From Rhizobium sp. C4 (GTDB taxonomy: Bacteria > Pseudomonadota > Alphaproteobacteria > Rhizobiales > Rhizobiaceae), in assembly GCF_021026315.1 (NCBI RefSeq), contig NZ_JAJNCX010000011.1, positions 103,018 to 167,017 of the forward strand: a stretch of DNA of 64,000 bases, written 5' to 3'. A program made the position numbers and the translations under genes. The notes under the pieces are model-generated. The model was not told the DNA's origin and searched no databases. It saw nothing but the letters and a program-made list of their open reading frames with translations. Positions 1 to 64,000 of this stretch are shown here, piece by piece (position 1 is the stretch's first letter; the number at the start of each line of letters is the position of its first letter).

Positions 1-297
1 AATTACGGCCCCGGCGGCCATGTCACCAGCTGGCGAGACCTGATGTCGGCGGCGATCGTGGTCCGCTCCATGCTGGGCGTCTCGCCCTCTGCCTATGAGG
101 AGGCCTGCGGCATCCTCGGACCGGAAAACGCCGCCACCGTGATTGCCTGCATTCTCGAACGCGCCGGGCATATCAACTCGGCCGGCGGATACTTGCGCGA
201 TCTCTCGCGCCGGGCCGAACGCGGCGAGTTCTCGCTGGGACCGATGCTGATGGCGCAGATGCGGGGCCAGGTGGGGGAGAAGGCGAGGGCGGGTTGA
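1..297 (+). CDS. repC: Replication initiator RepC, C-terminal end (partial)
   Basis: The open frame runs in from the left edge (first codon at base 1, reading NYGPGGHVTSWRDL...) and stops with TGA at 295-297, so only the last 98 residues are present. The tail, with AGHINSAGGYLRDLSRRAE and then FSLGPMLMA, is what I recognise as the conserved C-terminus of RepC, the initiator encoded third in alphaproteobacterial repABC operons. RepC opens the replication origin, which in this family lies inside repC itself. repA and repB would be expected just left of the window. This identifies the replicon as a repABC plasmid, chromid or megaplasmid and means partition genes are already supplied elsewhere. 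Family recognition is from memory of the motif; the upstream context is inferred. Confidence 0.85.
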   Translation, partial: NYGPGGHVTSWRDLMSAAIVVRSMLGVSPSAYEEACGILGPENAATVIACILERAGHINSAGGYLRDLSRRAERGEFSLGPMLMAQMRGQVGEKARAG

Positions 298-544
298 TGA
301 ATCTTTCGATCCGTTTGTTCTCCCTTTGCAGGGAGGCATCGGTGCGGGAAACGAAGTCAATGGGCTCCTCGACATGATGCTGCATATTTGTCAGCCTTGT
401 TGCCTGAATCTTTCTGAACAAGGTTTTCCAGTCGCAGCGCGGCCGAAGTGAGCGATGAGCGAACGAAGCATGGCGGAGGAACCCCGCGCTTCCCACAGCG
501 CCGTAGGGTTTTCCGGAGCCCTGTGGGAAACCTGGTCTGTCGTC

Positions 545-904
545 TCAGGCGTCGTCCAGTAGATTGAGATATTGGCGCAGGGCCAATTCGACGATGGCGC
601 TAGGTGAACGTTTTTGTCTCAGCGCCTCGAACTTCATGGCAAGTAGCACGTCATCCGATATCTTGACCTGCAGCCGCTCAAGCCTGGCAGAAGTCGGCTC
701 TTCTCCCGCTTCTACCTCGGACGCTGGGTCATTGGAGATCGGCGAGACCATGGGTGGGGCCTTCGCGGTATTGTTTTCGTCCGTTTTGGCTTTGGACGTC
801 ACAATAGCGGTGTCGATCGTTTGCGTTCCAAGCGACTGATCGATCAGTGCATCGAGGTCGGCCAGATTACGATTGGATCTTGGGATAGTCGGAGCCTTGG
901 TCAT
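545..904 (-). CDS. Ribbon-helix-helix DNA-binding protein, partner of the ParA-like ATPase (VirC2/ParG-like)
   Basis: The protein is 119 residues. The first ~75 are polar and probably disordered. The last ~40, containing RLQVKISDDVLLAMKFEALR and then SPSAIVELALRQYLNLL, look like a ribbon-helix-helix fold: a short beta strand followed by two helices. Its ATG overlaps the ATPase stop codon (TAATG at 904), so the two are translationally coupled. An ATPase plus RHH pair could be a type Ib partition cassette, or the VirC1/VirC2 pair that in Agrobacterium gathers the relaxosome. Because the plasmid already has repABC, and this pair sits back to back with mobC and the relaxase, I favour a role in transfer, probably with DNA binding at the adjacent repeats and autoregulation. 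This is inference; no VirC2 signature beyond the RHH domain is visible. Confidence 0.6.
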   Translation of the reverse strand: MTKAPTIPRSNRNLADLDALIDQSLGTQTIDTAIVTSKAKTDENNTAKAPPMVSPISNDPASEVEAGEEPTSARLERLQVKISDDVLLAMKFEALRQKRSPSAIVELALRQYLNLLDDA

Positions 905-1581
905 TACGCTTCTCTCTCCGTCTTGAGCAACTCACTGATGTCAGAGATCAGATTTACGATATTGGCGCGCGCCTTCTCGACTTGTTCTGCCTTGGAGGGG
1001 TCTTTTGCAATGGTCGCGAGCGAGCCCGCATTGTTTGAGAATTGCTCGTAGACTTTGCGCGAGCGGATGAAGGTGCTGAAGGCCGGCAGATTGTTTTTGC
1101 GTATGAGGTGGACGGCATCCTTGAACGCGATGGTGTTGACATCGATGCCATCGACGCGGGTCAGAACCAGACGTAAGGGCGCGCGCTTCAAATTGGCCTG
1201 CGCCCATTCGAATAGCTTTACGGTCTCGTTCATTTCCATGACATTGGCTTTCGACGGCACGATCGTCACGTCGCTGGCAACGATTGCGGCTATCAGCATC
1301 TTGTTCATGGAACCCTGAACATCGACGAGAACAATCTCCGCCGTGCTTTCCTGGAGGAGCGCCTTCAACTCTTCGGGCGTTGAAGCTCGACTGACGCTGA
1401 TAGCGTCCAGCAATGTTCCTGCGTCCCGGCATCGCTTAGCCCATTGCGAGCAGGACTGCTGTTCGTCGGCGTCGATGATAAGGACGTTCGTGCCCGCATG
1501 CGCGAGCTCGGATGCAATGAGTAGGCAGAGGGTGGACTTGCCCGCGCCGCCTTTTGAGTTTGCAAACGAGATGATGGTCAT
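904..1581 (-). CDS. ParA/MinD-family ATPase, VirC1-like
   Basis: The start is the ATG at 1579-1581, giving MTIISFANSKGGAGKS at the N-terminus and 225 residues; the longer frame uses a TTG and runs through a promoter palindrome. The deviant Walker A motif KGGAGKST is at residues ~9-16, a second conserved aspartate segment (VLIIDADEQQS) near 38, and VLVDVQGS in the middle. These define a ParA/MinD-type ATPase that dimerises on ATP. VirC1 of Agrobacterium belongs to this subfamily, has the same KGGAGK motif and is similar in length. A partition role and a relaxosome-positioning role are both possible; the divergent mobC-relaxase neighbours favour the second. It is the first gene of a two-gene operon whose promoter carries a long interrupted palindrome. 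Confidence 0.75.
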   Translation of the reverse strand: MTIISFANSKGGAGKSTLCLLIASELAHAGTNVLIIDADEQQSCSQWAKRCRDAGTLLDAISVSRASTPEELKALLQESTAEIVLVDVQGSMNKMLIAAIVASDVTIVPSKANVMEMNETVKLFEWAQANLKRAPLRLVLTRVDGIDVNTIAFKDAVHLIRKNNLPAFSTFIRSRKVYEQFSNNAGSLATIAKDPSKAEQVEKARANIVNLISDISELLKTEREA

Positions 1582-1590
1582 AGGTGGCTG

Positions 1591-1628
1591 CTTTCTATTA
1601 TGCACATATATGTGTTCATAATAGAAAG
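1591..1628 (-). promoter_or_regulatory. Interrupted palindrome over the ParA-like operon promoter
   Basis: Outer arms CTTTCTATTATG (1591-1602) and CATAATAGAAAG (1617-1628) are exact reverse complements, and between them lies the perfect palindrome CACATATATGTG (1603-1614). The element ends 10 bp upstream of the ParA-like ATG, so it should cover the promoter or the early leader, and TATTAT on the minus strand could serve as -10. The likely role is autoregulation by the RHH partner. The core TATGCACATATAT (1599-1611) recurs near virB1. Confidence 0.6.
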
Positions 1629-1675
1629 CCTGACGCATTGGAAAGCTGCAGCTTCGGTCCGTCAACAACATGTTC

Positions 1676-1875
1676 TTCGCAAAGCGCCTCACTTTTGGAA
1701 GTGAGGTTGCTGCACGCAGTGTCGAACTGCCTGCAGCAATCTCCTTCATACCGCAGCCTGGTGGGCACAGCACATTGCTTAGCAAAGTGATGTGCTTCGC
1801 GACGGCTTTGGCTGCGGTCGGTGTTTTGCTTCGTGGAGCAATGCGCTTAGCTCAGCACATTGCTTCAAGAAGTGG
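1676..1875. repeat. Cluster of short direct and inverted repeats (centromere- or iteron-like)
   Basis: The 13-mer CAGCACATTGCTT occurs twice exactly (1768-1780 and 1853-1865). Its core is present inverted as AGCAATG (1838-1844). A perfect hairpin CTCACTT-TTGG-AAGTGAG lies at 1688-1705, and several GCTTCG/GCTTAG steps recur between. The cluster lies between the ParA-like operon and the candidate oriT, where a binding site for the ATPase/RHH pair would be expected. No coding frame there is convincing. Confidence 0.5.
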
Positions 1876-1951
1876 TGTTCGTACGGCAAGCGAAATACTT
1901 CATGAAGTACTATAAGTTATTGAAAATAATATATAAAATTGAATTATCTGG

Positions 1952-2047
1952 CTGGCAGGATAGCAGTCTTCGTGATACGAAAACTGCCAGTGCCCGAAGC
2001 GGGCGAAGAGGTCATTCCGGCAGTCGCAAAGAGCGACCGGAATGACC
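1952..2047 (+). other. oriT: Candidate origin of transfer (oriT) with nested inverted repeats
   Basis: Four hairpins are packed into 96 bp directly upstream of mobC and the relaxase. CTGGCAG (1952-1958) pairs with CTGCCAG (1984-1990). Inside it, CAGT-C-TTCGT pairs with ACGAA-A-ACTG around a 3-nt loop (1964-1986). GCCCG-AAG-CGGGC lies at 1992-2004. GGTCATTCCGG (2010-2020) pairs with CCGGAATGACC (2037-2047), with an inner GTCGC/GCGAC stem. An AT-rich stretch (1912-1945) precedes them. This arrangement next to relaxosome genes is typical of oriT. The nic site cannot be placed from sequence alone. Confidence 0.55.
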
Positions 2048-2068
2048 AGACGAAGACGCGAGAGGATC

Positions 2069-2482
2069 ATGATGGCAGGCGGACGACCGAAGCTTTCGCT
2101 GAGGACCAAGCGTGACCGGGTAGTCCATGTGCGGCTTTCTGAAGGTGAGTTGAGCGCGCTGACGTCATTTGCGACCTCTCATAACCTGACGACGAGCGAG
2201 GTTTTGCGCAGGTTGGTGCGTCAGGCCTCGGGTTTCGGTCCGACATTCGACGGCGATGCCGCAAAGGGAATTCGTGCCAATGTCGTGCAATTGCGCAAGG
2301 CGGGCGTGAACCTGAACCAGATCACGCGCGCGCTGAACTCTGGCCGGGCCCCTGGTTATGCGGATCTGACTGGTGGCGTCGAACGTCTCGCGCGGATCGT
2401 CGCCGGCCAGATCGACATGCTGGAAGGGCTGTGCGCGAGGGCCCGTGAGCGGGCATCTCAGAAGGTCGTGCGGGATGTTTGA
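2069..2482 (+). CDS. mobC: Relaxosome accessory protein, MobC-like
   Basis: I use the ATG at 2069, preceded by AGAGG at a normal distance; an in-frame ATG follows immediately at 2072. The product is 137 residues. The N-terminal half (VVHVRLSEGELSALTSFA, then TTSEVLRRLV) resembles an RHH-type DNA-binding domain. The second half, containing NVVQLRKAGVNLNQITRALN, matches the MobC-type motif in which NLNQI is typical. MobC proteins bind oriT and help the relaxase melt the nic region. The gene overlaps the relaxase by 8 nt (ATGTTTGA), so the two are coupled, and it lies directly downstream of the candidate oriT. Confidence 0.8.
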   Translation: MMAGGRPKLSLRTKRDRVVHVRLSEGELSALTSFATSHNLTTSEVLRRLVRQASGFGPTFDGDAAKGIRANVVQLRKAGVNLNQITRALNSGRAPGYADLTGGVERLARIVAGQIDMLEGLCARARERASQKVVRDV

Positions 2483-5400
2483 CCGAGCGGGCTTTCTCAC
2501 GCTGCTGGATGAGATGGAAGAGAAGCGCAGGATCTCATCCGTGCCGATCCTTCGGCAGCAGTCAGAGATCGGCTTGGTCGGATTGAAGTCGCGGCAAAAG
2601 CCCGGTCCGAAGCCACGTGGTGGAAAGCCGCTTAGTTCAGGCAAGCCGCAGACGGGCGGCAAGCCCTTTACTGGCCGGCCGCCAGTGGGAGCGCGGGACG
2701 ACGAATGGCGTAAACGTCGTGGCGGCCCCGGGGGCGGCGGAGCGGGTGGGGCAGGGGGTGCACCTGGTCCGACGCTGGCACCCTCTACCAAGAACAAGAA
2801 CGCGCGACCGTATTCTTCGCCAGCGTCATCAGGGGCGGGGCCGGCTTTTGGTATCACGCCGGCTGCCAAGGCTGCACGTTTGGCAATCGCTTCCGGTTCA
2901 CAACCGGCTGTCGTCAAGCTCGTGAGCTTTGCGGCGGGGGGCTCGCGGATCGGTGCCTTGTTGACCTATCAGAGCCGCGGCGGAGAGGTGCCCGCGGAGG
3001 ACGAGGCGGGCTTCACGCATCAGGGGAACGCGTGGGTGCAGGAGATCGCTGACCAGTGGAGTGCGGAGGATGGAAGGCAGCCGTCCAAGGATGTGATGCG
3101 GCTATCGATTGCCCTGCCGGCTGATACGTTTCCGTCTGAGGTGACTGTAAGCGCATCGCTCAAACAGGCCTTGCCCGGTCATCGCATGGCATGGCGGATC
3201 TCGGAGGCGGGTGAGATTGCGGAAGACGGACGCCGTTTCGTCGACGTCGTGGTCAGTACAGCGCATCGTTCTGTGGGCCACGAGAAAGCTGGACGGATTT
3301 ACGATAACCGCAAATCTCGGGATGGGCTTGAACGGTCGCTCAAGACAGCGTTCGGTGAGGATGCCCATGTTGATGTTCAAGGCTTTGCCCATGGCGTTGA
3401 AGGCGTGGCGCGTTATCTCGGCCAGATTCGCAAAGGCGGCCGTCACGACTTACGGGCCGCTCGTCTGGAGAGCGACGGTTGCTTTGCCGGCGATGTGGTT
3501 CTTAGCGGACCCAAGGCAGCGATCGAGGAGGCGCGCGCGTGGAAACGCGATCTGCGCTCGCAGGAACGTCGCGATGTCGCTCATATCGTTCTGAGCGCCA
3601 AGCCGGGGACGCCGAAGGAGGCGTTCGTGTCGGCCTCGAGGGCGATGCTGGCGCGCGAGTTTGCCGGCCACCAATATGTCTTCGCGCTACATGAGGACCG
3701 CGACCATCTGCATGTTCATGCGGTCGTCAAGATGCGAGCGGAGACGGGAGAGCGGATGCATCCGGGTATCCGCGACTTCAAAAGGTGGCGCGAGACGCTG
3801 GCTGAGGAAGCCCGTCAACGTGACATTCCCATGGATGCAGTCAGCCGTTTCGAGCGCGCCAATCCACCTGGCTACAAGATGAAGGATATCCGGCGCGTCG
3901 AGCGCGGTGAGGCATCCGAGACTATTCGCCGCCGGGTGGCAGCCGTGCGTGATGGCGAGATCCATGTTCCGACGCGCGAAGAGGGAAGGCGGCGTGCAGA
4001 GGCAACGGTGCGTGCCTGGTCGGATATGTCGAGAACCGCCTTCTCGTCCGACCTTCCTCTGGAGCCATTGCAACGACCGGGGATGGTGAGGCTCTATCGT
4101 GCTGAGCGTTCTGGCCCCCGGTCGTCATCGGCGCCATTGTTCACGCTGGATCGTGCATCCGCTGCGCAGGTTGTTGTCCGTGACGGTGGCTCGCTGCGCT
4201 TTCTTGATATCCCCTCGACTGAGATTCACCAGCTTATCCCATCGCGAAAGCATCCCGGCACTGTGTTTGTCGTTCCCCGCGATATTGCCAGCCGAGCAGA
4301 ATTCATCAGCCCCATTCTACCGGCCGAAATCATCCGCTTCACTGAGCACGCGGCATTGGCTGCCGGCATTGAGAAACAAAACCCCGAAATCACATTCGCT
4401 TGGAATCAAAAGGACAACGATATGGCAGACCTCCGCCTCATGAAATCCAGCTTCAAGGACATGGATGAGAGCCTCGAAGCGATTGCTTCGAACCTGCCCA
4501 AGCAGAAGGCCGAGGAGTTCAAGGCCCTCAGGGACAAGGTCAAGACCAATCAGCGCGTCATGCTGGAGGCCCAGGAAGAGATCGAGAAGAAGCGCGGCAA
4601 GATCGAGGGTGAGACCTTCGTCAAACCGCAGCCGGTCGAGTTGCAGAACTTCGTTGCCGAAGAGCGCGGCGAGACGATGCGATACAGCCACCGCAAGTCG
4701 GAGGGCCGTGTCGGCGCGGTCGCCTTCACCGATCATGGTGACAAGGTCGAGATCTCGAACTGGAATGACCGGGAAATCGTGCTGGCTGCCATGCAGGTCG
4801 CCTCAACAAAATGGGGCTCGCTGACCATCACCGGCACGGATCGCTACAAGGCGCTGGCGATTGAGCTGGCAGCAGAGCATGGATTCAAGATCACCAATCC
4901 GGAGCTTCAATCGGCCTTGAATGCGGCTCGCGACCATATTGCGTTGCGGCCGGATAAGGCGGGCATTGCAGCTGGGGTCTCCGATGAACGACTGGTGGAT
5001 GTTCAGCCGGCGCCTCGAATTGCAAGCGAAACGCCGAAACCCTTGGAGAATGCTTCGCCGCTCAAGCCCATCGATGATGGCTTGAAGATAAGGCCGGCAG
5101 AGCGCGAGCGTGAGGCGATGCTCGCAGCGATGAGGCAGGCGGAGGCGAAGTGGGGCGCTATCGCTGTCAACGGGACAGCGAGTGACAAGGCTCTTGCGGT
5201 GGAACTTGCAGCCGAGCACGGCCTGACACTGACTAACCCGGAGCTTCAGGACAAGCTGGCGGAGGCGCGCTTGAAGGTCGAGGAGCGCCGCCAGAAACAG
5301 GCAGAACGAGAGAGCAAGCGTCTTGGCTTTGTCGAAGGTGCCGCTGATCAACCCGAGTTGCGCAGGACCGAGGCAGAAATCGAGATCGGGCTTGCAGCGG

Positions 5401-5717
5401 TGCGGGAGCGCACGGAGACTGAAGCGAGCAGGGAGGTGCGTCAGGCCACCAGGTCATCGGCGACGAATGAGCGTCCCTTCGACGGTGGTGGCGAGGATCA
5501 TGCATACCGCACGAGTTCAGAAGCGGCTGCGGCCGTTCGCGCTGAGCGTTCGGTCGAGCAGAGCGTTGATAAGCCGATGGCTGCTGATATCAACCAGTCG
5601 CAGGAGATTGCGCAGCAGCGCCATGCGCAGGAGGAATTGTTGGCGGAGAGACAGGCGAACAAGGACGTCGAAGTGAAAAAGCAAGCGGAGCGGCAAAAGC
5701 CGAAGCAGCGTCAGTGA
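2475..5717 (+). CDS. Relaxase (MOBP/VirD2-type nuclease with C-terminal LPD7-like repeats)
   Basis: Starting at the ATG that overlaps mobC, the protein has 1080 residues. Residues ~40-135 are Gly/Pro/Lys-rich linker. The nuclease domain follows: RIGALLTYQSRGG carries the probable catalytic tyrosine (Tyr165), and HEDRDHLHVH (406-415) is the three-histidine metal site. It nicks oriT, stays bound to the 5' end and is carried through the VirD4/VirB channel. The C-terminal part holds two similar segments, roughly 735-820 and 870-945, each with a KWG...GTxxxKALAxELAAEHG pattern, which I read as LPD7-type domains seen in large conjugative proteins. The tail is charged and Gln-rich, as expected of a secretion signal region. 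Family assignment is firm; the MOB subclass is inferred. Confidence 0.85.
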   Translation: MFDRAGFLTLLDEMEEKRRISSVPILRQQSEIGLVGLKSRQKPGPKPRGGKPLSSGKPQTGGKPFTGRPPVGARDDEWRKRRGGPGGGGAGGAGGAPGPTLAPSTKNKNARPYSSPASSGAGPAFGITPAAKAARLAIASGSQPAVVKLVSFAAGGSRIGALLTYQSRGGEVPAEDEAGFTHQGNAWVQEIADQWSAEDGRQPSKDVMRLSIALPADTFPSEVTVSASLKQALPGHRMAWRISEAGEIAEDGRRFVDVVVSTAHRSVGHEKAGRIYDNRKSRDGLERSLKTAFGEDAHVDVQGFAHGVEGVARYLGQIRKGGRHDLRAARLESDGCFAGDVVLSGPKAAIEEARAWKRDLRSQERRDVAHIVLSAKPGTPKEAFVSASRAMLAREFAGHQYVFALHEDRDHLHVHAVVKMRAETGERMHPGIRDFKRWRETLAEEARQRDIPMDAVSRFERANPPGYKMKDIRRVERGEASETIRRRVAAVRDGEIHVPTREEGRRRAEATVRAWSDMSRTAFSSDLPLEPLQRPGMVRLYRAERSGPRSSSAPLFTLDRASAAQVVVRDGGSLRFLDIPSTEIHQLIPSRKHPGTVFVVPRDIASRAEFISPILPAEIIRFTEHAALAAGIEKQNPEITFAWNQKDNDMADLRLMKSSFKDMDESLEAIASNLPKQKAEEFKALRDKVKTNQRVMLEAQEEIEKKRGKIEGETFVKPQPVELQNFVAEERGETMRYSHRKSEGRVGAVAFTDHGDKVEISNWNDREIVLAAMQVASTKWGSLTITGTDRYKALAIELAAEHGFKITNPELQSALNAARDHIALRPDKAGIAAGVSDERLVDVQPAPRIASETPKPLENASPLKPIDDGLKIRPAEREREAMLAAMRQAEAKWGAIAVNGTASDKALAVELAAEHGLTLTNPELQDKLAEARLKVEERRQKQAERESKRLGFVEGAADQPELRRTEAEIEIGLAAVRERTETEASREVRQATRSSATNERPFDGGGEDHAYRTSSEAAAAVRAERSVEQSVDKPMAADINQSQEIAQQRHAQEELLAERQANKDVEVKKQAERQKPKQRQ

Positions 5718-5779
5718 CTGTTGATTCCATTCCAATGGTACCGTTCCAGGAAGAACGCGATGGCTTTATTGGCCACTTC

Positions 5780-6067
5780 TTAGACGAAACGTAACGGTTT
5801 CCGGCTGGTATGGGCGATTGTGATGATTTCCACTGCCTCCGACTTAAGTCGGTAATGAATACGGTAGGGTAAACCAGAGACAGTCAGCGCCCGGGTGGGT
5901 CCGCCGTCCCATTCCGGCGCAATCTCAGGGAAGTCAGCCAGCATTTCCGCACTCTGGCGGATGCGCAAAACGACCCCTAACGCGATATGCAGGTTTGCCT
6001 CAAGGGCGATATGAGCTTGAATTTCCCGCAACCTTCTGGCAGCGCGGGGTGAGACTATCAGCTTCAT
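5780..6067 (-). CDS. parE: ParE/RelE-family toxin
   Basis: This 95-residue basic protein has the ParE layout: KLIVSPRAARRLREIQAHIA at the N-terminus (helix with Arg residues), a central DFPEIAPEWD segment, and a C-terminal LPYRIHYRLKSEAVEIITIAHTSR strand pair ending in the typical HTSRKP-like tail. ParE toxins poison gyrase and RelE-like members cut mRNA; the sequence cannot separate the two with certainty, but the C-terminal pattern is closer to ParE. Its ATG overlaps the antitoxin stop (ATGA at 6064-6067), so the pair is co-translated. It presumably stabilises the plasmid. Confidence 0.8.
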   Translation of the reverse strand: MKLIVSPRAARRLREIQAHIALEANLHIALGVVLRIRQSAEMLADFPEIAPEWDGGPTRALTVSGLPYRIHYRLKSEAVEIITIAHTSRKPLRFV

Positions 6068-6243
6068 TCGAGACCGAGAGCCTGCCAGATCTCGGTCGCA
6101 GGGATACCCTTGCCAGCATCAAGTTCGGCAATGCCCGCCTCAATTTCCTCTGCAAGCCATTCAGAATAGCCGGGTTCCGGCTTTTCTTCGGCCTTTGCCG
6201 TTTTGGTCCAGCGTTCAATTTCGGTGCGTTTTTCGATGCGCAT
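6064..6243 (-). CDS. parD: ParD-like antitoxin
   Basis: Starting from the ATG at 6241-6243, which has AAGGAG about 11 nt upstream, the product is 59 residues; an upstream GTG at 6255 sits too close to that ribosome site. It is highly charged, with a C-terminal segment WLAEEIEAGIAELDAGKGIP resembling the toxin-wrapping helix of ParD-type antitoxins. The N-terminal part is short, so a complete RHH domain is not obvious, and the antitoxin class is less certain than the toxin. It is first in a two-gene operon and probably represses it with the toxin. Confidence 0.7.
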   Translation of the reverse strand: MRIEKRTEIERWTKTAKAEEKPEPGYSEWLAEEIEAGIAELDAGKGIPATEIWQALGLE

Positions 6244-6265
6244 GGCGTTTTGCACTCCTTAAGTC

Positions 6266-6294
6266 AATATAGCTATAGTGCCGTGATCAGGCAA
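6266..6294 (-). promoter_or_regulatory. Toxin-antitoxin promoter with palindromic operator
   Basis: On the minus strand TTGCCT (6289-6294), a 17-bp spacer and TATATT (6266-6271) form a good sigma-70 promoter. The perfect 10-bp palindrome TATAGCTATA (6268-6277) lies over the -10, where antitoxin binding would block transcription. It is about 23 nt upstream of the chosen antitoxin ATG. Confidence 0.6.
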
Positions 6295-6390
6295 GGTTGC
6301 CGAGTTCTAAGAGGTTGAGCGGTCGGGGGCGGACCGTCGGCAGACCTCCTGGGGCAATGGCAAGCTCGGCGCGTGCGGATAACCTATGAC

Positions 6391-6705
6391 CTATTCCATG
6401 AAATTCGATGTCACATTTTCACAGGCTGCCTTCTCAGCTCGTACCTTTTCCCAAACCCGAACCTGTTTTTGAAGCAGCGCCTTCAACTCCGGATATGCGA
6501 CCGCCGTTTCCAATCGCTGAAAAGCTACATAGGTGAATGCCAAACCCGCGGTAACACCGGTTATGGCAGCGTATAGCGCCAGCGCCGGGATGTTTCCTTT
6601 GGTCAAGAACAACTGAATGCCGGAACGAATGACCGCTTTGCGCCTCCTTATCGGCCGCTCCTGAAAGCAACTAGTTGACCGTACACGGAAGTTCTGCGCG
6701 AACAT
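6391..6705 (-). CDS. Hypothetical small protein with one predicted membrane segment
   Basis: This 104-residue frame starts with ATG at 6703-6705 and has a basic N-terminal third. A hydrophobic stretch around residues 41-63 (ALALYAAITGVTAGLAFTYV) could span the membrane, and a charged helical tail containing ELKALLQKQVRVWEKVRAEK follows. I do not recognise a family. No strong ribosome site precedes the ATG, so a shorter start such as a downstream codon is possible. It lies alone between the toxin-antitoxin module and the ABC block. The hydrophobic-then-charged pattern argues for a real gene, but evidence is thin. Confidence 0.35.
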   Translation of the reverse strand: MFAQNFRVRSTSCFQERPIRRRKAVIRSGIQLFLTKGNIPALALYAAITGVTAGLAFTYVAFQRLETAVAYPELKALLQKQVRVWEKVRAEKAACENVTSNFME

Positions 6706-7041
6706 ATGGACTGAATGACGGGGGCGGCGGTTCGAGCCCCTTCAAGACGAGGCTATGACCGCTTTGCGCCTTCATTCCAGACGTAGGGGGCGGCGAGAAG
6801 TTGCGCTGAAAGCTGACGTTCAATTTGTTGCTATTGGTCAAGTTTGGCATTTCGCGTAAGAACCTGCTCCGCGAACTGCGTGGATGCTCGCGCCTTGGCG
6901 CTCGCCAGTCGTCCGTCGGAAAGACGGCCCAGAGAGGTGGATGGGCGGGAGCTCCTAATCTTCGAGGACGCGCAACTTCGCCGCATCATGACTTCTGGCA
7001 GAACATCCAACGTGAATTACCTGCGAGCCAGATGTCGGCCT
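6706..7041. other. Gene-free stretch with one copy of a 17-bp direct repeat
   Basis: No convincing coding frame; the plus-strand frames here run antisense into the ABC ATPase gene. ATGACCGCTTTGCGCCT at 6755-6771 repeats exactly the sequence at 6629-6645, 126 bp away, suggesting a small duplication or the trace of an insertion boundary between the transfer module and the accessory block. Confidence 0.4.
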
Positions 7042-7698
7042 TTACGGCCGTGCATATTCCGAAATGTCGAAAACAGGACCCATCGCGATCCTGGCGTCCT
7101 CTTCGTCATGCGTCACCAGGAGCACAGGAATATGCTGCTCCGCCGCTTGCATGAAGACGAAATCGCGAATGTCGTCGCGCATGGTGGCATCGAGTTTTGA
7201 GAACGGCTCATCAAGGAGGAGAGCCCTGGGTTCGGAAAGCAGTGTCCGTAACAGTGCCACACGGGCGCGCTGACCGCCGGAGAGACTTGCAGGATCCCGG
7301 CCGGCGAAACCGTCCAGTCCTGACCTCGAGAGGGCGGCTTCTATTCTCTGCATTCTTTCGCGCCTTCCTCTGACGGTGGCGCTCAGGCCGAAGTTGAGAT
7401 TGCCGCCGACGGTCAAGTGCGGAAACAGCATATCGTCCTGAAAGAGAATGCCGATTTTCCGCAGTTCTGGCGGCAGGCCGGATATCTCGGTCTCGCCGCA
7501 TATCGCAGTTCCGGAGCCACGCAATGGTGGTTCGAGATGCCCGGCAATGAATGCAAGGAGGGATGATTTTCCAGAACCACTCGGTCCCATGATCGTGGTG
7601 ACGGAGCCTGCTTCGACTTTCAGGTTCAAGTCAGCGACGAGCCTGCGGCCGGTGTCTGCAATCGAGATCGAGACGTCCTTGAGTTCAAGTGCGGTCAT
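7042..7698 (-). CDS. ynjD: ABC transporter ATP-binding protein (YnjD-like)
   Basis: 218 residues with a full nucleotide-binding domain: Walker A GPSGSGKSS near residue 38, Q-loop LFQDDMLFPHLTV, signature LSGGQRARVALLR, Walker B ALLLDEPFSKLD and switch histidine in LLVTHDEEDA. The length and sequence style match YnjD, the ATPase of the poorly characterised YnjBCD importer related to thiamine and iron/polyamine systems. It is the last gene of a leftward operon and its ATG overlaps the permease stop (ATGA at 7695-7698). The substrate is unknown. Call by family: high; by gene name: moderate. Confidence 0.8.
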   Translation of the reverse strand: MTALELKDVSISIADTGRRLVADLNLKVEAGSVTTIMGPSGSGKSSLLAFIAGHLEPPLRGSGTAICGETEISGLPPELRKIGILFQDDMLFPHLTVGGNLNFGLSATVRGRRERMQRIEAALSRSGLDGFAGRDPASLSGGQRARVALLRTLLSEPRALLLDEPFSKLDATMRDDIRDFVFMQAAEQHIPVLLVTHDEEDARIAMGPVFDISEYARP

Positions 7699-9404
7699 GC
7701 GCGGGCTCCTGCCATGCCCTTCTTTTTTGCGAAGACGAACGCCGGCACGGTCCGGGCAATGATGTAGACGACAAGCGGTAAGAGTGCCTGCAGCGTGCCG
7801 AACACCCCGATGACCCGTCTGTCTCCGCCGCTCGACAACGCAACGGCTTCCGTCGTCAAAGTATCAATCCGTCCCTCGCCGATCACCAGCGTCGGCAAAT
7901 ATTGCGCGACACTGACGGCGAAGCCTATGGCAAAGGCGGTGAGCACGGGTCTCATCATGATAGGCAGTTTCACATGCAGCAATATCTGCTTCGGTGTATG
8001 GCCAAGCGACGCCGCAGCCCTCGCGAATCTGGGATCGAGCGCCAGCCAGGGGTCTGTGAGCGCGAGCATGATATAGGGAAAGACGAAGAGCATGTGCGAC
8101 CAGGCGACAGCCGGCATTGTACCCGCTAAATCGGACTGCAGGAACGCCACATGCAGGCCGAAGATGAAAGCCGCCTGAGGCAGAATGAGCGGTAGATAGA
8201 TGAAAATTGTCAGGGCACGCATGCCTTTGCGACCTGAACGATCAAGCGTTTCCAGAACGGCAATCGCTGCGACGAGGGAAGCAAGGCTTGAAGATACGGC
8301 AATCCATAGTGTCGCCATGAAGGCCGAACTCCAGTCGCCCATGGATCGAGACCAGATGGCGAGCGACCAGCTTTCGGGTAGAGCGAAGGGGAAATTCCAC
8401 CGCCAGGTCATGGACCAGACGAGAAGGCCCACCAACGACAAACCGCCTGTGAGCAGCATAACCGACCCGAAAGCCGAATGTGCTTTGGCGACGAAATTCA
8501 GCCAATGATGGCGGGCTCCGCACGCGAGCAGCCAGGTCGAAGAAAAGACGATCACACGTTCCGCCAGCCACCACAGAAGGATTGCTCCGATCACCAGCGC
8601 CGTCAGGAAGACGGCAGAGGCTGAAGCGGTCAGAAGCATTTCGCTGTCTGCCGCAGAATACCACCGGAGCGTCTGAACCGCGATGGTCGGCGGCGTTCCC
8701 GGCCCAAGGATCACGGAGACATCGACGACCGAAAGCGAAAAGGCAAGAACGGCATAAACGGCGAGCCGAATCTGCGGGTAGATCTGCGGGAACACCACCA
8801 AGACCCAGGCTGCTCCAGGACCGTAGCCGAGCGAGCGAGCGCTCGCGCGATAGAATTGGTGCGGCAACTGGTTGAGTGCCGCGCCGATCACAAGAATGAG
8901 AAAGGGCGTTTCCTTCACCACAAGGCCGAAAATGAGGGCCAGCCCCGCTGCATCGTTGACTATCGTTACATCGGGCGGGACGGAGAGGCCACTCAGTTCA
9001 GGGCTGACCAGGCGAAACAGCCAGCCCGAAGGGGCAATCAGGAAAGCAAGGCCGATCGCGATGGCTGCATGCGGACTTGCAAGCAAAGGCGTCGCAAATA
9101 GACTGTCGAAACGCGTCCAACTCCGCACTCGCGGATGCGCATGAAACGCAATGGCCGCGACCAGCGCAAGAAAAGTGGCCGAAAAGCCGACGAAAACGGT
9201 CACGCCGACGCTCGTCCCGAAGCCTGGCGTCGAGAAGAGATTGCGCCAGGCATCGAGATTGACATTCGTCGCGCCGATCGCCGGAAGATATCCGAACGCC
9301 GGCAGCACTGTCTGCCAGAGCCCGGCGAGGATCGGCAACAGGAAGCCGCCGCACAGCAGCGCCGCAACGACGATGGCCTGCTTTTGAGTACCCCTCCGCT
9401 TCAT
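7695..9404 (-). CDS. ynjC: ABC transporter permease, fused double domain (YnjC-like)
   Basis: I start at the ATG at 9402-9404, overlapping the binding-protein stop; a GTG seven codons upstream is also open. The 569-residue product is very hydrophobic, with about twelve membrane segments arranged as two tandem MetI-type halves. Each half contains an EAA-like loop: RASARSLGYGPGAAWVLVV in the first and RAAASLGHTPKQILLHVKLP in the second. Fused permeases of this size are known for YnjC and for ThiP/FbpB-type importers. It would form the channel for the YnjB-like binding protein and YnjD-like ATPase encoded either side. Confidence 0.8.
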   Translation of the reverse strand: MKRRGTQKQAIVVAALLCGGFLLPILAGLWQTVLPAFGYLPAIGATNVNLDAWRNLFSTPGFGTSVGVTVFVGFSATFLALVAAIAFHAHPRVRSWTRFDSLFATPLLASPHAAIAIGLAFLIAPSGWLFRLVSPELSGLSVPPDVTIVNDAAGLALIFGLVVKETPFLILVIGAALNQLPHQFYRASARSLGYGPGAAWVLVVFPQIYPQIRLAVYAVLAFSLSVVDVSVILGPGTPPTIAVQTLRWYSAADSEMLLTASASAVFLTALVIGAILLWWLAERVIVFSSTWLLACGARHHWLNFVAKAHSAFGSVMLLTGGLSLVGLLVWSMTWRWNFPFALPESWSLAIWSRSMGDWSSAFMATLWIAVSSSLASLVAAIAVLETLDRSGRKGMRALTIFIYLPLILPQAAFIFGLHVAFLQSDLAGTMPAVAWSHMLFVFPYIMLALTDPWLALDPRFARAAASLGHTPKQILLHVKLPIMMRPVLTAFAIGFAVSVAQYLPTLVIGEGRIDTLTTEAVALSSGGDRRVIGVFGTLQALLPLVVYIIARTVPAFVFAKKKGMAGARA

Positions 9405-10594
9405 TTCACATAGCGCTTGGCCCACGCTTCCGTCAGCCTTGTCATCCAGGACGGATGTGGCTCCAGCAGGGTCTTCCCGAGCGCGTCGTTGCCGGGCAGT
9501 GAGGCCGACTTGGGCAAGTCGTCAAACGCCTTTCGTTGTGCATCGTCCAGCTTCGACCAATCCAGAACCGAATAGCTGCCCAATACGCGGATGTCCTGCA
9601 TATGAGCCTGCGTGGAGGGCGCAAGCAGGAAATTCGCCAACACTTCCGCCGCCTCCTTGTGCGCGGCATTGAAGGGGATGGCCACGAAGCTCACATTACC
9701 GATCGAGCCTCCGGACAGGGCATAGGTGCGAACGCTCTTCGGCAGTCTGCCGTCTTCGACCGCCGATGCGGCGCTTGCCGGATCGAATGACATGGAAATG
9801 TCGATCGCACCATCGCCCAGAAGCTGGTCCTGCACAGCCTCATTCGCAGGAAAGTCTGCGCCTCCATGCCAGAGATTCGGTTTCAGCAGGTCATACCAGC
9901 GCCAAAGGGGGGCAACGGCAGCGTCAAAATTTGCGTCCGTTGCTGGAGACTGCAAGATCTGCGGATCGGGCGTCAAGGCGATCAGAGCCTGCTTGAGGAA
10001 AGTGGCTCCCATGAAGTTGCTGACGGCGGGATGCGTAAAGCGACCGGGATGCGCCTTCGCCCAGTCGACAAACGCCTCAATGGTCTTTGGAGGGTCGGAG
10101 ACCTTGGCGCTATCGTAGTTGAAGACGAATTTAGCAAGCCTCCAGGGCGATTCGTAGCCGTCCACCGGCACGGTGAAATCGACCACGTTTGCGGAGCCCG
10201 GCGTCAGATCGAGAAACCTTGCATTGGGCAGCGTCTGTGCGAAGGGACCGTAGAGAAGTCCCTTTTCCTTCATCGACAGGAAGTTCGGTCCGTTGATCCA
10301 GATCAGATCGACGGAGCCATTCTCGGTTTTGCCTGCCTGCTTTTCAGCAATCACGCGGTTCACCGCCTCAGCCGTATCGGAAAGCTTCACCTGCTTGACC
10401 TTCACGCCGTAGAGCTTTTCAGTCTCCTGACCTACCCAGGCGATAAAGGCGTTCGTCCGCTCATCCCCGCCCCAGGCATTCCAGTAGACCGTTTGGCCCT
10501 TCGCCTTTGCCAGCGTTGCGTTCCAGTCATCGGCCGCAAAGCCATGCTGCGCGGCCAAAGCGAGCGCTGCCGCAAGAAGGAGTGGTCGTTTCAT
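9401..10594 (-). CDS. ynjB: ABC transporter periplasmic substrate-binding protein (YnjB-like)
   Basis: 397 residues beginning with a clear signal peptide (KRPLLLAAALALAAQHGFA, cleavage after AFA/FAA). The mature part begins DDWNATLAKAKGQTVYWNAW, and the segment WGGDERTNAFIAWV resembles family 1-type binding proteins for thiamine, iron or polyamine and matches my memory of YnjB. The C-terminal half contains NFLLAPSTQAHMQDI, a usual element of these proteins. Its ATG overlaps the phosphatidyltransferase stop (10591-10594). It delivers an unidentified solute to the YnjC-like permease. Confidence 0.8.
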   Translation of the reverse strand: MKRPLLLAAALALAAQHGFAADDWNATLAKAKGQTVYWNAWGGDERTNAFIAWVGQETEKLYGVKVKQVKLSDTAEAVNRVIAEKQAGKTENGSVDLIWINGPNFLSMKEKGLLYGPFAQTLPNARFLDLTPGSANVVDFTVPVDGYESPWRLAKFVFNYDSAKVSDPPKTIEAFVDWAKAHPGRFTHPAVSNFMGATFLKQALIALTPDPQILQSPATDANFDAAVAPLWRWYDLLKPNLWHGGADFPANEAVQDQLLGDGAIDISMSFDPASAASAVEDGRLPKSVRTYALSGGSIGNVSFVAIPFNAAHKEAAEVLANFLLAPSTQAHMQDIRVLGSYSVLDWSKLDDAQRKAFDDLPKSASLPGNDALGKTLLEPHPSWMTRLTEAWAKRYVK

Positions 10595-11280
10595 GAAGGC
10601 TCCCTTAGAGAATTTTGATCTTCCCGTGTTGGTCGAGTGCCGGCTGCGTTCCTTACATTCTTTTCCGGCTCTTTCTCAGAAAAGACGACCCAGCCCTGCC
10701 GCCAGCGCGTCACGGTCGTCACCATGCAGATCGCCGCGTAGCTCCAGGCGATCGCGGCAAAATGGTCGGGCCAGATGCACATGGCCGCAAAGGCAGCAAT
10801 TGTCTCCGCACCTTCGGCCAGGCCTCCGAGATAATAGATGCCCTTCTGGGGATAGGCATCCGCCGAAATGCCGCGTTTCGCGGCGATCGTGGCAAAGGCC
10901 AGGAAGCTTGATCCGGTGCCCATGAAAGCGGCGACAAGTGCGCTCGCCGCCAAGGCATTCTGCTCCGGATTGGCAAGCGCGAAGCCGAATGGAATGGTCG
11001 CGTAGAAAAAGAAGTCAAAGGCTATGTCGATATAGGCCCCGCGATCCGTCGGCCCTGACGTCCGCGCGACCGCGCCATCCAGCCCGTCGAAGATCCGATT
11101 GATCAGGATGACAGCCAGCGCGGCACCGTAATGACCGAAGGCTAGCAGCGGCGCGGCGGCAAGCCCCACGAGGAAGCCGACCACCGTGATATTGTCTGCG
11201 GAAACCCGCGATCTTACGAGCAGGTTTGCAAGCGGTTGCAGGAACCTCTTCTGGGTTGGCAGGATGTAGCTATCGATCAT
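10591..11280 (-). CDS. ynjF: CDP-alcohol phosphatidyltransferase family protein (YnjF-like)
   Basis: The start at 11278-11280 overlaps the upstream flavoprotein stop as ATGA, giving 229 residues (MIDSYILPTQKRF...). The family motif D-G-x2-D-G-x-x-A-R-x8-G-x3-D-x3-D is present as DGLDGAVART followed by DRGAYIDIAFD, with several hydrophobic segments around it. Such enzymes join a CDP-linked alcohol to an acceptor alcohol in phospholipid synthesis. YnjF of E. coli is the same family and also neighbours ynjBCD, which supports the gene names used in this block. The substrate is not known. Confidence 0.8.
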   Translation of the reverse strand: MIDSYILPTQKRFLQPLANLLVRSRVSADNITVVGFLVGLAAAPLLAFGHYGAALAVILINRIFDGLDGAVARTSGPTDRGAYIDIAFDFFFYATIPFGFALANPEQNALAASALVAAFMGTGSSFLAFATIAAKRGISADAYPQKGIYYLGGLAEGAETIAAFAAMCIWPDHFAAIAWSYAAICMVTTVTRWRQGWVVFSEKEPEKNVRNAAGTRPTREDQNSLREPS

Positions 11281-13436
11281 GACGAAGCGCCCCGCATGAA
11301 ACGATGATAGATGTCCAATATGGCCAACAGCCGCCGGGACACATGCGCCCGCCGCCATTCGCCGGCCACCATCTTGTTCGCTTCCGCGAATGTCGGATAG
11401 GCGTGTATGGTTCCGAGGATCTTGTTGAGGCCGAGGCCGTGCTTCATCGCCAACACGAATTCCGCGATGATATCGCCGGCATGCTCGCCGACAATCGTCA
11501 CGCCGAGGATCCGGTCGTGGCCCGGCGCGGTCAGAACCTTGATGAAACCGTGTCCCGCGCTCTCGGCGATGGCGCGATCAAGATCGTCGATGGCGAAACG
11601 GGTGACCTCGTAAGCGATGCCCTGTTGCCGGGCCTCCTGTTCATTGATCCCGACGCGAGCAACCTCGGGATCGGTAAAGGTCGTCCAGGGGATTACTCTA
11701 TAATCCGCCTTGAACCTCTTGAAGGTACCGAAGAGCGCGTTAACCGTCGCAAACCACGCCTGATGCGCAGCGGTATGGGTAAACTGGTAAGGGCCCGCGA
11801 CATCGCCCGCCGCCAGAATATTGGGCAGGATCGTTTCCAGATAGGCGTTGGTCGTGACAGTGCGCTCGGTGGGGATGGCAAGCTCTTCGAGACCAAATCC
11901 CGTCAAGCGCGCGCTGCGTCCGACCGCGCAGACGAGTTCATCGAAGGGGATATGCATCTCCCGCTTTCCGTCGCTTACAAGGATGTGTTTCTGGTCGCCA
12001 TCCCTGCCGCAGGCTAGCGCCTTGTGCGATGTCAGAACCCGAACGCCGTCTGCCTCAAGCGCGTTGCGGACATAGTCGGAGACGTCCGAATCCTCCCGCA
12101 CCAGAAGGCGATCGGCCATCTCGATCTGGGTCACCTCAGAACCAAGTCGCGCAAAGCTTTGCGCAAGCTCGCAACCGATGGGTCCGCCGCCAAGGACGAC
12201 GAGCCGCCTCGGCGGTTCGCTCAAATTCGCAAATCGGTCCCAAAGCGTATCGGAGGTGACATAGCCCGAATCCTCTATGCCAGGCAGCGGCGGCACGAAG
12301 GGGCGCGCTCCTGTGGCTATGATAATCGAACGGGTGGTCAAATGCCGATCGGTTCCATCGGCCAGTCGAACGGAGACGGTCCAGGGGTCCTTGATGCGCG
12401 CATAGCCCGAAAGGACCTCGACGCCGAGACCTTCATATCGCTCGACGCTGTCATGCGGTGCAATTTGCGCGATGACATCTCGAATGCGCTGCATGACCGA
12501 AGGAAATGAAAAATGCGGTTCCGAGCCTGAAAGCCCGAACCGGTCGGCCTTGCGTATCTGTGCGGCGAGCTTCGCGCTCCTGATGAGCGCCTTGGACGGT
12601 ACGCAGCCGTAGTTCAGACAATCGCCGCCCATCTTGTTGGCTTCGACCAGCGTCACCTTTGCCTTCACAGCCGCCGCAATATACGCGCTGACGAGTCCTG
12701 CCGAACCTGCACCAATGACGATGAGGTTGCGGTCAAATCGCTTCGGGCGGGACCAGCGCGCGTAGACGTTTTTCCGTCTTTGCCAATCAACGAAGATCTT
12801 CGCAAACCACGGAAAAAGGCCGATCAGGACGAAGGATCCGATCAAAGCGGGCGAGAGAATTCCTTTAAGACTATCGATCTTTGCGATCTGTGTTCCCGCA
12901 TTCACAAAGACCGCCGTCGCGGCCAACATTCCCACCTGACTGACCCAGTAGAAGGTCTTGGCCTTGATCGGCGTCAGGCCCATTGTGAGGTTGACCAGAA
13001 AGAACGGAACGATTGGCAGCAACCGCAGCGTGAACAGATAGAAGGCCCCGTCCTTCCGGAAACCCTCATTGATCGCGACAAGACGGTTCGAAAAGCGCTC
13101 CTGCACCGCATCGCGGAGCAAGAGCCGGGCGGCGAGAAAGGCGAGCGTCGCACCGAGGCTCGACGCAAATGAGACAAGCGCAAGCCCCTTCCAGAAACCG
13201 AAAAGCGCGCCTGCTGCCAAAGTCGCGACGGTCGCGAGGGGTACGGAAAGCGAGGCAATCACCACATACAAGACGAAAAAGACAAGCGCCGAACCTATCG
13301 GGCGGGCCGTTACCCATTCGGTCAATGGCTGAAGGTTTGCCTTCAAGTCGCCAATGTCGGGAAGAGCATGGCCCGCTAGAGCATAGACAGCCAGCAGAAC
13401 AACGGCCAGCACGATGAAAACCAGCGCTCGTTTCAA
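11277..13436 (-). CDS. VTT/DedA-like membrane domain fused to mercuric-reductase-type FAD oxidoreductase
   Basis: This 719-residue protein starts with TTG (AGGAG lies 8 nt upstream). Residues 1-~220 form a TVP38/TMEM64 (VTT) membrane domain with five or six hydrophobic segments. From ~235 a pyridine nucleotide-disulfide oxidoreductase begins: FAD motif GAGSAG (242-247), redox disulfide CLNYGC (Cys273, Cys278), a second dinucleotide fold VVLGGGPIGCELAQSFARLG, and a C-terminal dimerisation domain with HAYPTFAE. The cysteine pair and layout match mercuric reductase-like and lipoamide-dehydrogenase-like enzymes, but there is no N-terminal HMA domain and no vicinal C-terminal cysteine pair, so Hg(II) reduction is not supported. 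A membrane-anchored disulfide or quinone reductase is plausible. It overlaps the next gene by ATGA. Confidence 0.85.
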   Translation of the reverse strand: MKRALVFIVLAVVLLAVYALAGHALPDIGDLKANLQPLTEWVTARPIGSALVFFVLYVVIASLSVPLATVATLAAGALFGFWKGLALVSFASSLGATLAFLAARLLLRDAVQERFSNRLVAINEGFRKDGAFYLFTLRLLPIVPFFLVNLTMGLTPIKAKTFYWVSQVGMLAATAVFVNAGTQIAKIDSLKGILSPALIGSFVLIGLFPWFAKIFVDWQRRKNVYARWSRPKRFDRNLIVIGAGSAGLVSAYIAAAVKAKVTLVEANKMGGDCLNYGCVPSKALIRSAKLAAQIRKADRFGLSGSEPHFSFPSVMQRIRDVIAQIAPHDSVERYEGLGVEVLSGYARIKDPWTVSVRLADGTDRHLTTRSIIIATGARPFVPPLPGIEDSGYVTSDTLWDRFANLSEPPRRLVVLGGGPIGCELAQSFARLGSEVTQIEMADRLLVREDSDVSDYVRNALEADGVRVLTSHKALACGRDGDQKHILVSDGKREMHIPFDELVCAVGRSARLTGFGLEELAIPTERTVTTNAYLETILPNILAAGDVAGPYQFTHTAAHQAWFATVNALFGTFKRFKADYRVIPWTTFTDPEVARVGINEQEARQQGIAYEVTRFAIDDLDRAIAESAGHGFIKVLTAPGHDRILGVTIVGEHAGDIIAEFVLAMKHGLGLNKILGTIHAYPTFAEANKMVAGEWRRAHVSRRLLAILDIYHRFMRGASS

Positions 13437-13502
13437 GAGCCAAACTCCTATTTTTGTTCGGTTACTTGGCCATTTGTCGGCGCATCTGAGCCTTTCTTAC
13501 AG

Positions 13503-13718
13503 TCACCGCTCGCTGTCCGTTTCGGAAGGCCTGGAGAGGTCGTCCGGAACGGAACAGTAATGCCTCGACAATTGGCGCAGATCCGCGGCCTGACGCGAAA
13601 AGCGACGGCAGGCGGGACACATGGCAAGATGCGTTCCCAGCCGCATCCGCTCCACGAGCGTCAGCTTCCGGTCCAGGGAATCCGAAGCAAGCTTCGTCGC
13701 GCTCCAGCAGTTCAGCAT
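13503..13718 (-). CDS. Zinc-finger anti-sigma factor
   Basis: Using the ATG at 13716-13718, which overlaps the sigma-factor stop by 7 nt (ATGCTGA), the product has 71 residues. It contains the H-x3-C-x2-C zinc motif as THLAMCPACRRF, the mark of zf-HC2 anti-sigma domains that sequester ECF sigma factors and often release them on thiol oxidation or metal stress. No membrane segment is visible, so it should be cytoplasmic. Being translationally coupled behind the sigma gene is the standard arrangement. The target is almost certainly the adjacent sigma factor. Confidence 0.75.
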   Translation of the reverse strand: MLNCWSATKLASDSLDRKLTLVERMRLGTHLAMCPACRRFSRQAADLRQLSRHYCSVPDDLSRPSETDSER

Positions 13719-14308
13719 GCCCGCTTCTCCCCTTGGAACCAGTGTTTCTCGAGACAATTGCGCAGCCGAAGCCGCGCGCGGTGAAGAAGCACGTTGAGGT
13801 TAGAGACAGAAACGCCTGCATCAACGCATATGTCCGCAGTCGCCATGTCCATGAACTCCCGCATCATGAAGACCTTGCCCTGCTGCGCGGGAAGATGATT
13901 GAGGCATGCATCGAAGACACGCCAGAAATCGCGCCCAAGGACGTTATCCTCGGGAGTACCCCAATCGGTCGGCCTGTTTTGCGCCTTCCATATGCCGCGC
14001 CTGTCGAACAGGGTATCCACATCATCTGCCTCGCCATCGAACGAGACCAAGGGCGCAAGCTGGGCAAGCTTCTGTCTCTGTCTGATCGTGTCGATGATCT
14101 TGTTTTTAAGGATGGCAAAGACCCAGGTCTTGATGGCAGCCTGACCGGCAAAGGTCGAAACGTTCTTGAGCGCTCCGGCCAAGGCCTCCTGAACGGCATC
14201 CTCCGCAACAACAGGATCAGAGAGTTGCAGGATCGCAAATTTGAGCATTTGCCCTCGCAGTTCCCTTAGGAACTCTGGATTATCGAAGGCAGGTTCCGGC
14301 TTCGTCAT
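13712..14308 (-). CDS. ECF-family RNA polymerase sigma factor
   Basis: 198 residues with the two ECF domains. Region 2 includes VVAEDAVQEALAGALKN and AAIKTWVFAILKNKIIDTIR. Region 4 carries FMMREFMDMATADICVDAG followed by VSVSNLNVLLHRARLRLRNC, a helix-turn-helix for -35 recognition. The last residues form a short tail (LEKHWFQGEKRAC). It probably directs transcription of its own operon and the flavoprotein/ABC genes downstream, under control of the coupled zinc-finger anti-sigma factor. I could not identify a confident ECF promoter upstream of either this gene or the 15578 gene, so the regulon is inferred from linkage only. Confidence 0.85.
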   Translation of the reverse strand: MTKPEPAFDNPEFLRELRGQMLKFAILQLSDPVVAEDAVQEALAGALKNVSTFAGQAAIKTWVFAILKNKIIDTIRQRQKLAQLAPLVSFDGEADDVDTLFDRRGIWKAQNRPTDWGTPEDNVLGRDFWRVFDACLNHLPAQQGKVFMMREFMDMATADICVDAGVSVSNLNVLLHRARLRLRNCLEKHWFQGEKRAC

Positions 14309-14477
14309 TATTGCCCCGTGCGGATGAGATGAAAAGGATTGGCTGGCAAGGTGTCACAGAAACCTAGTCGCGTCGTTCAAGTTCTCGTGAAAGCGCGAGA
14401 CCTGCGCCATGGTGAGCGGTATGTTCCTGCGGAATCGACCTTCCCCTTTACCTCGATCGGCGCTCCCGTAAATGTGA

Positions 14478-15578
14478 TCATACTTTGAGGCGATTGATGA
14501 AGTTTCGATCGATGCGGTCCTTCCAACGCCATGCCCATCTTCCCTCAGCGCTCAGCGCACCCCAGGAGGCGATTGCAGTTCCGGGTCCGCTCGCCAGAAT
14601 GTAGAGGGATCTCTTCCTCGGGAAGTAGGGTTGCAGGCTTTCGCCTTTTGATGCCGCGATCAGGTTTCGTGCCAGCACGGGTCCGGCGCGAACTGCGTGA
14701 ACGCCCGATTTCTCCATGGTCACATCCGTTCTTGCCGCGACATCGCCCACCGCAAACACGTTGGGATGGGAAGCACTCCTGTGCGCGGCGTCGACCAGAA
14801 CAAAACCGTGTTCATCGAGCGACAGCCTGGACAGTTCGAGCCATGAAGCGGGGCGGGCACCCGTCGCGGCAATCACATAGTCGGCGTCCAAGGTTTGGCC
14901 ATTCGATAGGTGCACACCATTCGCGCTGCCGGCCGCGCGCTCCTGGATGACCATGATCCCGCTTCGAGCGAGCGCATGTGTGGCCAGCCTGCGTGCTCTC
15001 GCACCATGGCTGGAAAGGACGCTGGAGCGGCCGGCAATAAGGAAAACCTCTGCCGTGACTGAAGCTGAGTCGAGCGCCCGTTTCGTTGCGAGCGCCAGTT
15101 CGACCCCGGCCGCGCCGCCGCCGACAACGACGAGGCGAACCTGTGCTTCGGCCTTCGCGCGGTCAAGCAGTTGATGCCACTGAGCCACGAAGCCATCAAT
15201 CGGCTTGGGGAGCAGAAGCTTGTCTGAAAGGCTGGCAAGCCATCCAGCATTGATCTCGCTACCGATGTCGAGAGACATCAAATCATAACCCAAATCCCGT
15301 CCGTCAGCAAAGCACACCATGTTGCGATCGGCATCGATGGCAGCGACAGGCTCAAGGATCAGTCGAACACCCGCCTTCGCGGCAAGGGGCCGGATATCGA
15401 TCCTGCAGTCATCTTCTGCATAGCGGCCTGATATCAGCCCCGGCAACATTCCCGAATAATACTGCCAAGGCGAAGGCGTCGCCATTACGACCTCAAGATC
15501 ATCGCGGCGCTTCTTCGCAAGCTCCTCCATGACAATCAGATGAGCATGTCCACCACCCACCAGAAAAATCCGCGTCAT
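14478..15578 (-). CDS. FAD-dependent oxidoreductase, NDH-2/SelD-fusion-like
   Basis: 366 residues opening with FLVGGGHAHLIVMEEL, an FAD-binding motif with the GGGHAHL variant found in the NADH dehydrogenase-like proteins related to the N-terminal part of some fused SelD proteins. SPWQYYSGMLPGLISGRY follows, then a second nucleotide fold VVVGGGAAGVELALATKR, and a C-terminal FAD contact VFAVGDVAARTDV. It belongs to the pyridine nucleotide-disulfide oxidoreductase superfamily without a redox CxxxxC pair, so it may reduce quinones or another small acceptor. It is first of the leftward block, 169 bp upstream of the sigma gene. Selenium-related function is only a family echo. Confidence 0.7.
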   Translation of the reverse strand: MTRIFLVGGGHAHLIVMEELAKKRRDDLEVVMATPSPWQYYSGMLPGLISGRYAEDDCRIDIRPLAAKAGVRLILEPVAAIDADRNMVCFADGRDLGYDLMSLDIGSEINAGWLASLSDKLLLPKPIDGFVAQWHQLLDRAKAEAQVRLVVVGGGAAGVELALATKRALDSASVTAEVFLIAGRSSVLSSHGARARRLATHALARSGIMVIQERAAGSANGVHLSNGQTLDADYVIAATGARPASWLELSRLSLDEHGFVLVDAAHRSASHPNVFAVGDVAARTDVTMEKSGVHAVRAGPVLARNLIAASKGESLQPYFPRKRSLYILASGPGTAIASWGALSAEGRWAWRWKDRIDRNFINRLKV

Positions 15579-15904
15579 GGTTCGCTCGATGGCTCTGTCA
15601 GATCAGCCACGCTGCCAACCGCAGCTAAACCAAAAACTCGAATGACATTTCTCCTGGAATATTCCATCGCCATGGTGCCGTAGCTCTTAAACAGGTGAAC
15701 TTACCAACGCTAGTCGTCCGCAAACGCCAAATCTTACACCCTTTCCTGACGCGCTGCGCCGGGCAGACACAATCCACTGCCCGCCAGTCGTCAAAACAGA
15801 AATAATTTCCGGCTCAGACCGTGCCGACGATTTGCAATCGGCCCCGCCATGGAGCAAAAACCGTTCATTCTCCCTCTGGCCAATGTGGCCGTAGGAGAAC
15901 TAAA
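15579..15904. other. Divergent intergenic region, no gene seen
   Basis: Separates the leftward NDH-2-like gene from the rightward integrase. It must hold promoters for both. CGACTAG occurs here (minus strand) and also upstream of the sigma gene, which may or may not be meaningful. AGGAG just before the integrase ATG is the only element I can assign. Confidence 0.4.
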
Positions 15905-16537
15905 ATGGGTATCTCACAATATGATCCTGCTGCACTGGGTAAACCGGCTTGGAACGCAGGAAAGCAAGTTGGCGTCAAGAAGCCCCTGAAACAACGCCAG
16001 ATTTGGGCAGTCCGCTTCTACCTCGACCGAGAAGGAAGGATGAGAGATCGTGCGCTTTTCGATCTTGCGATCGACAGTAAGCTCCGCGGCTGCGATCTGG
16101 TAAAACTCAAAATCGGGACCCTCGTCACTGGCCATGAAATCCGAACTCGAGCGATAGTCGTCCAGCAGAAGACCGGCCGGCCGGTGCAGTTCGAAATTAC
16201 GACTGAGGTCCGAGCCAGTCTGCTTGCTTGGCTTCAACGAAGGGGAGGAACAGTCGACGACTATGCCTTTCCCAGTCGTGTCGACCATACCGATCATCTT
16301 AGCACTCGACAGTATGCCAGACTGGTGGATGAATGGGTGACAGCGATTGGGCTGCGTCGGGAGGACTATGGCACGCATTCCCTTCGACGAACAAAGGCTG
16401 CCATGATTTACAAAGCCACCGGCAACCTCCGAGCGATCCAGATCCTGCTTGGCCATACCAAGATCGAGAACACAGTGAGGTATCTCGGCGTCGACATTGA
16501 GGATGCCTTGGAACTCGCCGAACGAACCGAAATCTGA
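15905..16537 (+). CDS. Tyrosine recombinase/integrase, compact form
   Basis: The ATG at 15905 follows AGGAG and yields 210 residues; a longer frame lacks a better site. The catalytic set of tyrosine recombinases is present in order: Arg61 (RGCDL), a Lys near 89, His158 and Arg161 in THSLRR, His184 in LGHTKIENT, and nucleophile Tyr193 in VRYLG. The N-terminal core-binding domain is very short, so this is a minimal integrase of a kind common on rhizobial plasmids and islands. It could be a resolvase-like enzyme or the integrase of a mobile block between 6.7 and 16.6 kb. All catalytic residues are intact, so it is probably active. Confidence 0.85.
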   Translation: MGISQYDPAALGKPAWNAGKQVGVKKPLKQRQIWAVRFYLDREGRMRDRALFDLAIDSKLRGCDLVKLKIGTLVTGHEIRTRAIVVQQKTGRPVQFEITTEVRASLLAWLQRRGGTVDDYAFPSRVDHTDHLSTRQYARLVDEWVTAIGLRREDYGTHSLRRTKAAMIYKATGNLRAIQILLGHTKIENTVRYLGVDIEDALELAERTEI

Positions 16538-16560
16538 ATTATTCCGTTGGCGATGATATA

Positions 16561-16596
16561 TGTCCGCTTCTGTGCTTCATCCGTCAGAAGCGGACA
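16561..16596 (+). terminator. 12-bp perfect inverted repeat after the integrase
   Basis: TGTCCGCTTCTG (16561-16572) and CAGAAGCGGACA (16585-16596) are exact reverse complements with a 12-nt loop. The hairpin begins 23 bp after the integrase stop and is the obvious terminator candidate, but no T-run follows. It could instead be a recombination core site used by the integrase. Confidence 0.45.
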
Positions 16597-16718
16597 GTCC
16601 CCTCACGGCCCCTTATCGGCCATACAGCGGCGCAAATCTTGCTCGAGTCGCGACATCAATCCGACCAATGCTTTTGAGCAACTGAAGCGTTACTCCACAT
16701 CCTTTCGACTATTAAAAG

Positions 16719-17240
16719 CTAACACCAGGGTCGCGGCGGCGTCTCGTACGGTCGTGCTTGGTGGCTATCCATCATCATCTTCCCTAAGTCCCGCCCACCA
16801 GCCGTCACGAACGCGATGGATCGCGCATCCTTTCGTCCTGCCACGCGCGCCAGGACGAAAGTTCGACCTTCAAACAAAGCCACCAACTGACGTTTCGCCG
16901 ATTGGGCGGCGACCACTTCTGCCGCGCATGGGGCATGAACATCAGCTGCATCGATATTGGCGATGGTGACTAACTCGTGGTGTTGCCCCAATCGGTCCAT
17001 GGAGAACGTGTCGCCGCTCCAGATCCGAAGCGTCACGAGCTCACATGCTGTGTCTTCGCAGTATCGGGCCCGCACGGTTGCAGGCATGTTCTGGGGTGCA
17101 TTCTTCGCTTCCAAACTGGCCTTGGCCGCGTTCAGCAGGTCGGCTGCCCAGGTGGAGGCGCCCACTCCCACCGCAATTGCGGCAACTGTGATGGCGGTGG
17201 CAACTCTGCCCATTTTGTGTCTCGACCTCGTCAGTCCCAT
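16719..17240 (-). CDS. Exported staphylococcal-nuclease-like protein
   Basis: 173 residues. A hydrophobic leader (GRVATAITVAAIAVGVGASTWA) suggests export. The mature part keeps SNase-fold phrases: ELVTIANIDAADVHAPC (compare the Ile-Asp-Ala-Pro-Glu loop), then AKRQLVALFEG, and a C-terminal LGKMMMDSHQARPY where nucleases have LVxxGLARxY. The catalytic Arg-Glu-Arg set is not clearly complete, so enzymatic activity is uncertain. The start at 17240 overlaps the DUF736 stop by 10 nt, making it the last gene of the virD4 operon. A second SNase-like protein lies at the far end of the transfer region. Confidence 0.55.
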   Translation of the reverse strand: MGLTRSRHKMGRVATAITVAAIAVGVGASTWAADLLNAAKASLEAKNAPQNMPATVRARYCEDTACELVTLRIWSGDTFSMDRLGQHHELVTIANIDAADVHAPCAAEVVAAQSAKRQLVALFEGRTFVLARVAGRKDARSIAFVTAGGRDLGKMMMDSHQARPYETPPRPWC

Positions 17241-17563
17241 GGGATCACCGCCATCAGGTTCGTGTCGCTTTGTCCCGGGAAGCGGCCAAGATTGGCGTGG
17301 AACTTCCCGTATCCCGTCGTAATCGTCATCTGATAGTATTGCCCGCCCGTGGACTGGCTTTCCTTCAGCCAGAGCCCGCCGATTTCGACGGTCCTGCCGC
17401 GAGGCGATTTTGCGTAGAGCCTGAACTGCGGCGCTTTCGGATTATCGCTGACGAAGCGCTGGCCAAGGATGTCGACGTCATAGGAAATGGAGGCGATATT
17501 TCCGGTGAGCCCCATCTGGTCGCCGTCGAATTCGATGAAGTTTGATATGTCGTTTCTGTTCAC
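17231..17563 (-). CDS. DUF736 family protein
   Basis: 110 residues starting with GTG at 17561-17563, with GGAG 9 nt upstream. The sequence shows the DUF736 pattern: a GLTGNIASISYDVDI strand pair, KAPQFRLYAKSPRG, EIGGLWLKES and a closing HANLGR segment. DUF736 genes are very common beside conjugation genes in alphaproteobacteria; a nucleic-acid-related or regulatory role has been suggested but function is not established. It starts 6 nt after virD4 ends, so it belongs to the same transcript, and it overlaps the SNase-like gene. Confidence 0.75.
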   Translation of the reverse strand: MNRNDISNFIEFDGDQMGLTGNIASISYDVDILGQRFVSDNPKAPQFRLYAKSPRGRTVEIGGLWLKESQSTGGQYYQMTITTGYGKFHANLGRFPGQSDTNLMAVIPWD

Positions 17564-17569
17564 GCGCCA

Positions 17570-20092
17570 TTACTCCGTGATGTCTGGCTGTTGATTAGTC
17601 GCGTCTAGGGTAGGAGGACCCACGTCTTCGTTGTCCGCCTGGATCGCGTCTGGAAGTTGGTCGTCGTCCAGAATGGCGGCGGCGGTGGAAAGCTTCAGCC
17701 GCGCCACTGCGGCGTCAATCGCCCGCGATCTGTCGTTGATCGGCTCTGCATTGGGGGATGCCTGAGTCTCCTTCGTTACCATTTCAGTAATCTCGTCAAT
17801 CACGCCCGACAGCTGCGCATGGCCGATCTCCAGCTGATTGCTTTCCGCAGCAACATCGGAATGAGCAGGAAGGACATCGACTGGATCGCTGGCAAAGGTG
17901 CCGTTGCCCTCAGACTGTACGAAGCCTTGAACGAAGGACCATGTGAACGCGGCGACGTGAGCATTCATCGCGTCTGCAATTCTTGCCCATCTGGCTGCTG
18001 TGACGACCTCGCGAAGTCGCCACACCGCCTCCATGGCTGCCTTTCGTTCGCGCCGGCCCTTTCGGTCGAAGCGTACCGACGTGCCACGGAGGCCCCCAAG
18101 AGTTTCAGGTGCTGTTCGCAACCGAAACAGAAGGTCGGCAATGGCCTGGTCATCGATCGCGTTCATGGCGTTGCGGAACTGGTGTATGAACCGTGTCGTG
18201 TCCGCAAAAACCTCCATAGCGGCGGCCAGAATTTCAAAGTCGTGATCAGTGCTCGAATTGCTCGTGCCCGTGATGTTGGCATCATTGTCGAATTGCCGCT
18301 GAGCATCGGATCCCGCTTTGTACGAGTTGAGCGATGCTGCGGGCGCTTCGAACAACGGCCATTCTGGCTGGATGGCTAGGTCCGGAATGGCCAGATGTCG
18401 CGTAAAACTCTCGACCTCGCGGCGTCTTTGAAGGAAGCGGCTATCGGTATAGAAGTTCAACTTGTTCAGGATCGCGCCGTAGCCGCTGCGAACCTGCAGG
18501 ATGGTCTTTGTATCATCGAGGCGCTGAATGGCTCCCGGATCCATGAGGGGGACGAGTTCGAAGCGACCTGTGGAGGCCCTCTTTCCGGCGAGAAGACTTG
18601 TCTGCTTCCCCCAGCCTTCGCGCTCCTCATATTTCCGGCCGAGATTATCGGAGACGATCCTGGCGGTTGCGTCGTCGCCAACTGCGATACATAGCTTGAT
18701 ATCCATATTGCCGAGCAGCGCGTCGCGCGTCTTTTGGCCATAGCGCTCGTCGATCTGTGGAATGTTTTGCGCGACAAGTGCGATCGTGAGGCCATAGCCG
18801 GCAACCAGTGGCGCGCGCTTGATGATTTCGGGCAATCGTTCGAACTGATAGAATTCATCGAGCATCATCAGAATTTTGTGCGGTTCGTCCTTGCCCGGAA
18901 GGCTTCGTAACATGACGTCATGAATTTGCTGGATGAGTAGGCGGATGATCGGTTCAACCGTCCCGAAATCTGAAACGGGAGCCGCGATAAACAGCGAGAA
19001 AGGTGCACGCCGCAGGTCGCGAATATCGAAGTCACTCTGAGCGCAGGCCTCAGCGATCAGGAGATTGTTGAATGGCGCAAGGGCCGTGACAATGTGCCCT
19101 TCGAAGCTTGGGCGTTGTTCCTCGTCGCGTCCAAGATGCTGGCGGAAGCTACCGAGGATGAAGTCGTTCAACTCTGGTTCGGTATCGATGATCTCGGTGA
19201 GCACATCCGAAAAAGAACGTCCCGTCGAGAACATCCGCAAGACCGAGCGAAAGTTGCGTCGGCCCTCCATCGACTTGGCTTCCATGACATAGCCTAGAAC
19301 GCCGGCAAGCAGCCCGCGCGCGGTCTGTTTCCAGTAACCATCTTCCCTCTCACCGATGGGGAGGAGGGAAGCAGACAGGTTGATCAAGTCGGTGGATCGC
19401 TCAGGCCATCCACGCACGAAATCCAGAGGGTTCCAGCGGTGCGTTTTCACAGATCCCGGTGCGAAGACGAAACACGTCTGGCCCATGGCAAGGCGGGCTG
19501 CACCCGTGTTCAGGTAGTTTTCGAGCTTGACGTCCAGAACGACCACCGACCCCTCATATTCGAGGAGGTTGGTCATCACGAACCCACGGCCCTTGCCGGC
19601 GCGTGATGGTCCGTTGACGAAGAAATGGCTGTCACCGCTATAGCGGACATCAACCGTTTGTCGGCCCTTGCCGAATGTCCCGAGCAGAACTGATTTTCCC
19701 GGATGCCCATCGATGAGGCCGGCCTTCTTCAGATCTTCAAGTGTCGCAAAGCGTGAACCGTCCGATGGTGGACGAACCTCCCAGGGCCGAATGATGGCGA
19801 GCGCTACCGCACCGGCGACAACCGCTGCTTCGGCAAAGGTTGCGGTTGTTGCTGCTTTCACCAGCCTCATGACCGACGGGTTATCGATATAGGTGCTGGC
19901 TTGCCTGATCGGCATGAAAATCTCGCCGCCCGAAAAGCCCTTCCACATGGTCGAGCTCTTCAAGATCACAAAGGACGCAACGCTATAATTGAGCGACCAG
20001 GCGTAAATGGTCGCGCCAACAGCTGCGATGGGTCCCACGGTAGAAAGGGCGATCTTTTCGAAGCGCTTCATTGAACGCCGCCCGAGCAACAT
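17570..20092 (-). CDS. virD4: Type IV coupling protein VirD4/TraG
   Basis: 840 residues. Two N-terminal hydrophobic segments (around 12-45 and 85-105) anchor it in the inner membrane. Walker A is NGPSRAGKGRG near residue 160, followed by the all-alpha insertion; Walker B is KILMMLDEFYQFERLP near residue 405. The family is the hexameric ATPase that hands the relaxase-DNA complex to the VirB channel. It is longer than typical VirD4 (~650) by an acidic C-terminal extension of about 200 residues, which in this family can bind substrates. ATG at 20092 is taken; ATG at 20071 (MKRFEKI) is an alternative with equal merit. Its upstream region is shared with the HigBA operators. Confidence 0.9.
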   Translation of the reverse strand: MLLGRRSMKRFEKIALSTVGPIAAVGATIYAWSLNYSVASFVILKSSTMWKGFSGGEIFMPIRQASTYIDNPSVMRLVKAATTATFAEAAVVAGAVALAIIRPWEVRPPSDGSRFATLEDLKKAGLIDGHPGKSVLLGTFGKGRQTVDVRYSGDSHFFVNGPSRAGKGRGFVMTNLLEYEGSVVVLDVKLENYLNTGAARLAMGQTCFVFAPGSVKTHRWNPLDFVRGWPERSTDLINLSASLLPIGEREDGYWKQTARGLLAGVLGYVMEAKSMEGRRNFRSVLRMFSTGRSFSDVLTEIIDTEPELNDFILGSFRQHLGRDEEQRPSFEGHIVTALAPFNNLLIAEACAQSDFDIRDLRRAPFSLFIAAPVSDFGTVEPIIRLLIQQIHDVMLRSLPGKDEPHKILMMLDEFYQFERLPEIIKRAPLVAGYGLTIALVAQNIPQIDERYGQKTRDALLGNMDIKLCIAVGDDATARIVSDNLGRKYEEREGWGKQTSLLAGKRASTGRFELVPLMDPGAIQRLDDTKTILQVRSGYGAILNKLNFYTDSRFLQRRREVESFTRHLAIPDLAIQPEWPLFEAPAASLNSYKAGSDAQRQFDNDANITGTSNSSTDHDFEILAAAMEVFADTTRFIHQFRNAMNAIDDQAIADLLFRLRTAPETLGGLRGTSVRFDRKGRRERKAAMEAVWRLREVVTAARWARIADAMNAHVAAFTWSFVQGFVQSEGNGTFASDPVDVLPAHSDVAAESNQLEIGHAQLSGVIDEITEMVTKETQASPNAEPINDRSRAIDAAVARLKLSTAAAILDDDQLPDAIQADNEDVGPPTLDATNQQPDITE

Positions 20093-20093
20093 T

Positions 20094-20145
20094 GTATCTT
20101 TTTAGAATACAACGCCTTGACATTTGTATTCTCTTGAGATACGTT
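20094..20145 (+). promoter_or_regulatory. HigBA promoter with two mirror-image operators
   Basis: Operator 1 is GTATCT-TTTT-AGAATAC (20094-20110); operator 2 is GTATTCT-CTTG-AGATAC (20126-20142), the exact mirror arrangement of the same half-sites around 4-nt centres. On the plus strand TTGACA (20117-20122), a 17-bp spacer and TACGTT (20140-20145) form the higB promoter, with operator 2 across the -10. Operator 1 touches the virD4 start, so HigA binding could also affect virD4. Confidence 0.65.
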
Positions 20146-20151
20146 CGCACG

Positions 20152-20433
20152 ATGATCAAGACGTCTAAAGACAAGCGGCTGGATGCGGTGCGCGCTGGTA
20201 AAGCGCCCAAGGGATTTCCAGCCGATATTGTTTCGCGAGCGCAACGTCGGCTCGCCCAACTTGACGCCGCATCGACGCTGGACGACTTGCGCGTTCCGCC
20301 GTCCAATAACCTTGAGTCTCTTCAGGGTGATCGTAAAGGGCAATACAGCATACGCATCAACGGGCAATGGCGGATTTGCTTTGAATGGAAAGACGGCGAT
20401 GCGTTTGAGGTCGAGATCGTCGACTATCATTGA
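20152..20433 (+). CDS. higB: HigB-type toxin
   Basis: The ATG at 20152 gives 93 residues; an upstream in-frame ATG would run through the promoter. The sequence carries the HigB/RelE-superfamily core: RAQRRLAQLDAASTLDDLRVPPS, then GDRKGQYSIRINGQWRICFEW and a final VEIVDYH. These toxins cut mRNA on the ribosome. The toxin-first order, with the HTH antitoxin behind it, is characteristic of hig loci. It is embedded in the transfer region between virB11 and virD4, on the opposite strand. Confidence 0.85.
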   Translation: MIKTSKDKRLDAVRAGKAPKGFPADIVSRAQRRLAQLDAASTLDDLRVPPSNNLESLQGDRKGQYSIRINGQWRICFEWKDGDAFEVEIVDYH

Positions 20434-20445
20434 AGGAGTAGAACA

Positions 20446-20748
20446 ATGAACAATGACCGGCCGCGACCTGTTCATCCCGGTGAGATTCTTAGAGAGGATT
20501 TCCTGCCGGACTATGGGCTGACACCTGGTGCGCTTGCCAAGGCGCTGCTTATTCCTCGTGATCGCATGGAAAAGATCGTGCGGGAGCAGCGTGACATCAC
20601 GGCCGATACGGCTTTGCGTCTTGGGCGCTATTTCGGAACGTCGGCGCAGTTCTGGGTCAACCTTCAGTCCAATTACGATCTGTTGGTCGCCGAGAACAAG
20701 TTTCATGATGCGATCGACCAAATCGTGCCGTTGGAGGCAGCTGCGTGA
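20446..20748 (+). CDS. higA: HigA-type antitoxin (HTH XRE family)
   Basis: 100 residues, preceded by GAAGGAG at a good distance and 12 nt after higB. It has the HigA pattern RPVHPGEILREDFLPDYGL, an XRE-type helix-turn-helix (LAKALLIPRDRMEKIVREQR) and the C-terminal LGRYFGTSAQFWVNLQSNYDL typical of VapI/HigA proteins. It neutralises the toxin and represses the operon, most likely at the two mirrored operators upstream of higB. Confidence 0.88.
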   Translation: MNNDRPRPVHPGEILREDFLPDYGLTPGALAKALLIPRDRMEKIVREQRDITADTALRLGRYFGTSAQFWVNLQSNYDLLVAENKFHDAIDQIVPLEAAA

Positions 20749-20783
20749 GATAGCGAATGCGGCGTGACGGTGCTGCTTTGACG

Positions 20784-21854
20784 TCATTGCGGGCCGCCCC
20801 ATCTATTGAAATATATCTCGCGCACGCCGCGCTTCATGGTGACTGGATCGCGGCTGATCTGAATGATGATCGGCACGACGTAGCGAACGAACTCGACAAG
20901 CTCTGTTTTGCTGAGGCCCAAGCCTGCCTGCATCGTTGCCATGGCGAGGCGCTCATAAGCGCCATGTGGATTGTCGGCATGGAGAGTAGACATGGATCCT
21001 GGATGGCCGGTATTGACGGCCTGAAGGAAGGAATAGGCTTCCGCACCGCGGATTTCGCCCATGAAGATCCGGTCTGGACGAAGGCGCAGCGCGGCTTCGA
21101 GGCAGTCCTGGATCGTGGTTTTCGCACGGCCCTGGCCGCCCTTTGATGCCACGAGCGCCAGATAGTTCGGCTGTGGCGGCTTCAGTTCGCGCGTGTCTTC
21201 GATGGAGATGAGCCTTTCCCATTCTGGAATGTCCTTCAGAAGACCGTTGAAGAAGGTGGTCTTCCCGCTCGACGTCCCTCCGGAGATCAACATCGTGACC
21301 CGGTTCTCAACGGCGTAGCGCAGCCAGGCCCTTCGACCTTGCGGGGAGGGGTCCTTCAGCCCCTCGACAAGATCCTGATCAAGGGTGCTCGTGTCCTCAT
21401 CGACCATTTTCGGACCGGAGACCCGCACATGATCGAGGCCGCCCAGTGCCACGTAATCGTCGATCGACATATCGCGGATCACCTGCTTGCGGATGGCAAA
21501 AGCCCCGCCGGCGGTGGCAACAGGCGAAAGCACCCCCTGAAACCGTTCCCCATTTGGCATGGCAGCCGAAAGCAGAGGCGTTTCCTCATTCACGCTCTGT
21601 TGCGTTGAGCCTGCGACCTGTTGAGCAAGTCCTCGAATGGCACGGGTATCGAGCCCTGGCACCTCGTGGCGCAGCATGCGAGCTTGATCGATGCGCTCGA
21701 CCCAAATCTCGCCGGGCCTGTTACACATGATCTCGATGACGGCCGGGTCTTCAAGCCAGGCCCGAAGAGGGGTCGCAGCCTGGCGCAGGTAGACCGGAAG
21801 GCCGTCCCAAAGGGAGCGGTCAATGACCGGCGGCACGCTGGCGACGAAGTTCAT
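20784..21854 (-). CDS. virB11: VirB11 secretion ATPase
   Basis: Start ATG at 21852-21854 with GAGG upstream; 356 residues. An N-terminal domain is followed by the RecA-like half: Walker A GGTSSGKTTFFN, Asp box ISIEDTRELKPP, Walker B FMGEIRGAEAY and His box TGHPGSMSTLHAD. VirB11 is a hexameric traffic ATPase at the cytoplasmic base of the channel, interacting with VirB4 and VirD4. It overlaps the end of virB10 by 35 nt and is the last gene of the virB operon. It converges with higA, 35 bp apart. Confidence 0.92.
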   Translation of the reverse strand: MNFVASVPPVIDRSLWDGLPVYLRQAATPLRAWLEDPAVIEIMCNRPGEIWVERIDQARMLRHEVPGLDTRAIRGLAQQVAGSTQQSVNEETPLLSAAMPNGERFQGVLSPVATAGGAFAIRKQVIRDMSIDDYVALGGLDHVRVSGPKMVDEDTSTLDQDLVEGLKDPSPQGRRAWLRYAVENRVTMLISGGTSSGKTTFFNGLLKDIPEWERLISIEDTRELKPPQPNYLALVASKGGQGRAKTTIQDCLEAALRLRPDRIFMGEIRGAEAYSFLQAVNTGHPGSMSTLHADNPHGAYERLAMATMQAGLGLSKTELVEFVRYVVPIIIQISRDPVTMKRGVREIYFNRWGGPQ

Positions 21855-23049
21855 TGACAGCCTCTTTGACAGGATCGGGGTAAAGCGAGGAGAAGTCGAG
21901 ATCACGTCGAACGAAGACCATGATCTGACTTCCCTGATCGACACGGACCGTCGGCGGGATCTTGATGGAATCCGCAAGCGCCGTGTTCGCCATGTCGGCC
22001 ATGGTCTGCGAGATCGTCTGCTGTGCCTGCGTCTGCGCGCTAGTGCCAGATGACGACGCGGTCGAGCTGGTCCCATTCGCGTTCAGCCCGGCAACGAAGG
22101 ACGAAACGCCACCGACGATGCTGAGAACGGCCGATGCTCCAAAACGTTCGAGGTAATGTTTGTCGACTACACCGGTCACACCTGAGCGACCGAGATCATC
22201 AGTTCCGTAGGAGCCGAGCGCAACGGAGGTCCCATCCGAGCGTAGCGCACGTGTCCAGACGATGAGGATCCGGCTCTGGCCGCGGGCAATACCGCTCCGG
22301 TATTCGCCAACCAGCAACGTACCCTTTGGAAGCAGGATGCGCCTGCCATCGAAGGAATAGACATCGGTCGAGGTGACGGCACGAACCATACCCGGAAGAT
22401 CAGATTGGATCGCCGTTTCTAGAACACCGCGAATGAGCGTTCCTTGTGCAATCAGCGCGTCGATCCGGTCATTGCGGGTCGCCTTGACGGTCTCGATGTT
22501 TTGGGACGATACCGAGGCGACAAATTTGCGGTTTGGATCTTCATCGGCAGCAGAGCTCTGTGACGAAGGGCTGTTGGCGGCTCCGGCCATGTTTGAAGCG
22601 GTTGCGCTCATAGCGCCCTGATCGACAACAATCATATTCGATTGAAGCCTTGCAAGGCGCAATTCTTCCTCGCGTTTGCGGCGTGCCACCTCCTCTGCCG
22701 CTCGTCGCGCCGCGTCCTCATCGATCATGGGTGGAGCCTGAATGACGATCGGGGCGGGTGGCGGCACCTGGACAGGTGGGGGCGGGGTCATGACCAGCTT
22801 GTTTTCCGGCGGCCCCGGCGGGCTCATCGGGTCGAGATCAAGATTGACGGACTTGCTCGCTGTCTTGAACTCTTCGTGATCCTGCTTGTCGCGCTTCTTC
22901 GGCTGCAAGTACGAGACATAGCCGGCATAGGCGAGAACGACCAAGGCGGCAGAGGCGAGCAGGATCGGGATCAGCTTTCCGGTCTTGGGCGATTGCGTTC
23001 GCGCCACCGTCTCGGTGATGCGGGACTCTTCTTCAAAATCAATGGTCAT
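21820..23049 (-). CDS. virB10: VirB10 channel scaffold
   Basis: Start ATG at 23047-23049; 409 residues. Short cytoplasmic tail, one membrane helix at ~27-48 (IPILLASAALVVLAYAGYV), then a proline-rich periplasmic linker (VMTPPPPVQVPPPAP), a coiled region (AARRAAEEVARRKREEELRLARL), and the conserved C-terminal beta-barrel domain with LIRGVLETAIQSDLPGMVRA and the pore helices. VirB10 bridges inner and outer membranes and senses ATP use. It overlaps virB9 by 11 nt and virB11 by 35 nt. Confidence 0.92.
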   Translation of the reverse strand: MTIDFEEESRITETVARTQSPKTGKLIPILLASAALVVLAYAGYVSYLQPKKRDKQDHEEFKTASKSVNLDLDPMSPPGPPENKLVMTPPPPVQVPPPAPIVIQAPPMIDEDAARRAAEEVARRKREEELRLARLQSNMIVVDQGAMSATASNMAGAANSPSSQSSAADEDPNRKFVASVSSQNIETVKATRNDRIDALIAQGTLIRGVLETAIQSDLPGMVRAVTSTDVYSFDGRRILLPKGTLLVGEYRSGIARGQSRILIVWTRALRSDGTSVALGSYGTDDLGRSGVTGVVDKHYLERFGASAVLSIVGGVSSFVAGLNANGTSSTASSSGTSAQTQAQQTISQTMADMANTALADSIKIPPTVRVDQGSQIMVFVRRDLDFSSLYPDPVKEAVNELRRQRAAGH

Positions 23050-23848
23050 TTTGCGCTCCCACCATCTGCGGCGCATCAGCGATCTTGATGGCGTTTGATG
23101 CTTCATGTTTCAGGTTGAAGACGCAGGTGGCGATATCGCCGTTTCGAAGGGTCCATTGGCGCGCGACCTTGTCGACGACGACGTAATCGCCTTCGCGCCG
23201 GAAATTGACGAGTGTTTCCGAGCCATCCGATTTGACGGCGAAGAAGGCGGGGACTTCGCCTGAAAACTGGAAAAACGTCTTCTTTCCGTCGTCAAACATC
23301 GAGGTTGGACGGTTTTCGACGGCGCCCTTATAGCCATAATCGTAGTTGAGCCGGCCAGGGTTGGCCAAAGCGTCTCGAACGTTGGGCATCGCCGCGTATT
23401 GTCTGGCCTGCGCCAAGAGCTTCGCATCGCCGACATCTTCCGGATAGGCGAAACGGAGCTTGATGACCGCCTGTTTCGTATTGCCTGGCTTTGCCCCATT
23501 CAGCACGAAATTATAGACCCGCTTGGTAGTCACGACATTCATGTTGGTCTGGGCATCGGGCTGAAGCGGCTTGATGAAGAGGAACTGCTTCGACTGATCT
23601 GGTACTGCCTGCCATGCCACGCTATCGCCCATGGCGACGGTTGCGATCTTCTCGTCTTCGTTGAAGACAATCATGGTCGAAACGCCCATCATCCCGGCGA
23701 GATAGATGATATTATCCTTCTGGAACGGGACGGTTCGGATCCGCTGGTCGGTCGGCACAGCCCGCGGCGTGCTTTCGGCGCGGACGGTTGTCACAAGCGC
23801 CGATGCGAGGACCACGCTGAGGAAGAGGGAACGGATTAACGCGTTCAC
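23039..23848 (-). CDS. virB9: VirB9 outer-membrane core component
   Basis: Start is GTG at 23846-23848 (GTGA overlap with virB8; GGAGG 7 nt upstream). 269 residues with a signal peptide ending near TTVRA. The N-terminal domain has VPFQKDNIIYLAGMMGVSTM, the central part FLFIKPLQPDAQTNMNVVTT, and the C-terminal domain NYDYGYKGAVENRPTSMFDD with FFQFSGEVPAFFAV, all usual VirB9/TrbG phrases. It forms the outer-membrane ring with VirB7 and VirB10. Confidence 0.92.
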   Translation of the reverse strand: MNALIRSLFLSVVLASALVTTVRAESTPRAVPTDQRIRTVPFQKDNIIYLAGMMGVSTMIVFNEDEKIATVAMGDSVAWQAVPDQSKQFLFIKPLQPDAQTNMNVVTTKRVYNFVLNGAKPGNTKQAVIKLRFAYPEDVGDAKLLAQARQYAAMPNVRDALANPGRLNYDYGYKGAVENRPTSMFDDGKKTFFQFSGEVPAFFAVKSDGSETLVNFRREGDYVVVDKVARQWTLRNGDIATCVFNLKHEASNAIKIADAPQMVGAQNDH

Positions 23849-24570
23849 TTGCCGTCCTCCTTCGTCACCGTTTCCTGATCACGGCGATATTCGGTCACTT
23901 GGAAACCGAGCGGATTATCGAAGCGCCAGTCGTTGCGCATCGGTTCGGACGTGTAGCGGAATCGGACATTTGCGACCCAGTGTTCGGTTATTGAGGGGCC
24001 GCTCGCGCTGACGCGCGTCGTCGAAAATCGGACGGCGGCGGTTTTCTCGTTCAGGAAAATCACGCTTTTGACGGCCACCGTGACCGTCGTATCCGAACCA
24101 TAGATCTTGACCGGGTTTTGCGGGTTGGCGCCGGAAAAGGTGAAGGCGAGATTGTCTGCTGCCTTGCCGGTCGAATAGAGGGAGGCTAGGTCGTAATTGT
24201 CGCGCAGTCCCTTCGGATCATAGGTCTCACGGGTGCGAATGAACCTGACGATATTGGCGCGTGTGACCGCTTCGTTCTGAGTGAGATCGCCGGCTTCCGA
24301 GAGTGGTCGGCTTGCTTCGACAAAGCCGGTCGTCTTATCGACCTCAAGCACGACGACATCGAAATTCTTGAGCGGCACGAGTGCCCAGAGCAGACCGAGT
24401 GCGGCGAGAAGCGCCATGGCAAGGACGACGGCGAGGGTACGCCAGACGTTGCGCGAAGCAGCAGTCCATCGATAGACGGACGCCTCCCACCGTTCGCCTT
24501 GGTGGTAATAATCGGCATCAACCACGGTTGATGCGGGAGGGCGTGCCTCCGCACCGCTGATATCAGTCAT
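23845..24570 (-). CDS. virB8: VirB8 inner-membrane assembly factor
   Basis: Start ATG at 24568-24570, preceded by GAGGGAAG; 241 residues. A cytoplasmic N-terminus contains DADYYHQGERWEASVYRWTA. One membrane helix follows (around 45-67), then the NTF2-like periplasmic domain with EAVTRANIVRFIRTRETYDP and a C-terminal NPLGFQVTEYRRD. VirB8 nucleates assembly of the channel. A long extension upstream in the same frame has no coding character and overlaps virB6, so it is ignored. Confidence 0.92.
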   Translation of the reverse strand: MTDISGAEARPPASTVVDADYYHQGERWEASVYRWTAASRNVWRTLAVVLAMALLAALGLLWALVPLKNFDVVVLEVDKTTGFVEASRPLSEAGDLTQNEAVTRANIVRFIRTRETYDPKGLRDNYDLASLYSTGKAADNLAFTFSGANPQNPVKIYGSDTTVTVAVKSVIFLNEKTAAVRFSTTRVSASGPSITEHWVANVRFRYTSEPMRNDWRFDNPLGFQVTEYRRDQETVTKEDGK

Positions 24571-24602
24571 GGAAAAGCTTCCCTCGAATATTGAGCTTCG
24601 GA

Positions 24603-25628
24603 TTATTTGCGGCTGTTGAGCGTTGCGGCGCGCACTTGGGCTGCGGCGGCATCGCCATCCCCGATCGTTGCTGATGGGCGTTGCGGTCGGTTTTGGAAGA
24701 TCTTTCGGCTTCCCCAAAGCAGCCCTTTCGCAGTGGTCAAACCGGCGAGTTGGGCGGCGCTCAACGCGCTTTGCCCGGTTGCGTCGATGCGCGGCGCGCC
24801 ACCGGCGATGCCTGCCGCTAGTCCCACCAGTTCCTTGAGAAGATATGCGGTGGCTGCGCACATGAAGCAGAAGGCGCCGAGCGTAGAGAAGACCGCTGAT
24901 CCGCTTTTCATGTCGTCTATGGTGGTGCTGAGGATCGTCGTCATGAGGCCGAGCACCGTATAGACAAGGATGGGCAGGAGCGCGTAGGCGGCAAGTGTCC
25001 GCACCCATCCATCGACCACGACGGATGTGAGATTGAAGAGGGCGGCGCATAGGATCATGGGGCCGATGGCAAGCAGGATGAACATGGTCATCTTGCCAAT
25101 GATAAGAATGACGGCTCCAACGGCACAGATGATGATTGCGAAGATCATCACGACGAGAGCGGCAAGAAAGAATTGTGGGGCGGTGACACCGCCTTTTGCG
25201 GCGATTGCTTTTGCGCCCGCCACGGCGGCGGTCCAGATATCCTTGAGACCTGAGCCCATCGAGGCGCTGTCATTACCGCAATTGGCGCCGCCGGATGCCT
25301 TACAAACAATTGTCGCCACAGCTTGTGGCGCCTTGAGCAGCGGTTCGGCTATCAGCGGGGAATAGGCCGACCAAGAGACAATCAGCGTGTAGCAGATAAA
25401 GGCGCGTCCAAACCTCCACACGAATTCGCCAGCGGTCATCGGTGCGCGCCCAAAGAGCATCTCATAGCCCCACCAGATGACGTAGAGTGTGAGCGCCGAG
25501 ATAAAGATTGGCCCGAGATAGGCGGCCAGCTGCTGATAAATGCCTTGAACCGCCGTCAATCCGAGCGCATCGACCTTGGCAAGCATGTCGATGATGAACT
25601 GGCCGGAGGCGTTCGCGAGTTCGTCCAT
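24603..25628 (-). CDS. virB6: VirB6 polytopic channel protein
   Basis: Start ATG at 25626-25628; 341 residues with at least six hydrophobic segments, including ISALTLYVIWWGYEMLFGRA, FFLAALVVMIFAIIICAVGA and LLAIGPMILCAALFNLT. The middle tryptophan region and the C-terminal Gly/Ala-rich segment fit the VirB6/TrbL family, which lines the inner-membrane part of the channel. It starts 8 nt after a small lipoprotein gene ends and ends 32 nt before virB8, inside the same operon. Confidence 0.9.
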   Translation of the reverse strand: MDELANASGQFIIDMLAKVDALGLTAVQGIYQQLAAYLGPIFISALTLYVIWWGYEMLFGRAPMTAGEFVWRFGRAFICYTLIVSWSAYSPLIAEPLLKAPQAVATIVCKASGGANCGNDSASMGSGLKDIWTAAVAGAKAIAAKGGVTAPQFFLAALVVMIFAIIICAVGAVILIIGKMTMFILLAIGPMILCAALFNLTSVVVDGWVRTLAAYALLPILVYTVLGLMTTILSTTIDDMKSGSAVFSTLGAFCFMCAATAYLLKELVGLAAGIAGGAPRIDATGQSALSAAQLAGLTTAKGLLWGSRKIFQNRPQRPSATIGDGDAAAAQVRAATLNSRK

Positions 25629-25636
25629 GGTGATCC

Positions 25637-25831
25637 TCAAAACATGCTGACTCCGCTCTGGCGAACGAGCGGGCCGCAAGAGACGGAGGAGGCGAAGGCG
25701 GACGAGGAAAAGAGCGAGGTCATTGCACTCTCGGGTGTGGCGCAGGGCGCACGCAGGTCCTTATGGCCGGCGCAGCCGGAAAACACAGTCAGCGCCATCG
25801 AGACACAGAAGACGGTCAACAGCTTCAACAT
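25637..25831 (-). CDS. Small lipoprotein, EexN/VirB7-like
   Basis: 64 residues beginning LKLLTVFCVSMALTVFSGCAG, a lipoprotein signal with lipobox F-S-G-C and the modified Cys at position 20. The mature part is short, with two further cysteines (APCATPE and SVSCGPL). Its place between virB5 and virB6 matches entry-exclusion lipoproteins (EexN of IncN plasmids), whereas VirB7 normally lies between virB6 and virB8. No other VirB7 candidate is visible in the operon, so it may serve either or both jobs. The two mature cysteines could pair with VirB9-like partners, which is speculation. Confidence 0.65.
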   Translation of the reverse strand: MLKLLTVFCVSMALTVFSGCAGHKDLRAPCATPESAMTSLFSSSAFASSVSCGPLVRQSGVSMF

Positions 25832-25841
25832 TCGCTCACCC

Positions 25842-26537
25842 TTACTTCATGAATTCGGCAAGCGCGGCCTCAGCGGCGAGCTGACGCATCTGTTCTGTAT
25901 TCATCGCGGCGTTACCGGCATTTACCGCACCGACCAGCTCGTTCACGGTCTGGGCGGTTTGCGTCTGGACTTGCGAATTCTGATCGATCGATCCCTTGAT
26001 GTCAGGCGCTGTCCCGATCTGCATCTGGACACCTTGGAATGCTGAACTGCGCTGTTGCACAGCGGCCTGCGTTCCAGAGACCGTTGCGGTCAAAGCCGTC
26101 GCTGTGTTGACCAGCTGCTGATAGGATTTGTCCGCGCGCGTAAAGTCCGAGCTTGAGGTGGCACCAGAGATGGTTCTCACGAGATTGAGACCGTTCAGGA
26201 TTGCAGCGGCGTTGTTGCCGAACTGTCCTAGATTGCCCCAGACCATCTGGCCGTTGAGCAGGGTCGAAAAGTCGGGCGCATTGCCGAGCGAAAACCCGGA
26301 ACCGAGTGCGGTGCTGGCAATCTCGGCGGTCGAACGATTGCCTGTAACGGCGGCCAGCGTCTTGTTGACGGTTTGCAGGATATCGCTGTTCGAGCTCATG
26401 ATCTGAGCCGTGTTGCTCGCGGTCTCTTTCGCCTGTGACAGTGTTGCTTCGTCAATCACCGGCACCTGAGCTTGAGTTGTAGACGATGCAAACAGGAAGG
26501 CGGCCGTTAGGCGAGAGAGGATGTTCATAGCATGCAT
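25842..26537 (-). CDS. virB5: VirB5-like minor pilus protein (copy 2)
   Basis: Start ATG at 26535-26537 with AAAGGCG upstream; 231 residues. Signal peptide MNILSRLTAAFLFASSTTQA leads into VPVIDEATLSQAKETASNTA, a helical coiled region. The segment SDFTRADKSYQQLVNTATAL and the C-terminal tail AMNTEQMRQLAAEAALAEFM are what VirB5/TrbJ-type proteins carry. VirB5 sits at the pilus tip and may act as an adhesin. It follows a second gene whose product ends in a similar tail, so the operon carries two VirB5-like proteins in tandem. Confidence 0.8.
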   Translation of the reverse strand: MHAMNILSRLTAAFLFASSTTQAQVPVIDEATLSQAKETASNTAQIMSSNSDILQTVNKTLAAVTGNRSTAEIASTALGSGFSLGNAPDFSTLLNGQMVWGNLGQFGNNAAAILNGLNLVRTISGATSSSDFTRADKSYQQLVNTATALTATVSGTQAAVQQRSSAFQGVQMQIGTAPDIKGSIDQNSQVQTQTAQTVNELVGAVNAGNAAMNTEQMRQLAAEAALAEFMK

Positions 26538-26553
26538 TATTTCGCCTTTCAGT

Positions 26554-27165
26554 TCAGTTCTGGCCGCGCATAAAATCGGAAAGCGCACTTTCGCCAGCGG
26601 CCTGATCGAGCAGCTTCTGATTGCGAATGGCGTTTCTGGTGTTCACGGCCTCGATCGCCTGGTTCCAAACCTGTGCTGCCGACAGACGCGCGACCGTGTT
26701 CTGGTCGAATGCCCCCTGCTGGGTGGATGAAGCGCCGATGGTTGTTGATTGTGCCCTTAGCGCTGACTGGTTTGCAGCGATTGCGGAGGCGACGGCCGCA
26801 AGAGAATTGAGCACCTGACCCGCGTTCTCAGTTTTGACGGCCGCGATACTGCCGACGACGGCGGCGATGATTTGAAACTCGCTTCCCGCAATCGTAGTGC
26901 CGCTGAATGTCGCTCCGAAAACGCTCTGACCTGCGACAACCGATATTCCAGCCGTGTCATGACTGCTGGTCACAGATAGCGTCACGCCGCGCGACGGAGA
27001 CACGCTCGCCTGCTTGAAGGTCCGCGCACGGGTCATGCAAACGCGCGTCCGGGTTTCCGTATCGGTGCGCGCAGCATCGTTGACAGGAACCTGAGCAACG
27101 GCGGGAGCGACTGCTATGACAGTTACGAGAAGGAGAGCCAGAGACGTCGTCACTTTGGTGATCAT
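26554..27165 (-). CDS. VirB5-like exported protein (copy 1, divergent)
   Basis: Start ATG at 27163-27165 after GGAGG; 203 residues with a signal peptide ending VAPAVAQ and the mature start VPVNDAARTDTETR, similar to the other copy. Only the ends resemble it: the C-terminal RNQKLLDQAAGESALSDFMR matches the AAEAALAEFM tail. The middle (SVTSSHDTAGISVVAGQS and onwards) is different, shorter and less helical. It may be a paralogue that has exchanged its central domain, and so could present a different surface on the pilus. Spacing to both neighbours is tight. Confidence 0.6.
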   Translation of the reverse strand: MITKVTTSLALLLVTVIAVAPAVAQVPVNDAARTDTETRTRVCMTRARTFKQASVSPSRGVTLSVTSSHDTAGISVVAGQSVFGATFSGTTIAGSEFQIIAAVVGSIAAVKTENAGQVLNSLAAVASAIAANQSALRAQSTTIGASSTQQGAFDQNTVARLSAAQVWNQAIEAVNTRNAIRNQKLLDQAAGESALSDFMRGQN

Positions 27166-29582
27166 AGGTCTGCCTCCACTTTCCAGCCACAGAAGAAGGG
27201 GAGCCACTTGGCGGGCTCTTCGCCATAGATGGCGCGAACGCGCTCGCATTCGGCCACGGTTTCCGCGCGACCCGACAGAACCTTGATAAGGTCCGGCATG
27301 GAAGACAGATCGAGCTTGGCGATCACGCTGTCATGGTCGTGCTTGACGAGGAACTGCCGGCTCGTTGAGGAGGTCGACTTGATCCATTCGAACTCGGTTT
27401 CGGAAAGCCCGAAGCGCTCGACATAGCTTTCGCGATCAGCCTTCGGGTTTGGGAAGAAGATGTTGGTGGGGCTCTGTTCCAGCAGCGTATGGGCAATCTT
27501 CGCCGTCACCACATCGCGGGGCGACTGCGTGCCGAGACCAATAATGCCGTTCTTCTTGCGGATCGTCTTCAGCTGGTCATTGAGGAATGCGCCGGCCTTC
27601 TCGTCGCCAAGAACCTTCCAGCCTTCGTCGATGAACATCATCATCGGGCGAAACCCGTCGAGCATTCCTCCAATGCGAAAGAAGATATAGGCAAGTGCGG
27701 CCGTGCGGATATCGGGGTCGTCGAGGATCGATGTCAGATCAAAGCCAAAGATGCCCTTCTCGCCATCCCAAAGGTCTTCGTCGTTGTCGAAGAGCCAGCC
27801 ATGGGCATCGCACCAGACCTCGAAGCGGCTGGCAAGGTCATCGTGGCCGGCGACTTCTGCGCCGCGCAGCAATTGGATCACATCGCGAAACCGTCGCTCA
27901 CGGATCGGTACGCTGAAGATGCGCTCGACCGCGGAAGCGAGGATTTTCTCTTGCTCTGCACCGAGCTTGTCGCCCACGGTGCGTGGCCGAACGAGAAAGG
28001 CGAGAAGCTCGAACAGGAATGCCCGCGCCTCCGGTGTATCCTCGAGCTGGAGCGGATTGAAGCCGGTTGGGACACCAGGTCGCAATACTTCATATTGCCC
28101 GCCGCAGGCGCGGACGAAGATTTCGGCACCACGATCCTTGTCGAAGATCGCGAAACGCGGCTGCGGTCGAACCCGCATGGCTTGCGCGAAAAGGAAAAGG
28201 AGCCCTGCGGTCTTGCCTGATCCGGTCGGTCCGGTGACGATGAAGTTGCCGACTTCGCCCTTATGGAAATTGAAATAATACGGCGTGAGCGATGTCGTCT
28301 GCAGCAGCGAAATCGCCGGTCCCCATCGATTTCCGTTCGGTTTTCCGAGTGCGAAGTTGTGAAACGACGCCATGCCGCAGAAATTGCGTGATGAAATCAA
28401 CGCGCGGCGCGCGATATAGGGGAAGTTGCCAGGAAGCTGAGCCCAGAAGGCAGGTTCCGCATTCAGGTCTTCGCGCACCACCACAAGCCCGCTGTCCTGA
28501 AGCTCCTTGGTGACGGCTTGCGTGCAGGCCTCCGTCTCCTTGATGGAGTTGCCGAGCGCCATGACGGTCAGATGATGATAGCCCATCACGGCGCGACCAT
28601 TGACCAATTCATCCTTGGCCGTGTTGATGGCGGCTTCCAGGCTCGTGCCGCGTTCGTCGGACACGCTGATCTGCCGCTCAACACGATCCATTTCGGATAG
28701 TATCGGCGCGCGGTCCTGGAGGGCAAAGCTTTGGCTGAGGATGAATTCGCCGGGGACCTTTAAAAGACCATCGAGCATGCCAGCCGCCGTATAGGGCGTA
28801 TATTCGCGGATCGACAGCATGGTGCCGAAACGGCATTCGGCGTCATTCGTGCCTCGCAGTTCCAGCATGCGTCGCCCAAAGGTGATCCGGCGTTGCGGGA
28901 TATAGGTGTCGAGTGGCATGCGAGGGAGAAGCATGTTTGCCGCCACGCCCCCATTGACGAGCTGTGCCAGAAACTCGATGGGCTCTGAAAACACCGACCC
29001 TTCGCGTGAGACCGTCTTGAGGACACGGGCACCATAGCGATCAAAGCCTTTGACGATATTGGCGACATGATCGCGAAGCTCCTGGCGTGCTTCAAGCTCC
29101 AAGGCTTTTTCCGAGATACCGCTCACCTTGCGGAACTTCGAAAACAGCGTATCCGCCAGACCAACCTTGCCCTGATAGCCACGACGGATCACGGTCAGGC
29201 AGAGCGCGTTGCTGTACATTCGCGCGTCGCCGAGGCTTTGCATGTAGCGCTCATTCAATTGCCGGCAGAACTCGACGTCGAAGTTTCCTTCGATCTTTGG
29301 TGGGATGCGACGGCGCACGATATGAGAATAGACGGCGAAGCGGCTATCGGCCAAAGCACGCAGTAGGGTGTTGCGGCTCGCCGCCTCCATATCGATATCG
29401 TCTTGATCGGCGGTTTGGTGGCAGAAACCGTCGATCTTGATGATCGACAGAAACATCCCATCCTTGGTGCGTAGTGTCTCTTCATCGACATGACGCGTGT
29501 AAGGCACATGATGTGACACAGCCTTTTCCCGGCCCATCTGGCTAGCAAAACGCATGTCTTGTCGCACGGCGCGCTGCATCAT
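27162..29582 (-). CDS. virB4: VirB4 secretion ATPase
   Basis: 806 residues from ATG at 29582 (ATG at 29579 has slightly better spacing from AAGGA). The N-terminal CagE/TrbE-type domain includes VPYTRHVDEETLRTKDG and MLLPRMPLDTYIPQRRITFG. The C-terminal RecA-like domain has Walker A VTGPTGSGKTAGLLFLF, Walker B MMMFIDEGWKVLGDEKA and the conserved GLGTQSPRDVV. VirB4 is the largest T4SS ATPase, needed for pilus assembly and substrate transfer. The gene overlaps the next by ATGA and follows virB3 by 7 nt. Confidence 0.93.
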   Translation of the reverse strand: MMQRAVRQDMRFASQMGREKAVSHHVPYTRHVDEETLRTKDGMFLSIIKIDGFCHQTADQDDIDMEAASRNTLLRALADSRFAVYSHIVRRRIPPKIEGNFDVEFCRQLNERYMQSLGDARMYSNALCLTVIRRGYQGKVGLADTLFSKFRKVSGISEKALELEARQELRDHVANIVKGFDRYGARVLKTVSREGSVFSEPIEFLAQLVNGGVAANMLLPRMPLDTYIPQRRITFGRRMLELRGTNDAECRFGTMLSIREYTPYTAAGMLDGLLKVPGEFILSQSFALQDRAPILSEMDRVERQISVSDERGTSLEAAINTAKDELVNGRAVMGYHHLTVMALGNSIKETEACTQAVTKELQDSGLVVVREDLNAEPAFWAQLPGNFPYIARRALISSRNFCGMASFHNFALGKPNGNRWGPAISLLQTTSLTPYYFNFHKGEVGNFIVTGPTGSGKTAGLLFLFAQAMRVRPQPRFAIFDKDRGAEIFVRACGGQYEVLRPGVPTGFNPLQLEDTPEARAFLFELLAFLVRPRTVGDKLGAEQEKILASAVERIFSVPIRERRFRDVIQLLRGAEVAGHDDLASRFEVWCDAHGWLFDNDEDLWDGEKGIFGFDLTSILDDPDIRTAALAYIFFRIGGMLDGFRPMMMFIDEGWKVLGDEKAGAFLNDQLKTIRKKNGIIGLGTQSPRDVVTAKIAHTLLEQSPTNIFFPNPKADRESYVERFGLSETEFEWIKSTSSTSRQFLVKHDHDSVIAKLDLSSMPDLIKVLSGRAETVAECERVRAIYGEEPAKWLPFFCGWKVEADL

Positions 29583-29589
29583 CAATTCC

Positions 29590-29883
29590 TTACGGTTGGT
29601 AGGAGTTGCCGCCCCAGAAGTGGCGGTTCCGGGTGAGGGGGCATTTGGCGATCCGCACCCTGAAGATTGATGCCATGTGCGGGTCGCGGATCGTCATCGT
29701 GAAGGCGATCGCATGGAAGGGCAGAAAGAGCAGGAAGGCCCCGAGGTTTTTCGTGTTGAGGAAGATCATCACGACAAGCATCAGCTCGCCGACGAAGAGG
29801 CCGATCGGCACCCCCCACATCATGCGGGGGCGTGTCAGGCCAATGACGAGCGGAGCGACCACGGGCTGCGAGATATCAGCCAT
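29590..29883 (-). CDS. virB3: VirB3 inner-membrane protein
   Basis: 97 residues from ATG at 29881-29883, overlapping the virB2 stop as TGATG. The sequence PVVAPLVIGLTRPRMMWGVP followed by two hydrophobic stretches (GLFVGELMLVVMIFLN and GAFLLFLPFHAIAFTMTIR) and DPHMASIFRVRIAKC is a textbook VirB3 layout. VirB3 works with VirB4 in pilus formation. Confidence 0.9.
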   Translation of the reverse strand: MADISQPVVAPLVIGLTRPRMMWGVPIGLFVGELMLVVMIFLNTKNLGAFLLFLPFHAIAFTMTIRDPHMASIFRVRIAKCPLTRNRHFWGGNSYQP

Positions 29884-30215
29884 CAGCCGCTTAATCCTGC
29901 CGACATGGATTGCACGAGTTGCGCGCCGCCAAAAATGAAGGCGATGCCAACGATGATCGAGAAGCACCAGGCCCATGGGATCCGGCTGGTAAGCGCCATG
30001 TAACCGACGGCAGCACAAGCAATCGTCGCGGCGGTCGTTGCAAACGTGCCCGTCATGAATTGCAGAAGCGTCGTGAAGACATTGTTGATCGGCTGAAACA
30101 CATCCCCGGCTGCATGGGCGAGGCCACATTGGCATGCAACAGTTGCGGCAATCAGCAGGCCTTTTCCGGATAGCGACATCGCACTTTTGATCTTTAGGTT
30201 TGTGGTGGTCATCAT
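29883..30215 (-). CDS. virB2: VirB2 major pilin precursor
   Basis: 110 residues. A long leader (residues ~1-36, ending CQCGLAHA) precedes a small mature pilin with two hydrophobic helices: VFTTLLQFMTGTFATTAATI and IPWAWCFSIIVGIAFIFGGA, with polar loop SR between. This is the classical VirB2 form; pilins of this type are cleaved and may be cyclised. It is the second gene of the operon, 15 nt after virB1. Confidence 0.9.
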   Translation of the reverse strand: MMTTTNLKIKSAMSLSGKGLLIAATVACQCGLAHAAGDVFQPINNVFTTLLQFMTGTFATTAATIACAAVGYMALTSRIPWAWCFSIIVGIAFIFGGAQLVQSMSAGLSG

Positions 30216-30230
30216 CTTGGATATCTCTCC

Positions 30231-30929
30231 TTACTGCTGGACATAGAGAACCGAGCCGCCAAGCCAGGTATTGGACCCGTTCTTTGCGGTCGTCGGTTCA
30301 GCTGGTGCGTTCATTGGAATAGGTGCGTCTGCAGACGTCACGGCGGTCACGATCTGGACGGCGGCAGGGGCGATTTTGACTTCTGCCCGCCCGCCACGGT
30401 TTCGGCCAGCATCGACGACGGACCCGAATCCGAAATAGGTATTGGTGACGAGAGCGGTGTAGTTGACCGTTTCTGCGATCGCTGGGATGCCACCAGCGCT
30501 GATCACACGAGTTTCGCCCGCGTTATACGCTGCGGCAACCAGCATGACCTGGCCGTGGAAGCGTTGCGTGAGGTCTTTGATATAGGCGACACCACCGCGA
30601 ATATTGTCTTCCGCGTCGCAGACATCTTTGACGTCATATCGATCAGCAGTTGCGGGCATCAATTGCATGACGCCCCTCGCGCCCGCAGGCGAATTCGTCT
30701 TGGCGCCGTCGGCGGATTCCTGTTCCGCAATAGCCAGAGCGAGCCTGACGTCAGCGCCTTGCCGCTCAGCTTCCTGAGCAATCAGTGCCCGGATTTGTTC
30801 TCGGGGGAGGGCGCCGTCCTTGCAAAGGCTTGGTGTAGAAGCCCTTTCCTGCGGTAGAGCTGGGGCCGCCAAGGTCCAGAGACCGCATGCTGTGACTGCA
30901 AAAGCGCTTTTGGAAAATGATCTGGGCAC
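30231..30929 (-). CDS. virB1: VirB1 lytic transglycosylase
   Basis: 232 residues from a GTG at 30927-30929; no in-frame ATG gives a better N-terminus. The signal peptide runs to about AAPALPQ. The SLT fold is clear: ALAIAEQESADGAKTNSPAG with the catalytic Glu, GARGVMQLMPATADRYDV and VAAAYNAGETRV. VirB1 opens peptidoglycan for channel assembly. The C-terminal ~80 residues, Pro/Ala-rich, resemble the VirB1* part that can be released. First gene of the operon; the promoter lies in the 88-bp gap to the rightward genes. Confidence 0.88.
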   Translation of the reverse strand: MPRSFSKSAFAVTACGLWTLAAPALPQERASTPSLCKDGALPREQIRALIAQEAERQGADVRLALAIAEQESADGAKTNSPAGARGVMQLMPATADRYDVKDVCDAEDNIRGGVAYIKDLTQRFHGQVMLVAAAYNAGETRVISAGGIPAIAETVNYTALVTNTYFGFGSVVDAGRNRGGRAEVKIAPAAVQIVTAVTSADAPIPMNAPAEPTTAKNGSNTWLGGSVLYVQQ

Positions 30930-30954
30930 GGTCGCGTTGAACTCTCATCGGCAC

Positions 30955-31014
30955 TTGAATGCACTTATATATGTGCATATAAGGCCGTCTATCGGTTTCG
31001 CGAATGGACTGTCA
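30955..31014. promoter_or_regulatory. Divergent virB / exported-protein promoter region with palindrome
   Basis: On the plus strand TTGAAT (30955-30960), a 17-bp spacer and TATAAG (30978-30983) form a good promoter for the gene at 31018. On the minus strand TTGACA (31009-31014) with GATAGA about 16 bp on could drive virB1. Between them lies TTATATATGTGCATATAA (30965-30982), nearly palindromic; its core, read on the minus strand, is TATGCACATATAT, identical to the core of the ParA-like operator at 1599-1611. Confidence 0.55.
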
Positions 31015-31017
31015 ACA

Positions 31018-31536
31018 ATGATAAGTACAACCCACAGGAATGTTTCCACTGTCGTCGTGGCGATCTCCATCGCGGCGCTGTCGCTGGGAAAAGGCCAGGC
31101 TGAAGCCGCAGGCTCCGATTGGGGGTGTGAGGTGCTTCTTTGTGCGGCATCCGAAAATCCGAGCTGGCACGGCGTGCCCTATTGTTTCCCGCCGATGCGC
31201 AAGCTGATCGCCGCTATGGCGACGCCCTTCTTCTCCTGGCCGATCTGCGTTGGAGCGGGCACTGGGGCGCCCGGTCACGAGCCCTATGATGATTGCCCCT
31301 CGGGCTTTACACCGACACGTTCCAGCGACGGTTCGGATGGGCGACAACCGTCAGATTATGATCGGTGCTTTCGAAGGGTCGATACCGGGCTCATATGCCA
31401 TAGCCCACGTGGCGGCATTGTCGATTGCAGCCAGGTTGAGATCGTGGACAGGCCGCAGCGCGCAAAGCCTTACTTTTTCGACATCCGGCAGCTGTCGGGA
31501 GAGATGCGACGCTTCTGGTTCGATCTTCATGACTGA
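31018..31536 (+). CDS. Exported cysteine-containing hypothetical protein
   Basis: 172 residues from ATG at 31018. The leader STVVVAISIAALSLGKGQAEA suggests export. The mature part has many cysteines in pairs (WGCEVLLCAAS, PYCFPPM, YDRCFRR, GLICHSPRGGIVDCSQ), consistent with disulfides in the periplasm, and the phrase PSWHGVPYCFPPMRKLIAAM. I recognise this type from T4SS regions of rhizobial plasmids but not a named family. First of a rightward series of small exported proteins that shares its promoter region with virB1, so a role in the transfer apparatus or its cell-surface partner is likely. Confidence 0.6.
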   Translation: MISTTHRNVSTVVVAISIAALSLGKGQAEAAGSDWGCEVLLCAASENPSWHGVPYCFPPMRKLIAAMATPFFSWPICVGAGTGAPGHEPYDDCPSGFTPTRSSDGSDGRQPSDYDRCFRRVDTGLICHSPRGGIVDCSQVEIVDRPQRAKPYFFDIRQLSGEMRRFWFDLHD

Positions 31537-31571
31537 GCGTGGAGCGAACGCAGATAAAAGGGACAAGAGGG

Positions 31572-31901
31572 ATGCCTGAGCACCGTGTGATCGTTTACGA
31601 CACGATCAAGATGAAGCCGCCAAAGCCTACGGATCCGCGCTTATGGGGCGGCCTCATCCTGCTGTGTGGCTTCCTTCTTTTCCAGACCTGGGCGAGCATT
31701 GAGTTTCAGTCGGTCATGAGGGCGCCTTATGCCAACGTCCCATATACGGTCCTGATCAGCGTTCTCTTCGGTCTAACTTGCTTGGTCGAGATTGCCGCGG
31801 TGCTGGCCATTCTTTTCGTGGTCCTTGCCGGCATCTTTCTCGTTGGCCGCGCCGTGTTCCACTTTCTGTCCAGAATCTATCACGTGGTGTTTCGTCGATG
31901 A
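31572..31901 (+). CDS. Small membrane protein in the T4SS-linked rightward operon
   Basis: 109 residues from ATG at 31572, with AAGAGGG just upstream. Three hydrophobic stretches can be seen: WGGLILLCGFLLFQTWASIE, VPYTVLISVLFGLTCLVEIA and AAVLAILFVVLAGIFLVGRA, with a basic C-terminus (RIYHVVFRR). No family recognised. It overlaps the next gene by ATGA, so is co-translated with it. Confidence 0.55.
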   Translation: MPEHRVIVYDTIKMKPPKPTDPRLWGGLILLCGFLLFQTWASIEFQSVMRAPYANVPYTVLISVLFGLTCLVEIAAVLAILFVVLAGIFLVGRAVFHFLSRIYHVVFRR

Positions 31902-32359
31902 AGAAATCCATTCTGACCTATTGGGCCGCACTGGCGGTCGGTTGTTCGCTCGCCTTTGCCGCATTTGGGGGAGACGTCGCTACGCAGGGATATGTCTTTA
32001 GTTTGAAGCTGACCACCGCCGACGCTCGCTATGATCCGGACGGCATTTGGTCGGATGCCGATCTCAATGGCGTCCGGGAAGCCGGCATAGTGCCCAAGAT
32101 CTATACCGCCAGGATCACGACACCCTCTGGAGAATGGATACTCAGCCAACTGGCGGGTCTCTGCAATATGCAGGGCATGTGCGACACGGTGCTCGCGAAA
32201 ATCAGGCCCGGCAATTCGCTGACGGTCTACGCTAACCCACAAGTATCCCAAGGCGGCAAAGCAGAGCTCTCCCTCAACTACAAGAAGCTGACGACCGAGG
32301 AAATCGACGAGAACGGTCACCCCTTCAAAGGCTCCTACAATCTGGCTCCCCTTAAATGA
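31898..32359 (+). CDS. Exported hypothetical protein
   Basis: 153 residues starting at the ATG in the ATGA overlap at 31898. Signal peptide SILTYWAALAVGCSLAFAAF, then a beta-rich mature domain (GYVFSLKLTTADARYDPDG, NSLTVYANPQVSQGGKAEL). Two cysteines in LCNMQGMC could bond. No recognised family. It overlaps the following gene by ATGA (32356-32359), so four neighbouring genes are tightly coupled. Confidence 0.5.
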   Translation: MKKSILTYWAALAVGCSLAFAAFGGDVATQGYVFSLKLTTADARYDPDGIWSDADLNGVREAGIVPKIYTARITTPSGEWILSQLAGLCNMQGMCDTVLAKIRPGNSLTVYANPQVSQGGKAELSLNYKKLTTEEIDENGHPFKGSYNLAPLK

Positions 32360-33024
32360 CCTCCCTGAAATTCAAAACCCGACATTTCATCGCCCCGCGA
32401 CGAAAAGACTTGGCCGCCAACCTTGGCCTGTCCCTGGCGTTCGTCGCAATGACGGCCTTCGCTGGGGAATCGGCCGTTGCGATGATCAATGCGGGCATGG
32501 CGGCAGAATGTGCTGAATATGCTTCCAATGTCTCGAGCAGCGAGGGGAATTTCGGGTCGACTTCGCCTGTGGTCAATGGGACGACCTGCTATGGTGCTTT
32601 CCAGTTCTGCGATAGCGGAACTTTGCAAGCATACTGGAGCGGCAGCCCTTCCGAGTTCCTGGCAAGCCCCTCCGCCCAGATCAACGCTTGGGTCAAATTG
32701 CAGAAGAATGAATGGGCTTCGGCGCAACGGCTCGGGATGTCCGGTCTGGTCGGGCAGCAGGTTTGTTATCTCGGGACCTGCGCAACGATCACACAATCCT
32801 CAGTACTCAAGGCCTGTCAATTCGGGTGCCAAGGAACACGGTCCAAACTCTATCAGCTCATGAAGTCGGGTCTTGATTGCAACGCACCTGGCACCACCGA
32901 TGGCGCAGGCACGAGTGTCTGCAAATACCTTGTCTCTGGCGCGGGGTACAATGTCGGCTGCATCACCAACAGTAATGACGGGATCGATTGTTCGCCGGTC
33001 AGCGCTGCAGCGCGTCCAGAGTAG
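32356..33024 (+). CDS. Exported lysozyme-like / transglycosylase-like protein
   Basis: 222 residues. A hydrophobic leader (ANLGLSLAFVAMTAFAGESA) follows a basic N-terminus. The segment ASNVSSSEGNFGSTSPVVNG followed by TTCYGAFQFCDSGTL resembles the start of an SLT/lysozyme fold, with the Glu of SSEGN as a possible catalytic residue and a GAFQF element. Eight or more cysteines (CYLGTCATI, ACQFGCQG, VCKYL, GCITN, DCSPV) suggest several disulfides. It could be a second cell-wall hydrolase for conjugation. The hydrolase call rests on one motif and is tentative. Confidence 0.45.
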   Translation: MTSLKFKTRHFIAPRRKDLAANLGLSLAFVAMTAFAGESAVAMINAGMAAECAEYASNVSSSEGNFGSTSPVVNGTTCYGAFQFCDSGTLQAYWSGSPSEFLASPSAQINAWVKLQKNEWASAQRLGMSGLVGQQVCYLGTCATITQSSVLKACQFGCQGTRSKLYQLMKSGLDCNAPGTTDGAGTSVCKYLVSGAGYNVGCITNSNDGIDCSPVSAAARPE

Positions 33025-33027
33025 ACC

Positions 33028-33591
33028 ATGACAGGCAGTTGCAAGTCTTTACGCAAGATGGCGGTGATGGCTGCGTTGGCTGGATCTGTTTTGCTGATCC
33101 CTTCGGAGCAGGTTCTGGCAGACGAAGCATTCCGTATTCCGCGCGAACACGTTCAATTCCTGACCGGCGACAGCTGGCGCGACGGGCAAAAGACGATGCG
33201 ACTTTATGGGATACAGTCCTGTCTGCGGGGGAAGGTCTACAGCGATCATCTTGGCCGCAAGCAGGATTGTGGAGTGGTTTCGGCCGCGGTCCTGGCTGCA
33301 ATTGTTCACGACACCAATCCCGTTTGCCGCCCGGTTGCATCCGTTCTCGACCGGTCAGAGGACACAAAATCCACCGTCATCGTCGTCTGCACGTTACGTC
33401 TGGGAGATCGAGAACTCGATCTCGGCTCGCTGTTGATCACGCAAGGCTTCGCCTTTGCCGCCTTGGCAAATGGCGGGAAACCTGTCTACATGCCGTATCG
33501 CATTCAGGAAATGATTGCGCGGCAGGCCAAGATGGGTCTTTGGGCATTCGATGAGGTGCCTCTTCCGTCGAAGGATCTGCTCGCCCAATAA
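33028..33591 (+). CDS. Exported SNase-like protein
   Basis: 187 residues with a signal peptide (MAVMAALAGSVLLIPSEQVLA). The mature protein has TMRLYGIQSC in place of the metal-binding IDAPE-type loop, LGDRELDLGSLLITQGFAFA as the LVxxGxA segment, and YMPYRIQEMIARQAKMGLWA, which is the typical SNase C-terminus (AxxxGLW). The acidic active-site residues of Staphylococcus nuclease are not all visible, so it may be a non-catalytic or altered member. It follows the lysozyme-like gene by 3 nt. Confidence 0.6.
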   Translation: MTGSCKSLRKMAVMAALAGSVLLIPSEQVLADEAFRIPREHVQFLTGDSWRDGQKTMRLYGIQSCLRGKVYSDHLGRKQDCGVVSAAVLAAIVHDTNPVCRPVASVLDRSEDTKSTVIVVCTLRLGDRELDLGSLLITQGFAFAALANGGKPVYMPYRIQEMIARQAKMGLWAFDEVPLPSKDLLAQ

Positions 33592-33612
33592 GAGCAGAAA
33601 CCTTCGAAGGAC

Positions 33613-33984
33613 ATGACGCAAACGCAGTTTCGGGATCTCGATAAGTTGCTGCGCCTGATCGCCGTTTCGCTCTTTCCGGACGAAACGGCCTCTACGCGCC
33701 TGAGACAAATTGCCTTCCTGAACCTCATCGATCTGGAGCACCGGCAGGGTGCAAAGCCGACAGCCCGCTCGATGTCCAGATTATTCAGCGCTCCACCGTC
33801 CCAAATGGACAGCTTGGCTATCTCGCTGGAGGCTAAAGGCGTGATCGAGCGCGTCCAGACGCCAGCGCTCACGAAGGGGAAGCCGGGAAAGGTGCTCTAC
33901 ATACGTGAGGACGCTATCGAAGCCCTCGCTGCGCAGTACTTCAAAATCACTGGCAACAGTTTGGATATACCCGCTGCGTTATAG
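33613..33984 (+). CDS. Winged-helix (MarR-like) regulatory protein
   Basis: 123 residues after GAAGGA. The layout suggests a winged helix: helices DKLLRLIAVSLFP and RQIAFLNLIDLEHRQGAKPT, recognition-like helix ARSMSRLFSAPPSQMDSLAI, then a wing (LEAKGVIERVQTPALTKGKP) and KVLYIREDAIEALA. It would be a small MarR/ROK-like DNA-binding protein, possibly controlling the exported-protein operon or the virB promoter. It lies 21 nt downstream of the SNase-like gene in the same direction. Confidence 0.55.
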   Translation: MTQTQFRDLDKLLRLIAVSLFPDETASTRLRQIAFLNLIDLEHRQGAKPTARSMSRLFSAPPSQMDSLAISLEAKGVIERVQTPALTKGKPGKVLYIREDAIEALAAQYFKITGNSLDIPAAL

Positions 33985-34200
33985 AAGCTGGATCAACCTC
34001 AAGAACTCCTGCGCAGACGCGTCGTCGAGAAGATTATTCAATTCACCGAACGCGCTTAGATCGATCGGCTGCCCGTTGGCTCTTTGGAAGAGGAGCAAGC
34101 TATAGTAGCGTTCCAGTTGGGGAGATGATCTGGCTAAGACCAGAGCTTCCAGTGCGGACAACACGGCTTGTTCCGTCAAGTCTCTATTTGCCGCCTTCAT
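33979..34200 (-). CDS. Small helical hypothetical protein
   Basis: From ATG at 34198-34200 the product is 73 residues (MKAANRDLTEQAVLSALEAL...), predicted mostly helical with SSPQLERYYSLLLFQRANGQ and NNLLDDASAQEFLRLIQLL. The frame extends further upstream to an alternative start, but that part is not protein-like. It converges with, and overlaps by 6 nt, the winged-helix gene. No family recognised and the ribosome site is weak, so reality is uncertain. Confidence 0.35.
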   Translation of the reverse strand: MKAANRDLTEQAVLSALEALVLARSSPQLERYYSLLLFQRANGQPIDLSAFGELNNLLDDASAQEFLRLIQLL

Positions 34201-35012
34201 CGACGCAGCTACTCGCCTGTTATTCAAGAATAAGTTTCCGTCTCCGTTGGAGACCAATCGGCCTTGGTGGTGGAGACTGAACCCAGAAATTGAAAATGTT
34301 CTGCCCGGGCGGGCTCGCAACCTTTGAGAGTTGTTGCGATGCAATAAGTCACTAATTGTGATATGTCAAATACGCGGTGAAATATTTCTACGTCTGCAAT
34401 TCTGGGATGAGGACCGCCAAAATCGAATTCGCTGCTTCGGCTCAAATCTTGATCAAATCGGGGTAATTCCAGTGGCTGTTATCACATCAGATTCGGCCGG
34501 AGACAGGCTTGCATTTTCCTGGCGCTGCGGTGTTCAGCGCAGTCTTTTCGAACGGCCTCCGCAGATGGAATTCTAAAAATTCGATCTAGAAGAGTCAAAG
34601 TAGTCAAATTAAATCAATAATTTAGAAGAAATTTGATAATGTAATTTATGGAACTGCGGCATCGGCGGTCGAAAATGAGACGCGCCTTCATCCGCCCCTC
34701 TGGGATGAGCGGTAGCCGTAGAAGATACACCACGTCCTGGTGCAAGATCGGGATTGGGCCCAGCGCACTCACCGAAGTTATTGCAAAAACCCGCGTGAGG
34801 GCTGCGGACGCCCGAAATCCGTTCGTTGCCAAGCCTCGACGGGAGCAATCAAATAAGCCAACCCAACAAAGACCAAACTCCGCACATTCGCTGATTGCTG
34901 CACCAACGCGACGGAGGTAGCCACCGGGTGCCCCATCAAAAGCTTGCGCACCGGGATTTTCGTAGTCTTACCCGCAAGCGGCTCAGTTCTGCCTGGACCC
35001 GGATAAGTTTGC
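34201..35012. other. Gene-poor boundary between transfer region and catabolic island
   Basis: About 800 bp without a convincing gene. Short frames on both strands have no recognisable protein character. The stretch 34570-34650 is AT-rich compared with its surroundings. I see no tRNA, terminal repeat or integrase site. It probably marks a junction where the catabolic island was joined to the plasmid backbone. Confidence 0.45.
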
Positions 35013-35061
35013 GAACGAACGTTCTTTTATTCTTGCTTTCATGAACGAACGTTCGTAAATA
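35013..35061 (+). promoter_or_regulatory. Promoter with two TetR-type operators upstream of the first SDR
   Basis: GAACGAACGTTC occurs twice (35013-35024 and 35043-35054), 30 bp apart; the second copy extends to the perfect palindrome ACGAACGTTCGT (35045-35056). TTGCTT (35033-35038), a 17-bp spacer and TAAATA (35056-35061) fit a sigma-70 promoter with operator 2 inside the spacer. Such palindromes are typical TetR-family sites. The cognate regulator is not next to it in this window. Confidence 0.6.
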
Positions 35062-35261
35062 AAGAGCGCATCGAACGGTGACGGCGAAATGATACCTGTC
35101 CAGACACAGAGACCCGCCTCGTCGATCATTCGTCGCCGCTCGATCAACGCCCGGAGGAGTCAGTAGAAAATCATCATTTTCGAATGGAGTTTCATCCGGG
35201 TAGGGCGTCGCAACCAGGCGCGCAGATTATTGAACCCAGCAACAGTGGGAGGAGTGAAAAC

Positions 35262-36089
35262 ATGAGTGGCAATGGCGAATTGTATGGGAAGGTGGCAATC
35301 GTTACCGGCGCAGGCATCTCCGGCAATATCGGCTACGAAACAGCCGAAGTCTTGGCCAGAGAGGGTGCCCGGGTTGTCCTCACCGACATGGCGGAAGACG
35401 TTCTCGCCGAGGCGACTCGAACGTTGAGTCAGAAGGGCTATGACGCTGCTTCATATGTCGCCGACGTGTCGGATGAAGACGCTGTGAAAGCCCTGGTCCA
35501 ATTCACGGTGAAGAAGTACGGTCGGCTCGATGTCCTTGACAACAACGCGGCCCGCACCTCTGCCGAACGTGACTTGATGGTCGGCGACATGGATGTCGAC
35601 TGGTGGGATACCACCTTTGCTGTGAACACGCGCGGAACAATGCTCATGTGCAAGCACGCCATCCCCGCAATGATCAAGGGAGGCGGCGGATCGATTATCA
35701 ATATCAGTTCCGGCACTGCAGTCGGAGGTAGTTTCTTCGCGACCGCGTATGCCAGTTCAAAAGGCGCGGTCGAAACACTCACGCGTTATATCGCCACCCA
35801 ATACGGCCCGCAGAAAATCCGCTGCAATGCCATCGCTCCCGGCCCAATCATGACGTCCTCGTTGAAACGCGGACTGTCGGATGATCTGCAGGAGATCTAC
35901 AGGCGGCACACAGTGATCGGCAGCTATGGCAAGCCTTCCGAGATCGGGGAAGTCGTCTCGTTCCTCGCTTCGGAAAGAGCGAGCTTCGTTACCGGGCAGA
36001 TCATCCAGGTCGATGGCGGAATTAGCGTACACCAGACGACGTCGGTGGAGATTTCCCAGTTGATGAGCCACGCCGCAGCGCATCAATAG
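35262..36089 (+). CDS. Short-chain dehydrogenase/reductase
   Basis: 275 residues from ATG at 35262, preceded by GGGAGGAG. Cofactor motif TGAGISGNIG near 15-24, NNAAR at the usual NAG position, catalytic Ser-Tyr-Lys in NISSGTAVGG and TAYASSKGAVETL, and the closing FVTGQIIQVDGG. Oxidoreductase of the classical SDR type using NAD(P). It has its own TetR-type promoter, followed by a strong terminator, so it may be a separately regulated step of the catabolic island or serve another pathway. The substrate cannot be read from sequence. Confidence 0.85.
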   Translation: MSGNGELYGKVAIVTGAGISGNIGYETAEVLAREGARVVLTDMAEDVLAEATRTLSQKGYDAASYVADVSDEDAVKALVQFTVKKYGRLDVLDNNAARTSAERDLMVGDMDVDWWDTTFAVNTRGTMLMCKHAIPAMIKGGGGSIINISSGTAVGGSFFATAYASSKGAVETLTRYIATQYGPQKIRCNAIAPGPIMTSSLKRGLSDDLQEIYRRHTVIGSYGKPSEIGEVVSFLASERASFVTGQIIQVDGGISVHQTTSVEISQLMSHAAAHQ

Positions 36090-36141
36090 TCGCGGCGTGC
36101 ACGATCCGCAGCCAGATATGAACGGCATGAGAACAAAAGAT

Positions 36142-36180
36142 GATGACTCGATGAGGTGCACTCATCGGGTCATCGTTTTG
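36142..36180 (+). terminator. Intrinsic terminator after the SDR
   Basis: GATGACTCGATGAG (36142-36155) pairs with CTCATCGGGTCATC (36161-36174) across a 5-nt loop with a single mismatch, followed by GTTTTG. It lies 52 bp after the SDR stop. Confidence 0.75.
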
Positions 36181-36240
36181 ACGCTTGGTTGATGAGCCGG
36201 CTTACGGCAAAGCTGGCCCTCCGGTGCCGCCTTCGCAACC

Positions 36241-37263
36241 TCAATCGTTGGATCGTGGCCCCACGTCAAACTGGAAATAGGTCAAAGCTGTCTGGCAGTT
36301 GCTAGCCGAATACACGTCGATGTTGGAAATCTTGTCGAGCCATCGCGCGTTGATCTCGCTCTCGCACTGGGCGACCTGGCTGTCTGTCACCGCACGCGCA
36401 AGCGCATAGCCGTTGTCCTTCCCGTATTTTGCGATGGCCTGACCCACAACTGCTTTCGTGTCCGCGGCGCTCGCCCGCTTGGCGGTCTCGTAGACATCCT
36501 TGACGAATTTCTGCATCTGGATCACGTCATCACGGTTCGCAGGATTGCTGCGATGGCCGGTTACCAGCACGTCGAAATCATAGGCCAGGAGTTGATCGAA
36601 GACCTTGGAATACTCATCCATATTCTGGGTCAGATTAAAGCCGGAGAATGTCGTCTGGCCCGGCGTAATCGTATCAATTGCCATCAGAACTTTTTGATTG
36701 GGGAAGTAAATGAACAGGTCGCCGGCGGCAGAATGCCAGTGTCCGACCTTCAGTTCGACCGAGGCCGCGCCGGAATTCAGAGTCATCTTGCCTTGGAAAA
36801 CCTTCGTTGGAACAGGTCGGTTGGGGTCCTTCTGCTCCTGCAGGAATTGAGCGACGCCCTCTTCCGCAACGATTTCAAGTTGCGGATTGCCGCGCAGAAT
36901 TGTGCCGGCACCACCGATATGGTCAACGTGACCATGGGAATAGACTAGGCTCACGATCGGCTGCTTCGTGACCTCCGATACCGCTGCCTGAAGATATTTC
37001 GTCAGGGATGGCGGTGCATCAAACAGAATGACACCTTGCTCTGTCGTCATGAACACCGACTGATAGCGGCCATCTGTGATCATAAAGACGGTCGGCTTCA
37101 GCTCCCGAACCACATATCCCTTCGCGGGATCAACCGGCCAGGCACGGGCCTTCACTTCCGGCGACACCGGAGCGAGATCCGGCAGCACGGTTTCATGGGC
37201 GCTGACCGCGACCGGAATGGCAACAAGCGCAAGCCAAGTTATTATCAGATGGAATACTCTCAT
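36241..37263 (-). CDS. Exported metallo-beta-lactamase-fold hydrolase
   Basis: Start ATG at 37261-37263 after GGAGGAGG; 340 residues. A signal peptide ends near AVSAHE. The MBL zinc motif HGHVDH is present (YSHGHVDHIGG, residues 110-115), with a further HWHSAAGD, Asp in MAIDTITPG and His in VTGHRSNPAN. It is longer than a class B lactamase and closer to the general MBL-fold hydrolases acting on esters, sulfates or lactones. Export suggests it acts on substrate before import. Its promoter contains a variant of the catabolic-island motif, with half sites ATACTA and TTAGAATAT, so it likely belongs to the regulon. Confidence 0.8.
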   Translation of the reverse strand: MRVFHLIITWLALVAIPVAVSAHETVLPDLAPVSPEVKARAWPVDPAKGYVVRELKPTVFMITDGRYQSVFMTTEQGVILFDAPPSLTKYLQAAVSEVTKQPIVSLVYSHGHVDHIGGAGTILRGNPQLEIVAEEGVAQFLQEQKDPNRPVPTKVFQGKMTLNSGAASVELKVGHWHSAAGDLFIYFPNQKVLMAIDTITPGQTTFSGFNLTQNMDEYSKVFDQLLAYDFDVLVTGHRSNPANRDDVIQMQKFVKDVYETAKRASAADTKAVVGQAIAKYGKDNGYALARAVTDSQVAQCESEINARWLDKISNIDVYSASNCQTALTYFQFDVGPRSND

Positions 37264-37287
37264 GTGACCCTCCTCCAATTGGTCATT

Positions 37288-37317
37288 TATAAATACTAAC
37301 ATTTTAGAATATGACAA
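37288..37317 (-). promoter_or_regulatory. Promoter of the MBL gene with variant CTAGAATAT-type site
   Basis: Minus strand: TTGTCA (37312-37317), 18-bp spacer, TTTATA (37288-37293). The spacer holds ATACTAACATTTTAGAATAT (37293-37312, plus-strand reading), i.e. two half-sites ATACTA and TTAGAATAT separated by a few bases rather than abutting at CTAG. Confidence 0.55.
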
Positions 37318-37457
37318 GAGGCCTCTAGGGGTTTGTATTGTCCACGGCCGCTCCCGTTGAAGTGCCAAGATGGGAGAACAAGCGGTACCGCGGGTCGCAT
37401 GGCAGGGATTGAAGTGGAAAAGCGTGTCAGGGATGCGCTAAGAAGAACGGCCTTGAA

Positions 37458-37499
37458 TTGCAAATTAGGCACGATAAGAGTTATACTAGTGTTTTAGAA
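37458..37499 (+). promoter_or_regulatory. GntR gene promoter with variant operator
   Basis: TTGCAA (37458-37463), 18-bp spacer, TATACT (37482-37487). ATACTAGTGTTTTAGAA (37483-37499) covers the -10 and the start of transcription and has the same spaced half-site form as the MBL site (ATACTANNNTTTTAGAA in both). This is where an autorepressor would bind. Confidence 0.55.
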
Positions 37500-37519
37500 G
37501 GCGAGCTGCGGGATAGGTA

Positions 37520-38203
37520 ATGCTGCGACGAGAAAAGACGGGCCTGGGCGTTCAAGTATATCAGCACGTAAGGCAGATGCTTCTGGACGGAACGCTCCCC
37601 GTGGACAGCATGGTTCCAATCGACGCAATCGCGAGTGATCTCGGCGTCAGCCGTCAGCCGGTCATGGATTCTGTGCGGCGACTTGCGCTTGAAGGCTTCA
37701 TCAGCATCATTCCGCAGGTCGGCAGCTATCCTCGCCAGTACAGTGTTCAGGAGATGGTCGACTTCTATCGGCTGTTCGCTGAGGCGGAATGTGTCTGCGT
37801 CGCGCTTGCCTGCGAGCGTGCCGAGCCCGCCCATATCAGGCAACTTAAATCCATTTCGTCAGAAATCGCCCAGCTGGTGAAGAAGCCCCCGAGCGGAAGC
37901 GAACTGGCGCGGGAGTATCGCAGGCTGAACCAGAGATTTCATTCTGAAATCCACAGCATGATCGGATCCGCCCCGCTTGCGGACTCCACCGAAATCATGG
38001 GCGACCTCGGCGACTTCATGGTTGCCACGGCGAAGGCACCTATTTTCATGGAGCGTCTCAAGATCGCTCATAAGGAGCATCAGGAGTTGATCGCTGCGAT
38101 CGAGTCCCGCGACGCGACGCGTGCCACCACAGTCATGAGGCAGCATGTTCTGGCGGTCGCCGAGCGAATCGCGAAGGTGGGCGGGCAGCAGCCCGTCAAA
38201 TGA
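37520..38203 (+). CDS. GntR-family transcriptional regulator (FadR/FCD type)
   Basis: 227 residues. N-terminal winged helix: KTGLGVQVYQHVRQMLLDGT, then SMVPIDAIASDLGVSRQPVM and DSVRRLALEGFISIIPQVGS, typical of GntR proteins. The C-terminal helical effector domain (FCD) runs from EMVDFYRLFAEAECVCVALA to AHKEHQELIAAIESRDATRA, including the His of the AHKEHQELI metal-site helix. It probably senses a pathway intermediate and represses the island. It is the only specific regulator inside the cluster before the TetR gene at the right end, and its own promoter carries the island motif. Regulation of the other promoters is inference. Confidence 0.85.
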   Translation: MLRREKTGLGVQVYQHVRQMLLDGTLPVDSMVPIDAIASDLGVSRQPVMDSVRRLALEGFISIIPQVGSYPRQYSVQEMVDFYRLFAEAECVCVALACERAEPAHIRQLKSISSEIAQLVKKPPSGSELAREYRRLNQRFHSEIHSMIGSAPLADSTEIMGDLGDFMVATAKAPIFMERLKIAHKEHQELIAAIESRDATRATTVMRQHVLAVAERIAKVGGQQPVK

Positions 38204-38399
38204 TCAGGCCAAAACGAAACGGACCGGGACTACAGCGTTAGTCGGCGAAGCAAGCAAGCGACAGGAAATTACGCGAATTTTGCTGGCTCGCAAAACACCT
38301 TCGGGCGGGCTTAGAGGCTCGTTTCCGTCGGATGAGACGCTGAAAGGCATCATGTTCCGTGCCCTGATTGAACCGACGCCATCCGAGGATTCAGGGAGA

Positions 38400-38972
38400 C
38401 TAGGTCACGGACTCATAAGAACGAAGCCAAATCCGAATTGAAGCAAGCTGGACGGATGCGAGGAAATTGTCGTCGCGTTTGTCATAACGAGTTGCGATGG
38501 CTCGGAAGTGTTTGAGTTTGTTGAAGAACCTCTCTACCGCATTGCGCTGTTTGTAAAGCCACGGGCTGAAGACGGGAATATTGACCCTGTTGGGCATGGG
38601 GCGAATGCATCCCCATGCTCCACGGGATTTAAGGGTGTCACGCAGAGCGTCGCTATCATAGGCTCGATCAGCAAGAAGAATGTTGCCGGGTTTGACGGTG
38701 TCGAACATAGTCGCCGCCGAGCGTCCATCATGCGCTTGGCCTGCTGTCAGCTTCAACATGATTGGACGCCCGTTGGCATCGACAAGGGCATGGATTTTGG
38801 TTGTCAGTCCGCCGCGCGAACGACCCATGCAACCGGATCGTTCCTCTTTTTTTGACCGTTGGCGGCGTGTTGATGCACGCGGAGCGACGAACTGTCGATC
38901 ATTTGAATGTCGCCCTCGTAAGCTTCTGAAATTGCGGTGAGAATGCGAGCCCAGTGACCGGCGTGGCGCCAC
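38400..38972 (-). CDS. IS5-family transposase, second frame (frameshift product)
   Basis: Second half of the transposase, read in the -1 frame relative to the first. It carries GGLTTKIHALVDANGRPIML, ILLADRAYDSDALRDTL (catalytic Asp) and RNAVERFFNKLKHFRAIATR (catalytic Glu region, Y-(2)-R-(3)-E-(6)-K like). The open frame begins upstream at a non-ATG codon, as expected for a frameshifted ORF. Its TAG stop (38400-38402) uses the TA of the target duplication, so the protein ends on flanking DNA. No disruption is seen, and the element may still be mobile. Confidence 0.82.
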   Translation of the reverse strand: MAPRRSLGSHSHRNFRSLRGRHSNDRQFVAPRASTRRQRSKKEERSGCMGRSRGGLTTKIHALVDANGRPIMLKLTAGQAHDGRSAATMFDTVKPGNILLADRAYDSDALRDTLKSRGAWGCIRPMPNRVNIPVFSPWLYKQRNAVERFFNKLKHFRAIATRYDKRDDNFLASVQLASIRIWLRSYESVT

Positions 38973-39243
38973 CGGTTGAAGCGATTGACGCAGGTCGTAT
39001 ACGGCCCATATCGCGCTGGAATATCGGCCCAGGGCGCACCGGTCCGCAACCGCCAGAAGATTCCGTTCAATACGCGCCGGTCATCAACCCGCGCCTTGCC
39101 TCGCACCTTCGTGGGAAGAAGCGGCTCGATCACCGACCATTCGAAATCCGTCAAATCAAAGCGCGCCATCTCTGCCTCCAAATCAACAGAGGCAGTGAAT
39201 CACAATCCTTTCAAATCAAAAACTAGTTTATGGGTATGTGACC
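38403..39243 (-). mobile_element. IS5-family insertion sequence (IS427-like group)
   Basis: 841 bp. The left end reads GGTCACGGACTCATAA and the right end, reversed, GGTCACATACCCATAA; the ends match at 13 of 16 positions. Both are flanked by TA (38401-38402 and 39244-39245), the expected target duplication. Inside are two overlapping frames joined by a -1 frameshift. The element lies between the GntR gene and the P450 promoter, which it leaves intact. Confidence 0.85.
38804..39169 (-). CDS. IS5-family transposase, first frame
   Basis: 121 residues from ATG at 39167-39169 (GGAGG upstream): ARFDLTDFEWSVIEPLLP, GIFWRLRTGAPWADIPARYG and a first catalytic Asp segment IQMIDSSSLRVHQHAANGQ. This is the DUF4096-type N-terminal half of IS427-like transposases. 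Translation is expected to slip by -1 on the A7 run (38847-38853 on the minus strand) into the second frame, giving the full DDE enzyme. Confidence 0.85.
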   Translation of the reverse strand: MARFDLTDFEWSVIEPLLPTKVRGKARVDDRRVLNGIFWRLRTGAPWADIPARYGPYTTCVNRFNRWRHAGHWARILTAISEAYEGDIQMIDSSSLRVHQHAANGQKKRNDPVAWVVRAAD

Positions 39244-39418
39244 TAACGTGCGTGCGTCTGCGCGCGCAAAACACATAACCCCATCGCAAAATCCAGACCC
39301 GCCATGGGAGTTTAGACGAGCTCGCATCCTTGAGCTCTCAGTGGCTGGTCCGCACAAAATTTCTCCCCAAGCTCGGATCGCATGACGAAAGGCCTGGATG
39401 TGAACCAGCTCTAAAACG

Positions 39419-39447
39419 TTGACCGAACAAAAATACTAGAATATATA
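39419..39447 (+). promoter_or_regulatory. P450 operon promoter with CTAGAATAT site
   Basis: TTGACC (39419-39424), 17-bp spacer, TATATA (39442-39447). The island motif ATACTAGAATAT (39433-39444) fills the 3' part of the spacer and enters the -10. Confidence 0.7.
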
Positions 39448-39570
39448 CGAGACGCAAGCGTCGCGGTTCCTCGGTATGAGCCGTGGACAACCGGGCTAAT
39501 ATGCCGCTCTTTCAGATCGGAGAACTCGGTCAACAGAAGGCGGCAGAGCCAAGTCTTTCGGGAGGTAGAC

Positions 39571-40842
39571 ATGACTTCGAGAACCACTCTCAGCGAAATC
39601 CCTGCCGGATGCCCCATGCATCAGGCCGGAGAGCGTTTTCAGCCCTTCGAACACAAAGGTATGACAGACTTCTATGCGTCCGTGCGACCTGAGGTGCCGA
39701 TCTTCTACGCCCCGAGCATCGACTGCTGGGTCGTTACCCGGCGGGAAGATGCGCTGGCGGTCCTGCGGGATCACGAACGCTTCTCGGCCTCGAACGCCAC
39801 GGCACCGATCGTACCCTGGCCCGAAGAAATGCATCAATTCCTGCGGGATCAGCATTTCACCAATGAGAGCGTACAGGTTGCCTGCGACCCCCCCAGGCAT
39901 ACGCGCGGTCGCAATGCGGCGATGACATTTCTAAACATGAAGAAGTTTCAGAACTATGAGGCCGATGTCAGAGCTCTTGCCCGCTCATATATCAATGAAA
40001 TCAGCAATAGCGGCAAAGACGTCGTCGATCTTGTGGAATCCTTCACCTACGAATACCCCGCAAAGGTGGCCTTTCTTGTCCTCGGCGAAAAGCAACTTGA
40101 CGCCCGCAAGCTGAAACAGTGGGCCGATCTGCGCATCAAGCTGATCTTTGGTACACTCACCCATGAACAGCAAATGGAGGCAGCGCGCGATCTGGCTGAC
40201 TTCTGGCATTTTGCCAGTGCATTGGTCGAGCAGCGCAAGAAGCATCCTGGCGACGACTATCCAAGCGCATTGCTCGCCGCACGCGCCGGCGACGATTCCA
40301 TTCTCACAGAAAACGAGGTCAAGAGCCTCGTGTTCGGGCTGCTTCTTGCAGCGCATGAGACGACAACGAACGCCGCCGGAAATCTGCTTTTCGAACTACT
40401 CAAGCGACCGATAACCTGGCAAGCGATCGTCGAAGATCAATCCCTGATCCCAAACGCGGTCGAGGAAGGCCTGCGATACGCGACATCGACCATTGCCTGG
40501 CGCCGTCGAGCCAAAGTGGATGTGGAGATTGCGGGAGTCCAGCTTCCTCAGGGATCACAGATCCTGCTTTCACTAACTTCGGCCAACCGTGATGAGAAGC
40601 AGTTTACCGATGGAGAGATTTTCGACATTGGACGCAGCAATGCCCGATCCCACATCGCGTTCGGAAACGGCATTCATCACTGCCTGGGCGCACCGCTGGC
40701 GCGGATGGAATTGCGCATCCTGCTTGAGGAGTTGACCACCGCTTTCCCGAAGATGCGGCTGGAGGACGAGGAGTCGATCAGCTTTCTCCCGACATTGTCG
40801 TTCCGCGGGCCAGATCGTCTACCGGTTCGGCTGAACGGATAA
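39571..40842 (+). CDS. Cytochrome P450
   Basis: 423 residues after GGGAGGTAGAC. Oxygen-activating I-helix AAHETTTNAAG (~261-266), ExxR in VEEGLRYATS (~298-301), and the haem loop FGNGIHHCLGAPLARMEL with Cys371 as the thiolate ligand. It is a soluble class I bacterial P450 (like P450cam, CYP101/CYP199-type relatives) fed by ferredoxin. The matching [2Fe-2S] ferredoxin follows 111 nt downstream and the reductase is in the opposite operon at 41391-42596, so a complete three-component monooxygenase is present. The substrate is unknown; the operon carries the island promoter motif. Confidence 0.92.
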   Translation: MTSRTTLSEIPAGCPMHQAGERFQPFEHKGMTDFYASVRPEVPIFYAPSIDCWVVTRREDALAVLRDHERFSASNATAPIVPWPEEMHQFLRDQHFTNESVQVACDPPRHTRGRNAAMTFLNMKKFQNYEADVRALARSYINEISNSGKDVVDLVESFTYEYPAKVAFLVLGEKQLDARKLKQWADLRIKLIFGTLTHEQQMEAARDLADFWHFASALVEQRKKHPGDDYPSALLAARAGDDSILTENEVKSLVFGLLLAAHETTTNAAGNLLFELLKRPITWQAIVEDQSLIPNAVEEGLRYATSTIAWRRRAKVDVEIAGVQLPQGSQILLSLTSANRDEKQFTDGEIFDIGRSNARSHIAFGNGIHHCLGAPLARMELRILLEELTTAFPKMRLEDEESISFLPTLSFRGPDRLPVRLNG

Positions 40843-40952
40843 GATGAGAGTAAACCGGTGAGAATAAAACCGCCCGGCTGATCATTCTTGCCGGGCACAT
40901 GCATCCTATCCATTACCCTTCAGCGCCTATCTGTGGAAACACGGGACATTTC

Positions 40953-41276
40953 ATGCCAAAACTCACCTTCATATCCTCCTCCGGAGATCGACACGAAATT
41001 GCCGCCTCTAATGGCGCGTCCGTCATGGAATGCGCCATAGAACATGGGATCGAAGGCATCGTTGCCGAATGCGGTGGCTCCATGTCGTGCGGAACGTGCC
41101 ACGTCTATCTTGATCGGGAAACTTACGAGCGTCTGGGCACCCCACCCACAGCTGAAAACGATCTGCTCGACTTCGTGAATGCGCCTCGTCGCCCGACCAG
41201 CCGCCTCAGCTGCCAAATCAAGGTGGACGAACATCTTGACGGCGCGGTCATTTCAGTTCCGCAAAGCCAATACTAG
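40953..41276 (+). CDS. [2Fe-2S] ferredoxin (putidaredoxin/adrenodoxin type)
   Basis: 107 residues from ATG at 40953. Cluster ligands Cys40, Cys46, Cys49 and Cys87 follow the CX5CX2C...C pattern (AECGGSMSCGTCHVY, LSCQIK). This is the vertebrate/putidaredoxin type that passes electrons from a flavoprotein reductase to P450. It is in the P450 operon; a weak hairpin (GCCCGG/CCGGGC, 40872-40896) in the gap could lower its expression relative to the P450. Confidence 0.92.
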   Translation: MPKLTFISSSGDRHEIAASNGASVMECAIEHGIEGIVAECGGSMSCGTCHVYLDRETYERLGTPPTAENDLLDFVNAPRRPTSRLSCQIKVDEHLDGAVISVPQSQY

Positions 41277-41326
41277 CCAGCAAAAGGTAGACACCGGCTT
41301 CGCGACCAAGAGGAAAAGCAGAAACA

Positions 41327-41358
41327 GCCTCCGTCGGACTTTGGCGCCCGACGGAGGC
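41327..41358. terminator. Bidirectional terminator between ferredoxin and ferredoxin reductase
   Basis: GCCTCCGTCGG (41327-41337) pairs perfectly with CCGACGGAGGC (41348-41358), 11 bp with a 10-nt loop, in the gap between convergent genes. No long T-run, but the stem is strong and well placed. Confidence 0.7.
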
Positions 41359-41390
41359 CTTCAGTGCCGCCGCTCTCCTCTTTCCACGCA

Positions 41391-42596
41391 TCATATATCA
41401 ATCAGCATGCGCAGGACCTGCGGGCCCTGCCTGATTTGCTCTGCGGTCGGTTTTGCCGAAGCAGCCAGCAGCCTGCGCGCCAGCACGTGCTCGGCCGGAT
41501 TGTTGATGGTCTCGACTGCCACCAGATCTGCACCACGCAGATGATAGACCGCGAGGCGGCCCGGTTCGTCGCGCACGATCCGTTCTGTTGAACCGGACGA
41601 TAATCCGGCGATCTGCAATTTTGCAGGCCCTATGTCAGACCAGAACCATGGGATTGACTGATAGGGTTCTACTCGCGAAGTAGCGATACATCTGGCGACG
41701 TGACGAGCCTGGTCGGTGGCGTTCTGGACGCTTTCAATCCTCAATCGTGTTCCGTCTTCGCGAGACGTCACATTTGCGACGTCGCCGATTGCCCAAACGC
41801 CGGGCGATGTTGTCCGTAGAGCGGGATCGACCAAAATGCCATTGTCAGTGGCGAGAGACGGGGAATGCGCGAGCCTCACCTCCGCGTCCGCACCGATACC
41901 GACCACGACGAGATCGGAAGCAACTCTGCCGCGATTGGTCTCAATCCCGATGACGCGCCCTTCTTTGCAATCCACATTGATGATTTGAGTGTTGCTCAGG
42001 ATCTCGACATTCATTTCTTCAAGAACAGCCTCAACCGCCGCAGAGATTTCTGCAGCGGCTACGCGCTTGAGCACGCGATCGGCGGCTTCCAGCACGACAA
42101 CGTCCCGCCCGGTTGATCGAAGCGACGCAGCAAGCTCGAGACCAATGAATCCTCCGCCAACGATCACGACGCGGCGGGTCTCCATCATCGCCGCTCGCAG
42201 CGCATAAGCATCCGCCAGGGATCGCAGGGAAAATACGTTGCTGGCCTTCGGCCAGGCTGTGAAACTGCGGTTGCGCGATCCGGTCGCAAGAACCATGTGC
42301 TCATAGGAGAGACGCTGTCCACTCTCCAAAGCGACCTTCCGACCGACAATATCGACATGCGATGCGCGCCCGGCAATTCTCTCGATCTTGCGATCGTCAT
42401 AGGCGGATGCGGGACGAAGCGGCATTGGTCTCGCGTCGCTCTGCTTGAGAAACGTCTTCGATAGCGGCGGTTTGTGATAAGGAAGCTCGCCTTCCGCGTC
42501 GATCAGGGTGATGGCCCCATCATAACCCTCATCGCGCAAGCTGATAGCGAGTTGGCTTCCGCCGTGGCCGGCACCGATGATGACGACACCGCTCAT
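41391..42596 (-). CDS. Ferredoxin reductase (FAD/NAD, putidaredoxin reductase type)
   Basis: Start ATG at 42594-42596; 401 residues. FAD motif VIIGAGHGGSQLA, second fold VVIVGGGFIGLELAASLRS for NAD(P)H, and the FAD-contact segment PGVWAIGDVANV. Family of putidaredoxin reductase/rubredoxin reductase. It supplies electrons from NAD(P)H to the [2Fe-2S] ferredoxin. It is the last gene of the leftward operon starting at 47905, 23 nt after the NmrA-like gene, so reductase and P450 are placed in two converging transcripts under the same promoter element. Confidence 0.9.
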   Translation of the reverse strand: MSGVVIIGAGHGGSQLAISLRDEGYDGAITLIDAEGELPYHKPPLSKTFLKQSDARPMPLRPASAYDDRKIERIAGRASHVDIVGRKVALESGQRLSYEHMVLATGSRNRSFTAWPKASNVFSLRSLADAYALRAAMMETRRVVIVGGGFIGLELAASLRSTGRDVVVLEAADRVLKRVAAAEISAAVEAVLEEMNVEILSNTQIINVDCKEGRVIGIETNRGRVASDLVVVGIGADAEVRLAHSPSLATDNGILVDPALRTTSPGVWAIGDVANVTSREDGTRLRIESVQNATDQARHVARCIATSRVEPYQSIPWFWSDIGPAKLQIAGLSSGSTERIVRDEPGRLAVYHLRGADLVAVETINNPAEHVLARRLLAASAKPTAEQIRQGPQVLRMLIDI

Positions 42597-42619
42597 GAGC
42601 GCCTCCCTGCGCAACCCGC

Positions 42620-43267
42620 TCAATACACGAACTGGATATGAGCACGATGTCGGCTCGGTCTTTCAATCTCGGCCGCAACGGCAGCGGCAAAATCTTCGCC
42701 GCCAATGGCCGATTTTCCTTCCGGGTCAAAAAGCGCCACCTCGTCACCCACACGATAGGTGCCTCGACGCTCGCCCGGGGCGAAGCCACCAAAGACGCGA
42801 CCAGGGCTCATATAAAGCCAGTCAAGATCGCCTGGCGCCTCGGAAAGCAGGCATTCTAGTACGTCTGCTGTTTCTCGTGCTGCGACGGCAAACTCCGGCG
42901 CAACTGTGCCTGTATCTATGAATCGTTGGGCGTCGGGGCTGGGACGAAGCGCCGTGAAGCCGCCTACGACCAGCAAACGGGCCTTAGCCTGTGTCGCCAA
43001 ACCGATGACGCCGCGATAAGCTCCGACCATTGCGCCCGCGAGCTCACCGCGCGGGGAGAGCGCACCGACAACAACATCGGCGCCCTGCAAAAGGGGTTTG
43101 ACGGCCTCGATGTCGGTGATGTTCCCATGCCGATAATCAACGCCTGCTACAGGCTCTGCCGTTCTCGAACGGCTGAAGGAGGTGACATGATGGCCGCGGG
43201 CAACAGCCTCGCGCGCGATGTGTCGACCTGCATAACCGGTTCCACCGATAACAACTATTCTAGCCAT
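42620..43267 (-). CDS. NAD(P)-binding NmrA/SDR-like protein
   Basis: 215 residues. Rossmann start IVVIGGTGYAGRHIAREAVA and the YRHGNITD and ALSPRGELAG elements fit the NAD(P)H-binding NmrA-like (atypical SDR) family; the classical Tyr-x3-Lys is not evident. It could be a reductase, an isomerase, or a redox sensor. Its position between the extradiol-type dioxygenase and the ferredoxin reductase suggests a pathway role. It lies 45 nt downstream of the VOC gene. Confidence 0.7.
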   Translation of the reverse strand: MARIVVIGGTGYAGRHIAREAVARGHHVTSFSRSRTAEPVAGVDYRHGNITDIEAVKPLLQGADVVVGALSPRGELAGAMVGAYRGVIGLATQAKARLLVVGGFTALRPSPDAQRFIDTGTVAPEFAVAARETADVLECLLSEAPGDLDWLYMSPGRVFGGFAPGERRGTYRVGDEVALFDPEGKSAIGGEDFAAAVAAEIERPSRHRAHIQFVY

Positions 43268-43312
43268 TTTGCCATTCCTCCCGGTCGTGTGTTTGTGGTG
43301 AGCAACGCCGCA

Positions 43313-44203
43313 TCAGGGTTCGAGCGCGAAAGGTATGCCGGCCGCCCGGTATTCCGGGCCTTCCAGCGGTCCCCAGAGGTTGCGCACCCGGCTTTCGGGA
43401 CCGAGGGACCATGTGCGGGGCATATAGATGTCGTCGGAATCGATGCGCTCCATTTCAATCGAGTTCTCGACCACGCAGCCGTTCGGGTCGGCGTAATAGG
43501 TGAAGATATTGTCCCCGGCCCCATGCCGCCCCGGTCCCCACAGCATCGCGCGACCCTTGAGTGCAAGCGTGTCCGCGATCGTCGCGAGATCCTCGAAGCA
43601 GCGAACGTCGAATCCGTAGTGGTGAAGTTTCGCTTCCCCGGTGCCGATCGCGATCGTGTGATGGAAGCCGTCGGCAGCCCTGAACCATTGCAACTCATCA
43701 TGCGTGGTGCGATCGGAAAGCTTCATCCCGAACACGGTCTTGCAAAAGGTGCCGAACTCTTTCGCGTCCGTAACGCGAATATTGACATGCTCCAGACGAA
43801 CAGGATGCGCGCCGTGTCCCCCATATCGGGCGGTTTGGTCACGCGGCACGGGCGTATGCACTTCGAATATCGGCCCCTGCGGCGTGACAAAACGCACGGC
43901 CTTGTCGATATGGGGGAAATAAGACCGGTCGGACAGAATTTCACAGCCGTTCTCGATCGCCCGCCGCCTCACTTCATCGACCGCGCCTGGATCAATTGCC
44001 TCAAGACCGAGGGCCAGAACGGCCTTGCGATTGCTTCTGAAATAGCCGACCTCATGCTTGCGGGTGTTGCTCGACAGGGTAACCAGACCTGGCGTCCGAT
44101 CTACGATGCGAGGGCCGGAAATCTCGGCGAGATCCTGCGCCGAGCCTTCGGGATCGGGCGTGGCGAGCGCAATGTGGCCCATCTGACGAATAAGGTAGCT
44201 CAC
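43313..44203 (-). CDS. Extradiol-type ring-cleavage dioxygenase (VOC superfamily)
   Basis: 296 residues from GTG at 44201-44203 with GGAGGAG 7 nt upstream. Two VOC modules. The metal ligands of type I extradiol enzymes can be placed at His139 (RLEHVNIRV), His194/195 (KLHHYGFDV) and Glu246 (CVVENSIEM). The family opens catechols next to the hydroxyls (meta cleavage), using Fe(II). Length equals 2,3-dihydroxybiphenyl dioxygenase. Function is supported by the following FAH-family gene. The catechol it accepts is unknown. Confidence 0.85.
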   Translation of the reverse strand: MSYLIRQMGHIALATPDPEGSAQDLAEISGPRIVDRTPGLVTLSSNTRKHEVGYFRSNRKAVLALGLEAIDPGAVDEVRRRAIENGCEILSDRSYFPHIDKAVRFVTPQGPIFEVHTPVPRDQTARYGGHGAHPVRLEHVNIRVTDAKEFGTFCKTVFGMKLSDRTTHDELQWFRAADGFHHTIAIGTGEAKLHHYGFDVRCFEDLATIADTLALKGRAMLWGPGRHGAGDNIFTYYADPNGCVVENSIEMERIDSDDIYMPRTWSLGPESRVRNLWGPLEGPEYRAAGIPFALEP

Positions 44204-44232
44204 GATGAATCTCCTCCTGCTGCAGATCTGGA

Positions 44233-45105
44233 TCAGATTGCAAAATCTGCGGGTTCTTTGACGATCCCGTTCCTCAGGATGCCGATCCCGGAAATCTCGA
44301 TCTCGACCTTGTCGCCAGCCTTCATCCAGAGCGGCGGCTTGTGGAATGCACCGACGCCACCGGTCGTCCCGGTGATGATCACGTCGCCCGGCTCAAGCGT
44401 GATGAAGCTGGAGCAATAGGAGACCAATTCCGGCACGTTGAAGATGAGATCATCGAGCGTAGCGTTCTGCACCTCCTCGCCGTTCAGCCGCGTTTTCAAG
44501 GTCTGCGCGGAGATATCCGGCAGTTCATCGGTGGTGACCAACCAGGGGCCAAATGCGCCCGTCTTGGGGAAATTCTTGCCCGGCGCAAATTGCTGAGAGT
44601 GGCGCTGCCAGTCGCGGACGCTGCCGTCATTGTAACAGGAATAGCCTGCAACGCGGTGCATGGCCTGCTCTGGCGTGACATAGCGACTGCGCTTGCCGAT
44701 AATGACCGCAAGCTCACCTTCATAGTCGAACTGCTCCGACACTTTCGGGCACAGCATATCCTCATTTGCTCCGACTTGCGTCTCGGCAAAACGGTTGAAA
44801 ATCATCGGCTTTGTTGGGGTCTCGCGACCGGTTTCCTTGATGTGGCTGGCATAATTGACACCCACGCAAAGGATCTTCGAGGGGTCCGTGATTACGGGCA
44901 GCAGACGGACATCGCCCCACGCGGCGGAGGGCTGCCCATTTGCGCGGGATCTGGCATACTCAAGCCCGGAGGGATCGGCAAGCAGCGCTCGAAGCGAGGT
45001 ATAACGATCGCCGAGATCAATGATACCGGTCGGTTTGGCGGCATCTCCCGTCACGAGACCGCAGCTCTCGCGACCACTCTTTTCAAGGTAGCTGATCAGT
45101 TTCAT
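44233..45105 (-). CDS. Fumarylacetoacetate hydrolase family protein
   Basis: 290 residues. Catalytic-domain phrases are present: KILCVGVNYASHIKETGRE, YEGELAVIIGKRSRYVTPEQ (metal-binding Glu-x-Glu), PLWMKAGDKVEIEISGIGIL and DVIITGTTGGVGAF. These enzymes split or hydrate beta-diketo or 2-oxo-hexenedioate-type acids. Next to an extradiol dioxygenase it probably processes the ring-fission product. Longer than the minimal catalytic unit by an N-terminal ~70-residue domain, as in many bacterial members. Confidence 0.85.
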   Translation of the reverse strand: MKLISYLEKSGRESCGLVTGDAAKPTGIIDLGDRYTSLRALLADPSGLEYARSRANGQPSAAWGDVRLLPVITDPSKILCVGVNYASHIKETGRETPTKPMIFNRFAETQVGANEDMLCPKVSEQFDYEGELAVIIGKRSRYVTPEQAMHRVAGYSCYNDGSVRDWQRHSQQFAPGKNFPKTGAFGPWLVTTDELPDISAQTLKTRLNGEEVQNATLDDLIFNVPELVSYCSSFITLEPGDVIITGTTGGVGAFHKPPLWMKAGDKVEIEISGIGILRNGIVKEPADFAI

Positions 45106-45137
45106 TGGCGTTTCAATCCTCTCAAATCCCTATTGTG

Positions 45138-46391
45138 TCACTTGCCGCCCAGAATGGTGACGACGGTTGCGGCTTCCTCGAAGCCCAGAAAGCCACCGCC
45201 GTTCTCGGCGATCGCCCATCTCGCACCCGGCACCTGCCGCGCTCCGGCCTCACCGCGCAATTGAGTGACGAGTTCGTGAACCTGAATGACGCCGGTGGCC
45301 CCGATCGGGTGCCCCTTGGAAAGGAGACCGCCCGAAGGGTTGACGGGAATGCGCCCGCCGAGCCGGGTGACTCCCTCTTCCGTCAGCCGCCCGCCATCGC
45401 CGCGGGCAGCAAATCCGAGGTTCTCTACCTGCAGGATTTCGGCAAAAGCCGTGGCATCATGCACCTCCGCCAGCGACATGTCCGAAGGGCCGACGCCCGC
45501 CTGTTCGTAAGCCTTCATCGCTGCCCGCCTCCCCAGATGATTGTCAAAATCGTCGGCCAGGCGCGGACTGGAGGATGTCAGCGAACAGGCCGCGATACGA
45601 ACGGCGCGTCTCGTCTCGAAACGATGAAGCGCGCTTCCGGTGCACAGAACCAACGCTCCCGCGCCGTCGCTGATGGGCGCACACATCGCCCGCGTGAAAG
45701 GCCATGACACTGGCTTATCGGCCAGAACTTCCTCAATCGTCATGTCGAAGCGGTATTGCGCGTCCGGGTTCAGCGTCGAATTGTGGTGGTTCTTGGCGGC
45801 TACGGCCGCGATCTGGCGCTGAGTTGTGCCAAAGCTTGCCATGTGGTGACGGGCAAAGGCCGCATATATGTCCATGAACACACTGCGTTCGGCCGCAGGT
45901 TCAACATCATCCGGAATGGGCGTTCCGTGGGCCAGAGCCAGTAATTGCTCAAGCTGCTGATCGAATTGCTGGACGTCGGTGCTCCCCTTGAAGGCGGCAA
46001 ACATGCCTTGGCGATTGTCCGGGAAAAACATCTTCTCCGCCCCGACAACCAGCGCCACTTCGCCGAATCCCGCCTTGAGATACGCCATCGCATTGAGCAA
46101 GGCGGTGCTACCGCTGGCACAGGCGTTTTCAACGTTTGTCACGGGGATGCCAGCAATGCCGCTGGAACGCAGAGCCACCTCGCCGCGAATGCCGTTTTGC
46201 CCCTCAAGAAGAGCCTGACGTGTATTGGAAAACCAAGCCGCCTCGATAGCGGTCGGGTCTGCGAGGCCTGCGTCGGCGAGCGCCTTCCCCAAGGCAATGG
46301 CCGACAATTGTCGAACCGATCGATCCGGCTGTTTTCCAAGAGACGTAATGCCGGATCCGACAATATAGACTTGTTCCGCTTGCGACATCAT
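45138..46391 (-). CDS. SCP-x-type thiolase/acyl-CoA acetyltransferase
   Basis: 417 residues (ATG at 46391; a second ATG follows). The nucleophile Cys91 lies in VENACASGSTALL, then DGAGALVLCTGSA, EVHDATAFAEILQVENLGF and GGLLSKGHPIGATG with its His. In place of the classical C-terminal CxG the sequence ends IAENGGGFLGF, as in SCP-x/lipid-transfer thiolases used for side-chain cleavage of steroids and branched acyl chains. Ibuprofen degraders couple a CoA ligase to such a thiolase to remove an aryl side chain. The neighbouring ligase overlaps this gene, so the two work together. No DUF35 partner gene is visible. Confidence 0.85.
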   Translation of the reverse strand: MMSQAEQVYIVGSGITSLGKQPDRSVRQLSAIALGKALADAGLADPTAIEAAWFSNTRQALLEGQNGIRGEVALRSSGIAGIPVTNVENACASGSTALLNAMAYLKAGFGEVALVVGAEKMFFPDNRQGMFAAFKGSTDVQQFDQQLEQLLALAHGTPIPDDVEPAAERSVFMDIYAAFARHHMASFGTTQRQIAAVAAKNHHNSTLNPDAQYRFDMTIEEVLADKPVSWPFTRAMCAPISDGAGALVLCTGSALHRFETRRAVRIAACSLTSSSPRLADDFDNHLGRRAAMKAYEQAGVGPSDMSLAEVHDATAFAEILQVENLGFAARGDGGRLTEEGVTRLGGRIPVNPSGGLLSKGHPIGATGVIQVHELVTQLRGEAGARQVPGARWAIAENGGGFLGFEEAATVVTILGGK

Positions 46392-47905
46392 GCGCCCTCT
46401 CTCTCCAAGGCTTCGACCGCACTCAGCACGTCGCGGCGTGTCACCTTTCCCACCGGGTTGGTAGGCATTTCGCTCAGGAAATGGATGGCTTTTGGCGAGC
46501 GGACCGGCCCGACCTGCTCTCTGGCGAAGGCGATCAGTTCAGCCGGGGTAAGCCGGCTGTATTCTGCCTTGACCACCGCCGCTTCGACGCGCTCGCCCCA
46601 ATAGTCGTCCTCGCGCGCAATCACCGTCACCTGCCGCACGTCTGGATGCCGGGCAATGGCCGCCTCCACATCTGCGGGATACACATTGAACCCGCCGGAG
46701 ATGATCACGTCGCGCGAGCGCCCTTTCAGGGTGAGATATCCCCGTTCATCGAACGAGCCGAGGTCGCCTGTGTGCAGCCAGCCATTCACGATGGTTGATG
46801 CAGTCAAGTCGGGCCTGTTCAGATAGCCCCGCATGACGAGGTCCCCTTTCACCACCACTTCACCTGTCTCGCCGACCGGCAAAATATGGCCTCCCGGTCC
46901 CATGATCTGTACATCGTTATAGGGACAGGGCCGGCCGACCGATCCGATGTTTTGCGCGTCGCACAACTCGCTGGCCGTCATCGCCGTGATCATGGTCGGC
47001 GCTTCGGTCTGACCGTATATGGCCGCCAGGCAGGGACCGAATACTTCTTGCGCTTGCCGGACCTTGGAGGATGGCATCGGCGCAGCCCCATAGATGAGGT
47101 GGCGAAGCGCCGGAAATTGCACCCCATTCTCGATCGCGTGATCCATCAGTGAATAGATCAATGTCGGGGGCATGAAGCTCGCGGTGATCCGTTGTTCAAT
47201 CATCACATCGGATATGCGCGGCGCCTTGGCTCCATCCAGAAGGACGATGCATCCTCCGACAGCCAGAACCGGCAAGATGAATGTGCCCGCGCCGTGGGTC
47301 AGGGGAGCGACCGTCAGCATGCGCTCATCCTGACCAAATCCGAAGACTGTCAGCATGCTCGCAATGCAGTTCATGAAGGCCCGATAGGGCTGCATCACGC
47401 CCTTTGGACTCCCTGTCGTGCCACCGGTAAACTTGATCGCCATGATCCCTTCATCGGGGTTCAAGACCTCGGTCGGATGACAGCCGGCATGTCGCTCGCA
47501 TAGGGCTGCGATGCTGTCTCTGTCTTGTGCTCCACCAGCCGCAAGCACCAAAGGCAATTCAAGCTTCTCAAACAGCGGAAGGAACTCGTGATCCGTTACG
47601 ACGAGCGACAGTTCGGACGCGGACGCGATGCCCTCAAGCTCCGCGCGCGAATTGCGGGGGTTAAGCGGAACCCAGGTGTGTCCCGAGGCAAAGATTCCCA
47701 GCATGGCGACGACGTGCTGCCAATTATTGTGCGCACAGAGGCCAATTCGCGCCTGTGGCTCAGGCAGCGTTTTCTGAAGATAGTCAGCGAAGGCATCGAC
47801 ATGCCGAGCAAGTTCTGAATAGGTAAGCGACAACTCACCATCCACAAGCGCCACGCCTTGCGCGTTTATCCTCAGCCCGCGTTGGAGCATCTTGATCGGT
47901 ATCAT
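46388..47905 (-). CDS. AMP-binding acyl/aryl-CoA synthetase
   Basis: 505 residues. Core motif MAIKFTGGTTGSPKGVMQPY, then GAAPMPSSKV, YGQTEAPTM, WLHTGDLGSFDERGYLTLKG, SRDVIISGGFNVYPADVEAAI and the C-terminal lysine segment NPVGKVTRR. ANL-superfamily enzyme making an acyl-CoA through an adenylate. Overlaps the thiolase (ATGATG at 46386-46391 with TGA stop). First gene of the second catabolic operon, whose promoter lies 33 bp upstream. Confidence 0.9.
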   Translation of the reverse strand: MIPIKMLQRGLRINAQGVALVDGELSLTYSELARHVDAFADYLQKTLPEPQARIGLCAHNNWQHVVAMLGIFASGHTWVPLNPRNSRAELEGIASASELSLVVTDHEFLPLFEKLELPLVLAAGGAQDRDSIAALCERHAGCHPTEVLNPDEGIMAIKFTGGTTGSPKGVMQPYRAFMNCIASMLTVFGFGQDERMLTVAPLTHGAGTFILPVLAVGGCIVLLDGAKAPRISDVMIEQRITASFMPPTLIYSLMDHAIENGVQFPALRHLIYGAAPMPSSKVRQAQEVFGPCLAAIYGQTEAPTMITAMTASELCDAQNIGSVGRPCPYNDVQIMGPGGHILPVGETGEVVVKGDLVMRGYLNRPDLTASTIVNGWLHTGDLGSFDERGYLTLKGRSRDVIISGGFNVYPADVEAAIARHPDVRQVTVIAREDDYWGERVEAAVVKAEYSRLTPAELIAFAREQVGPVRSPKAIHFLSEMPTNPVGKVTRRDVLSAVEALEREGA

Positions 47906-47937
47906 TTCATTCCCGCTAAATTTGGCTAGCCGACATT

Positions 47938-47965
47938 CTTATATTCTAGAATCTAACAATGTCAA
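47938..47965 (-). promoter_or_regulatory. Promoter of the CoA-ligase operon with CTAGAATAT site
   Basis: Minus strand: TTGACA (47960-47965), 16-bp spacer, TATAAG (47938-47943). ATATTCTAGAATCT (47941-47954, plus reading) covers the spacer end and the -10. Confidence 0.72.
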
Positions 47966-48004
47966 TCACGGCTGCCGGACATGCGGCGGATGATTTTCTA
48001 TTTC

Positions 48005-49207
48005 TCAGATGTCTGCAGCGCGAAGCGCGTCTCGCACATCGTAACCGTACAGCCACTCGCCCTTGTGAAGCGTCGCCTTCGGGTTGCCATGTTGCCGGAT
48101 TTTGAACTTCAGGTTCCGTATGAAGCGCTGCACGGGAGACTTCAGATGATTTTCGGTCGCGCGCATGCGTGATCCGATCTGGGCCCGGGCCGTCCGTGGC
48201 AGACGCAGCCTCTCATACAGGGACAAACGATCTGCGATCGTGCGATGATCCTGCGACAGCAGCAGTCCGAGCATCAGGCCGTCCTCAAGCGCCATGGCGG
48301 CACCCTGACCGAGAAATGGAAGCATGGGATGAGCGGCATCGCCGAGAAGCGTGACCCTCCCCTTCGACCATCGGGCAAGCGGAGGCCGATCAAACAATCC
48401 CCACTTGAAGCAGGTGTCGGCCTGCGCGAGCAGGCTCCGAAGGTCAGTGTTCCAGCCGTCAAAGGCATGAACCATCTCTTCCCGATCGGCTTTGAGAGCC
48501 CAGGACTCTGCGGTCCATTGAGCGGTCTCGCGAACGGCAACGACGTTTACCAACTGCCCGCGACGCACATAGTAATGAACCACATGCCCCCCGGGGCCCA
48601 GCCAATTTGTCACGGCGGGCTCTATCGGGAGCGGCAGCGCCTCGATCGGAAGGGTGACACGCCAGGCGACATTGCCCGTGAACTCCGGTTCATCCTTGCC
48701 ATACAGGCTCTCGCGAACGGCGGACTTGATACCATCCGCACCAATAACCACGTCGGCCTCAACCTCTTCCCCATTGTCGAGATGAACGACTGCGGACCCT
48801 TCGCTCTGGGTGACGGACACGCAACGAGATTGAAAGCGAACCTCACATTTCGGCAGGGCAGCCGCCAAAATTTCATGGAGATCGGCGCGGTGGACGCTGA
48901 GATGCGGGGCACCAAAACTTGTCTCGTATTCGGAACGGATATCGGCGCTTAAAAGTGTCCGCCCGCTTCTCCAGTCACGGAAAACATGGCGTTCTGGCTG
49001 AAAGGCGCAACGTCGCAACGGCTCTTCCAGTCCAAGCTCTCTCAGGACCTTGAAGGCATTGGGGGACATGTTGATGCCCGCCCCGACCTCGCCGAAGCGA
49101 GACCCCTGCTCGAGGATCACAATCTCCGCATTCCCGCGCAGAGCCTGAGCGACCGCAAGACCTCCCAGGCCACCGCCGACAATTGCGACGCGCAACCGTC
49201 TGCTCAT
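48005..49207 (-). CDS. FAD-dependent aromatic hydroxylase (salicylate hydroxylase-like)
   Basis: 400 residues. GXGXXG motif VAIVGGGLGGLAVAQALRG, DG motif VIGADGIKSAVRESLYG, and the C-terminal GD motif LLGDAAHPMLPFLGQGAAMA with ALEDG. Class A single-component flavin monooxygenase, related to salicylate 1-hydroxylase and 3-hydroxybenzoate 6-hydroxylase, which use NADH and O2. It may make a catechol for the extradiol enzyme, by decarboxylating or simple hydroxylation. Last gene of the operon starting at 52271. Confidence 0.85.
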   Translation of the reverse strand: MSRRLRVAIVGGGLGGLAVAQALRGNAEIVILEQGSRFGEVGAGINMSPNAFKVLRELGLEEPLRRCAFQPERHVFRDWRSGRTLLSADIRSEYETSFGAPHLSVHRADLHEILAAALPKCEVRFQSRCVSVTQSEGSAVVHLDNGEEVEADVVIGADGIKSAVRESLYGKDEPEFTGNVAWRVTLPIEALPLPIEPAVTNWLGPGGHVVHYYVRRGQLVNVVAVRETAQWTAESWALKADREEMVHAFDGWNTDLRSLLAQADTCFKWGLFDRPPLARWSKGRVTLLGDAAHPMLPFLGQGAAMALEDGLMLGLLLSQDHRTIADRLSLYERLRLPRTARAQIGSRMRATENHLKSPVQRFIRNLKFKIRQHGNPKATLHKGEWLYGYDVRDALRAADI

Positions 49208-49320
49208 GATTTCCGGCTCCTCCGCTTCTGGGCCGTAAGCGACGTAATCCGTCTACGGGCGACCGGCACGGGCCGCCCGCGCATCGTTAAGACTGCCCCC
49301 GCGTTCCCGACGGCGCGGAT

Positions 49321-50556
49321 TTAGAGCGGCTTAAGCTCGGGGCGGTCGATCAGACCGCGAATTGCCCAGATCTTGTCGCGAGCCTGCCCCAACAGGTCCT
49401 GCGCACAATCCTTCGCGAACGAATTGGAGACGATGCGATGTTGGGAGGCGGTGAACATATCTCTGAAGCAGCGCTGCAGGGCGGTATTTCGAATAGAAAT
49501 GCCGCCTGCCGCCTTGTGAGCGAACACGCAGACATCGGCAGCCGTATTCGTGACATGGACTAAAGCAAGCCGCGCCAGTGTATATTGACGCGTCTGCACC
49601 GGGTTGCCGTTGTCCAGAGTTTGAGAGATATCGCGCCATACTTCGTAGCAAAGCGCGCGCGCCGCTCTCAACTGCCCTTCGGCAAGCCCGTAATTTTCCT
49701 GAAACTGATCGTCTCCACCCTGTACGGCGAGCCGCGATGGCCGGCCATCGGGAGACTCCGCAAGCGCCGCAAGCTCCGTCAGCGCCCTTCGCGCAATCCC
49801 CAGTGCTGCGCCCGTATGTCCCAACGGGGACATACCGACGATCCCGAGGCGAAACAGATTGCCGCCCTGCTGGGCAACATTGGCGTCCGGGAAATGCGTG
49901 AACTCCTCCGGAACAAAAACATCATTGAACTCGTAATCGATGCTGCCCGTCCCACGAAGGCCGACGACGTCCCAGTTTCCGAGCATTTTTGCCTGCTCCG
50001 TGGGTACGATGAATGTCCGCACCTCGGGCTGACCCGTCACCGGATTGACGCGCGGCTTTCCATTCTCGAACACGCGGCCACCGCTGTGGATCCATTGAGA
50101 GTGGAGAACGCCGCTGCCATAGCTCCAACGTCCTGACAAGCGGAAGCCTTTTCCGTCCACATCGGCTCTGCCGAATGGTCCGCCATTACCGGCGATAATG
50201 GGAATACCCCCGCCAAATATCTTGCGTGCGCCTTCAGCCGGCAAATAACCGGATGCGGAGCCGATGGCCACATTGGAAGCCATCACGACCCACCCCGCAG
50301 CTGCATCGGCCTCACACAGGGTTTCGTAGACCTCCAGTGCTTCCACGGGACTGACCTCCGCCCCGCCGAACGGCCGCGCCGCCAGCATGGTGAAAAAGCC
50401 GCTTTCGCGCAGCGTATCCAGGGTAGGAGACGTAAGGCAGCCGGCAGCCTCGTTCTCTGCCGCATGCGGACGCAGAGCGGGCGCAGCCTCCCGCGCCTTG
50501 TCGACCCAGCTTGAAGATTGCGTGGTATTCACCTTCTCGGCGCTCGCCTTTGGCAT
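49321..50556 (-). CDS. Acyl-CoA-dehydrogenase-fold flavin-dependent hydroxylase (HsaA-like)
   Basis: 411 residues from ATG at 50554-50556 (GGAGAA upstream). It has the acyl-CoA dehydrogenase fold but with the hydroxylase signature: RLSGRWSYGSGVLHSQWIHS, LGNWDVVGLRGTGSIDYEFN, and HKAAGGISIRNTALQRCFRD at the C-terminus. Related enzymes (HsaA, group D flavin monooxygenases) ortho-hydroxylate phenols using FADH2 or FMNH2 from a separate reductase. The flavin reductase at 53670-54209 is the expected partner. This step would produce the catechol for the VOC dioxygenase. Confidence 0.85.
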   Translation of the reverse strand: MPKASAEKVNTTQSSSWVDKAREAAPALRPHAAENEAAGCLTSPTLDTLRESGFFTMLAARPFGGAEVSPVEALEVYETLCEADAAAGWVVMASNVAIGSASGYLPAEGARKIFGGGIPIIAGNGGPFGRADVDGKGFRLSGRWSYGSGVLHSQWIHSGGRVFENGKPRVNPVTGQPEVRTFIVPTEQAKMLGNWDVVGLRGTGSIDYEFNDVFVPEEFTHFPDANVAQQGGNLFRLGIVGMSPLGHTGAALGIARRALTELAALAESPDGRPSRLAVQGGDDQFQENYGLAEGQLRAARALCYEVWRDISQTLDNGNPVQTRQYTLARLALVHVTNTAADVCVFAHKAAGGISIRNTALQRCFRDMFTASQHRIVSNSFAKDCAQDLLGQARDKIWAIRGLIDRPELKPL

Positions 50557-50677
50557 CGGATTCTCCTCGATCCATGAATGCAGCAATATCCAGCCGCCAA
50601 GCCATTGTCGGCAGGCTGCCTTCCGGTGTCTGCCTGACGCCGGATAATCCCGTTTTGTTCTAGACGGTCGTCAACCT

Positions 50678-51475
50678 TCAGGTGGCTGTCCAGCCACCGT
50701 CCTGTACCAGCAGCTGACCCGTCATATAGGCCGATGCGGGCGACGCAAGATAAAGGGCAACGCCCAGGATTTCCTCCGCCTGGCCGCGTCGCTTCATCGG
50801 AATGCGACTGTGGATCGCGGAATAAAACCGCTCCTCGTCTCCACTCGAAGCCTGCTGCCGGCGAGCCGCTCCCAGCCTCGTACCTCCGTGCCAGCCCGGC
50901 GCGATCGTGTTCGCGCGAATGTTGTATTCAGCGTATTCAACGGCAACCTGCTTTGTGAAGCCGATGATGGCGGCTTTCGAAGCTGCATAATCCACCCCCG
51001 CTGACACGAAGCCTGGATAGTAGCCACCCATGCCCAGTATCGAGGCCAGATTGATGATGGAGCCGCCCGCCTCAAACATCATCGGAAGTGCGGCGCGCGT
51101 GACGAGAAAAGTCCCGGTCAGGTTGATGTCGATGACGCGACGCCAGTCCTCAAGGCGGGTTTCGTGAGCGCGCGCGGGCACGGCCGAAATGCCGGCACTG
51201 TTAACGAGCACATGCAATTTCCCATGCGGTATGCATGCGACGGCTTCTGCGACGGATGCCTCGTCCGACACATCGATCCGGCAGGCATTTGCCTGCCCGC
51301 CGGCGGACGTGATCGCCTGCACGACCTCTGCGCAACGATCCTCGAAAATATCCGCGCAGATCACCGATGCGCCCGCCTTGGCAAAGCCTTCTGCCATCAC
51401 CCGGCCCAATCCGCTGCCGGCCCCCGTCACCAAGGCTACTTTGCCATCCAGTCTGAAAAGCTCGTCCAAAACCAT
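50678..51475 (-). CDS. Short-chain dehydrogenase/reductase
   Basis: 265 residues. VALVTGAGSGLGRVMAEGFA, NSAGI, INLASIL serine, VDYAASKAAIIGFTKQ with Tyr and Lys, and QLLVQDGGW. The annotated ATG (51475) lies directly on a GGGAGG site; the TTG two codons later has ideal 6-nt spacing, so the true start may be there. Oxidises or reduces a hydroxyl/keto group in the pathway. 25 nt after the upstream SDR, hence co-transcribed. Confidence 0.85.
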   Translation of the reverse strand: MVLDELFRLDGKVALVTGAGSGLGRVMAEGFAKAGASVICADIFEDRCAEVVQAITSAGGQANACRIDVSDEASVAEAVACIPHGKLHVLVNSAGISAVPARAHETRLEDWRRVIDINLTGTFLVTRAALPMMFEAGGSIINLASILGMGGYYPGFVSAGVDYAASKAAIIGFTKQVAVEYAEYNIRANTIAPGWHGGTRLGAARRQQASSGDEERFYSAIHSRIPMKRRGQAEEILGVALYLASPASAYMTGQLLVQDGGWTAT

Positions 51476-51500
51476 CCTCCCTTCACTCAACCGCTTCGTT

Positions 51501-52271
51501 TCAGCCTGACCGAACCTGGCCGCCATCGACGTAGAGCGTCTGCGCCGTCATGAACGCGGCGTCGTCGCTCATCAGGAAGGACAGAGCACCGGCCAGATCC
51601 TTGGGCTCAGACGGGCGTGGAATGGCCTGTCGATTGGCGTGCGCCTCGAAGAGCTGCTCGGATGTCATGCCGTTGAAGTTGGGCTTGCGCGCCAGAGTGC
51701 CGGGCGTCCGCGTAAAGCCGGGCGCAATCGCATTGACCGTGATCCCGTCGGCGCCCAGCTCACTGGCGAGCGCACGCGTAAACCCGATAACGCCGGCCTT
51801 GCTGGCGATATAGTGCGTAAGCCCGGGGGCAACCTGCGCATAGGAATTGGAGGTCATGTTGACCACACGGCCCCATTTGCGCTGACGCATGCCTGGTACA
51901 AACTGCTTCGCCATCAGGAACATGGAATCGAGATTGACCGTGATCATCTGGCGCCATTGTTCATAGGACAGGTCCTCGAAACGGCAGCTCGGAAAGATGC
52001 CGGCATTGTTGACGAGGACGTCGCATCGGCCGAATCCTTCGAGGATGGTCACGCCAAGCTGCCTGACTGCTTCGGGATCCCCCACGTCGCATGCATGCGC
52101 CACGGCCTTGCCATTCTCCTTCGTGATCTCAGCAACCACTTCGTCGGCCGGAATACGGTCGACGATGACCACGTTCGCACCTTCCTGTGCGACACGCTGG
52201 GCAAAAGCGCGCCCAATTCCGGCAGCTCCGCCAGTGATGACAACCACTTTGTTTTGATGACGCTTTTCCAT
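51501..52271 (-). CDS. Short-chain dehydrogenase/reductase
   Basis: 256 residues from ATG at 52269-52271 (MEKRHQNKVVVITGG...). In-frame ATGs at 52283 and 52298 are also possible; the last lies almost on the predicted transcript start, so is less likely. Cofactor site TGGAAGIGRAFAQ, NNAGI, Ser in VVNMTSNSYAQ, THYIASKAGVIGFTRALA for Tyr-Lys, and TLYVDGGQ. First gene of a four-gene operon (SDR, SDR, HsaA-like hydroxylase, FAD hydroxylase). Two successive SDRs suggest a two-step alcohol-to-ketone conversion, for example after P450 hydroxylation. Confidence 0.85.
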   Translation of the reverse strand: MEKRHQNKVVVITGGAAGIGRAFAQRVAQEGANVVIVDRIPADEVVAEITKENGKAVAHACDVGDPEAVRQLGVTILEGFGRCDVLVNNAGIFPSCRFEDLSYEQWRQMITVNLDSMFLMAKQFVPGMRQRKWGRVVNMTSNSYAQVAPGLTHYIASKAGVIGFTRALASELGADGITVNAIAPGFTRTPGTLARKPNFNGMTSEQLFEAHANRQAIPRPSEPKDLAGALSFLMSDDAAFMTAQTLYVDGGQVRSG

Positions 52272-52306
52272 GACGAGTTCCATTAACTCCAATTGCATAA
52301 CGCCTT

Positions 52307-52333
52307 CTTATATTCTAGAGTTTCAGTTGTCAA
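52307..52333 (-). promoter_or_regulatory. Promoter of the SDR-hydroxylase operon with CTAGAATAT site
   Basis: Minus strand: TTGACA (52328-52333), short 15-bp spacer, TATAAG (52307-52312). ATATTCTAGAGT (52310-52321, plus reading) overlaps spacer and -10. Twenty bases (52302-52321) recur exactly at 60657-60676. Confidence 0.7.
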
Positions 52334-52464
52334 CGGGCAGTCCCTTAGGTTCGGAATGCACTCGGCCCCTCGGCTGACGAGGAAAACTCCGCGCGTAACC
52401 GCAACACGACGATCAGTTGGATGCCCGTTCTCCCGACCTCCGCTCATCCCGTAAGGAACCATCC

Positions 52465-53424
52465 ATGACGTTGAAATCATCCCCTCCGCTCCGGGCCTCT
52501 CTTGGTGAAATGGACCCGGAATCCATAGCTTTCATGGCGGCGCTGCCCGGAACGGCTGCGCCGCCGACGGTGGAGACAATGCGTGAAGGTCTGCGGCGCG
52601 CACGGCCTGGAAATCAGCCTGAATTGCCGCATGTTGCCTCGACACGAGAGTTTACCCTTGTCGGCGCACACGGTGAGTTTCAGGTGCGCTACCATCGAGG
52701 AATGCAGACTGCGAAGGAGGCGGACCTGCCCGTCCTTGTCTGGTTTCATGGCGGCGGCTGGGTCGTCGGAGATTTGGACAGTCACGATTGGGTCTGCCGC
52801 GTGATTGCAAATGCCGCCAACTGCGCGATCATCAGCGTCGATTACCATCTCGCGCCGGAACATCCCTTTCCCGCGGCATTCGATGACGCCGTGACAGCAA
52901 CGCGCTGGGTTTTTTCAAGCGCGGCAGTCTTGAAGATCGACTCTTCACGCATTTTCGTCGGCGGGGACAGTGCCGGCGGCAATCTTGCGACCGCGACGGC
53001 GATTGCGCTGAACGGCGACTCGCAAGTCAAGTTGCACGGGCAGGTCCTCGCCTACCCGATAACGGATCTGACATTCGACTACGACCCGCGGTTCGGAAGC
53101 GGGGTTGCTCTCACAAACGGTGATATGCACAGGTTCATGGACCTCTATGTGCCCGACACTGCGAAACGGCGGGATTGGCGATGTTCACCGCTTCTGGCTC
53201 CCAGCCACAAGGGCCTCCCACCGGCGAAGATCATTCTGGCCGGCTTTGATCCACTTTATGATGAAGGCGAAGCCTATGCGACGCGGCTGGCTTCTGAAGG
53301 TGTAGAGACACAGGTTTCACGTTTTCCCGGCCAGATGCACGGCTTCATGTCGCGGCCAAAGCCGATGCCGAAGGCGTATGAAGCCATCTCCGAGATCGCC
53401 GAGTTTCTGAGAACGCGCTCTTGA
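52465..53424 (+). CDS. Alpha/beta-hydrolase esterase, HSL family
   Basis: 319 residues from ATG at 52465 after AAGGAA. Oxyanion motif WFHGGGWVVGD, nucleophile elbow FVGGDSAGGNLAT, catalytic Asp in AGFDPLYDEGEA and His in PGQMHGFMS. Hormone-sensitive-lipase-type carboxylesterase, cytoplasmic. It might open an ester or lactone formed in the pathway. It diverges from the SDR operon; the site at 52307-52333 lies between and may act on both, though no clear plus-strand promoter box is visible. Confidence 0.88.
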   Translation: MTLKSSPPLRASLGEMDPESIAFMAALPGTAAPPTVETMREGLRRARPGNQPELPHVASTREFTLVGAHGEFQVRYHRGMQTAKEADLPVLVWFHGGGWVVGDLDSHDWVCRVIANAANCAIISVDYHLAPEHPFPAAFDDAVTATRWVFSSAAVLKIDSSRIFVGGDSAGGNLATATAIALNGDSQVKLHGQVLAYPITDLTFDYDPRFGSGVALTNGDMHRFMDLYVPDTAKRRDWRCSPLLAPSHKGLPPAKIILAGFDPLYDEGEAYATRLASEGVETQVSRFPGQMHGFMSRPKPMPKAYEAISEIAEFLRTRS

Positions 53425-53458
53425 GCCATATTGTCGGAGGCGTGATGCGAGAATCCTG

Positions 53459-53485
53459 CCGGGCGATCGAACACGAATCGCCCGG
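53459..53485 (+). terminator. Hairpin after the esterase
   Basis: CCGGGCGAT (53459-53467) pairs with ATCGCCCGG (53477-53485), perfect 9-bp stem with 9-nt loop, 34 bp after the stop codon. No T-run, so factor-dependent or weak. Confidence 0.55.
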
Positions 53486-53602
53486 TTCGCTTGCCACCTG
53501 CAACGGAAATATCTTGATCCCGAACTGGCATCCGAACCGGGCCAGATCCAACGCCTTTTTTGCGCGAGAGCGCAGCCGCAGGGGGGTGCCAACGGCTAAC
53601 AC

Positions 53603-53634
53603 TTGACGAACCGCCTTCTTTTATACTAGAATTT
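53603..53634 (+). promoter_or_regulatory. Flavin reductase promoter with CTAGAAT-type site
   Basis: TTGACG (53603-53608), 18-bp spacer, TAGAAT (53627-53632). The motif ATACTAGAATTT (53623-53634) differs from the consensus only at its last bases and overlaps the -10. Confidence 0.55.
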
Positions 53635-53669
53635 ATGAAGATGGAAATCGCTGCTGTCGAAGGAGCCTC

Positions 53670-54209
53670 ATGTCCATGCCTCTGATTGATACGGTCGAAC
53701 CTTCTCCAAGCGCAGCTTTCGACATGCGCGAATTGAGGGATTGCTTTGGCGCATTCTACACGGGCGTCACGGTCGTCACGACAACCGACGATGCGGGGCG
53801 TTTTTACGGGACCACCGTCAATTCCTTCAGTTCTCTGTCGCTGGATCCGCCCTTGATCTTGTGGAGTCAGCGCCGTGTCGCGGCCACGTTTCCTGTTTTT
53901 GGCGCCGCACGATACTTCGCCGTCAATATCCTGTCCGAGGACCAGGTCGAGATATCGCGGGTCTTTTCCAGCAGCAGCCCGGACAGGTTTGCCGGTGTGA
54001 AGACGCAACCGGGGTTGGGCGGCGTGCCCCTCATCCTCGGCTGCTCGGCCTATCTCCAATGTTCAAGGGAGACGAGCTATCCAGGTGGCGACCATGAGAT
54101 TTTTGTTGGTCGCGTCGAGCAGATCGAGACCATGAAACGCGCGCCGCTGTTGTTCGGTGCGGGAAGCTACCGGACATCTCAGCCCTTGCAAGCGAGCATC
54201 AGTCAATAA
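53670..54209 (+). CDS. Flavin reductase, two-component type
   Basis: 179 residues after AAGGAG. FMN-binding split-barrel features: FGAFYTGVTVVTTTDD, YGTTVNSFSSLSLDPPLIL (FMN contact), ARYFAVNILSEDQVEIS and ETSYPGGDHEIFVGRVE (His of the active site). It belongs to the HpaC/HsaB-type NAD(P)H:flavin reductases that supply reduced flavin to oxygenases. The natural partner is the HsaA-like hydroxylase at 49321-50556; the luciferase-like enzymes at the right end may use it too. Confidence 0.88.
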   Translation: MSMPLIDTVEPSPSAAFDMRELRDCFGAFYTGVTVVTTTDDAGRFYGTTVNSFSSLSLDPPLILWSQRRVAATFPVFGAARYFAVNILSEDQVEISRVFSSSSPDRFAGVKTQPGLGGVPLILGCSAYLQCSRETSYPGGDHEIFVGRVEQIETMKRAPLLFGAGSYRTSQPLQASISQ

Positions 54210-54222
54210 GTTCCTCCCGAGA

Positions 54223-54262
54223 GAAAGGCCTGTCAGCTCCTCACGGAACTGACAGACCTTTC
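54223..54262. terminator. Terminator between flavin reductase and DoxX genes
   Basis: GAAAGG-C-CTGTCAG (54223-54236) pairs with CTGACAG-A-CCTTTC (54249-54262), 13 pairs with one mismatch and a 12-nt loop, followed by ATATTTTC on the plus strand. Placed between convergent genes, so may serve both. Confidence 0.75.
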
Positions 54263-54297
54263 ATATTTTCTATCCGCTTAACACGCTTTCGCGGACA

Positions 54298-54696
54298 TCA
54301 AGCTTCGGCAGGGCGACGAAGACCATCCAACGTCCAACTGCCCCCGCCTGCGAAGGCGATATAGAGAAAAATGAAGCAAAAAAAGATCGCGGATTCGCCC
54401 ATGTTCAATGTCGGCCAGAAACTGGAAGGCATGTGGCCCTTGAAATACGCGATAGCCATTTCACCGGATGCGATGAAGGCCGCTATGCGGGTCTGGTATC
54501 CAACCAGAACAAGGATCGACGTGACGGCCTCAATGAGGCCGGCAGCCATCAGGATCGTTGGCAGGGGGTGGCCCACTCCCGGTATCGCTGCTGGAAACTG
54601 CAGAAATTTCATCGTCGCATGTTCCAGGAAAAGAAGTGCGGTCACAATCCGAAGAATGGCCAGGATATTGGGTGTCCAATTGTTGAAGTTCGGCAT
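54298..54696 (-). CDS. DoxX-family membrane protein
   Basis: 132 residues from ATG at 54694-54696 (GGAG upstream); the longer frame upstream is not protein-like. Four hydrophobic segments: LAILRIVTALLFLEHATMKF, LPTILMAAGLIEAVTSILVL, AAFIASGEMAIAYFKGHMPS and AIFFCFIFLYIAFAGGGSW. DoxX-like proteins occur near redox and aromatic-degradation genes, with unclear biochemical role. Its promoter about 370 bp upstream carries the island motif, so it appears to be a regulon member. Confidence 0.8.
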   Translation of the reverse strand: MPNFNNWTPNILAILRIVTALLFLEHATMKFLQFPAAIPGVGHPLPTILMAAGLIEAVTSILVLVGYQTRIAAFIASGEMAIAYFKGHMPSSFWPTLNMGESAIFFCFIFLYIAFAGGGSWTLDGLRRPAEA

Positions 54697-55063
54697 GCTG
54701 TTGGCTCCAGTTATTTCTCGTTTCCCTCTGGCAGCAGGCGCTGCCGTTGCTTTCGTTATGCTTGAGACGGACTCCAGCCCGCCGGCTTGTGGACCGGCAG
54801 TCAGCCTTTGCTGCCTGGAAAGGCTGCTCCTGCGGGTGAGGAGCAATTTGAAGGGTTGTGAGACCCTCATGCTGGAAAGACGAGAACGCCATGCCACTGA
54901 TGCGCATGCATTCGGTGGATACTCTGCGGCGCCCACCGAAAAGCTCCATTCCTACAATGTGTTCAGTGACATTCGGATCCTTTGCGACAGCAAGCGTGTG
55001 CGGTATCTCGTGCTAAGGCCTGGTGCTCCATTCTCCCAACCGACGCCGCGTCCTCCCGCCTTT

Positions 55064-55092
55064 TATATATTCTAGTATTTAACATGGGTCAA
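55064..55092 (-). promoter_or_regulatory. Promoter facing DoxX with CTAGAATAT site
   Basis: Minus strand: TTGACC (55087-55092), 17-bp spacer, TATATA (55064-55069). ATATTCTAGTAT (55067-55078, plus reading); on the promoter strand this reads ATACTAGAATAT, as at the P450 promoter. The long leader (~370 bp) to DoxX contains no recognised gene. Confidence 0.68.
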
Positions 55093-55153
55093 TTCAGAGC
55101 CGGATTTTCATGCGGATGTCGGTAAAGCCGGCAGCCGGCCGACCTTCCTGCGT

Positions 55154-55182
55154 TTGACAATTGTAAGATGCTAGAATATATC
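55154..55182 (+). promoter_or_regulatory. Promoter of the substrate-binding protein gene with CTAGAATAT site
   Basis: TTGACA (55154-55159), exactly 17 bp, TATATC (55177-55182). ATGCTAGAATAT (55168-55179) lies in the spacer and -10. It diverges from the DoxX promoter; the two sites are about 100 bp apart. Confidence 0.72.
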
Positions 55183-55329
55183 AATGTCAGCGGCCCACTC
55201 CGAGACGGCTTTGTTTTGGGTTGGATTTCGCCGGACCGAAACGGATGCGGAGTGTTGGCTGGAGATGGAGAGCCAGCTAGCCCTGGGGTCATATCCTCGG
55301 CCGCATGAACCACATCAGGGAGGAACCTA

Positions 55330-56484
55330 ATGAACCAATTTTCAAGACTCGCTTTCGGCGCCTGCATCGGCACGGTAGTGAGCGTAATAGCAGCCCTACA
55401 GGCTCAAGCCGAGATTGTCGTTGGCGGGACATTTTCGCTGACTGGCCCGGCCGCCGCGCTTGGAACGTCTTTTCAGCGGACGCTTCCTCTTCTGCCAAAG
55501 GAGATTGCTGGAGAACCGGTCCGCTATGTGATCGTCGATGACGGCTCGGACCCGTCGGCAGCCGTCCGAAACGTCCGGAAGCTCATTAACGAAAACCATG
55601 TCGATGTTCTGATCGGCCCCACCAATGCGGCGACCGGTTATGCCATCGCTCCCGTCCTCGGGGAGCTGAAGGTGCCTCTGATCTCCGGAACTGCGCTCGA
55701 TCTTTTCGGCGACAAGAGCGAATGGTTCATCAATTTGTCCACGCCGATCACCATGTGGGTGGCACAGATCGTCAATCACATGAAGGACAGCGGGCTAAAG
55801 AAGGTCGCCTTCGTCGGCTACAATGACGTCTACGGCGATACGGCGTTTGCAGCGTTTAAGAAGGATTGCGCCGAGGCCGGCCTCGAAATTGTCGCCGATG
55901 AACGTTTTGCCCGATCCGACACGAGCTTCGTTGGTCAGGCTCTTCGCATCTCGACAACCAAGCCTGACGGCGTCTTCATCGCAGCCTCTGGCAGCCCGGC
56001 CGTATTGCCCAACGCCACGCTGCGCGAACGTGGATATAACAAGCCCCTCTATAACGCGCCCGTCGCGGTGAGCCAGGATTTTCTCCGTTTGGGCGGCTCG
56101 AAGGTGGAAGGGGTTATTTCAGCGGCATACCTGATCGCAGTTCCTCATCAGATCCCCGACAGCAATCCATCGAAGAAGGCGGTCACCGAACTCTTCGACG
56201 AGTTCACAAAAATGTATCCCAACATGCAACCCGACACGCAGAACCCGACCGCATATGACTCCGGCGTGGTCCTCAAGATGGTTGCAACCGAGGCGCTCAA
56301 GGTCGCAAAGCCTGGCACCGAAGAATTCCGGGTGGCCATTCGCGATCGCCTGCACACGATTAACGGTCTTGTCGGCAGCGTGGGCGTATACCAGTTCAAA
56401 CCCGGCCAACCCTACGGTGTCCAGGAGAACAGTATCGTATTCGTCAACGTCAAGGACGGAAAATGGGCATACCTCGGAAAGTAG
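55330..56484 (+). CDS. ABC importer substrate-binding protein (branched-chain amino-acid/aromatic type)
   Basis: 384 residues after GGGAGGAACC. Signal peptide ends near LQAQA. Family 4 (LivK) features: IVVGGTFSLTGPAAALGTSF, DDGSDPSAAVRNVRKLINEN, VDVLIGPTNAATGYAIAPV, FVGYNDVYGDTAFAAFKKDC and PDGVFIAASGSPAVL. Many such proteins next to aromatic catabolism genes bind aromatic acids rather than amino acids. It is expressed rightward while the permeases and ATPases are on the minus strand from 60439, both under island-type promoters. Confidence 0.88.
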   Translation: MNQFSRLAFGACIGTVVSVIAALQAQAEIVVGGTFSLTGPAAALGTSFQRTLPLLPKEIAGEPVRYVIVDDGSDPSAAVRNVRKLINENHVDVLIGPTNAATGYAIAPVLGELKVPLISGTALDLFGDKSEWFINLSTPITMWVAQIVNHMKDSGLKKVAFVGYNDVYGDTAFAAFKKDCAEAGLEIVADERFARSDTSFVGQALRISTTKPDGVFIAASGSPAVLPNATLRERGYNKPLYNAPVAVSQDFLRLGGSKVEGVISAAYLIAVPHQIPDSNPSKKAVTELFDEFTKMYPNMQPDTQNPTAYDSGVVLKMVATEALKVAKPGTEEFRVAIRDRLHTINGLVGSVGVYQFKPGQPYGVQENSIVFVNVKDGKWAYLGK

Positions 56485-56519
56485 CTGCCGATCGCTGGAT
56501 GGCATGAGAAACCCGAACT

Positions 56520-56557
56520 ATCGCCGGACCGGATGCCATTGCAACGGGTCCGGCGAT
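56520..56557 (+). terminator. Terminator after the binding-protein gene
   Basis: ATCGCCGGACC (56520-56530) and GGTCCGGCGAT (56547-56557) form a perfect 11-bp stem with a 16-nt loop, followed by TTCATTTG. It begins 36 bp after the stop. Confidence 0.78.
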
Positions 56558-56913
56558 TTCATTTGGGCTTGGCAAATTGCCGGTGGTCCGATGGCGGCGA
56601 GGTGTCAGTCTTTGGGCGGAAAACGATGCCAAAACCCGCCGCGACTTCTGAATAGACTGAATTCAAATATCCTGCGTTTTGCGCAAGAATAACGGACGCT
56701 TGGCCGACTCAGAATGCCGATGCTGGCGTGTGACGAAGGGAGGTTCCCACGAACCGTCGACCCGCCCGCAGAACCCGAACACGTCCGTATCGTCCCTGAT
56801 CATATTGGAGCGCTTGGTTGACGTCGCACGCGGCATTCCGGACATCCGAGAGAGATCATGCGGGGACGACACGATGGCTTATCAATCGCAGATCGCCCCC
56901 ACGGGCAGGACGC
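56558..56913. other. Intergenic stretch, no gene seen
   Basis: About 356 bp between the binding-protein terminator and the convergent livF-like gene. Small frames on both strands lack recognisable features. It should hold the terminator of the leftward Liv operon, though I see no strong hairpin. Confidence 0.4.
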
Positions 56914-57630
56914 TCAGGCGCCTCCCAGATAGGCTTTTGCCAGGCGCGGGTCGTTGAGCAACTCGGCTGCCGAATTCTGAAGCGTGACTTCGCCCGTCTC
57001 CATGAGGTAGCCATAGTCCGCGCATTCCAAGGCAGCACGCGCGTTCTGCTCTACCAGTAGGATCGCAACTCCGGCTGCTTTCAGTTCCTTAATGATCCGG
57101 AAAATCTCCTGGACGATCAATGGCGCGAGCCCAAGACTCGGCTCATCGAGCATAAGGAGCCTTGGCTGGCTCATGAGCGCCCGGCCAAGCGCTAGCATCT
57201 GCCGCTCACCGCCCGAAAGGGTGCTTGCCTGCTGCTTTCGACGCTCGGCCAGCTTCGGGAAAAAGTCGAACACGTCGGCCATACGGTCACCCATACGGCC
57301 GCGCTGCCTGCGGTGAATATAATATCCCAGCTGCAGATTGTCCTCCACGGACATCGTCCCGAATAGCTCCCGTCGTTCCGGAACAAGGCACAGTCCCATC
57401 TCTGCGCGGTCTTCAACGTCGAGAAGATCAAGAGCATGACCGTCGAATTCGAAATGACCTGTCGCGGGGATCAGCCCCACGGCCGCATTCAGCAGCGTCG
57501 TCTTGCCGGCGCCGTTGGCGCCGATGATCGTGGCCATCGTCCCGGGTGAAACTTCTATGCTCGCGCCGTGCACTGCAGCGATCCTGCCGTAACTCACCTG
57601 CGCGTCGCGCACTTTCAGAATAGGGTTCAA
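56914..57630 (-). CDS. livF: ABC ATPase, LivF-like
   Basis: 238 residues from TTG at 57628-57630 (GGAGG 6 nt upstream; TTGA overlap with the gene before). Walker A IGANGAGKTTLLNA, signature LSGGERQMLALGRAL, Walker B LLMLDEPSLGLAPLIV and switch ILLVEQNARAALECADYG. LivF is the second ATPase of branched-chain-type importers. Last gene of the operon livH-livMG-livF. Confidence 0.88.
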   Translation of the reverse strand: MNPILKVRDAQVSYGRIAAVHGASIEVSPGTMATIIGANGAGKTTLLNAAVGLIPATGHFEFDGHALDLLDVEDRAEMGLCLVPERRELFGTMSVEDNLQLGYYIHRRQRGRMGDRMADVFDFFPKLAERRKQQASTLSGGERQMLALGRALMSQPRLLMLDEPSLGLAPLIVQEIFRIIKELKAAGVAILLVEQNARAALECADYGYLMETGEVTLQNSAAELLNDPRLAKAYLGGA

Positions 57631-59390
57631 ATTATGCCTCCCAAATAGGCTTCGCGCACCACGGGATTGGAACGAATCTCCTCTGGTGTCCCCTCCGCCC
57701 GCTGTTTTCCGAAGTCCAGCATGATGATGCGATCGACAAGACCCATCACGAATTCCATGTCGTGCTCTACGAGAAGCAGGGTCACACCGGCAGCGGATAT
57801 TTCCTTGAGCAACTGGCTGAGTTGCTCCTTTTCAAGACGCCGCAATCCTGCAGCCGGCTCGTCCAGGAGAAGAATAACCGGATCAGACGCCAGAGCTCTC
57901 GCAATCTCGACCGCCCGCTGTTGACCAAGCGGCAGGCTGCTCACCATGTCGTCTGCCCGCTCAAGCAAACCGATACGCTGCAGCTCCGACGCGGCCTGAG
58001 CGCGCAACTGCTTCTCGACCCCGGTATCCAGGTGCAGAGCTCCGGCCAGAAATCCCGTCTTTGTTCTGGAATAGGCCCCCAGCATCACATTCTCGAGTAG
58101 TGACATATTCGGTCGCAGCTTCACATGCTGGAACGTTCGGGCCACTCCTGCCTTCACCAGGTTTAGCGGCTTCTCCGATGTCAAATTCTGTCCCGAGAAC
58201 GTCACGGTTCCCTTGGTTGGTCGCAGGGCTCCGGAGATCAGGTTGAAGGTCGTACTCTTGCCGGCCCCGTTGGGACCGATCAGGGCGACGATTTCGCCCG
58301 CATTGACCTTGAAGTTGACGTTATCGACAGCGGTCAAGCCGCCGAACTTTTTTGACAGGCCGGCAACCTCCAAAAGGGGCGATCCGCGCTTCGGAAGCGA
58401 ACGCCGTTCAAGGGGTTCGGCAGCGAGTGAAACAGGTTCACGCTTGCGCCAACCGAAGCGGGGCAGCATGCCCACAAGCCCCGACCGGGCATGTTGCAAA
58501 ACCAGAATGAAAAGGCATCCGTAGATGATCTTCTCGAGGTTACCCGCGCGAGATGTGATCAGCGGCAGCAGATCCTGCAAAACGGAGTGCAGCGTCGTGA
58601 AGAGCGTGGCGCCAATGATCGCGCCGGCAATGTGACCGGAACCGCCGATGACCGCCATCAGCAGGAACTCGATGCCTGTCTGGATGCTGAACGGATCCGG
58701 GCCGACATATCGCTGGGAGTGCGCATAAAGCCAACCGGCAAGGCCTGCCAAAAGCGCGGAGATGACGAAGATCCCCAGACGGATGCGGAATTGACTGATC
58801 CCGAGGCTTGTGACAAGTGTCTCGCCGCCCTTGAGCGCCCGAATCGCCCGCCCCTGCCTGGACTGCATCAGGAATGTCGTTCCGATCACCACCAGGACAA
58901 GGCAGGCGGCGACCAGATAAAAGTACCGTTCTTGAGGTGCCAGAGAAATACCTGCGATCGAAAGCGCGGGAATATCACTGATGCCCGTGTGACCGCCCAA
59001 CTCCTCGATATTGCCGAACAATAATGTGATCACCATCCCCCACGCCAGTGTGACAAGCGCAAGATAGTGGCCCGAGAGGTGCAGCGTTATCATCCCGAGA
59101 ATCGTGGCTGTCAGTGCTGACAGCGCGAGCGCTACCGGCAGTCCCAGCCACGGGGAGAAGCCAAGATTGGCGCTGAGCACGGCCGTCGCATACGCGCCAA
59201 GCCCCACAAAGGCCGACTGGCCAAACGATATCAAGCCTCCCGATCCGGTGAGGATGACGATCCCGATGGCAACGATCGAATAGATGCCGACAAAATTCAG
59301 TATCGCGATGTAGAAACTGCCGAGAACAAAGGGCGCAAGTGCCACAATCACCAGCAGGGCGAGGCTCGGCAACCCGTAACGAATGGCCAT
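57627..59390 (-). CDS. livMG: Fused permease-ATPase (LivM-LivG)
   Basis: 587 residues. Residues 1-~310 are a LivM-type permease with about ten hydrophobic segments (IVAIGIVILTGSGGLISFGQ, GLGAYATAVLSA and others). From ~340 a LivG-type ATPase follows: Walker A ALIGPNGAGKSTTFN, GVARTFQHVKLRPNMSLLEN (Q-loop and LivG-specific FQ), signature SSLPLGQQRAVEIARAL, Walker B ILLLDEPAAGL and LLVEHDMEFV. Such natural fusions occur in this transporter family. ATG overlaps the livH stop (TGATG). Confidence 0.9.
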   Translation of the reverse strand: MAIRYGLPSLALLVIVALAPFVLGSFYIAILNFVGIYSIVAIGIVILTGSGGLISFGQSAFVGLGAYATAVLSANLGFSPWLGLPVALALSALTATILGMITLHLSGHYLALVTLAWGMVITLLFGNIEELGGHTGISDIPALSIAGISLAPQERYFYLVAACLVLVVIGTTFLMQSRQGRAIRALKGGETLVTSLGISQFRIRLGIFVISALLAGLAGWLYAHSQRYVGPDPFSIQTGIEFLLMAVIGGSGHIAGAIIGATLFTTLHSVLQDLLPLITSRAGNLEKIIYGCLFILVLQHARSGLVGMLPRFGWRKREPVSLAAEPLERRSLPKRGSPLLEVAGLSKKFGGLTAVDNVNFKVNAGEIVALIGPNGAGKSTTFNLISGALRPTKGTVTFSGQNLTSEKPLNLVKAGVARTFQHVKLRPNMSLLENVMLGAYSRTKTGFLAGALHLDTGVEKQLRAQAASELQRIGLLERADDMVSSLPLGQQRAVEIARALASDPVILLLDEPAAGLRRLEKEQLSQLLKEISAAGVTLLLVEHDMEFVMGLVDRIIMLDFGKQRAEGTPEEIRSNPVVREAYLGGII

Positions 59391-60439
59391 CAGAGTTCCT
59401 CCTCTTCTTCTTCAACCTCGGAATGGACTGACAAACCGCGCAGCAGGACGATCGGGATCAGCAATGCGAATACCGCAACATCCTTCAGGGCACTTGAATA
59501 GAAGGAGCCGAAGGACTCGATGATCCCGACAAGCAGGGACCCAAACAGAGCGAGCGGATAGCTTGCAATGCCGCCGATGGCCGCGCCGACGAATCCCTTG
59601 AGGCCGATCAGAAATCCGGTGTCCGAATAGACTGTGAGGCTCGGCCCGATCAAAATCCCCGAAATCGCTGCCAGCCCGGCTGCAATGAGAAACGCCGAGT
59701 TGCCGGCGGACGCCACACGGATGCCTACAAGACGGGCACCCACGCCGTTCACCGCAGTCGCCCGAAGTCCCTTGCCCCACAAAGTGCGTTCAAAGAGGAC
59801 GTAGAGGCCAACGGCAATGACTGCCAGAGCGATCAGAACCACAATATTAGCAGCCGGAATTTCAAAACTGCCAATGTTGAGGCTTCCACTGACATACTCC
59901 CTTGTCCGGTATCCCTCGGCTCCAAAGAACAGCAGCGCCAGACCTGCCATCGGGAAGTGAACCACGGCCGCCGTCATCAGCAAGGTCAGCACGGAGGCAG
60001 TCCGCATGGGCTGGAACACGACACGATACATGAGTGGACCGAGGGGGAGTATGAGCGCAAATGTCAGCGCGATCTGAAAGCCCATCGGCAATTCATATGT
60101 CGGAAGCACCGCCGCGACCGCCACTGGTGCACATGGCAAGACACCATAAGCGAAAATCGATCGCCACAGCATCGCAAGACGTTTGCGCCTGTAGAGCTCG
60201 AAGATTTCCATGAAGAGCGCCAGTCCCGCAAGAATGAGGATAAGCCACACCGTCCCAGGAAGGGTATTCGCCTGGATCGATGCCAGCGTAAGCACGGAAT
60301 AGGCAATCAGGTCCCCATATGAAACAAACGCGATGCGCGTTATGTTAAAAACAAGAACCGTGCCGAGAGAAAGCAGCGCATAAATTGCGCCACCGGCAAC
60401 TCCTTCTCTCAGGAGAAGCAGGGCAATATCAAAGTTCAT
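59390..60439 (-). CDS. livH: ABC permease, LivH-like
   Basis: 349 residues from ATG at 60437-60439. Hydrophobic throughout; GVAGGAIYALLSLGTVLVFN and IAFVSYGDLIAYSVLTLA are typical of LivH, and SGILIGPSLTVYSDTGFLIG, GFVGAAIGGIASYPLALFG give the conserved C-terminal part. It is ~50 residues longer than E. coli LivH owing to an insertion around 70-110 (LFMEIFELYRRKRLAMLWRS) and an acidic tail of seven Glu residues. Forms the channel with LivM-LivG. Confidence 0.88.
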   Translation of the reverse strand: MNFDIALLLLREGVAGGAIYALLSLGTVLVFNITRIAFVSYGDLIAYSVLTLASIQANTLPGTVWLILILAGLALFMEIFELYRRKRLAMLWRSIFAYGVLPCAPVAVAAVLPTYELPMGFQIALTFALILPLGPLMYRVVFQPMRTASVLTLLMTAAVVHFPMAGLALLFFGAEGYRTREYVSGSLNIGSFEIPAANIVVLIALAVIAVGLYVLFERTLWGKGLRATAVNGVGARLVGIRVASAGNSAFLIAAGLAAISGILIGPSLTVYSDTGFLIGLKGFVGAAIGGIASYPLALFGSLLVGIIESFGSFYSSALKDVAVFALLIPIVLLRGLSVHSEVEEEEEEL

Positions 60440-60664
60440 TTTAGAGATTCGCTCCCGACGATTATGCATCTTGCGATCGCAGTGGAGAGTGATCCACTGA
60501 GCGTTAAGTGCGGTGTGTTCTCTTACCCCAATCAGAGAGTCCGCTCACCCAAACGGCCCATTTTCATAGCCTCCACCCCGACCCGTCCTCCGGCCCACAT
60601 CCGTCCGGCCTATCAGCGCCGCATCGTCGCAGTCCGCCACCGAAACAGCGGTCTGGGCCTTCTT

Positions 60665-60678
60665 ATATTCTAGAGTAT
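60665..60678 (-). promoter_or_regulatory. CTAGAATAT site upstream of livH
   Basis: ATATTCTAGAGTAT on the plus strand (60665-60678); on the minus strand it reads ACTCTAGAATATAAG with TATAAG as -10, the same end as at the SDR operon promoter. A good -35 at the usual distance is missing (TTGACT is too far), so it may be an operator with a weak promoter. Confidence 0.5.
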
Positions 60679-60955
60679 TAGTTCAGAGATTGACGTGAGT
60701 CAACTTGGAAAGGCCGCCGACTGCGCCAGGAGGGTGAAGATCCGACTGAGCGCCCGATGCTGCGGCCGTGAGGTTGACAACCCGACTCCAGAGTTGCAAC
60801 TGCGCCAAGATCGTCATCTGCTGCGCAGACTTCTCAACGGATATTCACATCCGGCAATTGTTTTGTACACGCCCCAATCATACGCCAGCGCGATAGGAAA
60901 TCCTCGAAGAAATTCCCGGCCGGTCCTAGACCCTGCCTTCCGCGACAAGTGACAT

Positions 60956-60984
60956 AAAATATTCTAGAATTTCAATTCGGTCAA
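60956..60984 (-). promoter_or_regulatory. Distal leftward promoter with CTAGAATAT site
   Basis: Minus strand: TTGACC (60979-60984), 17-bp spacer, TATTTT (60956-60961). ATATTCTAGAATTT (60959-60972, plus reading). It is about 520 bp upstream of livH and the best-formed of the two promoters there. Confidence 0.62.
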
Positions 60985-61032
60985 CGCCGATTGACTGAAC
61001 CAGTGGGTACTCAAGCTGGGCGTCATCTTCAG

Positions 61033-62418
61033 TCAATACCCCGCCCGACCTTGCTCACGACCCTCAAACGCGACAGGCGTGGTCATTCCGGATGCTGCAT
61101 CAAAATGCTGTCGCAGCGTGCTTCCTTCGTCTCCTTCGTTCAGGAGGCCCCTCGCTTGCAGCACGGGAACGACGTGGTCGACGAAGGCGGGCAACCCGTC
61201 GCTGATCACGTCCGGGGAAATGAAAAAGCCGTCTGCCGCGCCTGCTTCGAACAGTTCCTGCAGTTGATCCGCAACCTGTGTCGGCGATCCGATCACGGTG
61301 GTGTGGAAACCCGTCACGTCGCGAAGCACCACTTCATAGGGGGATTTTCCCTTTCGAAGCAGCCTTGCCGCCCTTTCGGCATGTGGATAATGCGGATGCG
61401 GCACTAGCGCTGCCAGGCGATCGGCGGAAAGCGGTTCGCGAATGGTTTCCATCCTCAATCGTACGCCCACCAGAATGGACAGGTGATGCAATTTCGCAGC
61501 CAGGGGCACCGACGAGAGTTGAAGCAGCGCTTCCCTGCGCGCGAGGGCAGCCTCCTCTGAATGCGCGACCGTGGTGAATATCCCCATGAAGAGTTTCACC
61601 GCGCTTGGATCGCGTCCTGCGGCAAGGGCGGCGTGGTCCAATGCCTGGCGATGGGCCCGCCCGCTCGGGATGTCGGTGACCATCGAATACACGCCGGACG
61701 CATACATGCCGGCGAGTTGGAGGCCTTCGGCACCACCGCCCGCCTGGAATATCAGCGGATGACCCTGCGGCGTCGGCGGTATTGGCAGCGGCCCGCGGGA
61801 GGCAACGTAGTTACCGCCGAGGTTGATCGGCTGTATCGCGCTCACATCCGCGTAAACTCCCCGCTCGACATCGAGTTTGAGCGCGTCCTCGCCCCAACTG
61901 TCCCAAAGTGCCTGGACCAGCTGTATGAATTCATGCGCCCGGGCGTAGCGCGTTTCACGGTCATCGAGGCGGGCACCGTAATTGGAAGCAATGCTTTGAT
62001 CGCTGGTCGTGACGGCATTCCACCCGATCCGGCCGTGGCTGAGAACATCGAGCGCCTTGATCTGCCGCGCGACGGTGTAGGGAAAATTGAACGTGGTGGA
62101 TTGGGTAAGAACAATGCCGATGCGCTTCGTCTTCCCGATCAGGTGACTTGCAACCACGATCGGATCGATGGTGGCCATGGGCGGACGATGCGTCAGGTCT
62201 TCGCGCATGGCCGGATGATCGGCAATAAAGATGAGCTGAAATTGGCCCCGTTCGGCAATCTGCGCGATCTGCGCCATGGCGTCTAGGTCGTAATAGAGAT
62301 CGGGTTTATTGCCCGGCCAGCGCCAGGCGCCTTCCGAGGAGCCGTGATTGATGATCTGGCCGCCCAGCAACATCTTGCGACGGGGGGCGGGGGTGAGATC
62401 CGTGAAGTTGTCAGTCAT
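61033..62418 (-). CDS. Luciferase-like FMN-dependent monooxygenase (NtaA/SnaA/DszA type)
   Basis: 461 residues from ATG at 62416-62418 (GGAGAAG upstream). The upstream extension in frame is not protein-like. Typical phrases: DLYYDLDAMAQIAQIAERGQ, FIADHPAMREDLTHRP, RIGIVLTQSTTFNFPYTVAR, LDVLSHGRIGWNAVTTSDQS, and PLIFQAGGGAEGLQLAGMYA. Class C flavin monooxygenases of this group need reduced FMN from a partner reductase and act on nitrilotriacetate, pristinamycin or sulfones. It diverges from a second LLM enzyme and may be part of a separate module at the right end of the island. Confidence 0.88.
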   Translation of the reverse strand: MTDNFTDLTPAPRRKMLLGGQIINHGSSEGAWRWPGNKPDLYYDLDAMAQIAQIAERGQFQLIFIADHPAMREDLTHRPPMATIDPIVVASHLIGKTKRIGIVLTQSTTFNFPYTVARQIKALDVLSHGRIGWNAVTTSDQSIASNYGARLDDRETRYARAHEFIQLVQALWDSWGEDALKLDVERGVYADVSAIQPINLGGNYVASRGPLPIPPTPQGHPLIFQAGGGAEGLQLAGMYASGVYSMVTDIPSGRAHRQALDHAALAAGRDPSAVKLFMGIFTTVAHSEEAALARREALLQLSSVPLAAKLHHLSILVGVRLRMETIREPLSADRLAALVPHPHYPHAERAARLLRKGKSPYEVVLRDVTGFHTTVIGSPTQVADQLQELFEAGAADGFFISPDVISDGLPAFVDHVVPVLQARGLLNEGDEGSTLRQHFDAASGMTTPVAFEGREQGRAGY

Positions 62419-62528
62419 TGCGAGCTTCTCCGGGAGCCCGGTGGAAGCCGGGTGATGAACAGGAAATGCGCTGCGCAACACGCGTTGCCCTGCGTCAATC
62501 GATAGAACATTGCCAGCGGCTTTCCTAT

Positions 62529-62558
62529 ACGATATCGTTCCGATACGCAATCGTATCG
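62529..62558. promoter_or_regulatory. Paired palindromes between the two luciferase-like genes
   Basis: ACGATATCGT (62529-62538), a perfect 10-bp palindrome, and CGATACG-CAAT-CGTATCG (62541-62558) sit 3 bp apart, right before the plus-strand ATG at 62565. Both contain ATCG/CGAT and may be two sites for one dimer. Likely operator for the TetR protein encoded just to the right. Confidence 0.55.
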
Positions 62559-62564
62559 TTATAG

Positions 62565-63572
62565 ATGGAGCTTCACTTGTCCCACTTGGTCCCTCTCTCC
62601 GTTCTCGACTTCGCCGTGATAGGCGCGGGGCAAAGCGAGACCACCGCCCTCCAGCAATCCGTGGAACTGGCGAAACACGCGGAAGCGCTGGGGTATCTGC
62701 GGTTCTGGACCTCGGAGCACCACAACATGCCTCCGGTCGCGTCAACGGCACCGGATCTGATCGCGATGCGCGTTGCCGACAGCACGAAACGGATCAAGGT
62801 TGGCGCCGGTGGTGTCATGCTGCCTAATCATGCGCCCCTTTCGGTGGCGGAACGCTATCTCACTCTGGAGGCTTTTCATCCCAACCGAGTTGATCTCGGA
62901 GTCGGGCGTGCGCCCGGGACAGATGGGGTTGCGGCGCATGCATTGAGACGGGCGGATGCTTCACATTATGCGCAACACCTTGCGGAGCTCGACTGTTTTA
63001 TTAACGGTGGCTTTCCGGCACATCACCCCTATGCGCAGATCCAGACCGTTCCCAAGGGACCGACTCGACCGAAGCTCTTCGTGCTGGGCTCAAGCCTGGC
63101 CAGTGCGCAACTTGCAGCAGCGCGAGGATATCCATTCGGCTTTGCCGGGCATTTTTCGCTGGATCTCGCTGTTGCGGCCATTCGAAGCTACCGAGAACGG
63201 TTCGTGCCCGGCTCCATGGCGAGACCCTATGCTATTCTGGCGGCCAATGTGATTGCCGCAGAGACGCAGGAAAAGGCAGAGTGGATCGCGCGCGCCGGCA
63301 AGCTTGGTTACATCCGTCTCGCCCGCGGCAGGCTCGGTCCGCTGCCTCACCCGGAGGAAGCCGCGGCGCACCCCTGGAGTCGAGAAGAAACGGAAGCCGC
63401 CGCGGCATTTTCCGCCAGCCATATTGCAGGCGACGCCGCCAGCGTTGGACAGAGGCTGCGTGCACTGATACGAGAGACCGGAGCTGACGAGCTGATGATA
63501 AACGCGACAATTCATGGATTTGAAGACCGGAAAAGCAGTCTTGAGCTCATCGCCGAGGGCTTGTCGGCCTGA
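62565..63572 (+). CDS. Luciferase-like FMN-dependent oxidoreductase (MsnO8/LLM family)
   Basis: 335 residues from ATG at 62565. LSVLDFAVIGAGQSETTALQ, YLRFWTSEHHNMPPVASTAP, IKVGAGGVMLPNHAPLSVAE and VDLGVGRAPGTDG are standard for the LLM class FMN-dependent enzymes, here of the single-domain type related to bacterial luciferase alpha. Uses reduced FMN or coenzyme F420-like cofactors; FMN is likely. The 5' end overlaps the palindromic operator region. Confidence 0.88.
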   Translation: MELHLSHLVPLSVLDFAVIGAGQSETTALQQSVELAKHAEALGYLRFWTSEHHNMPPVASTAPDLIAMRVADSTKRIKVGAGGVMLPNHAPLSVAERYLTLEAFHPNRVDLGVGRAPGTDGVAAHALRRADASHYAQHLAELDCFINGGFPAHHPYAQIQTVPKGPTRPKLFVLGSSLASAQLAAARGYPFGFAGHFSLDLAVAAIRSYRERFVPGSMARPYAILAANVIAAETQEKAEWIARAGKLGYIRLARGRLGPLPHPEEAAAHPWSREETEAAAAFSASHIAGDAASVGQRLRALIRETGADELMINATIHGFEDRKSSLELIAEGLSA

Positions 63573-63606
63573 CGGACGACGTGCCAGGCCAGAGTGGAGC
63601 TAGCCG

Positions 63607-64000
63607 ATGCAGAATGAAGGAGCCGGCGTGTTGCGGCAGAAACCGGCCGGTACAGTCGGGCGTTCACGCGATGCAGGGCGGGACAAGCTCATCCAGGAGG
63701 CGGCTCTCGCTCTGCTCAGCGAACTGGGGCCGGAAGCCGTCAGCATGGAAGCCGTCGCCGCGAGAGCGGGTGTGGGCAAGGCAACGATCTATCGTCGATG
63801 GTCTACCCTCGCCGACCTGATTGCCGACGCCACAGACACGCTGGTCTTTCCTGCCGTGTCGAACAGGGACCACCCGGGCTTGCTCCGCGACGATCTGATC
63901 GACAGTCTGGTCGACGCGACCGGCTGCCTCGACCCCCACCGCCAACGACTCATTGCCACCGTTCTGGAAGCCTCGCTGCGAGGCACCAACTCAGTCGCGG
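63607..64000 (+). CDS. TetR-family regulator (cut by the window end)
   Basis: Open from ATG at 63607 (GGAG 7 nt before it) to the window edge; 131 residues seen and no stop. N-terminal HTH of TetR: GRDKLIQEAALALLSELGPE, then VSMEAVAARAGVGKATIYRR followed by WSTLADLIADA, the most conserved TetR helix-turn-helix. The remaining effector domain is partial. It probably controls the adjacent luciferase-like genes through the palindromes at 62529-62558. Its role in the rest of the island, such as the TetR-type operators at 35013-35054, is open. Confidence 0.85.
   Translation, partial: MQNEGAGVLRQKPAGTVGRSRDAGRDKLIQEAALALLSELGPEAVSMEAVAARAGVGKATIYRRWSTLADLIADATDTLVFPAVSNRDHPGLLRDDLIDSLVDATGCLDPHRQRLIATVLEASLRGTNSVA

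Follow-up and report, generated by a model that had tools for sequence, protein, structure and literature searches.

A palindromic CTAG element as the predicted operator of a GntR/FCD-type regulator in a catabolic island of Rhizobium sp. C4

Gene content of the island

The window, i.e., the whole 64-kb stretch of DNA analyzed here, harbors a catabolic island in which a gene coding for a regulator of the GntR family is accompanied by genes of a cytochrome P450, CoA ligation, ring hydroxylation and cleavage, and ABC-type import (Table 1). No DNA-binding regulator other than GntR was found among the island ORFs scanned. The matches of ten island proteins scanned against NCBIfam were all below the curated cut-offs. 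A transposase ORF is located at 38400–38972. The alpha/beta hydrolase gene may share the predicted operator at 52308–52325 with the divergently oriented SDR operon.

Table 1. Transcription units and predicted operator sites of the island (window coordinates; conservation refers to the second island, C45, of the same genome)
Feature	Position	Strand	Remarks
Metallo-beta-lactamase-fold (MBL) hydrolase	36241..37368	-	Pfam Lactamase_B 2.5e-13; start probably near 37263
Operator-like site ATAAATACTAACATTTTA before divergent MBL gene	37289..37306		TTGTCA-16-TATTTA on minus strand; score 18.5
Putative operator AGTTATACTAGTGTTTTA on gntR promoter	37479..37496		TTGCAA-18-TATACT; 18/18 bases kept
gntR	37520..38203	+	GntR/FCD regulator, helix SRQPVMD, I34/Q46/M49; proposed repressor; Pfam GntR 1.8e-11, FCD 5.3e-16
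Putative operator AAAAATACTAGAATATAT before P450	39429..39446		17/18 kept
Cytochrome P450 and 2Fe-2S ferredoxin	39571..41276	+	Pfam p450 1e-26, Fer2 2.4e-8
Operon: acyl-CoA ligase, SCPx-type thiolase, FAA hydrolase, extradiol-type dioxygenase, NmrA-like, ferredoxin reductase	41391..47905	-	Pfam, NCBIfam
Putative operator TTATATTCTAGAATCTAA before CoA-ligase operon	47939..47956		minus-strand promoter TTGACA-16-TATAAG; 18/18 kept
Operon: two SDRs, HsaA-like flavin monooxygenase, FAD aromatic hydroxylase	48005..52298	-	Pfam, NCBIfam
Putative operator TTATATTCTAGAGTTTCA before SDR operon (minus strand)	52308..52325		18/18 kept
Alpha/beta hydrolase, divergent from SDR operon	52417..53424	+	Pfam Abhydrolase_3 2.3e-72
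Putative operator TTTTATACTAGAATTTAT over -10 of flavin reductase	53619..53636		TTGACG-18-TAGAAT; 17/18 kept
Flavin reductase	53670..54209	+	Pfam Flavin_Reduct 4.7e-38
DoxX-family membrane protein	54298..54936	-	Pfam DoxX 1.6e-9; true start probably further downstream
Putative operator ATATATTCTAGTATTTAA before DoxX gene (minus strand)	55065..55082		17/18 kept
Putative operator TAAGATGCTAGAATATAT before ABC substrate-binding protein	55164..55181		TTGACA-17-TATATC; 18/18 kept
ABC periplasmic substrate-binding protein	55330..56484	+	Pfam Peripla_BP_6 2.5e-44
Branched-chain-type ABC transporter: permease, fused permease-ATPase, ATPase	56914..60469	-	Pfam
Putative operator TTATATTCTAGAGTATTA before ABC permease operon (minus strand)	60663..60680		18/18 kept
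Second putative operator AAATATTCTAGAATTTCA, 294 bp further upstream of ABC permease operon	60957..60974		TTGACC-17-TATTTT, minus strand; score 26.0

A CTAG palindrome at the promoters of the island

The 9-mer CTAGAATAT, reported at seven intergenic sites by the sequence-only reading, indeed occurs seven times in the window, compared to 0.11 occurrences expected, and none of 100 shuffles reached seven copies. The coordinates given for the minus-strand sites were exact, whereas those on the plus strand were 3 bases too low; the true plus-strand positions are 39436 and 55171 for the exact sites, and 53626, 37296, and 37486 for the variants. Alignment of the sites indicated that the 9-mer, originally described as a directional element, is one side of the palindrome ATnCTAGnAT, with TTATATTCTAGAATATAA as the full 18-mer form; sites 47946, 60670, and 60964 also match CTAGAATAT on the opposite strand with one mismatch. 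The supposed split versions at 37296 and 37486 are ordinary variants of this palindrome and belong to the promoters of the divergent MBL gene and of gntR, respectively.

Based on our gene models, all ten sites are located in gaps between the named genes. As the sequence-only reading had suggested, the element lies on or beside the -10 region of promoters, including that of gntR itself, for which autoregulation is proposed: at each of the ten sites, the operator center is at most 9 bp from the center of the best-scoring -10 candidate, in a permissive scan that had no chance estimate and in which the candidate at 60670 was weak. The right arm doubles as the -10 candidate (best or second-best fit) in six of the ten sites, with the operator center 7 bp upstream of the -10 center.

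Recurrence in a second island and genome-wide distribution

The same genome contains a second, collinear island (C45) with 75–80% identity to that of the window, coding for a GntR protein which shares 86% sequence identity and the same recognition helix with its counterpart. Eight of the putative operators recur at the same places in this island, with 141 of 144 bases identical, while the ungapped operator flanks are identical at 312 of 615 positions (51%). Alignment of the islands placed the site at 52308–52325 within a longer block conserved between the paralogs. The operator-like site at 37289–37306 has no counterpart in the C45 island; a homologous site is present at position 9777 of the R. 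oryzicola locus L011. A counterpart of the site at 60957–60974 is absent from the aligned C45 stretch.

In the whole 5.2-Mb genome, 17 exact 9-mers were detected, as compared to four matches of a reversed-pattern control. Seven are in the window, six in the second island, and four elsewhere, the latter without promoter-like context as judged by reading; 13 of the 17 copies are thus in the two islands, and this distribution does not speak against a regulon, as sites equally common outside promoters would have done according to the sequence-only reading. The palindrome WNATNCTAGNATNW occurs at 12 places, 11 of which belong to the two islands; the control gave 2. The remaining one, on C34, adjoins a gene that, judged by eye, probably codes for a TetR regulator. 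A megablast search of the island against plasmids returned only short ABC-ATPase matches (22 records). Close relatives were confined to the own genome among 385 genomes of the class, and to the own genome and one other among 398 genomes of the phylum; in the family around the latter, 11 of 397 genomes contained close relatives.

Domain structure and DNA-contact residues of GntR

The GntR protein of the window comprises an N-terminal GntR winged helix (44 bits; Pfam cut-off 27) and a C-terminal FCD domain (59.6 bits; cut-off 24.3). Its AlphaFold model (pLDDT 88.7) shows six C-terminal helices (residues 76–220), which places the protein in the VanR group of FCD regulators, defined by six such helices as compared to seven in FadR (PMC7797058). 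Residues N137, H141, H187, and H209 are invariant in all 11 rows of the GntR alignment, and the protein has the Asn/Asp plus three His signature of metal-binding FCD regulators. The FadR-subfamily set of DNA-contact residues, Glu34, Arg45, Thr46, and Arg49 in Atu1419 numbering (PMC7797058), is not conserved: R45 is kept, but I34, Q46, and M49 replace E34, T46, and R49. All 21 GntR proteins of the QPxM type (recognition helix (R/K)QP(V/I)M), a set defined by Q46 and M49 themselves, have I or V at position 34, while E34 and R49 occur in 23 of 23 other GntR proteins.

The palindrome near GntR relatives of other genomes

A CTAG with at least three of the four flanking AT bases was found at 14 of 16 QPxM-GntR loci, which include several Sphingomonad subclades and hence are non-independent, versus 2 of 25 other FCD-GntR loci (p 3.5e-7), membership being set by Q46 and M49. 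Six of the QPxM loci found first came from a search probed with VSRQPVMD, and L018, the ORF of which is frameshifted, was assigned to this set by its helix; the control set includes locus pairs from one genome (G031, G026, G024) and the same-helix pair L076/L078. The 16-locus cohort was compiled without the window and C45 (used for matrix training), L011 (GntR 99% identical to that of the window), L032, L034, and L035 (all three sharing their lineage with L033), L051 (whose replicon equals that of L031 in length), L015 (in which the gene begins at a contig end), and L021 (for which the profile detected no GntR ORF). Counting individual CTAGs, 35 of 157 passed at QPxM loci and 2 of 136 at the other loci, one each in L060 and L071. 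Eight other palindromic cores gave no comparable difference. The motif was absent from the QPxM loci L054 and L058. Of the 39 places with ATNCTAGNAT in 14 other genomes, 14 are within 20 kb of the gntR homologue (0.39 expected); G880 has no exact match to the palindrome, and in G1084 and G1165 the matches lie away from gntR. Presence of the motif tracks the GntR recognition helix at loci of differing gene content. Since 8 of the 16 QPxM loci have no CTAG with at least two AT matches within 400 bp upstream of gntR, autoregulation is not universal.

Proposed regulation and alternative explanations

The genome-wide concentration of sites in the two islands, their position-by-position conservation in the paralogous island, the retention of a site on the promoter of gntR, the same palindrome near GntR relatives of other genomes, and the DNA-contact residues changed in just these proteins all support the predicted regulon operator read by the island GntR. 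We therefore consider it highly probable that the FCD-type GntR encoded in the island uses the CTAG element as its operator and would thereby repress the island units. A GntR dimer would bind the palindrome where it overlaps or touches the -10 region of sigma-70-type promoters, excluding RNA polymerase from the gntR, P450/ferredoxin, CoA-ligase, SDR/hydroxylase, flavin-reductase, DoxX, substrate-binding-protein, and ABC-permease units, and would hold the MBL unit more weakly. Through the site on its own promoter, gntR would be self-repressing. Release might be triggered when the putatively metal-containing pocket of the FCD domain binds an intermediate of aromatic or acyl-CoA type, so that import, P450 attack, ring hydroxylation, and cleavage would be switched on together. 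Because the second GntR has the same recognition helix, we predict that each protein acts upon the two islands.

Alternatively, the palindrome could be the operator of a different, unlinked regulator (of the TetR, MarR, or IclR type, for example) common to aromatic-catabolism loci, with GntR as a mere neighbor. Catabolic loci often contain several regulators, an IclR-type regulator adjoins a site in L018, and the palindrome on C34 is next to the probable TetR gene; however, GntR is the sole regulator among the island ORFs scanned, and the motif follows its recognition helix despite differing gene content, rendering this explanation unlikely. We attach the same low probability to GntR activating transcription from these sites, whether exclusively or in addition to repressing it, since the sites are on the -10 or spacer of promoters mostly having near-consensus hexamers, and since Atu1419, the nearest relative of solved structure, acts as a repressor from palindromes that overlap -10 boxes (PMC7797058).

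It is still less probable that CTAGAATAT is a promoter element, such as an extended -10 recognized by an alternative sigma factor. Although the right arm is a -10 candidate in six of the ten sites, the -35-to-CTAG distance varies (e.g., 9, 10, 11, and 17 bases), the gntR, flavin-reductase, and permease sites are placed elsewhere relative to the -10, and the motif accompanies a GntR type across phyla; a directional element was rejected in view of the two-fold symmetry of the conserved unit and its variable placement with respect to the -35. An origin of the sites by chance, or as a repeat dispersed by a mobile element, for which the transposase ORF might speak, appears extremely improbable, given the excess of CTAGAATAT over expectation and the clustering of WNATNCTAGNATNW in the two islands. 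A mobile-element repeat was rejected, since identity of about 51% beyond 32 bp from the operators implies that the islands have no larger repeat unit in common.

The preferred reading, repression by the island GntR, is best described as a self-repressing FCD/VanR-type branch for aromatic catabolism, whose predicted operator breaks the GT...AC rule. With moderate confidence, we further propose that this branch is widespread in Proteobacteria and Actinomycetota and hitherto undescribed, that replacement of E34/T46/R49 by I/V, Q, and M made recognition shift from G3/C8, as in the ATGTATACAT type, to the core C4TAG7, and that different aromatic pathways have recruited this regulator-operator pair: a P450/HsaA-like one in this island, and elsewhere ring hydroxylases, HpaB-/LigB-type enzymes, and loci linked to TonB or MFS. 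In the GntR family, a very large one, operators are usually assigned by the GT...AC rule. If the proposal is true, a branch recognizable from three residues would have an easily scanned, quite different operator, and aromatic-catabolism regulons would be predictable from sequence in many genomes. No description of a CTAG-type GntR operator was found in the literature searched, in which subscription journals were thinly covered.

Comparison with known GntR systems

The GntR family consensus operator is the palindrome (N)yGT(N)xAC(N)y (PMC4494728, PMC7797058), and Suvorova et al. (2015) reported TKGT/ACMA for the FadR subfamily, with BioR (TTATMKATAA) and NanR (direct repeats) as exceptions (PMC4494728). 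The island regulator shares GntR and FCD domains and a short palindromic operator with this subfamily; however, the core ATnCTAGnAT of both islands, which lacks GT...AC boxes, differs from the consensus as well as from both exceptions, and the main text of the survey contains no CTAG string.

Four Rhodococcus plasmid loci (L032–L035) encode a GntR with the helix SKQP(V/I)MD, and upstream of gntR they have two CTAG sites, at distances of about 75 and 125 bp; their matrix score was reached by 0.03 to 0.22 of simulations, which is not significant, and the case is one of position only. A literature search for ohpR, which we take to be the name of the GntR gene of ohp-type 3-hydroxyphenylpropionate loci of Rhodococcus, found nothing. 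The island resembles these loci in combining a QP(V/I)M-helix GntR with CTAG sites upstream of its gene, but has other catabolic genes, and the half-site variants GTACTAGAATGC and ATGCTAGCGTTCC are found in Rhodococcus.

The closest solved relative by sequence, with about 24% identity, is Atu1419 of Agrobacterium fabrum, a member of the VanR group of FCD-GntR regulators (PDB 6z74, 6za0, 6za3, 6za7, 6zab), which also ranked first by E-value in Foldseek, while other GntR proteins, e.g., 7u5q, had higher TM-scores. Atu1419 represses an aromatic-acid catabolic region by means of a 10-bp palindrome with AT outer ends (PMC7797058). Its metal ligands Asn137, His141, His192, and His214 (PMC7797058) correspond to the four of the window GntR. 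In contrast, its operator is ATGTATACAT, contacted by positions 34, 46, and 49, which are E, T, and R in Atu1419 (PMC7797058) but I/V, Q, and M here. A comparison of the two regulators would cleanly reveal the residues that determine GntR specificity.

Probable operator sites in the catabolic island

The sequence-only reading had reported seven exact copies of the 9-mer CTAGAATAT in the window, a count borne out here (mean of 0.11 in shuffles); its minus-strand positions were exact, whereas the plus-strand ones were 3 bases low (real positions 39436 and 55171). Aligned on CTAG, the window sites give a two-fold symmetric 18-mer, TTATATTCTAGAATATAA, with the near-invariant core ATnCTAGnAT. Together with 53626, 37486 and 37296 they total ten, all of which lie in gaps between named genes. 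In a permissive promoter scan, which carries no chance estimate and gave a weak fit at 60670, the operator centre was at most 9 bp from the centre of the best -10 candidate at every site, and promoters in two-gene gaps were oriented either way. The GntR encoded at 37520, which has GntR and FCD domains (AlphaFold model with mean pLDDT 88.7 and six C-terminal helices), is the sole DNA-binding regulator among the scanned ORFs of the island, and the gntR promoter itself carries a conserved operator.

The 9-mer had been proposed to define a regulon, and its distribution in the 5.2-Mb genome agrees with this: 13 of the 17 copies (as compared to 4 for the reversed control) are located in the window (7) and on contig C45 (6, between 305777 and 327232), and the surroundings of the other four do not look like promoters. 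The sequence WNATNCTAGNATNW occurs at 12 places, six in the window, five in the C45 island and one on contig C34. The last, in the gap ahead of a FAD-monooxygenase gene and opposite a probable TetR gene (read by eye), is a possible extra regulon member.

Features of the islands and of related loci (L, loci; G, genomes, G000 being the own genome; C, contigs)
Feature	Location	Remarks
Catabolic island, present twice	window 37402-60467; G000:C45 about 305.7-328.4 kb (L023, L024)	inverted
DDE transposase ORF	window 38400-38972	between gntR and P450 gene
SDR operator block	window 52288-52340	~50 bp around operator, leader included, near-identical in both islands; longer than operator plus promoter need
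Two luciferase-like monooxygenase genes	window 61033-62751 and 62565-63572	adjoining island; ORF ends overlapping
Palindromic site on C34	L036 2151 (G000:C34:225150)	sole one outside the two islands
Frameshifted GntR gene, Kordiimonadaceae MAG	L018 9880-10680	several operator sites persist in locus
Sequence common to both ends of 51-kb contig	L081 and L082 (G1181:C21)	132 bp, 89%; operator inside

Conservation between the two islands

Contig C45 carries a collinear copy of window 37.4-60.5 kb, whose main blocks match at 75-80% of nucleotides and whose GntR is 86% identical to that of the window; the two copies may stem either from an old duplication or from two separate acquisitions. Eight window operators are matched by C45 counterparts in equivalent places. 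Across their paired 18-mers, 141 of 144 bases agree, as compared to 312 of 615 in gap-free intergenic flanks at distances above 32 bp, a strong phylogenetic footprint. No counterparts of sites 37296 and 60964 were found in the C45 island; the former has one in R. oryzicola (L011).

Association with the recognition helix in other genomes

A CTAG flanked by three or all four of the AT bases was present at 14 of 16 FCD-GntR loci with the recognition helix (R/K)QP(V/I)M (QPxM; window and C45 left out), the exceptions being L054 and L058, versus 2 of 25 other FCD-GntR loci, L060 and L071 (p 3.5e-7). Such a CTAG lay within 400 bp upstream of gntR at 8/16 versus 0/25 loci (p 1.3e-4), and counted per CTAG, 35/157 versus 2/136 qualified. 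Eight other palindromic 4-mer cores showed no comparable difference between the two groups. Across 14 further genomes that encode a homologue, ATNCTAGNAT has 39 places, of which 14 lie within 20 kb of the gntR homologue (0.39 expected); in one of these genomes, G1013, the helix of the homologue differs and reads SRAPVV. No such place was near the homologue in G880, G1084 and G1165.

A matrix built on the window and C45 sites scored above all simulated sequences (60 per locus; 25 for L031) at GntR-relative loci of Fulvimonas soli, Roseomonas rosea, Actibacterium naphthalenivorans, a Rhizobiales bacterium, a Kordiimonadaceae MAG and Sphingomonas paeninsulae, whose GntRs show 38-49% identity over the matched part. 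No such match was obtained at L017 and L019-L022 (GntR 27-34% identical); at L017 (helix QPVMD), however, the simpler test does detect a good CTAG palindrome a short distance before gntR. Four Rhodococcus plasmids have two CTAG sites upstream of gntR, at distances of about 75 and 125 bp, with matrix scores that are not significant. At the locus of a relative found irrespective of the motif (G658), the single CTAG in 3.6 kb is the palindrome ATGCTAGTAT, beside gntR. Sphingomonad GntRs with the helix SRQPIM (L055, L056, L057, L040) have an operator variant around ATGCTAGTAT adjoining gntR, in three of four cases as TGCATGCTAGTATG.

Elsewhere, the gene sets beside the sites vary around a theme of aromatic catabolism. 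Sites at L018 adjoin genes of a flavin reductase, an HpaB-type hydroxylase and a LigB-type dioxygenase, and those at L083 adjoin genes of a branched-chain-type permease, a FAD_binding_2 enzyme and a FAD ring hydroxylase, some of these sites overlapping a mechanically predicted long ORF.

Proposed regulation and relation to known GntR proteins

We infer that GntR would bind the CTAG site and repress from it, that an aromatic or CoA intermediate would release it, and that the two GntRs might cross-regulate both islands.

The closest solved protein by sequence, also ranking first by Foldseek E-value, is Atu1419 of Agrobacterium fabrum, with which the window GntR shares identical residue numbering. 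Helix 3 of Atu1419 touches DNA via Ser44, Arg45, Thr46 and Arg49, Arg45 contacting G3 and Thr46 contacting A5 of ATGTATACAT, with a further contact from the main chain of Glu34 (PMC7797058). Non-QPxM GntRs have R49 (23/23) and T46 (22/23). Position 34 is I or V in 21/21 QPxM GntRs versus E in 23/23 others; because membership of the QPxM set was itself decided by Q46 and M49, position 34 alone counts as independent. In L019, where Q46 is combined with R49 and E34, 20 kb of sequence contain a single CTAG and no qualifying site.

A family survey gives TKGT/ACMA as the FadR-subfamily consensus, and neither of the exceptions named in the portion consulted, BioR and NanR, has CTAG (PMC4494728). A search of open-licence PMC papers found no description of this operator.
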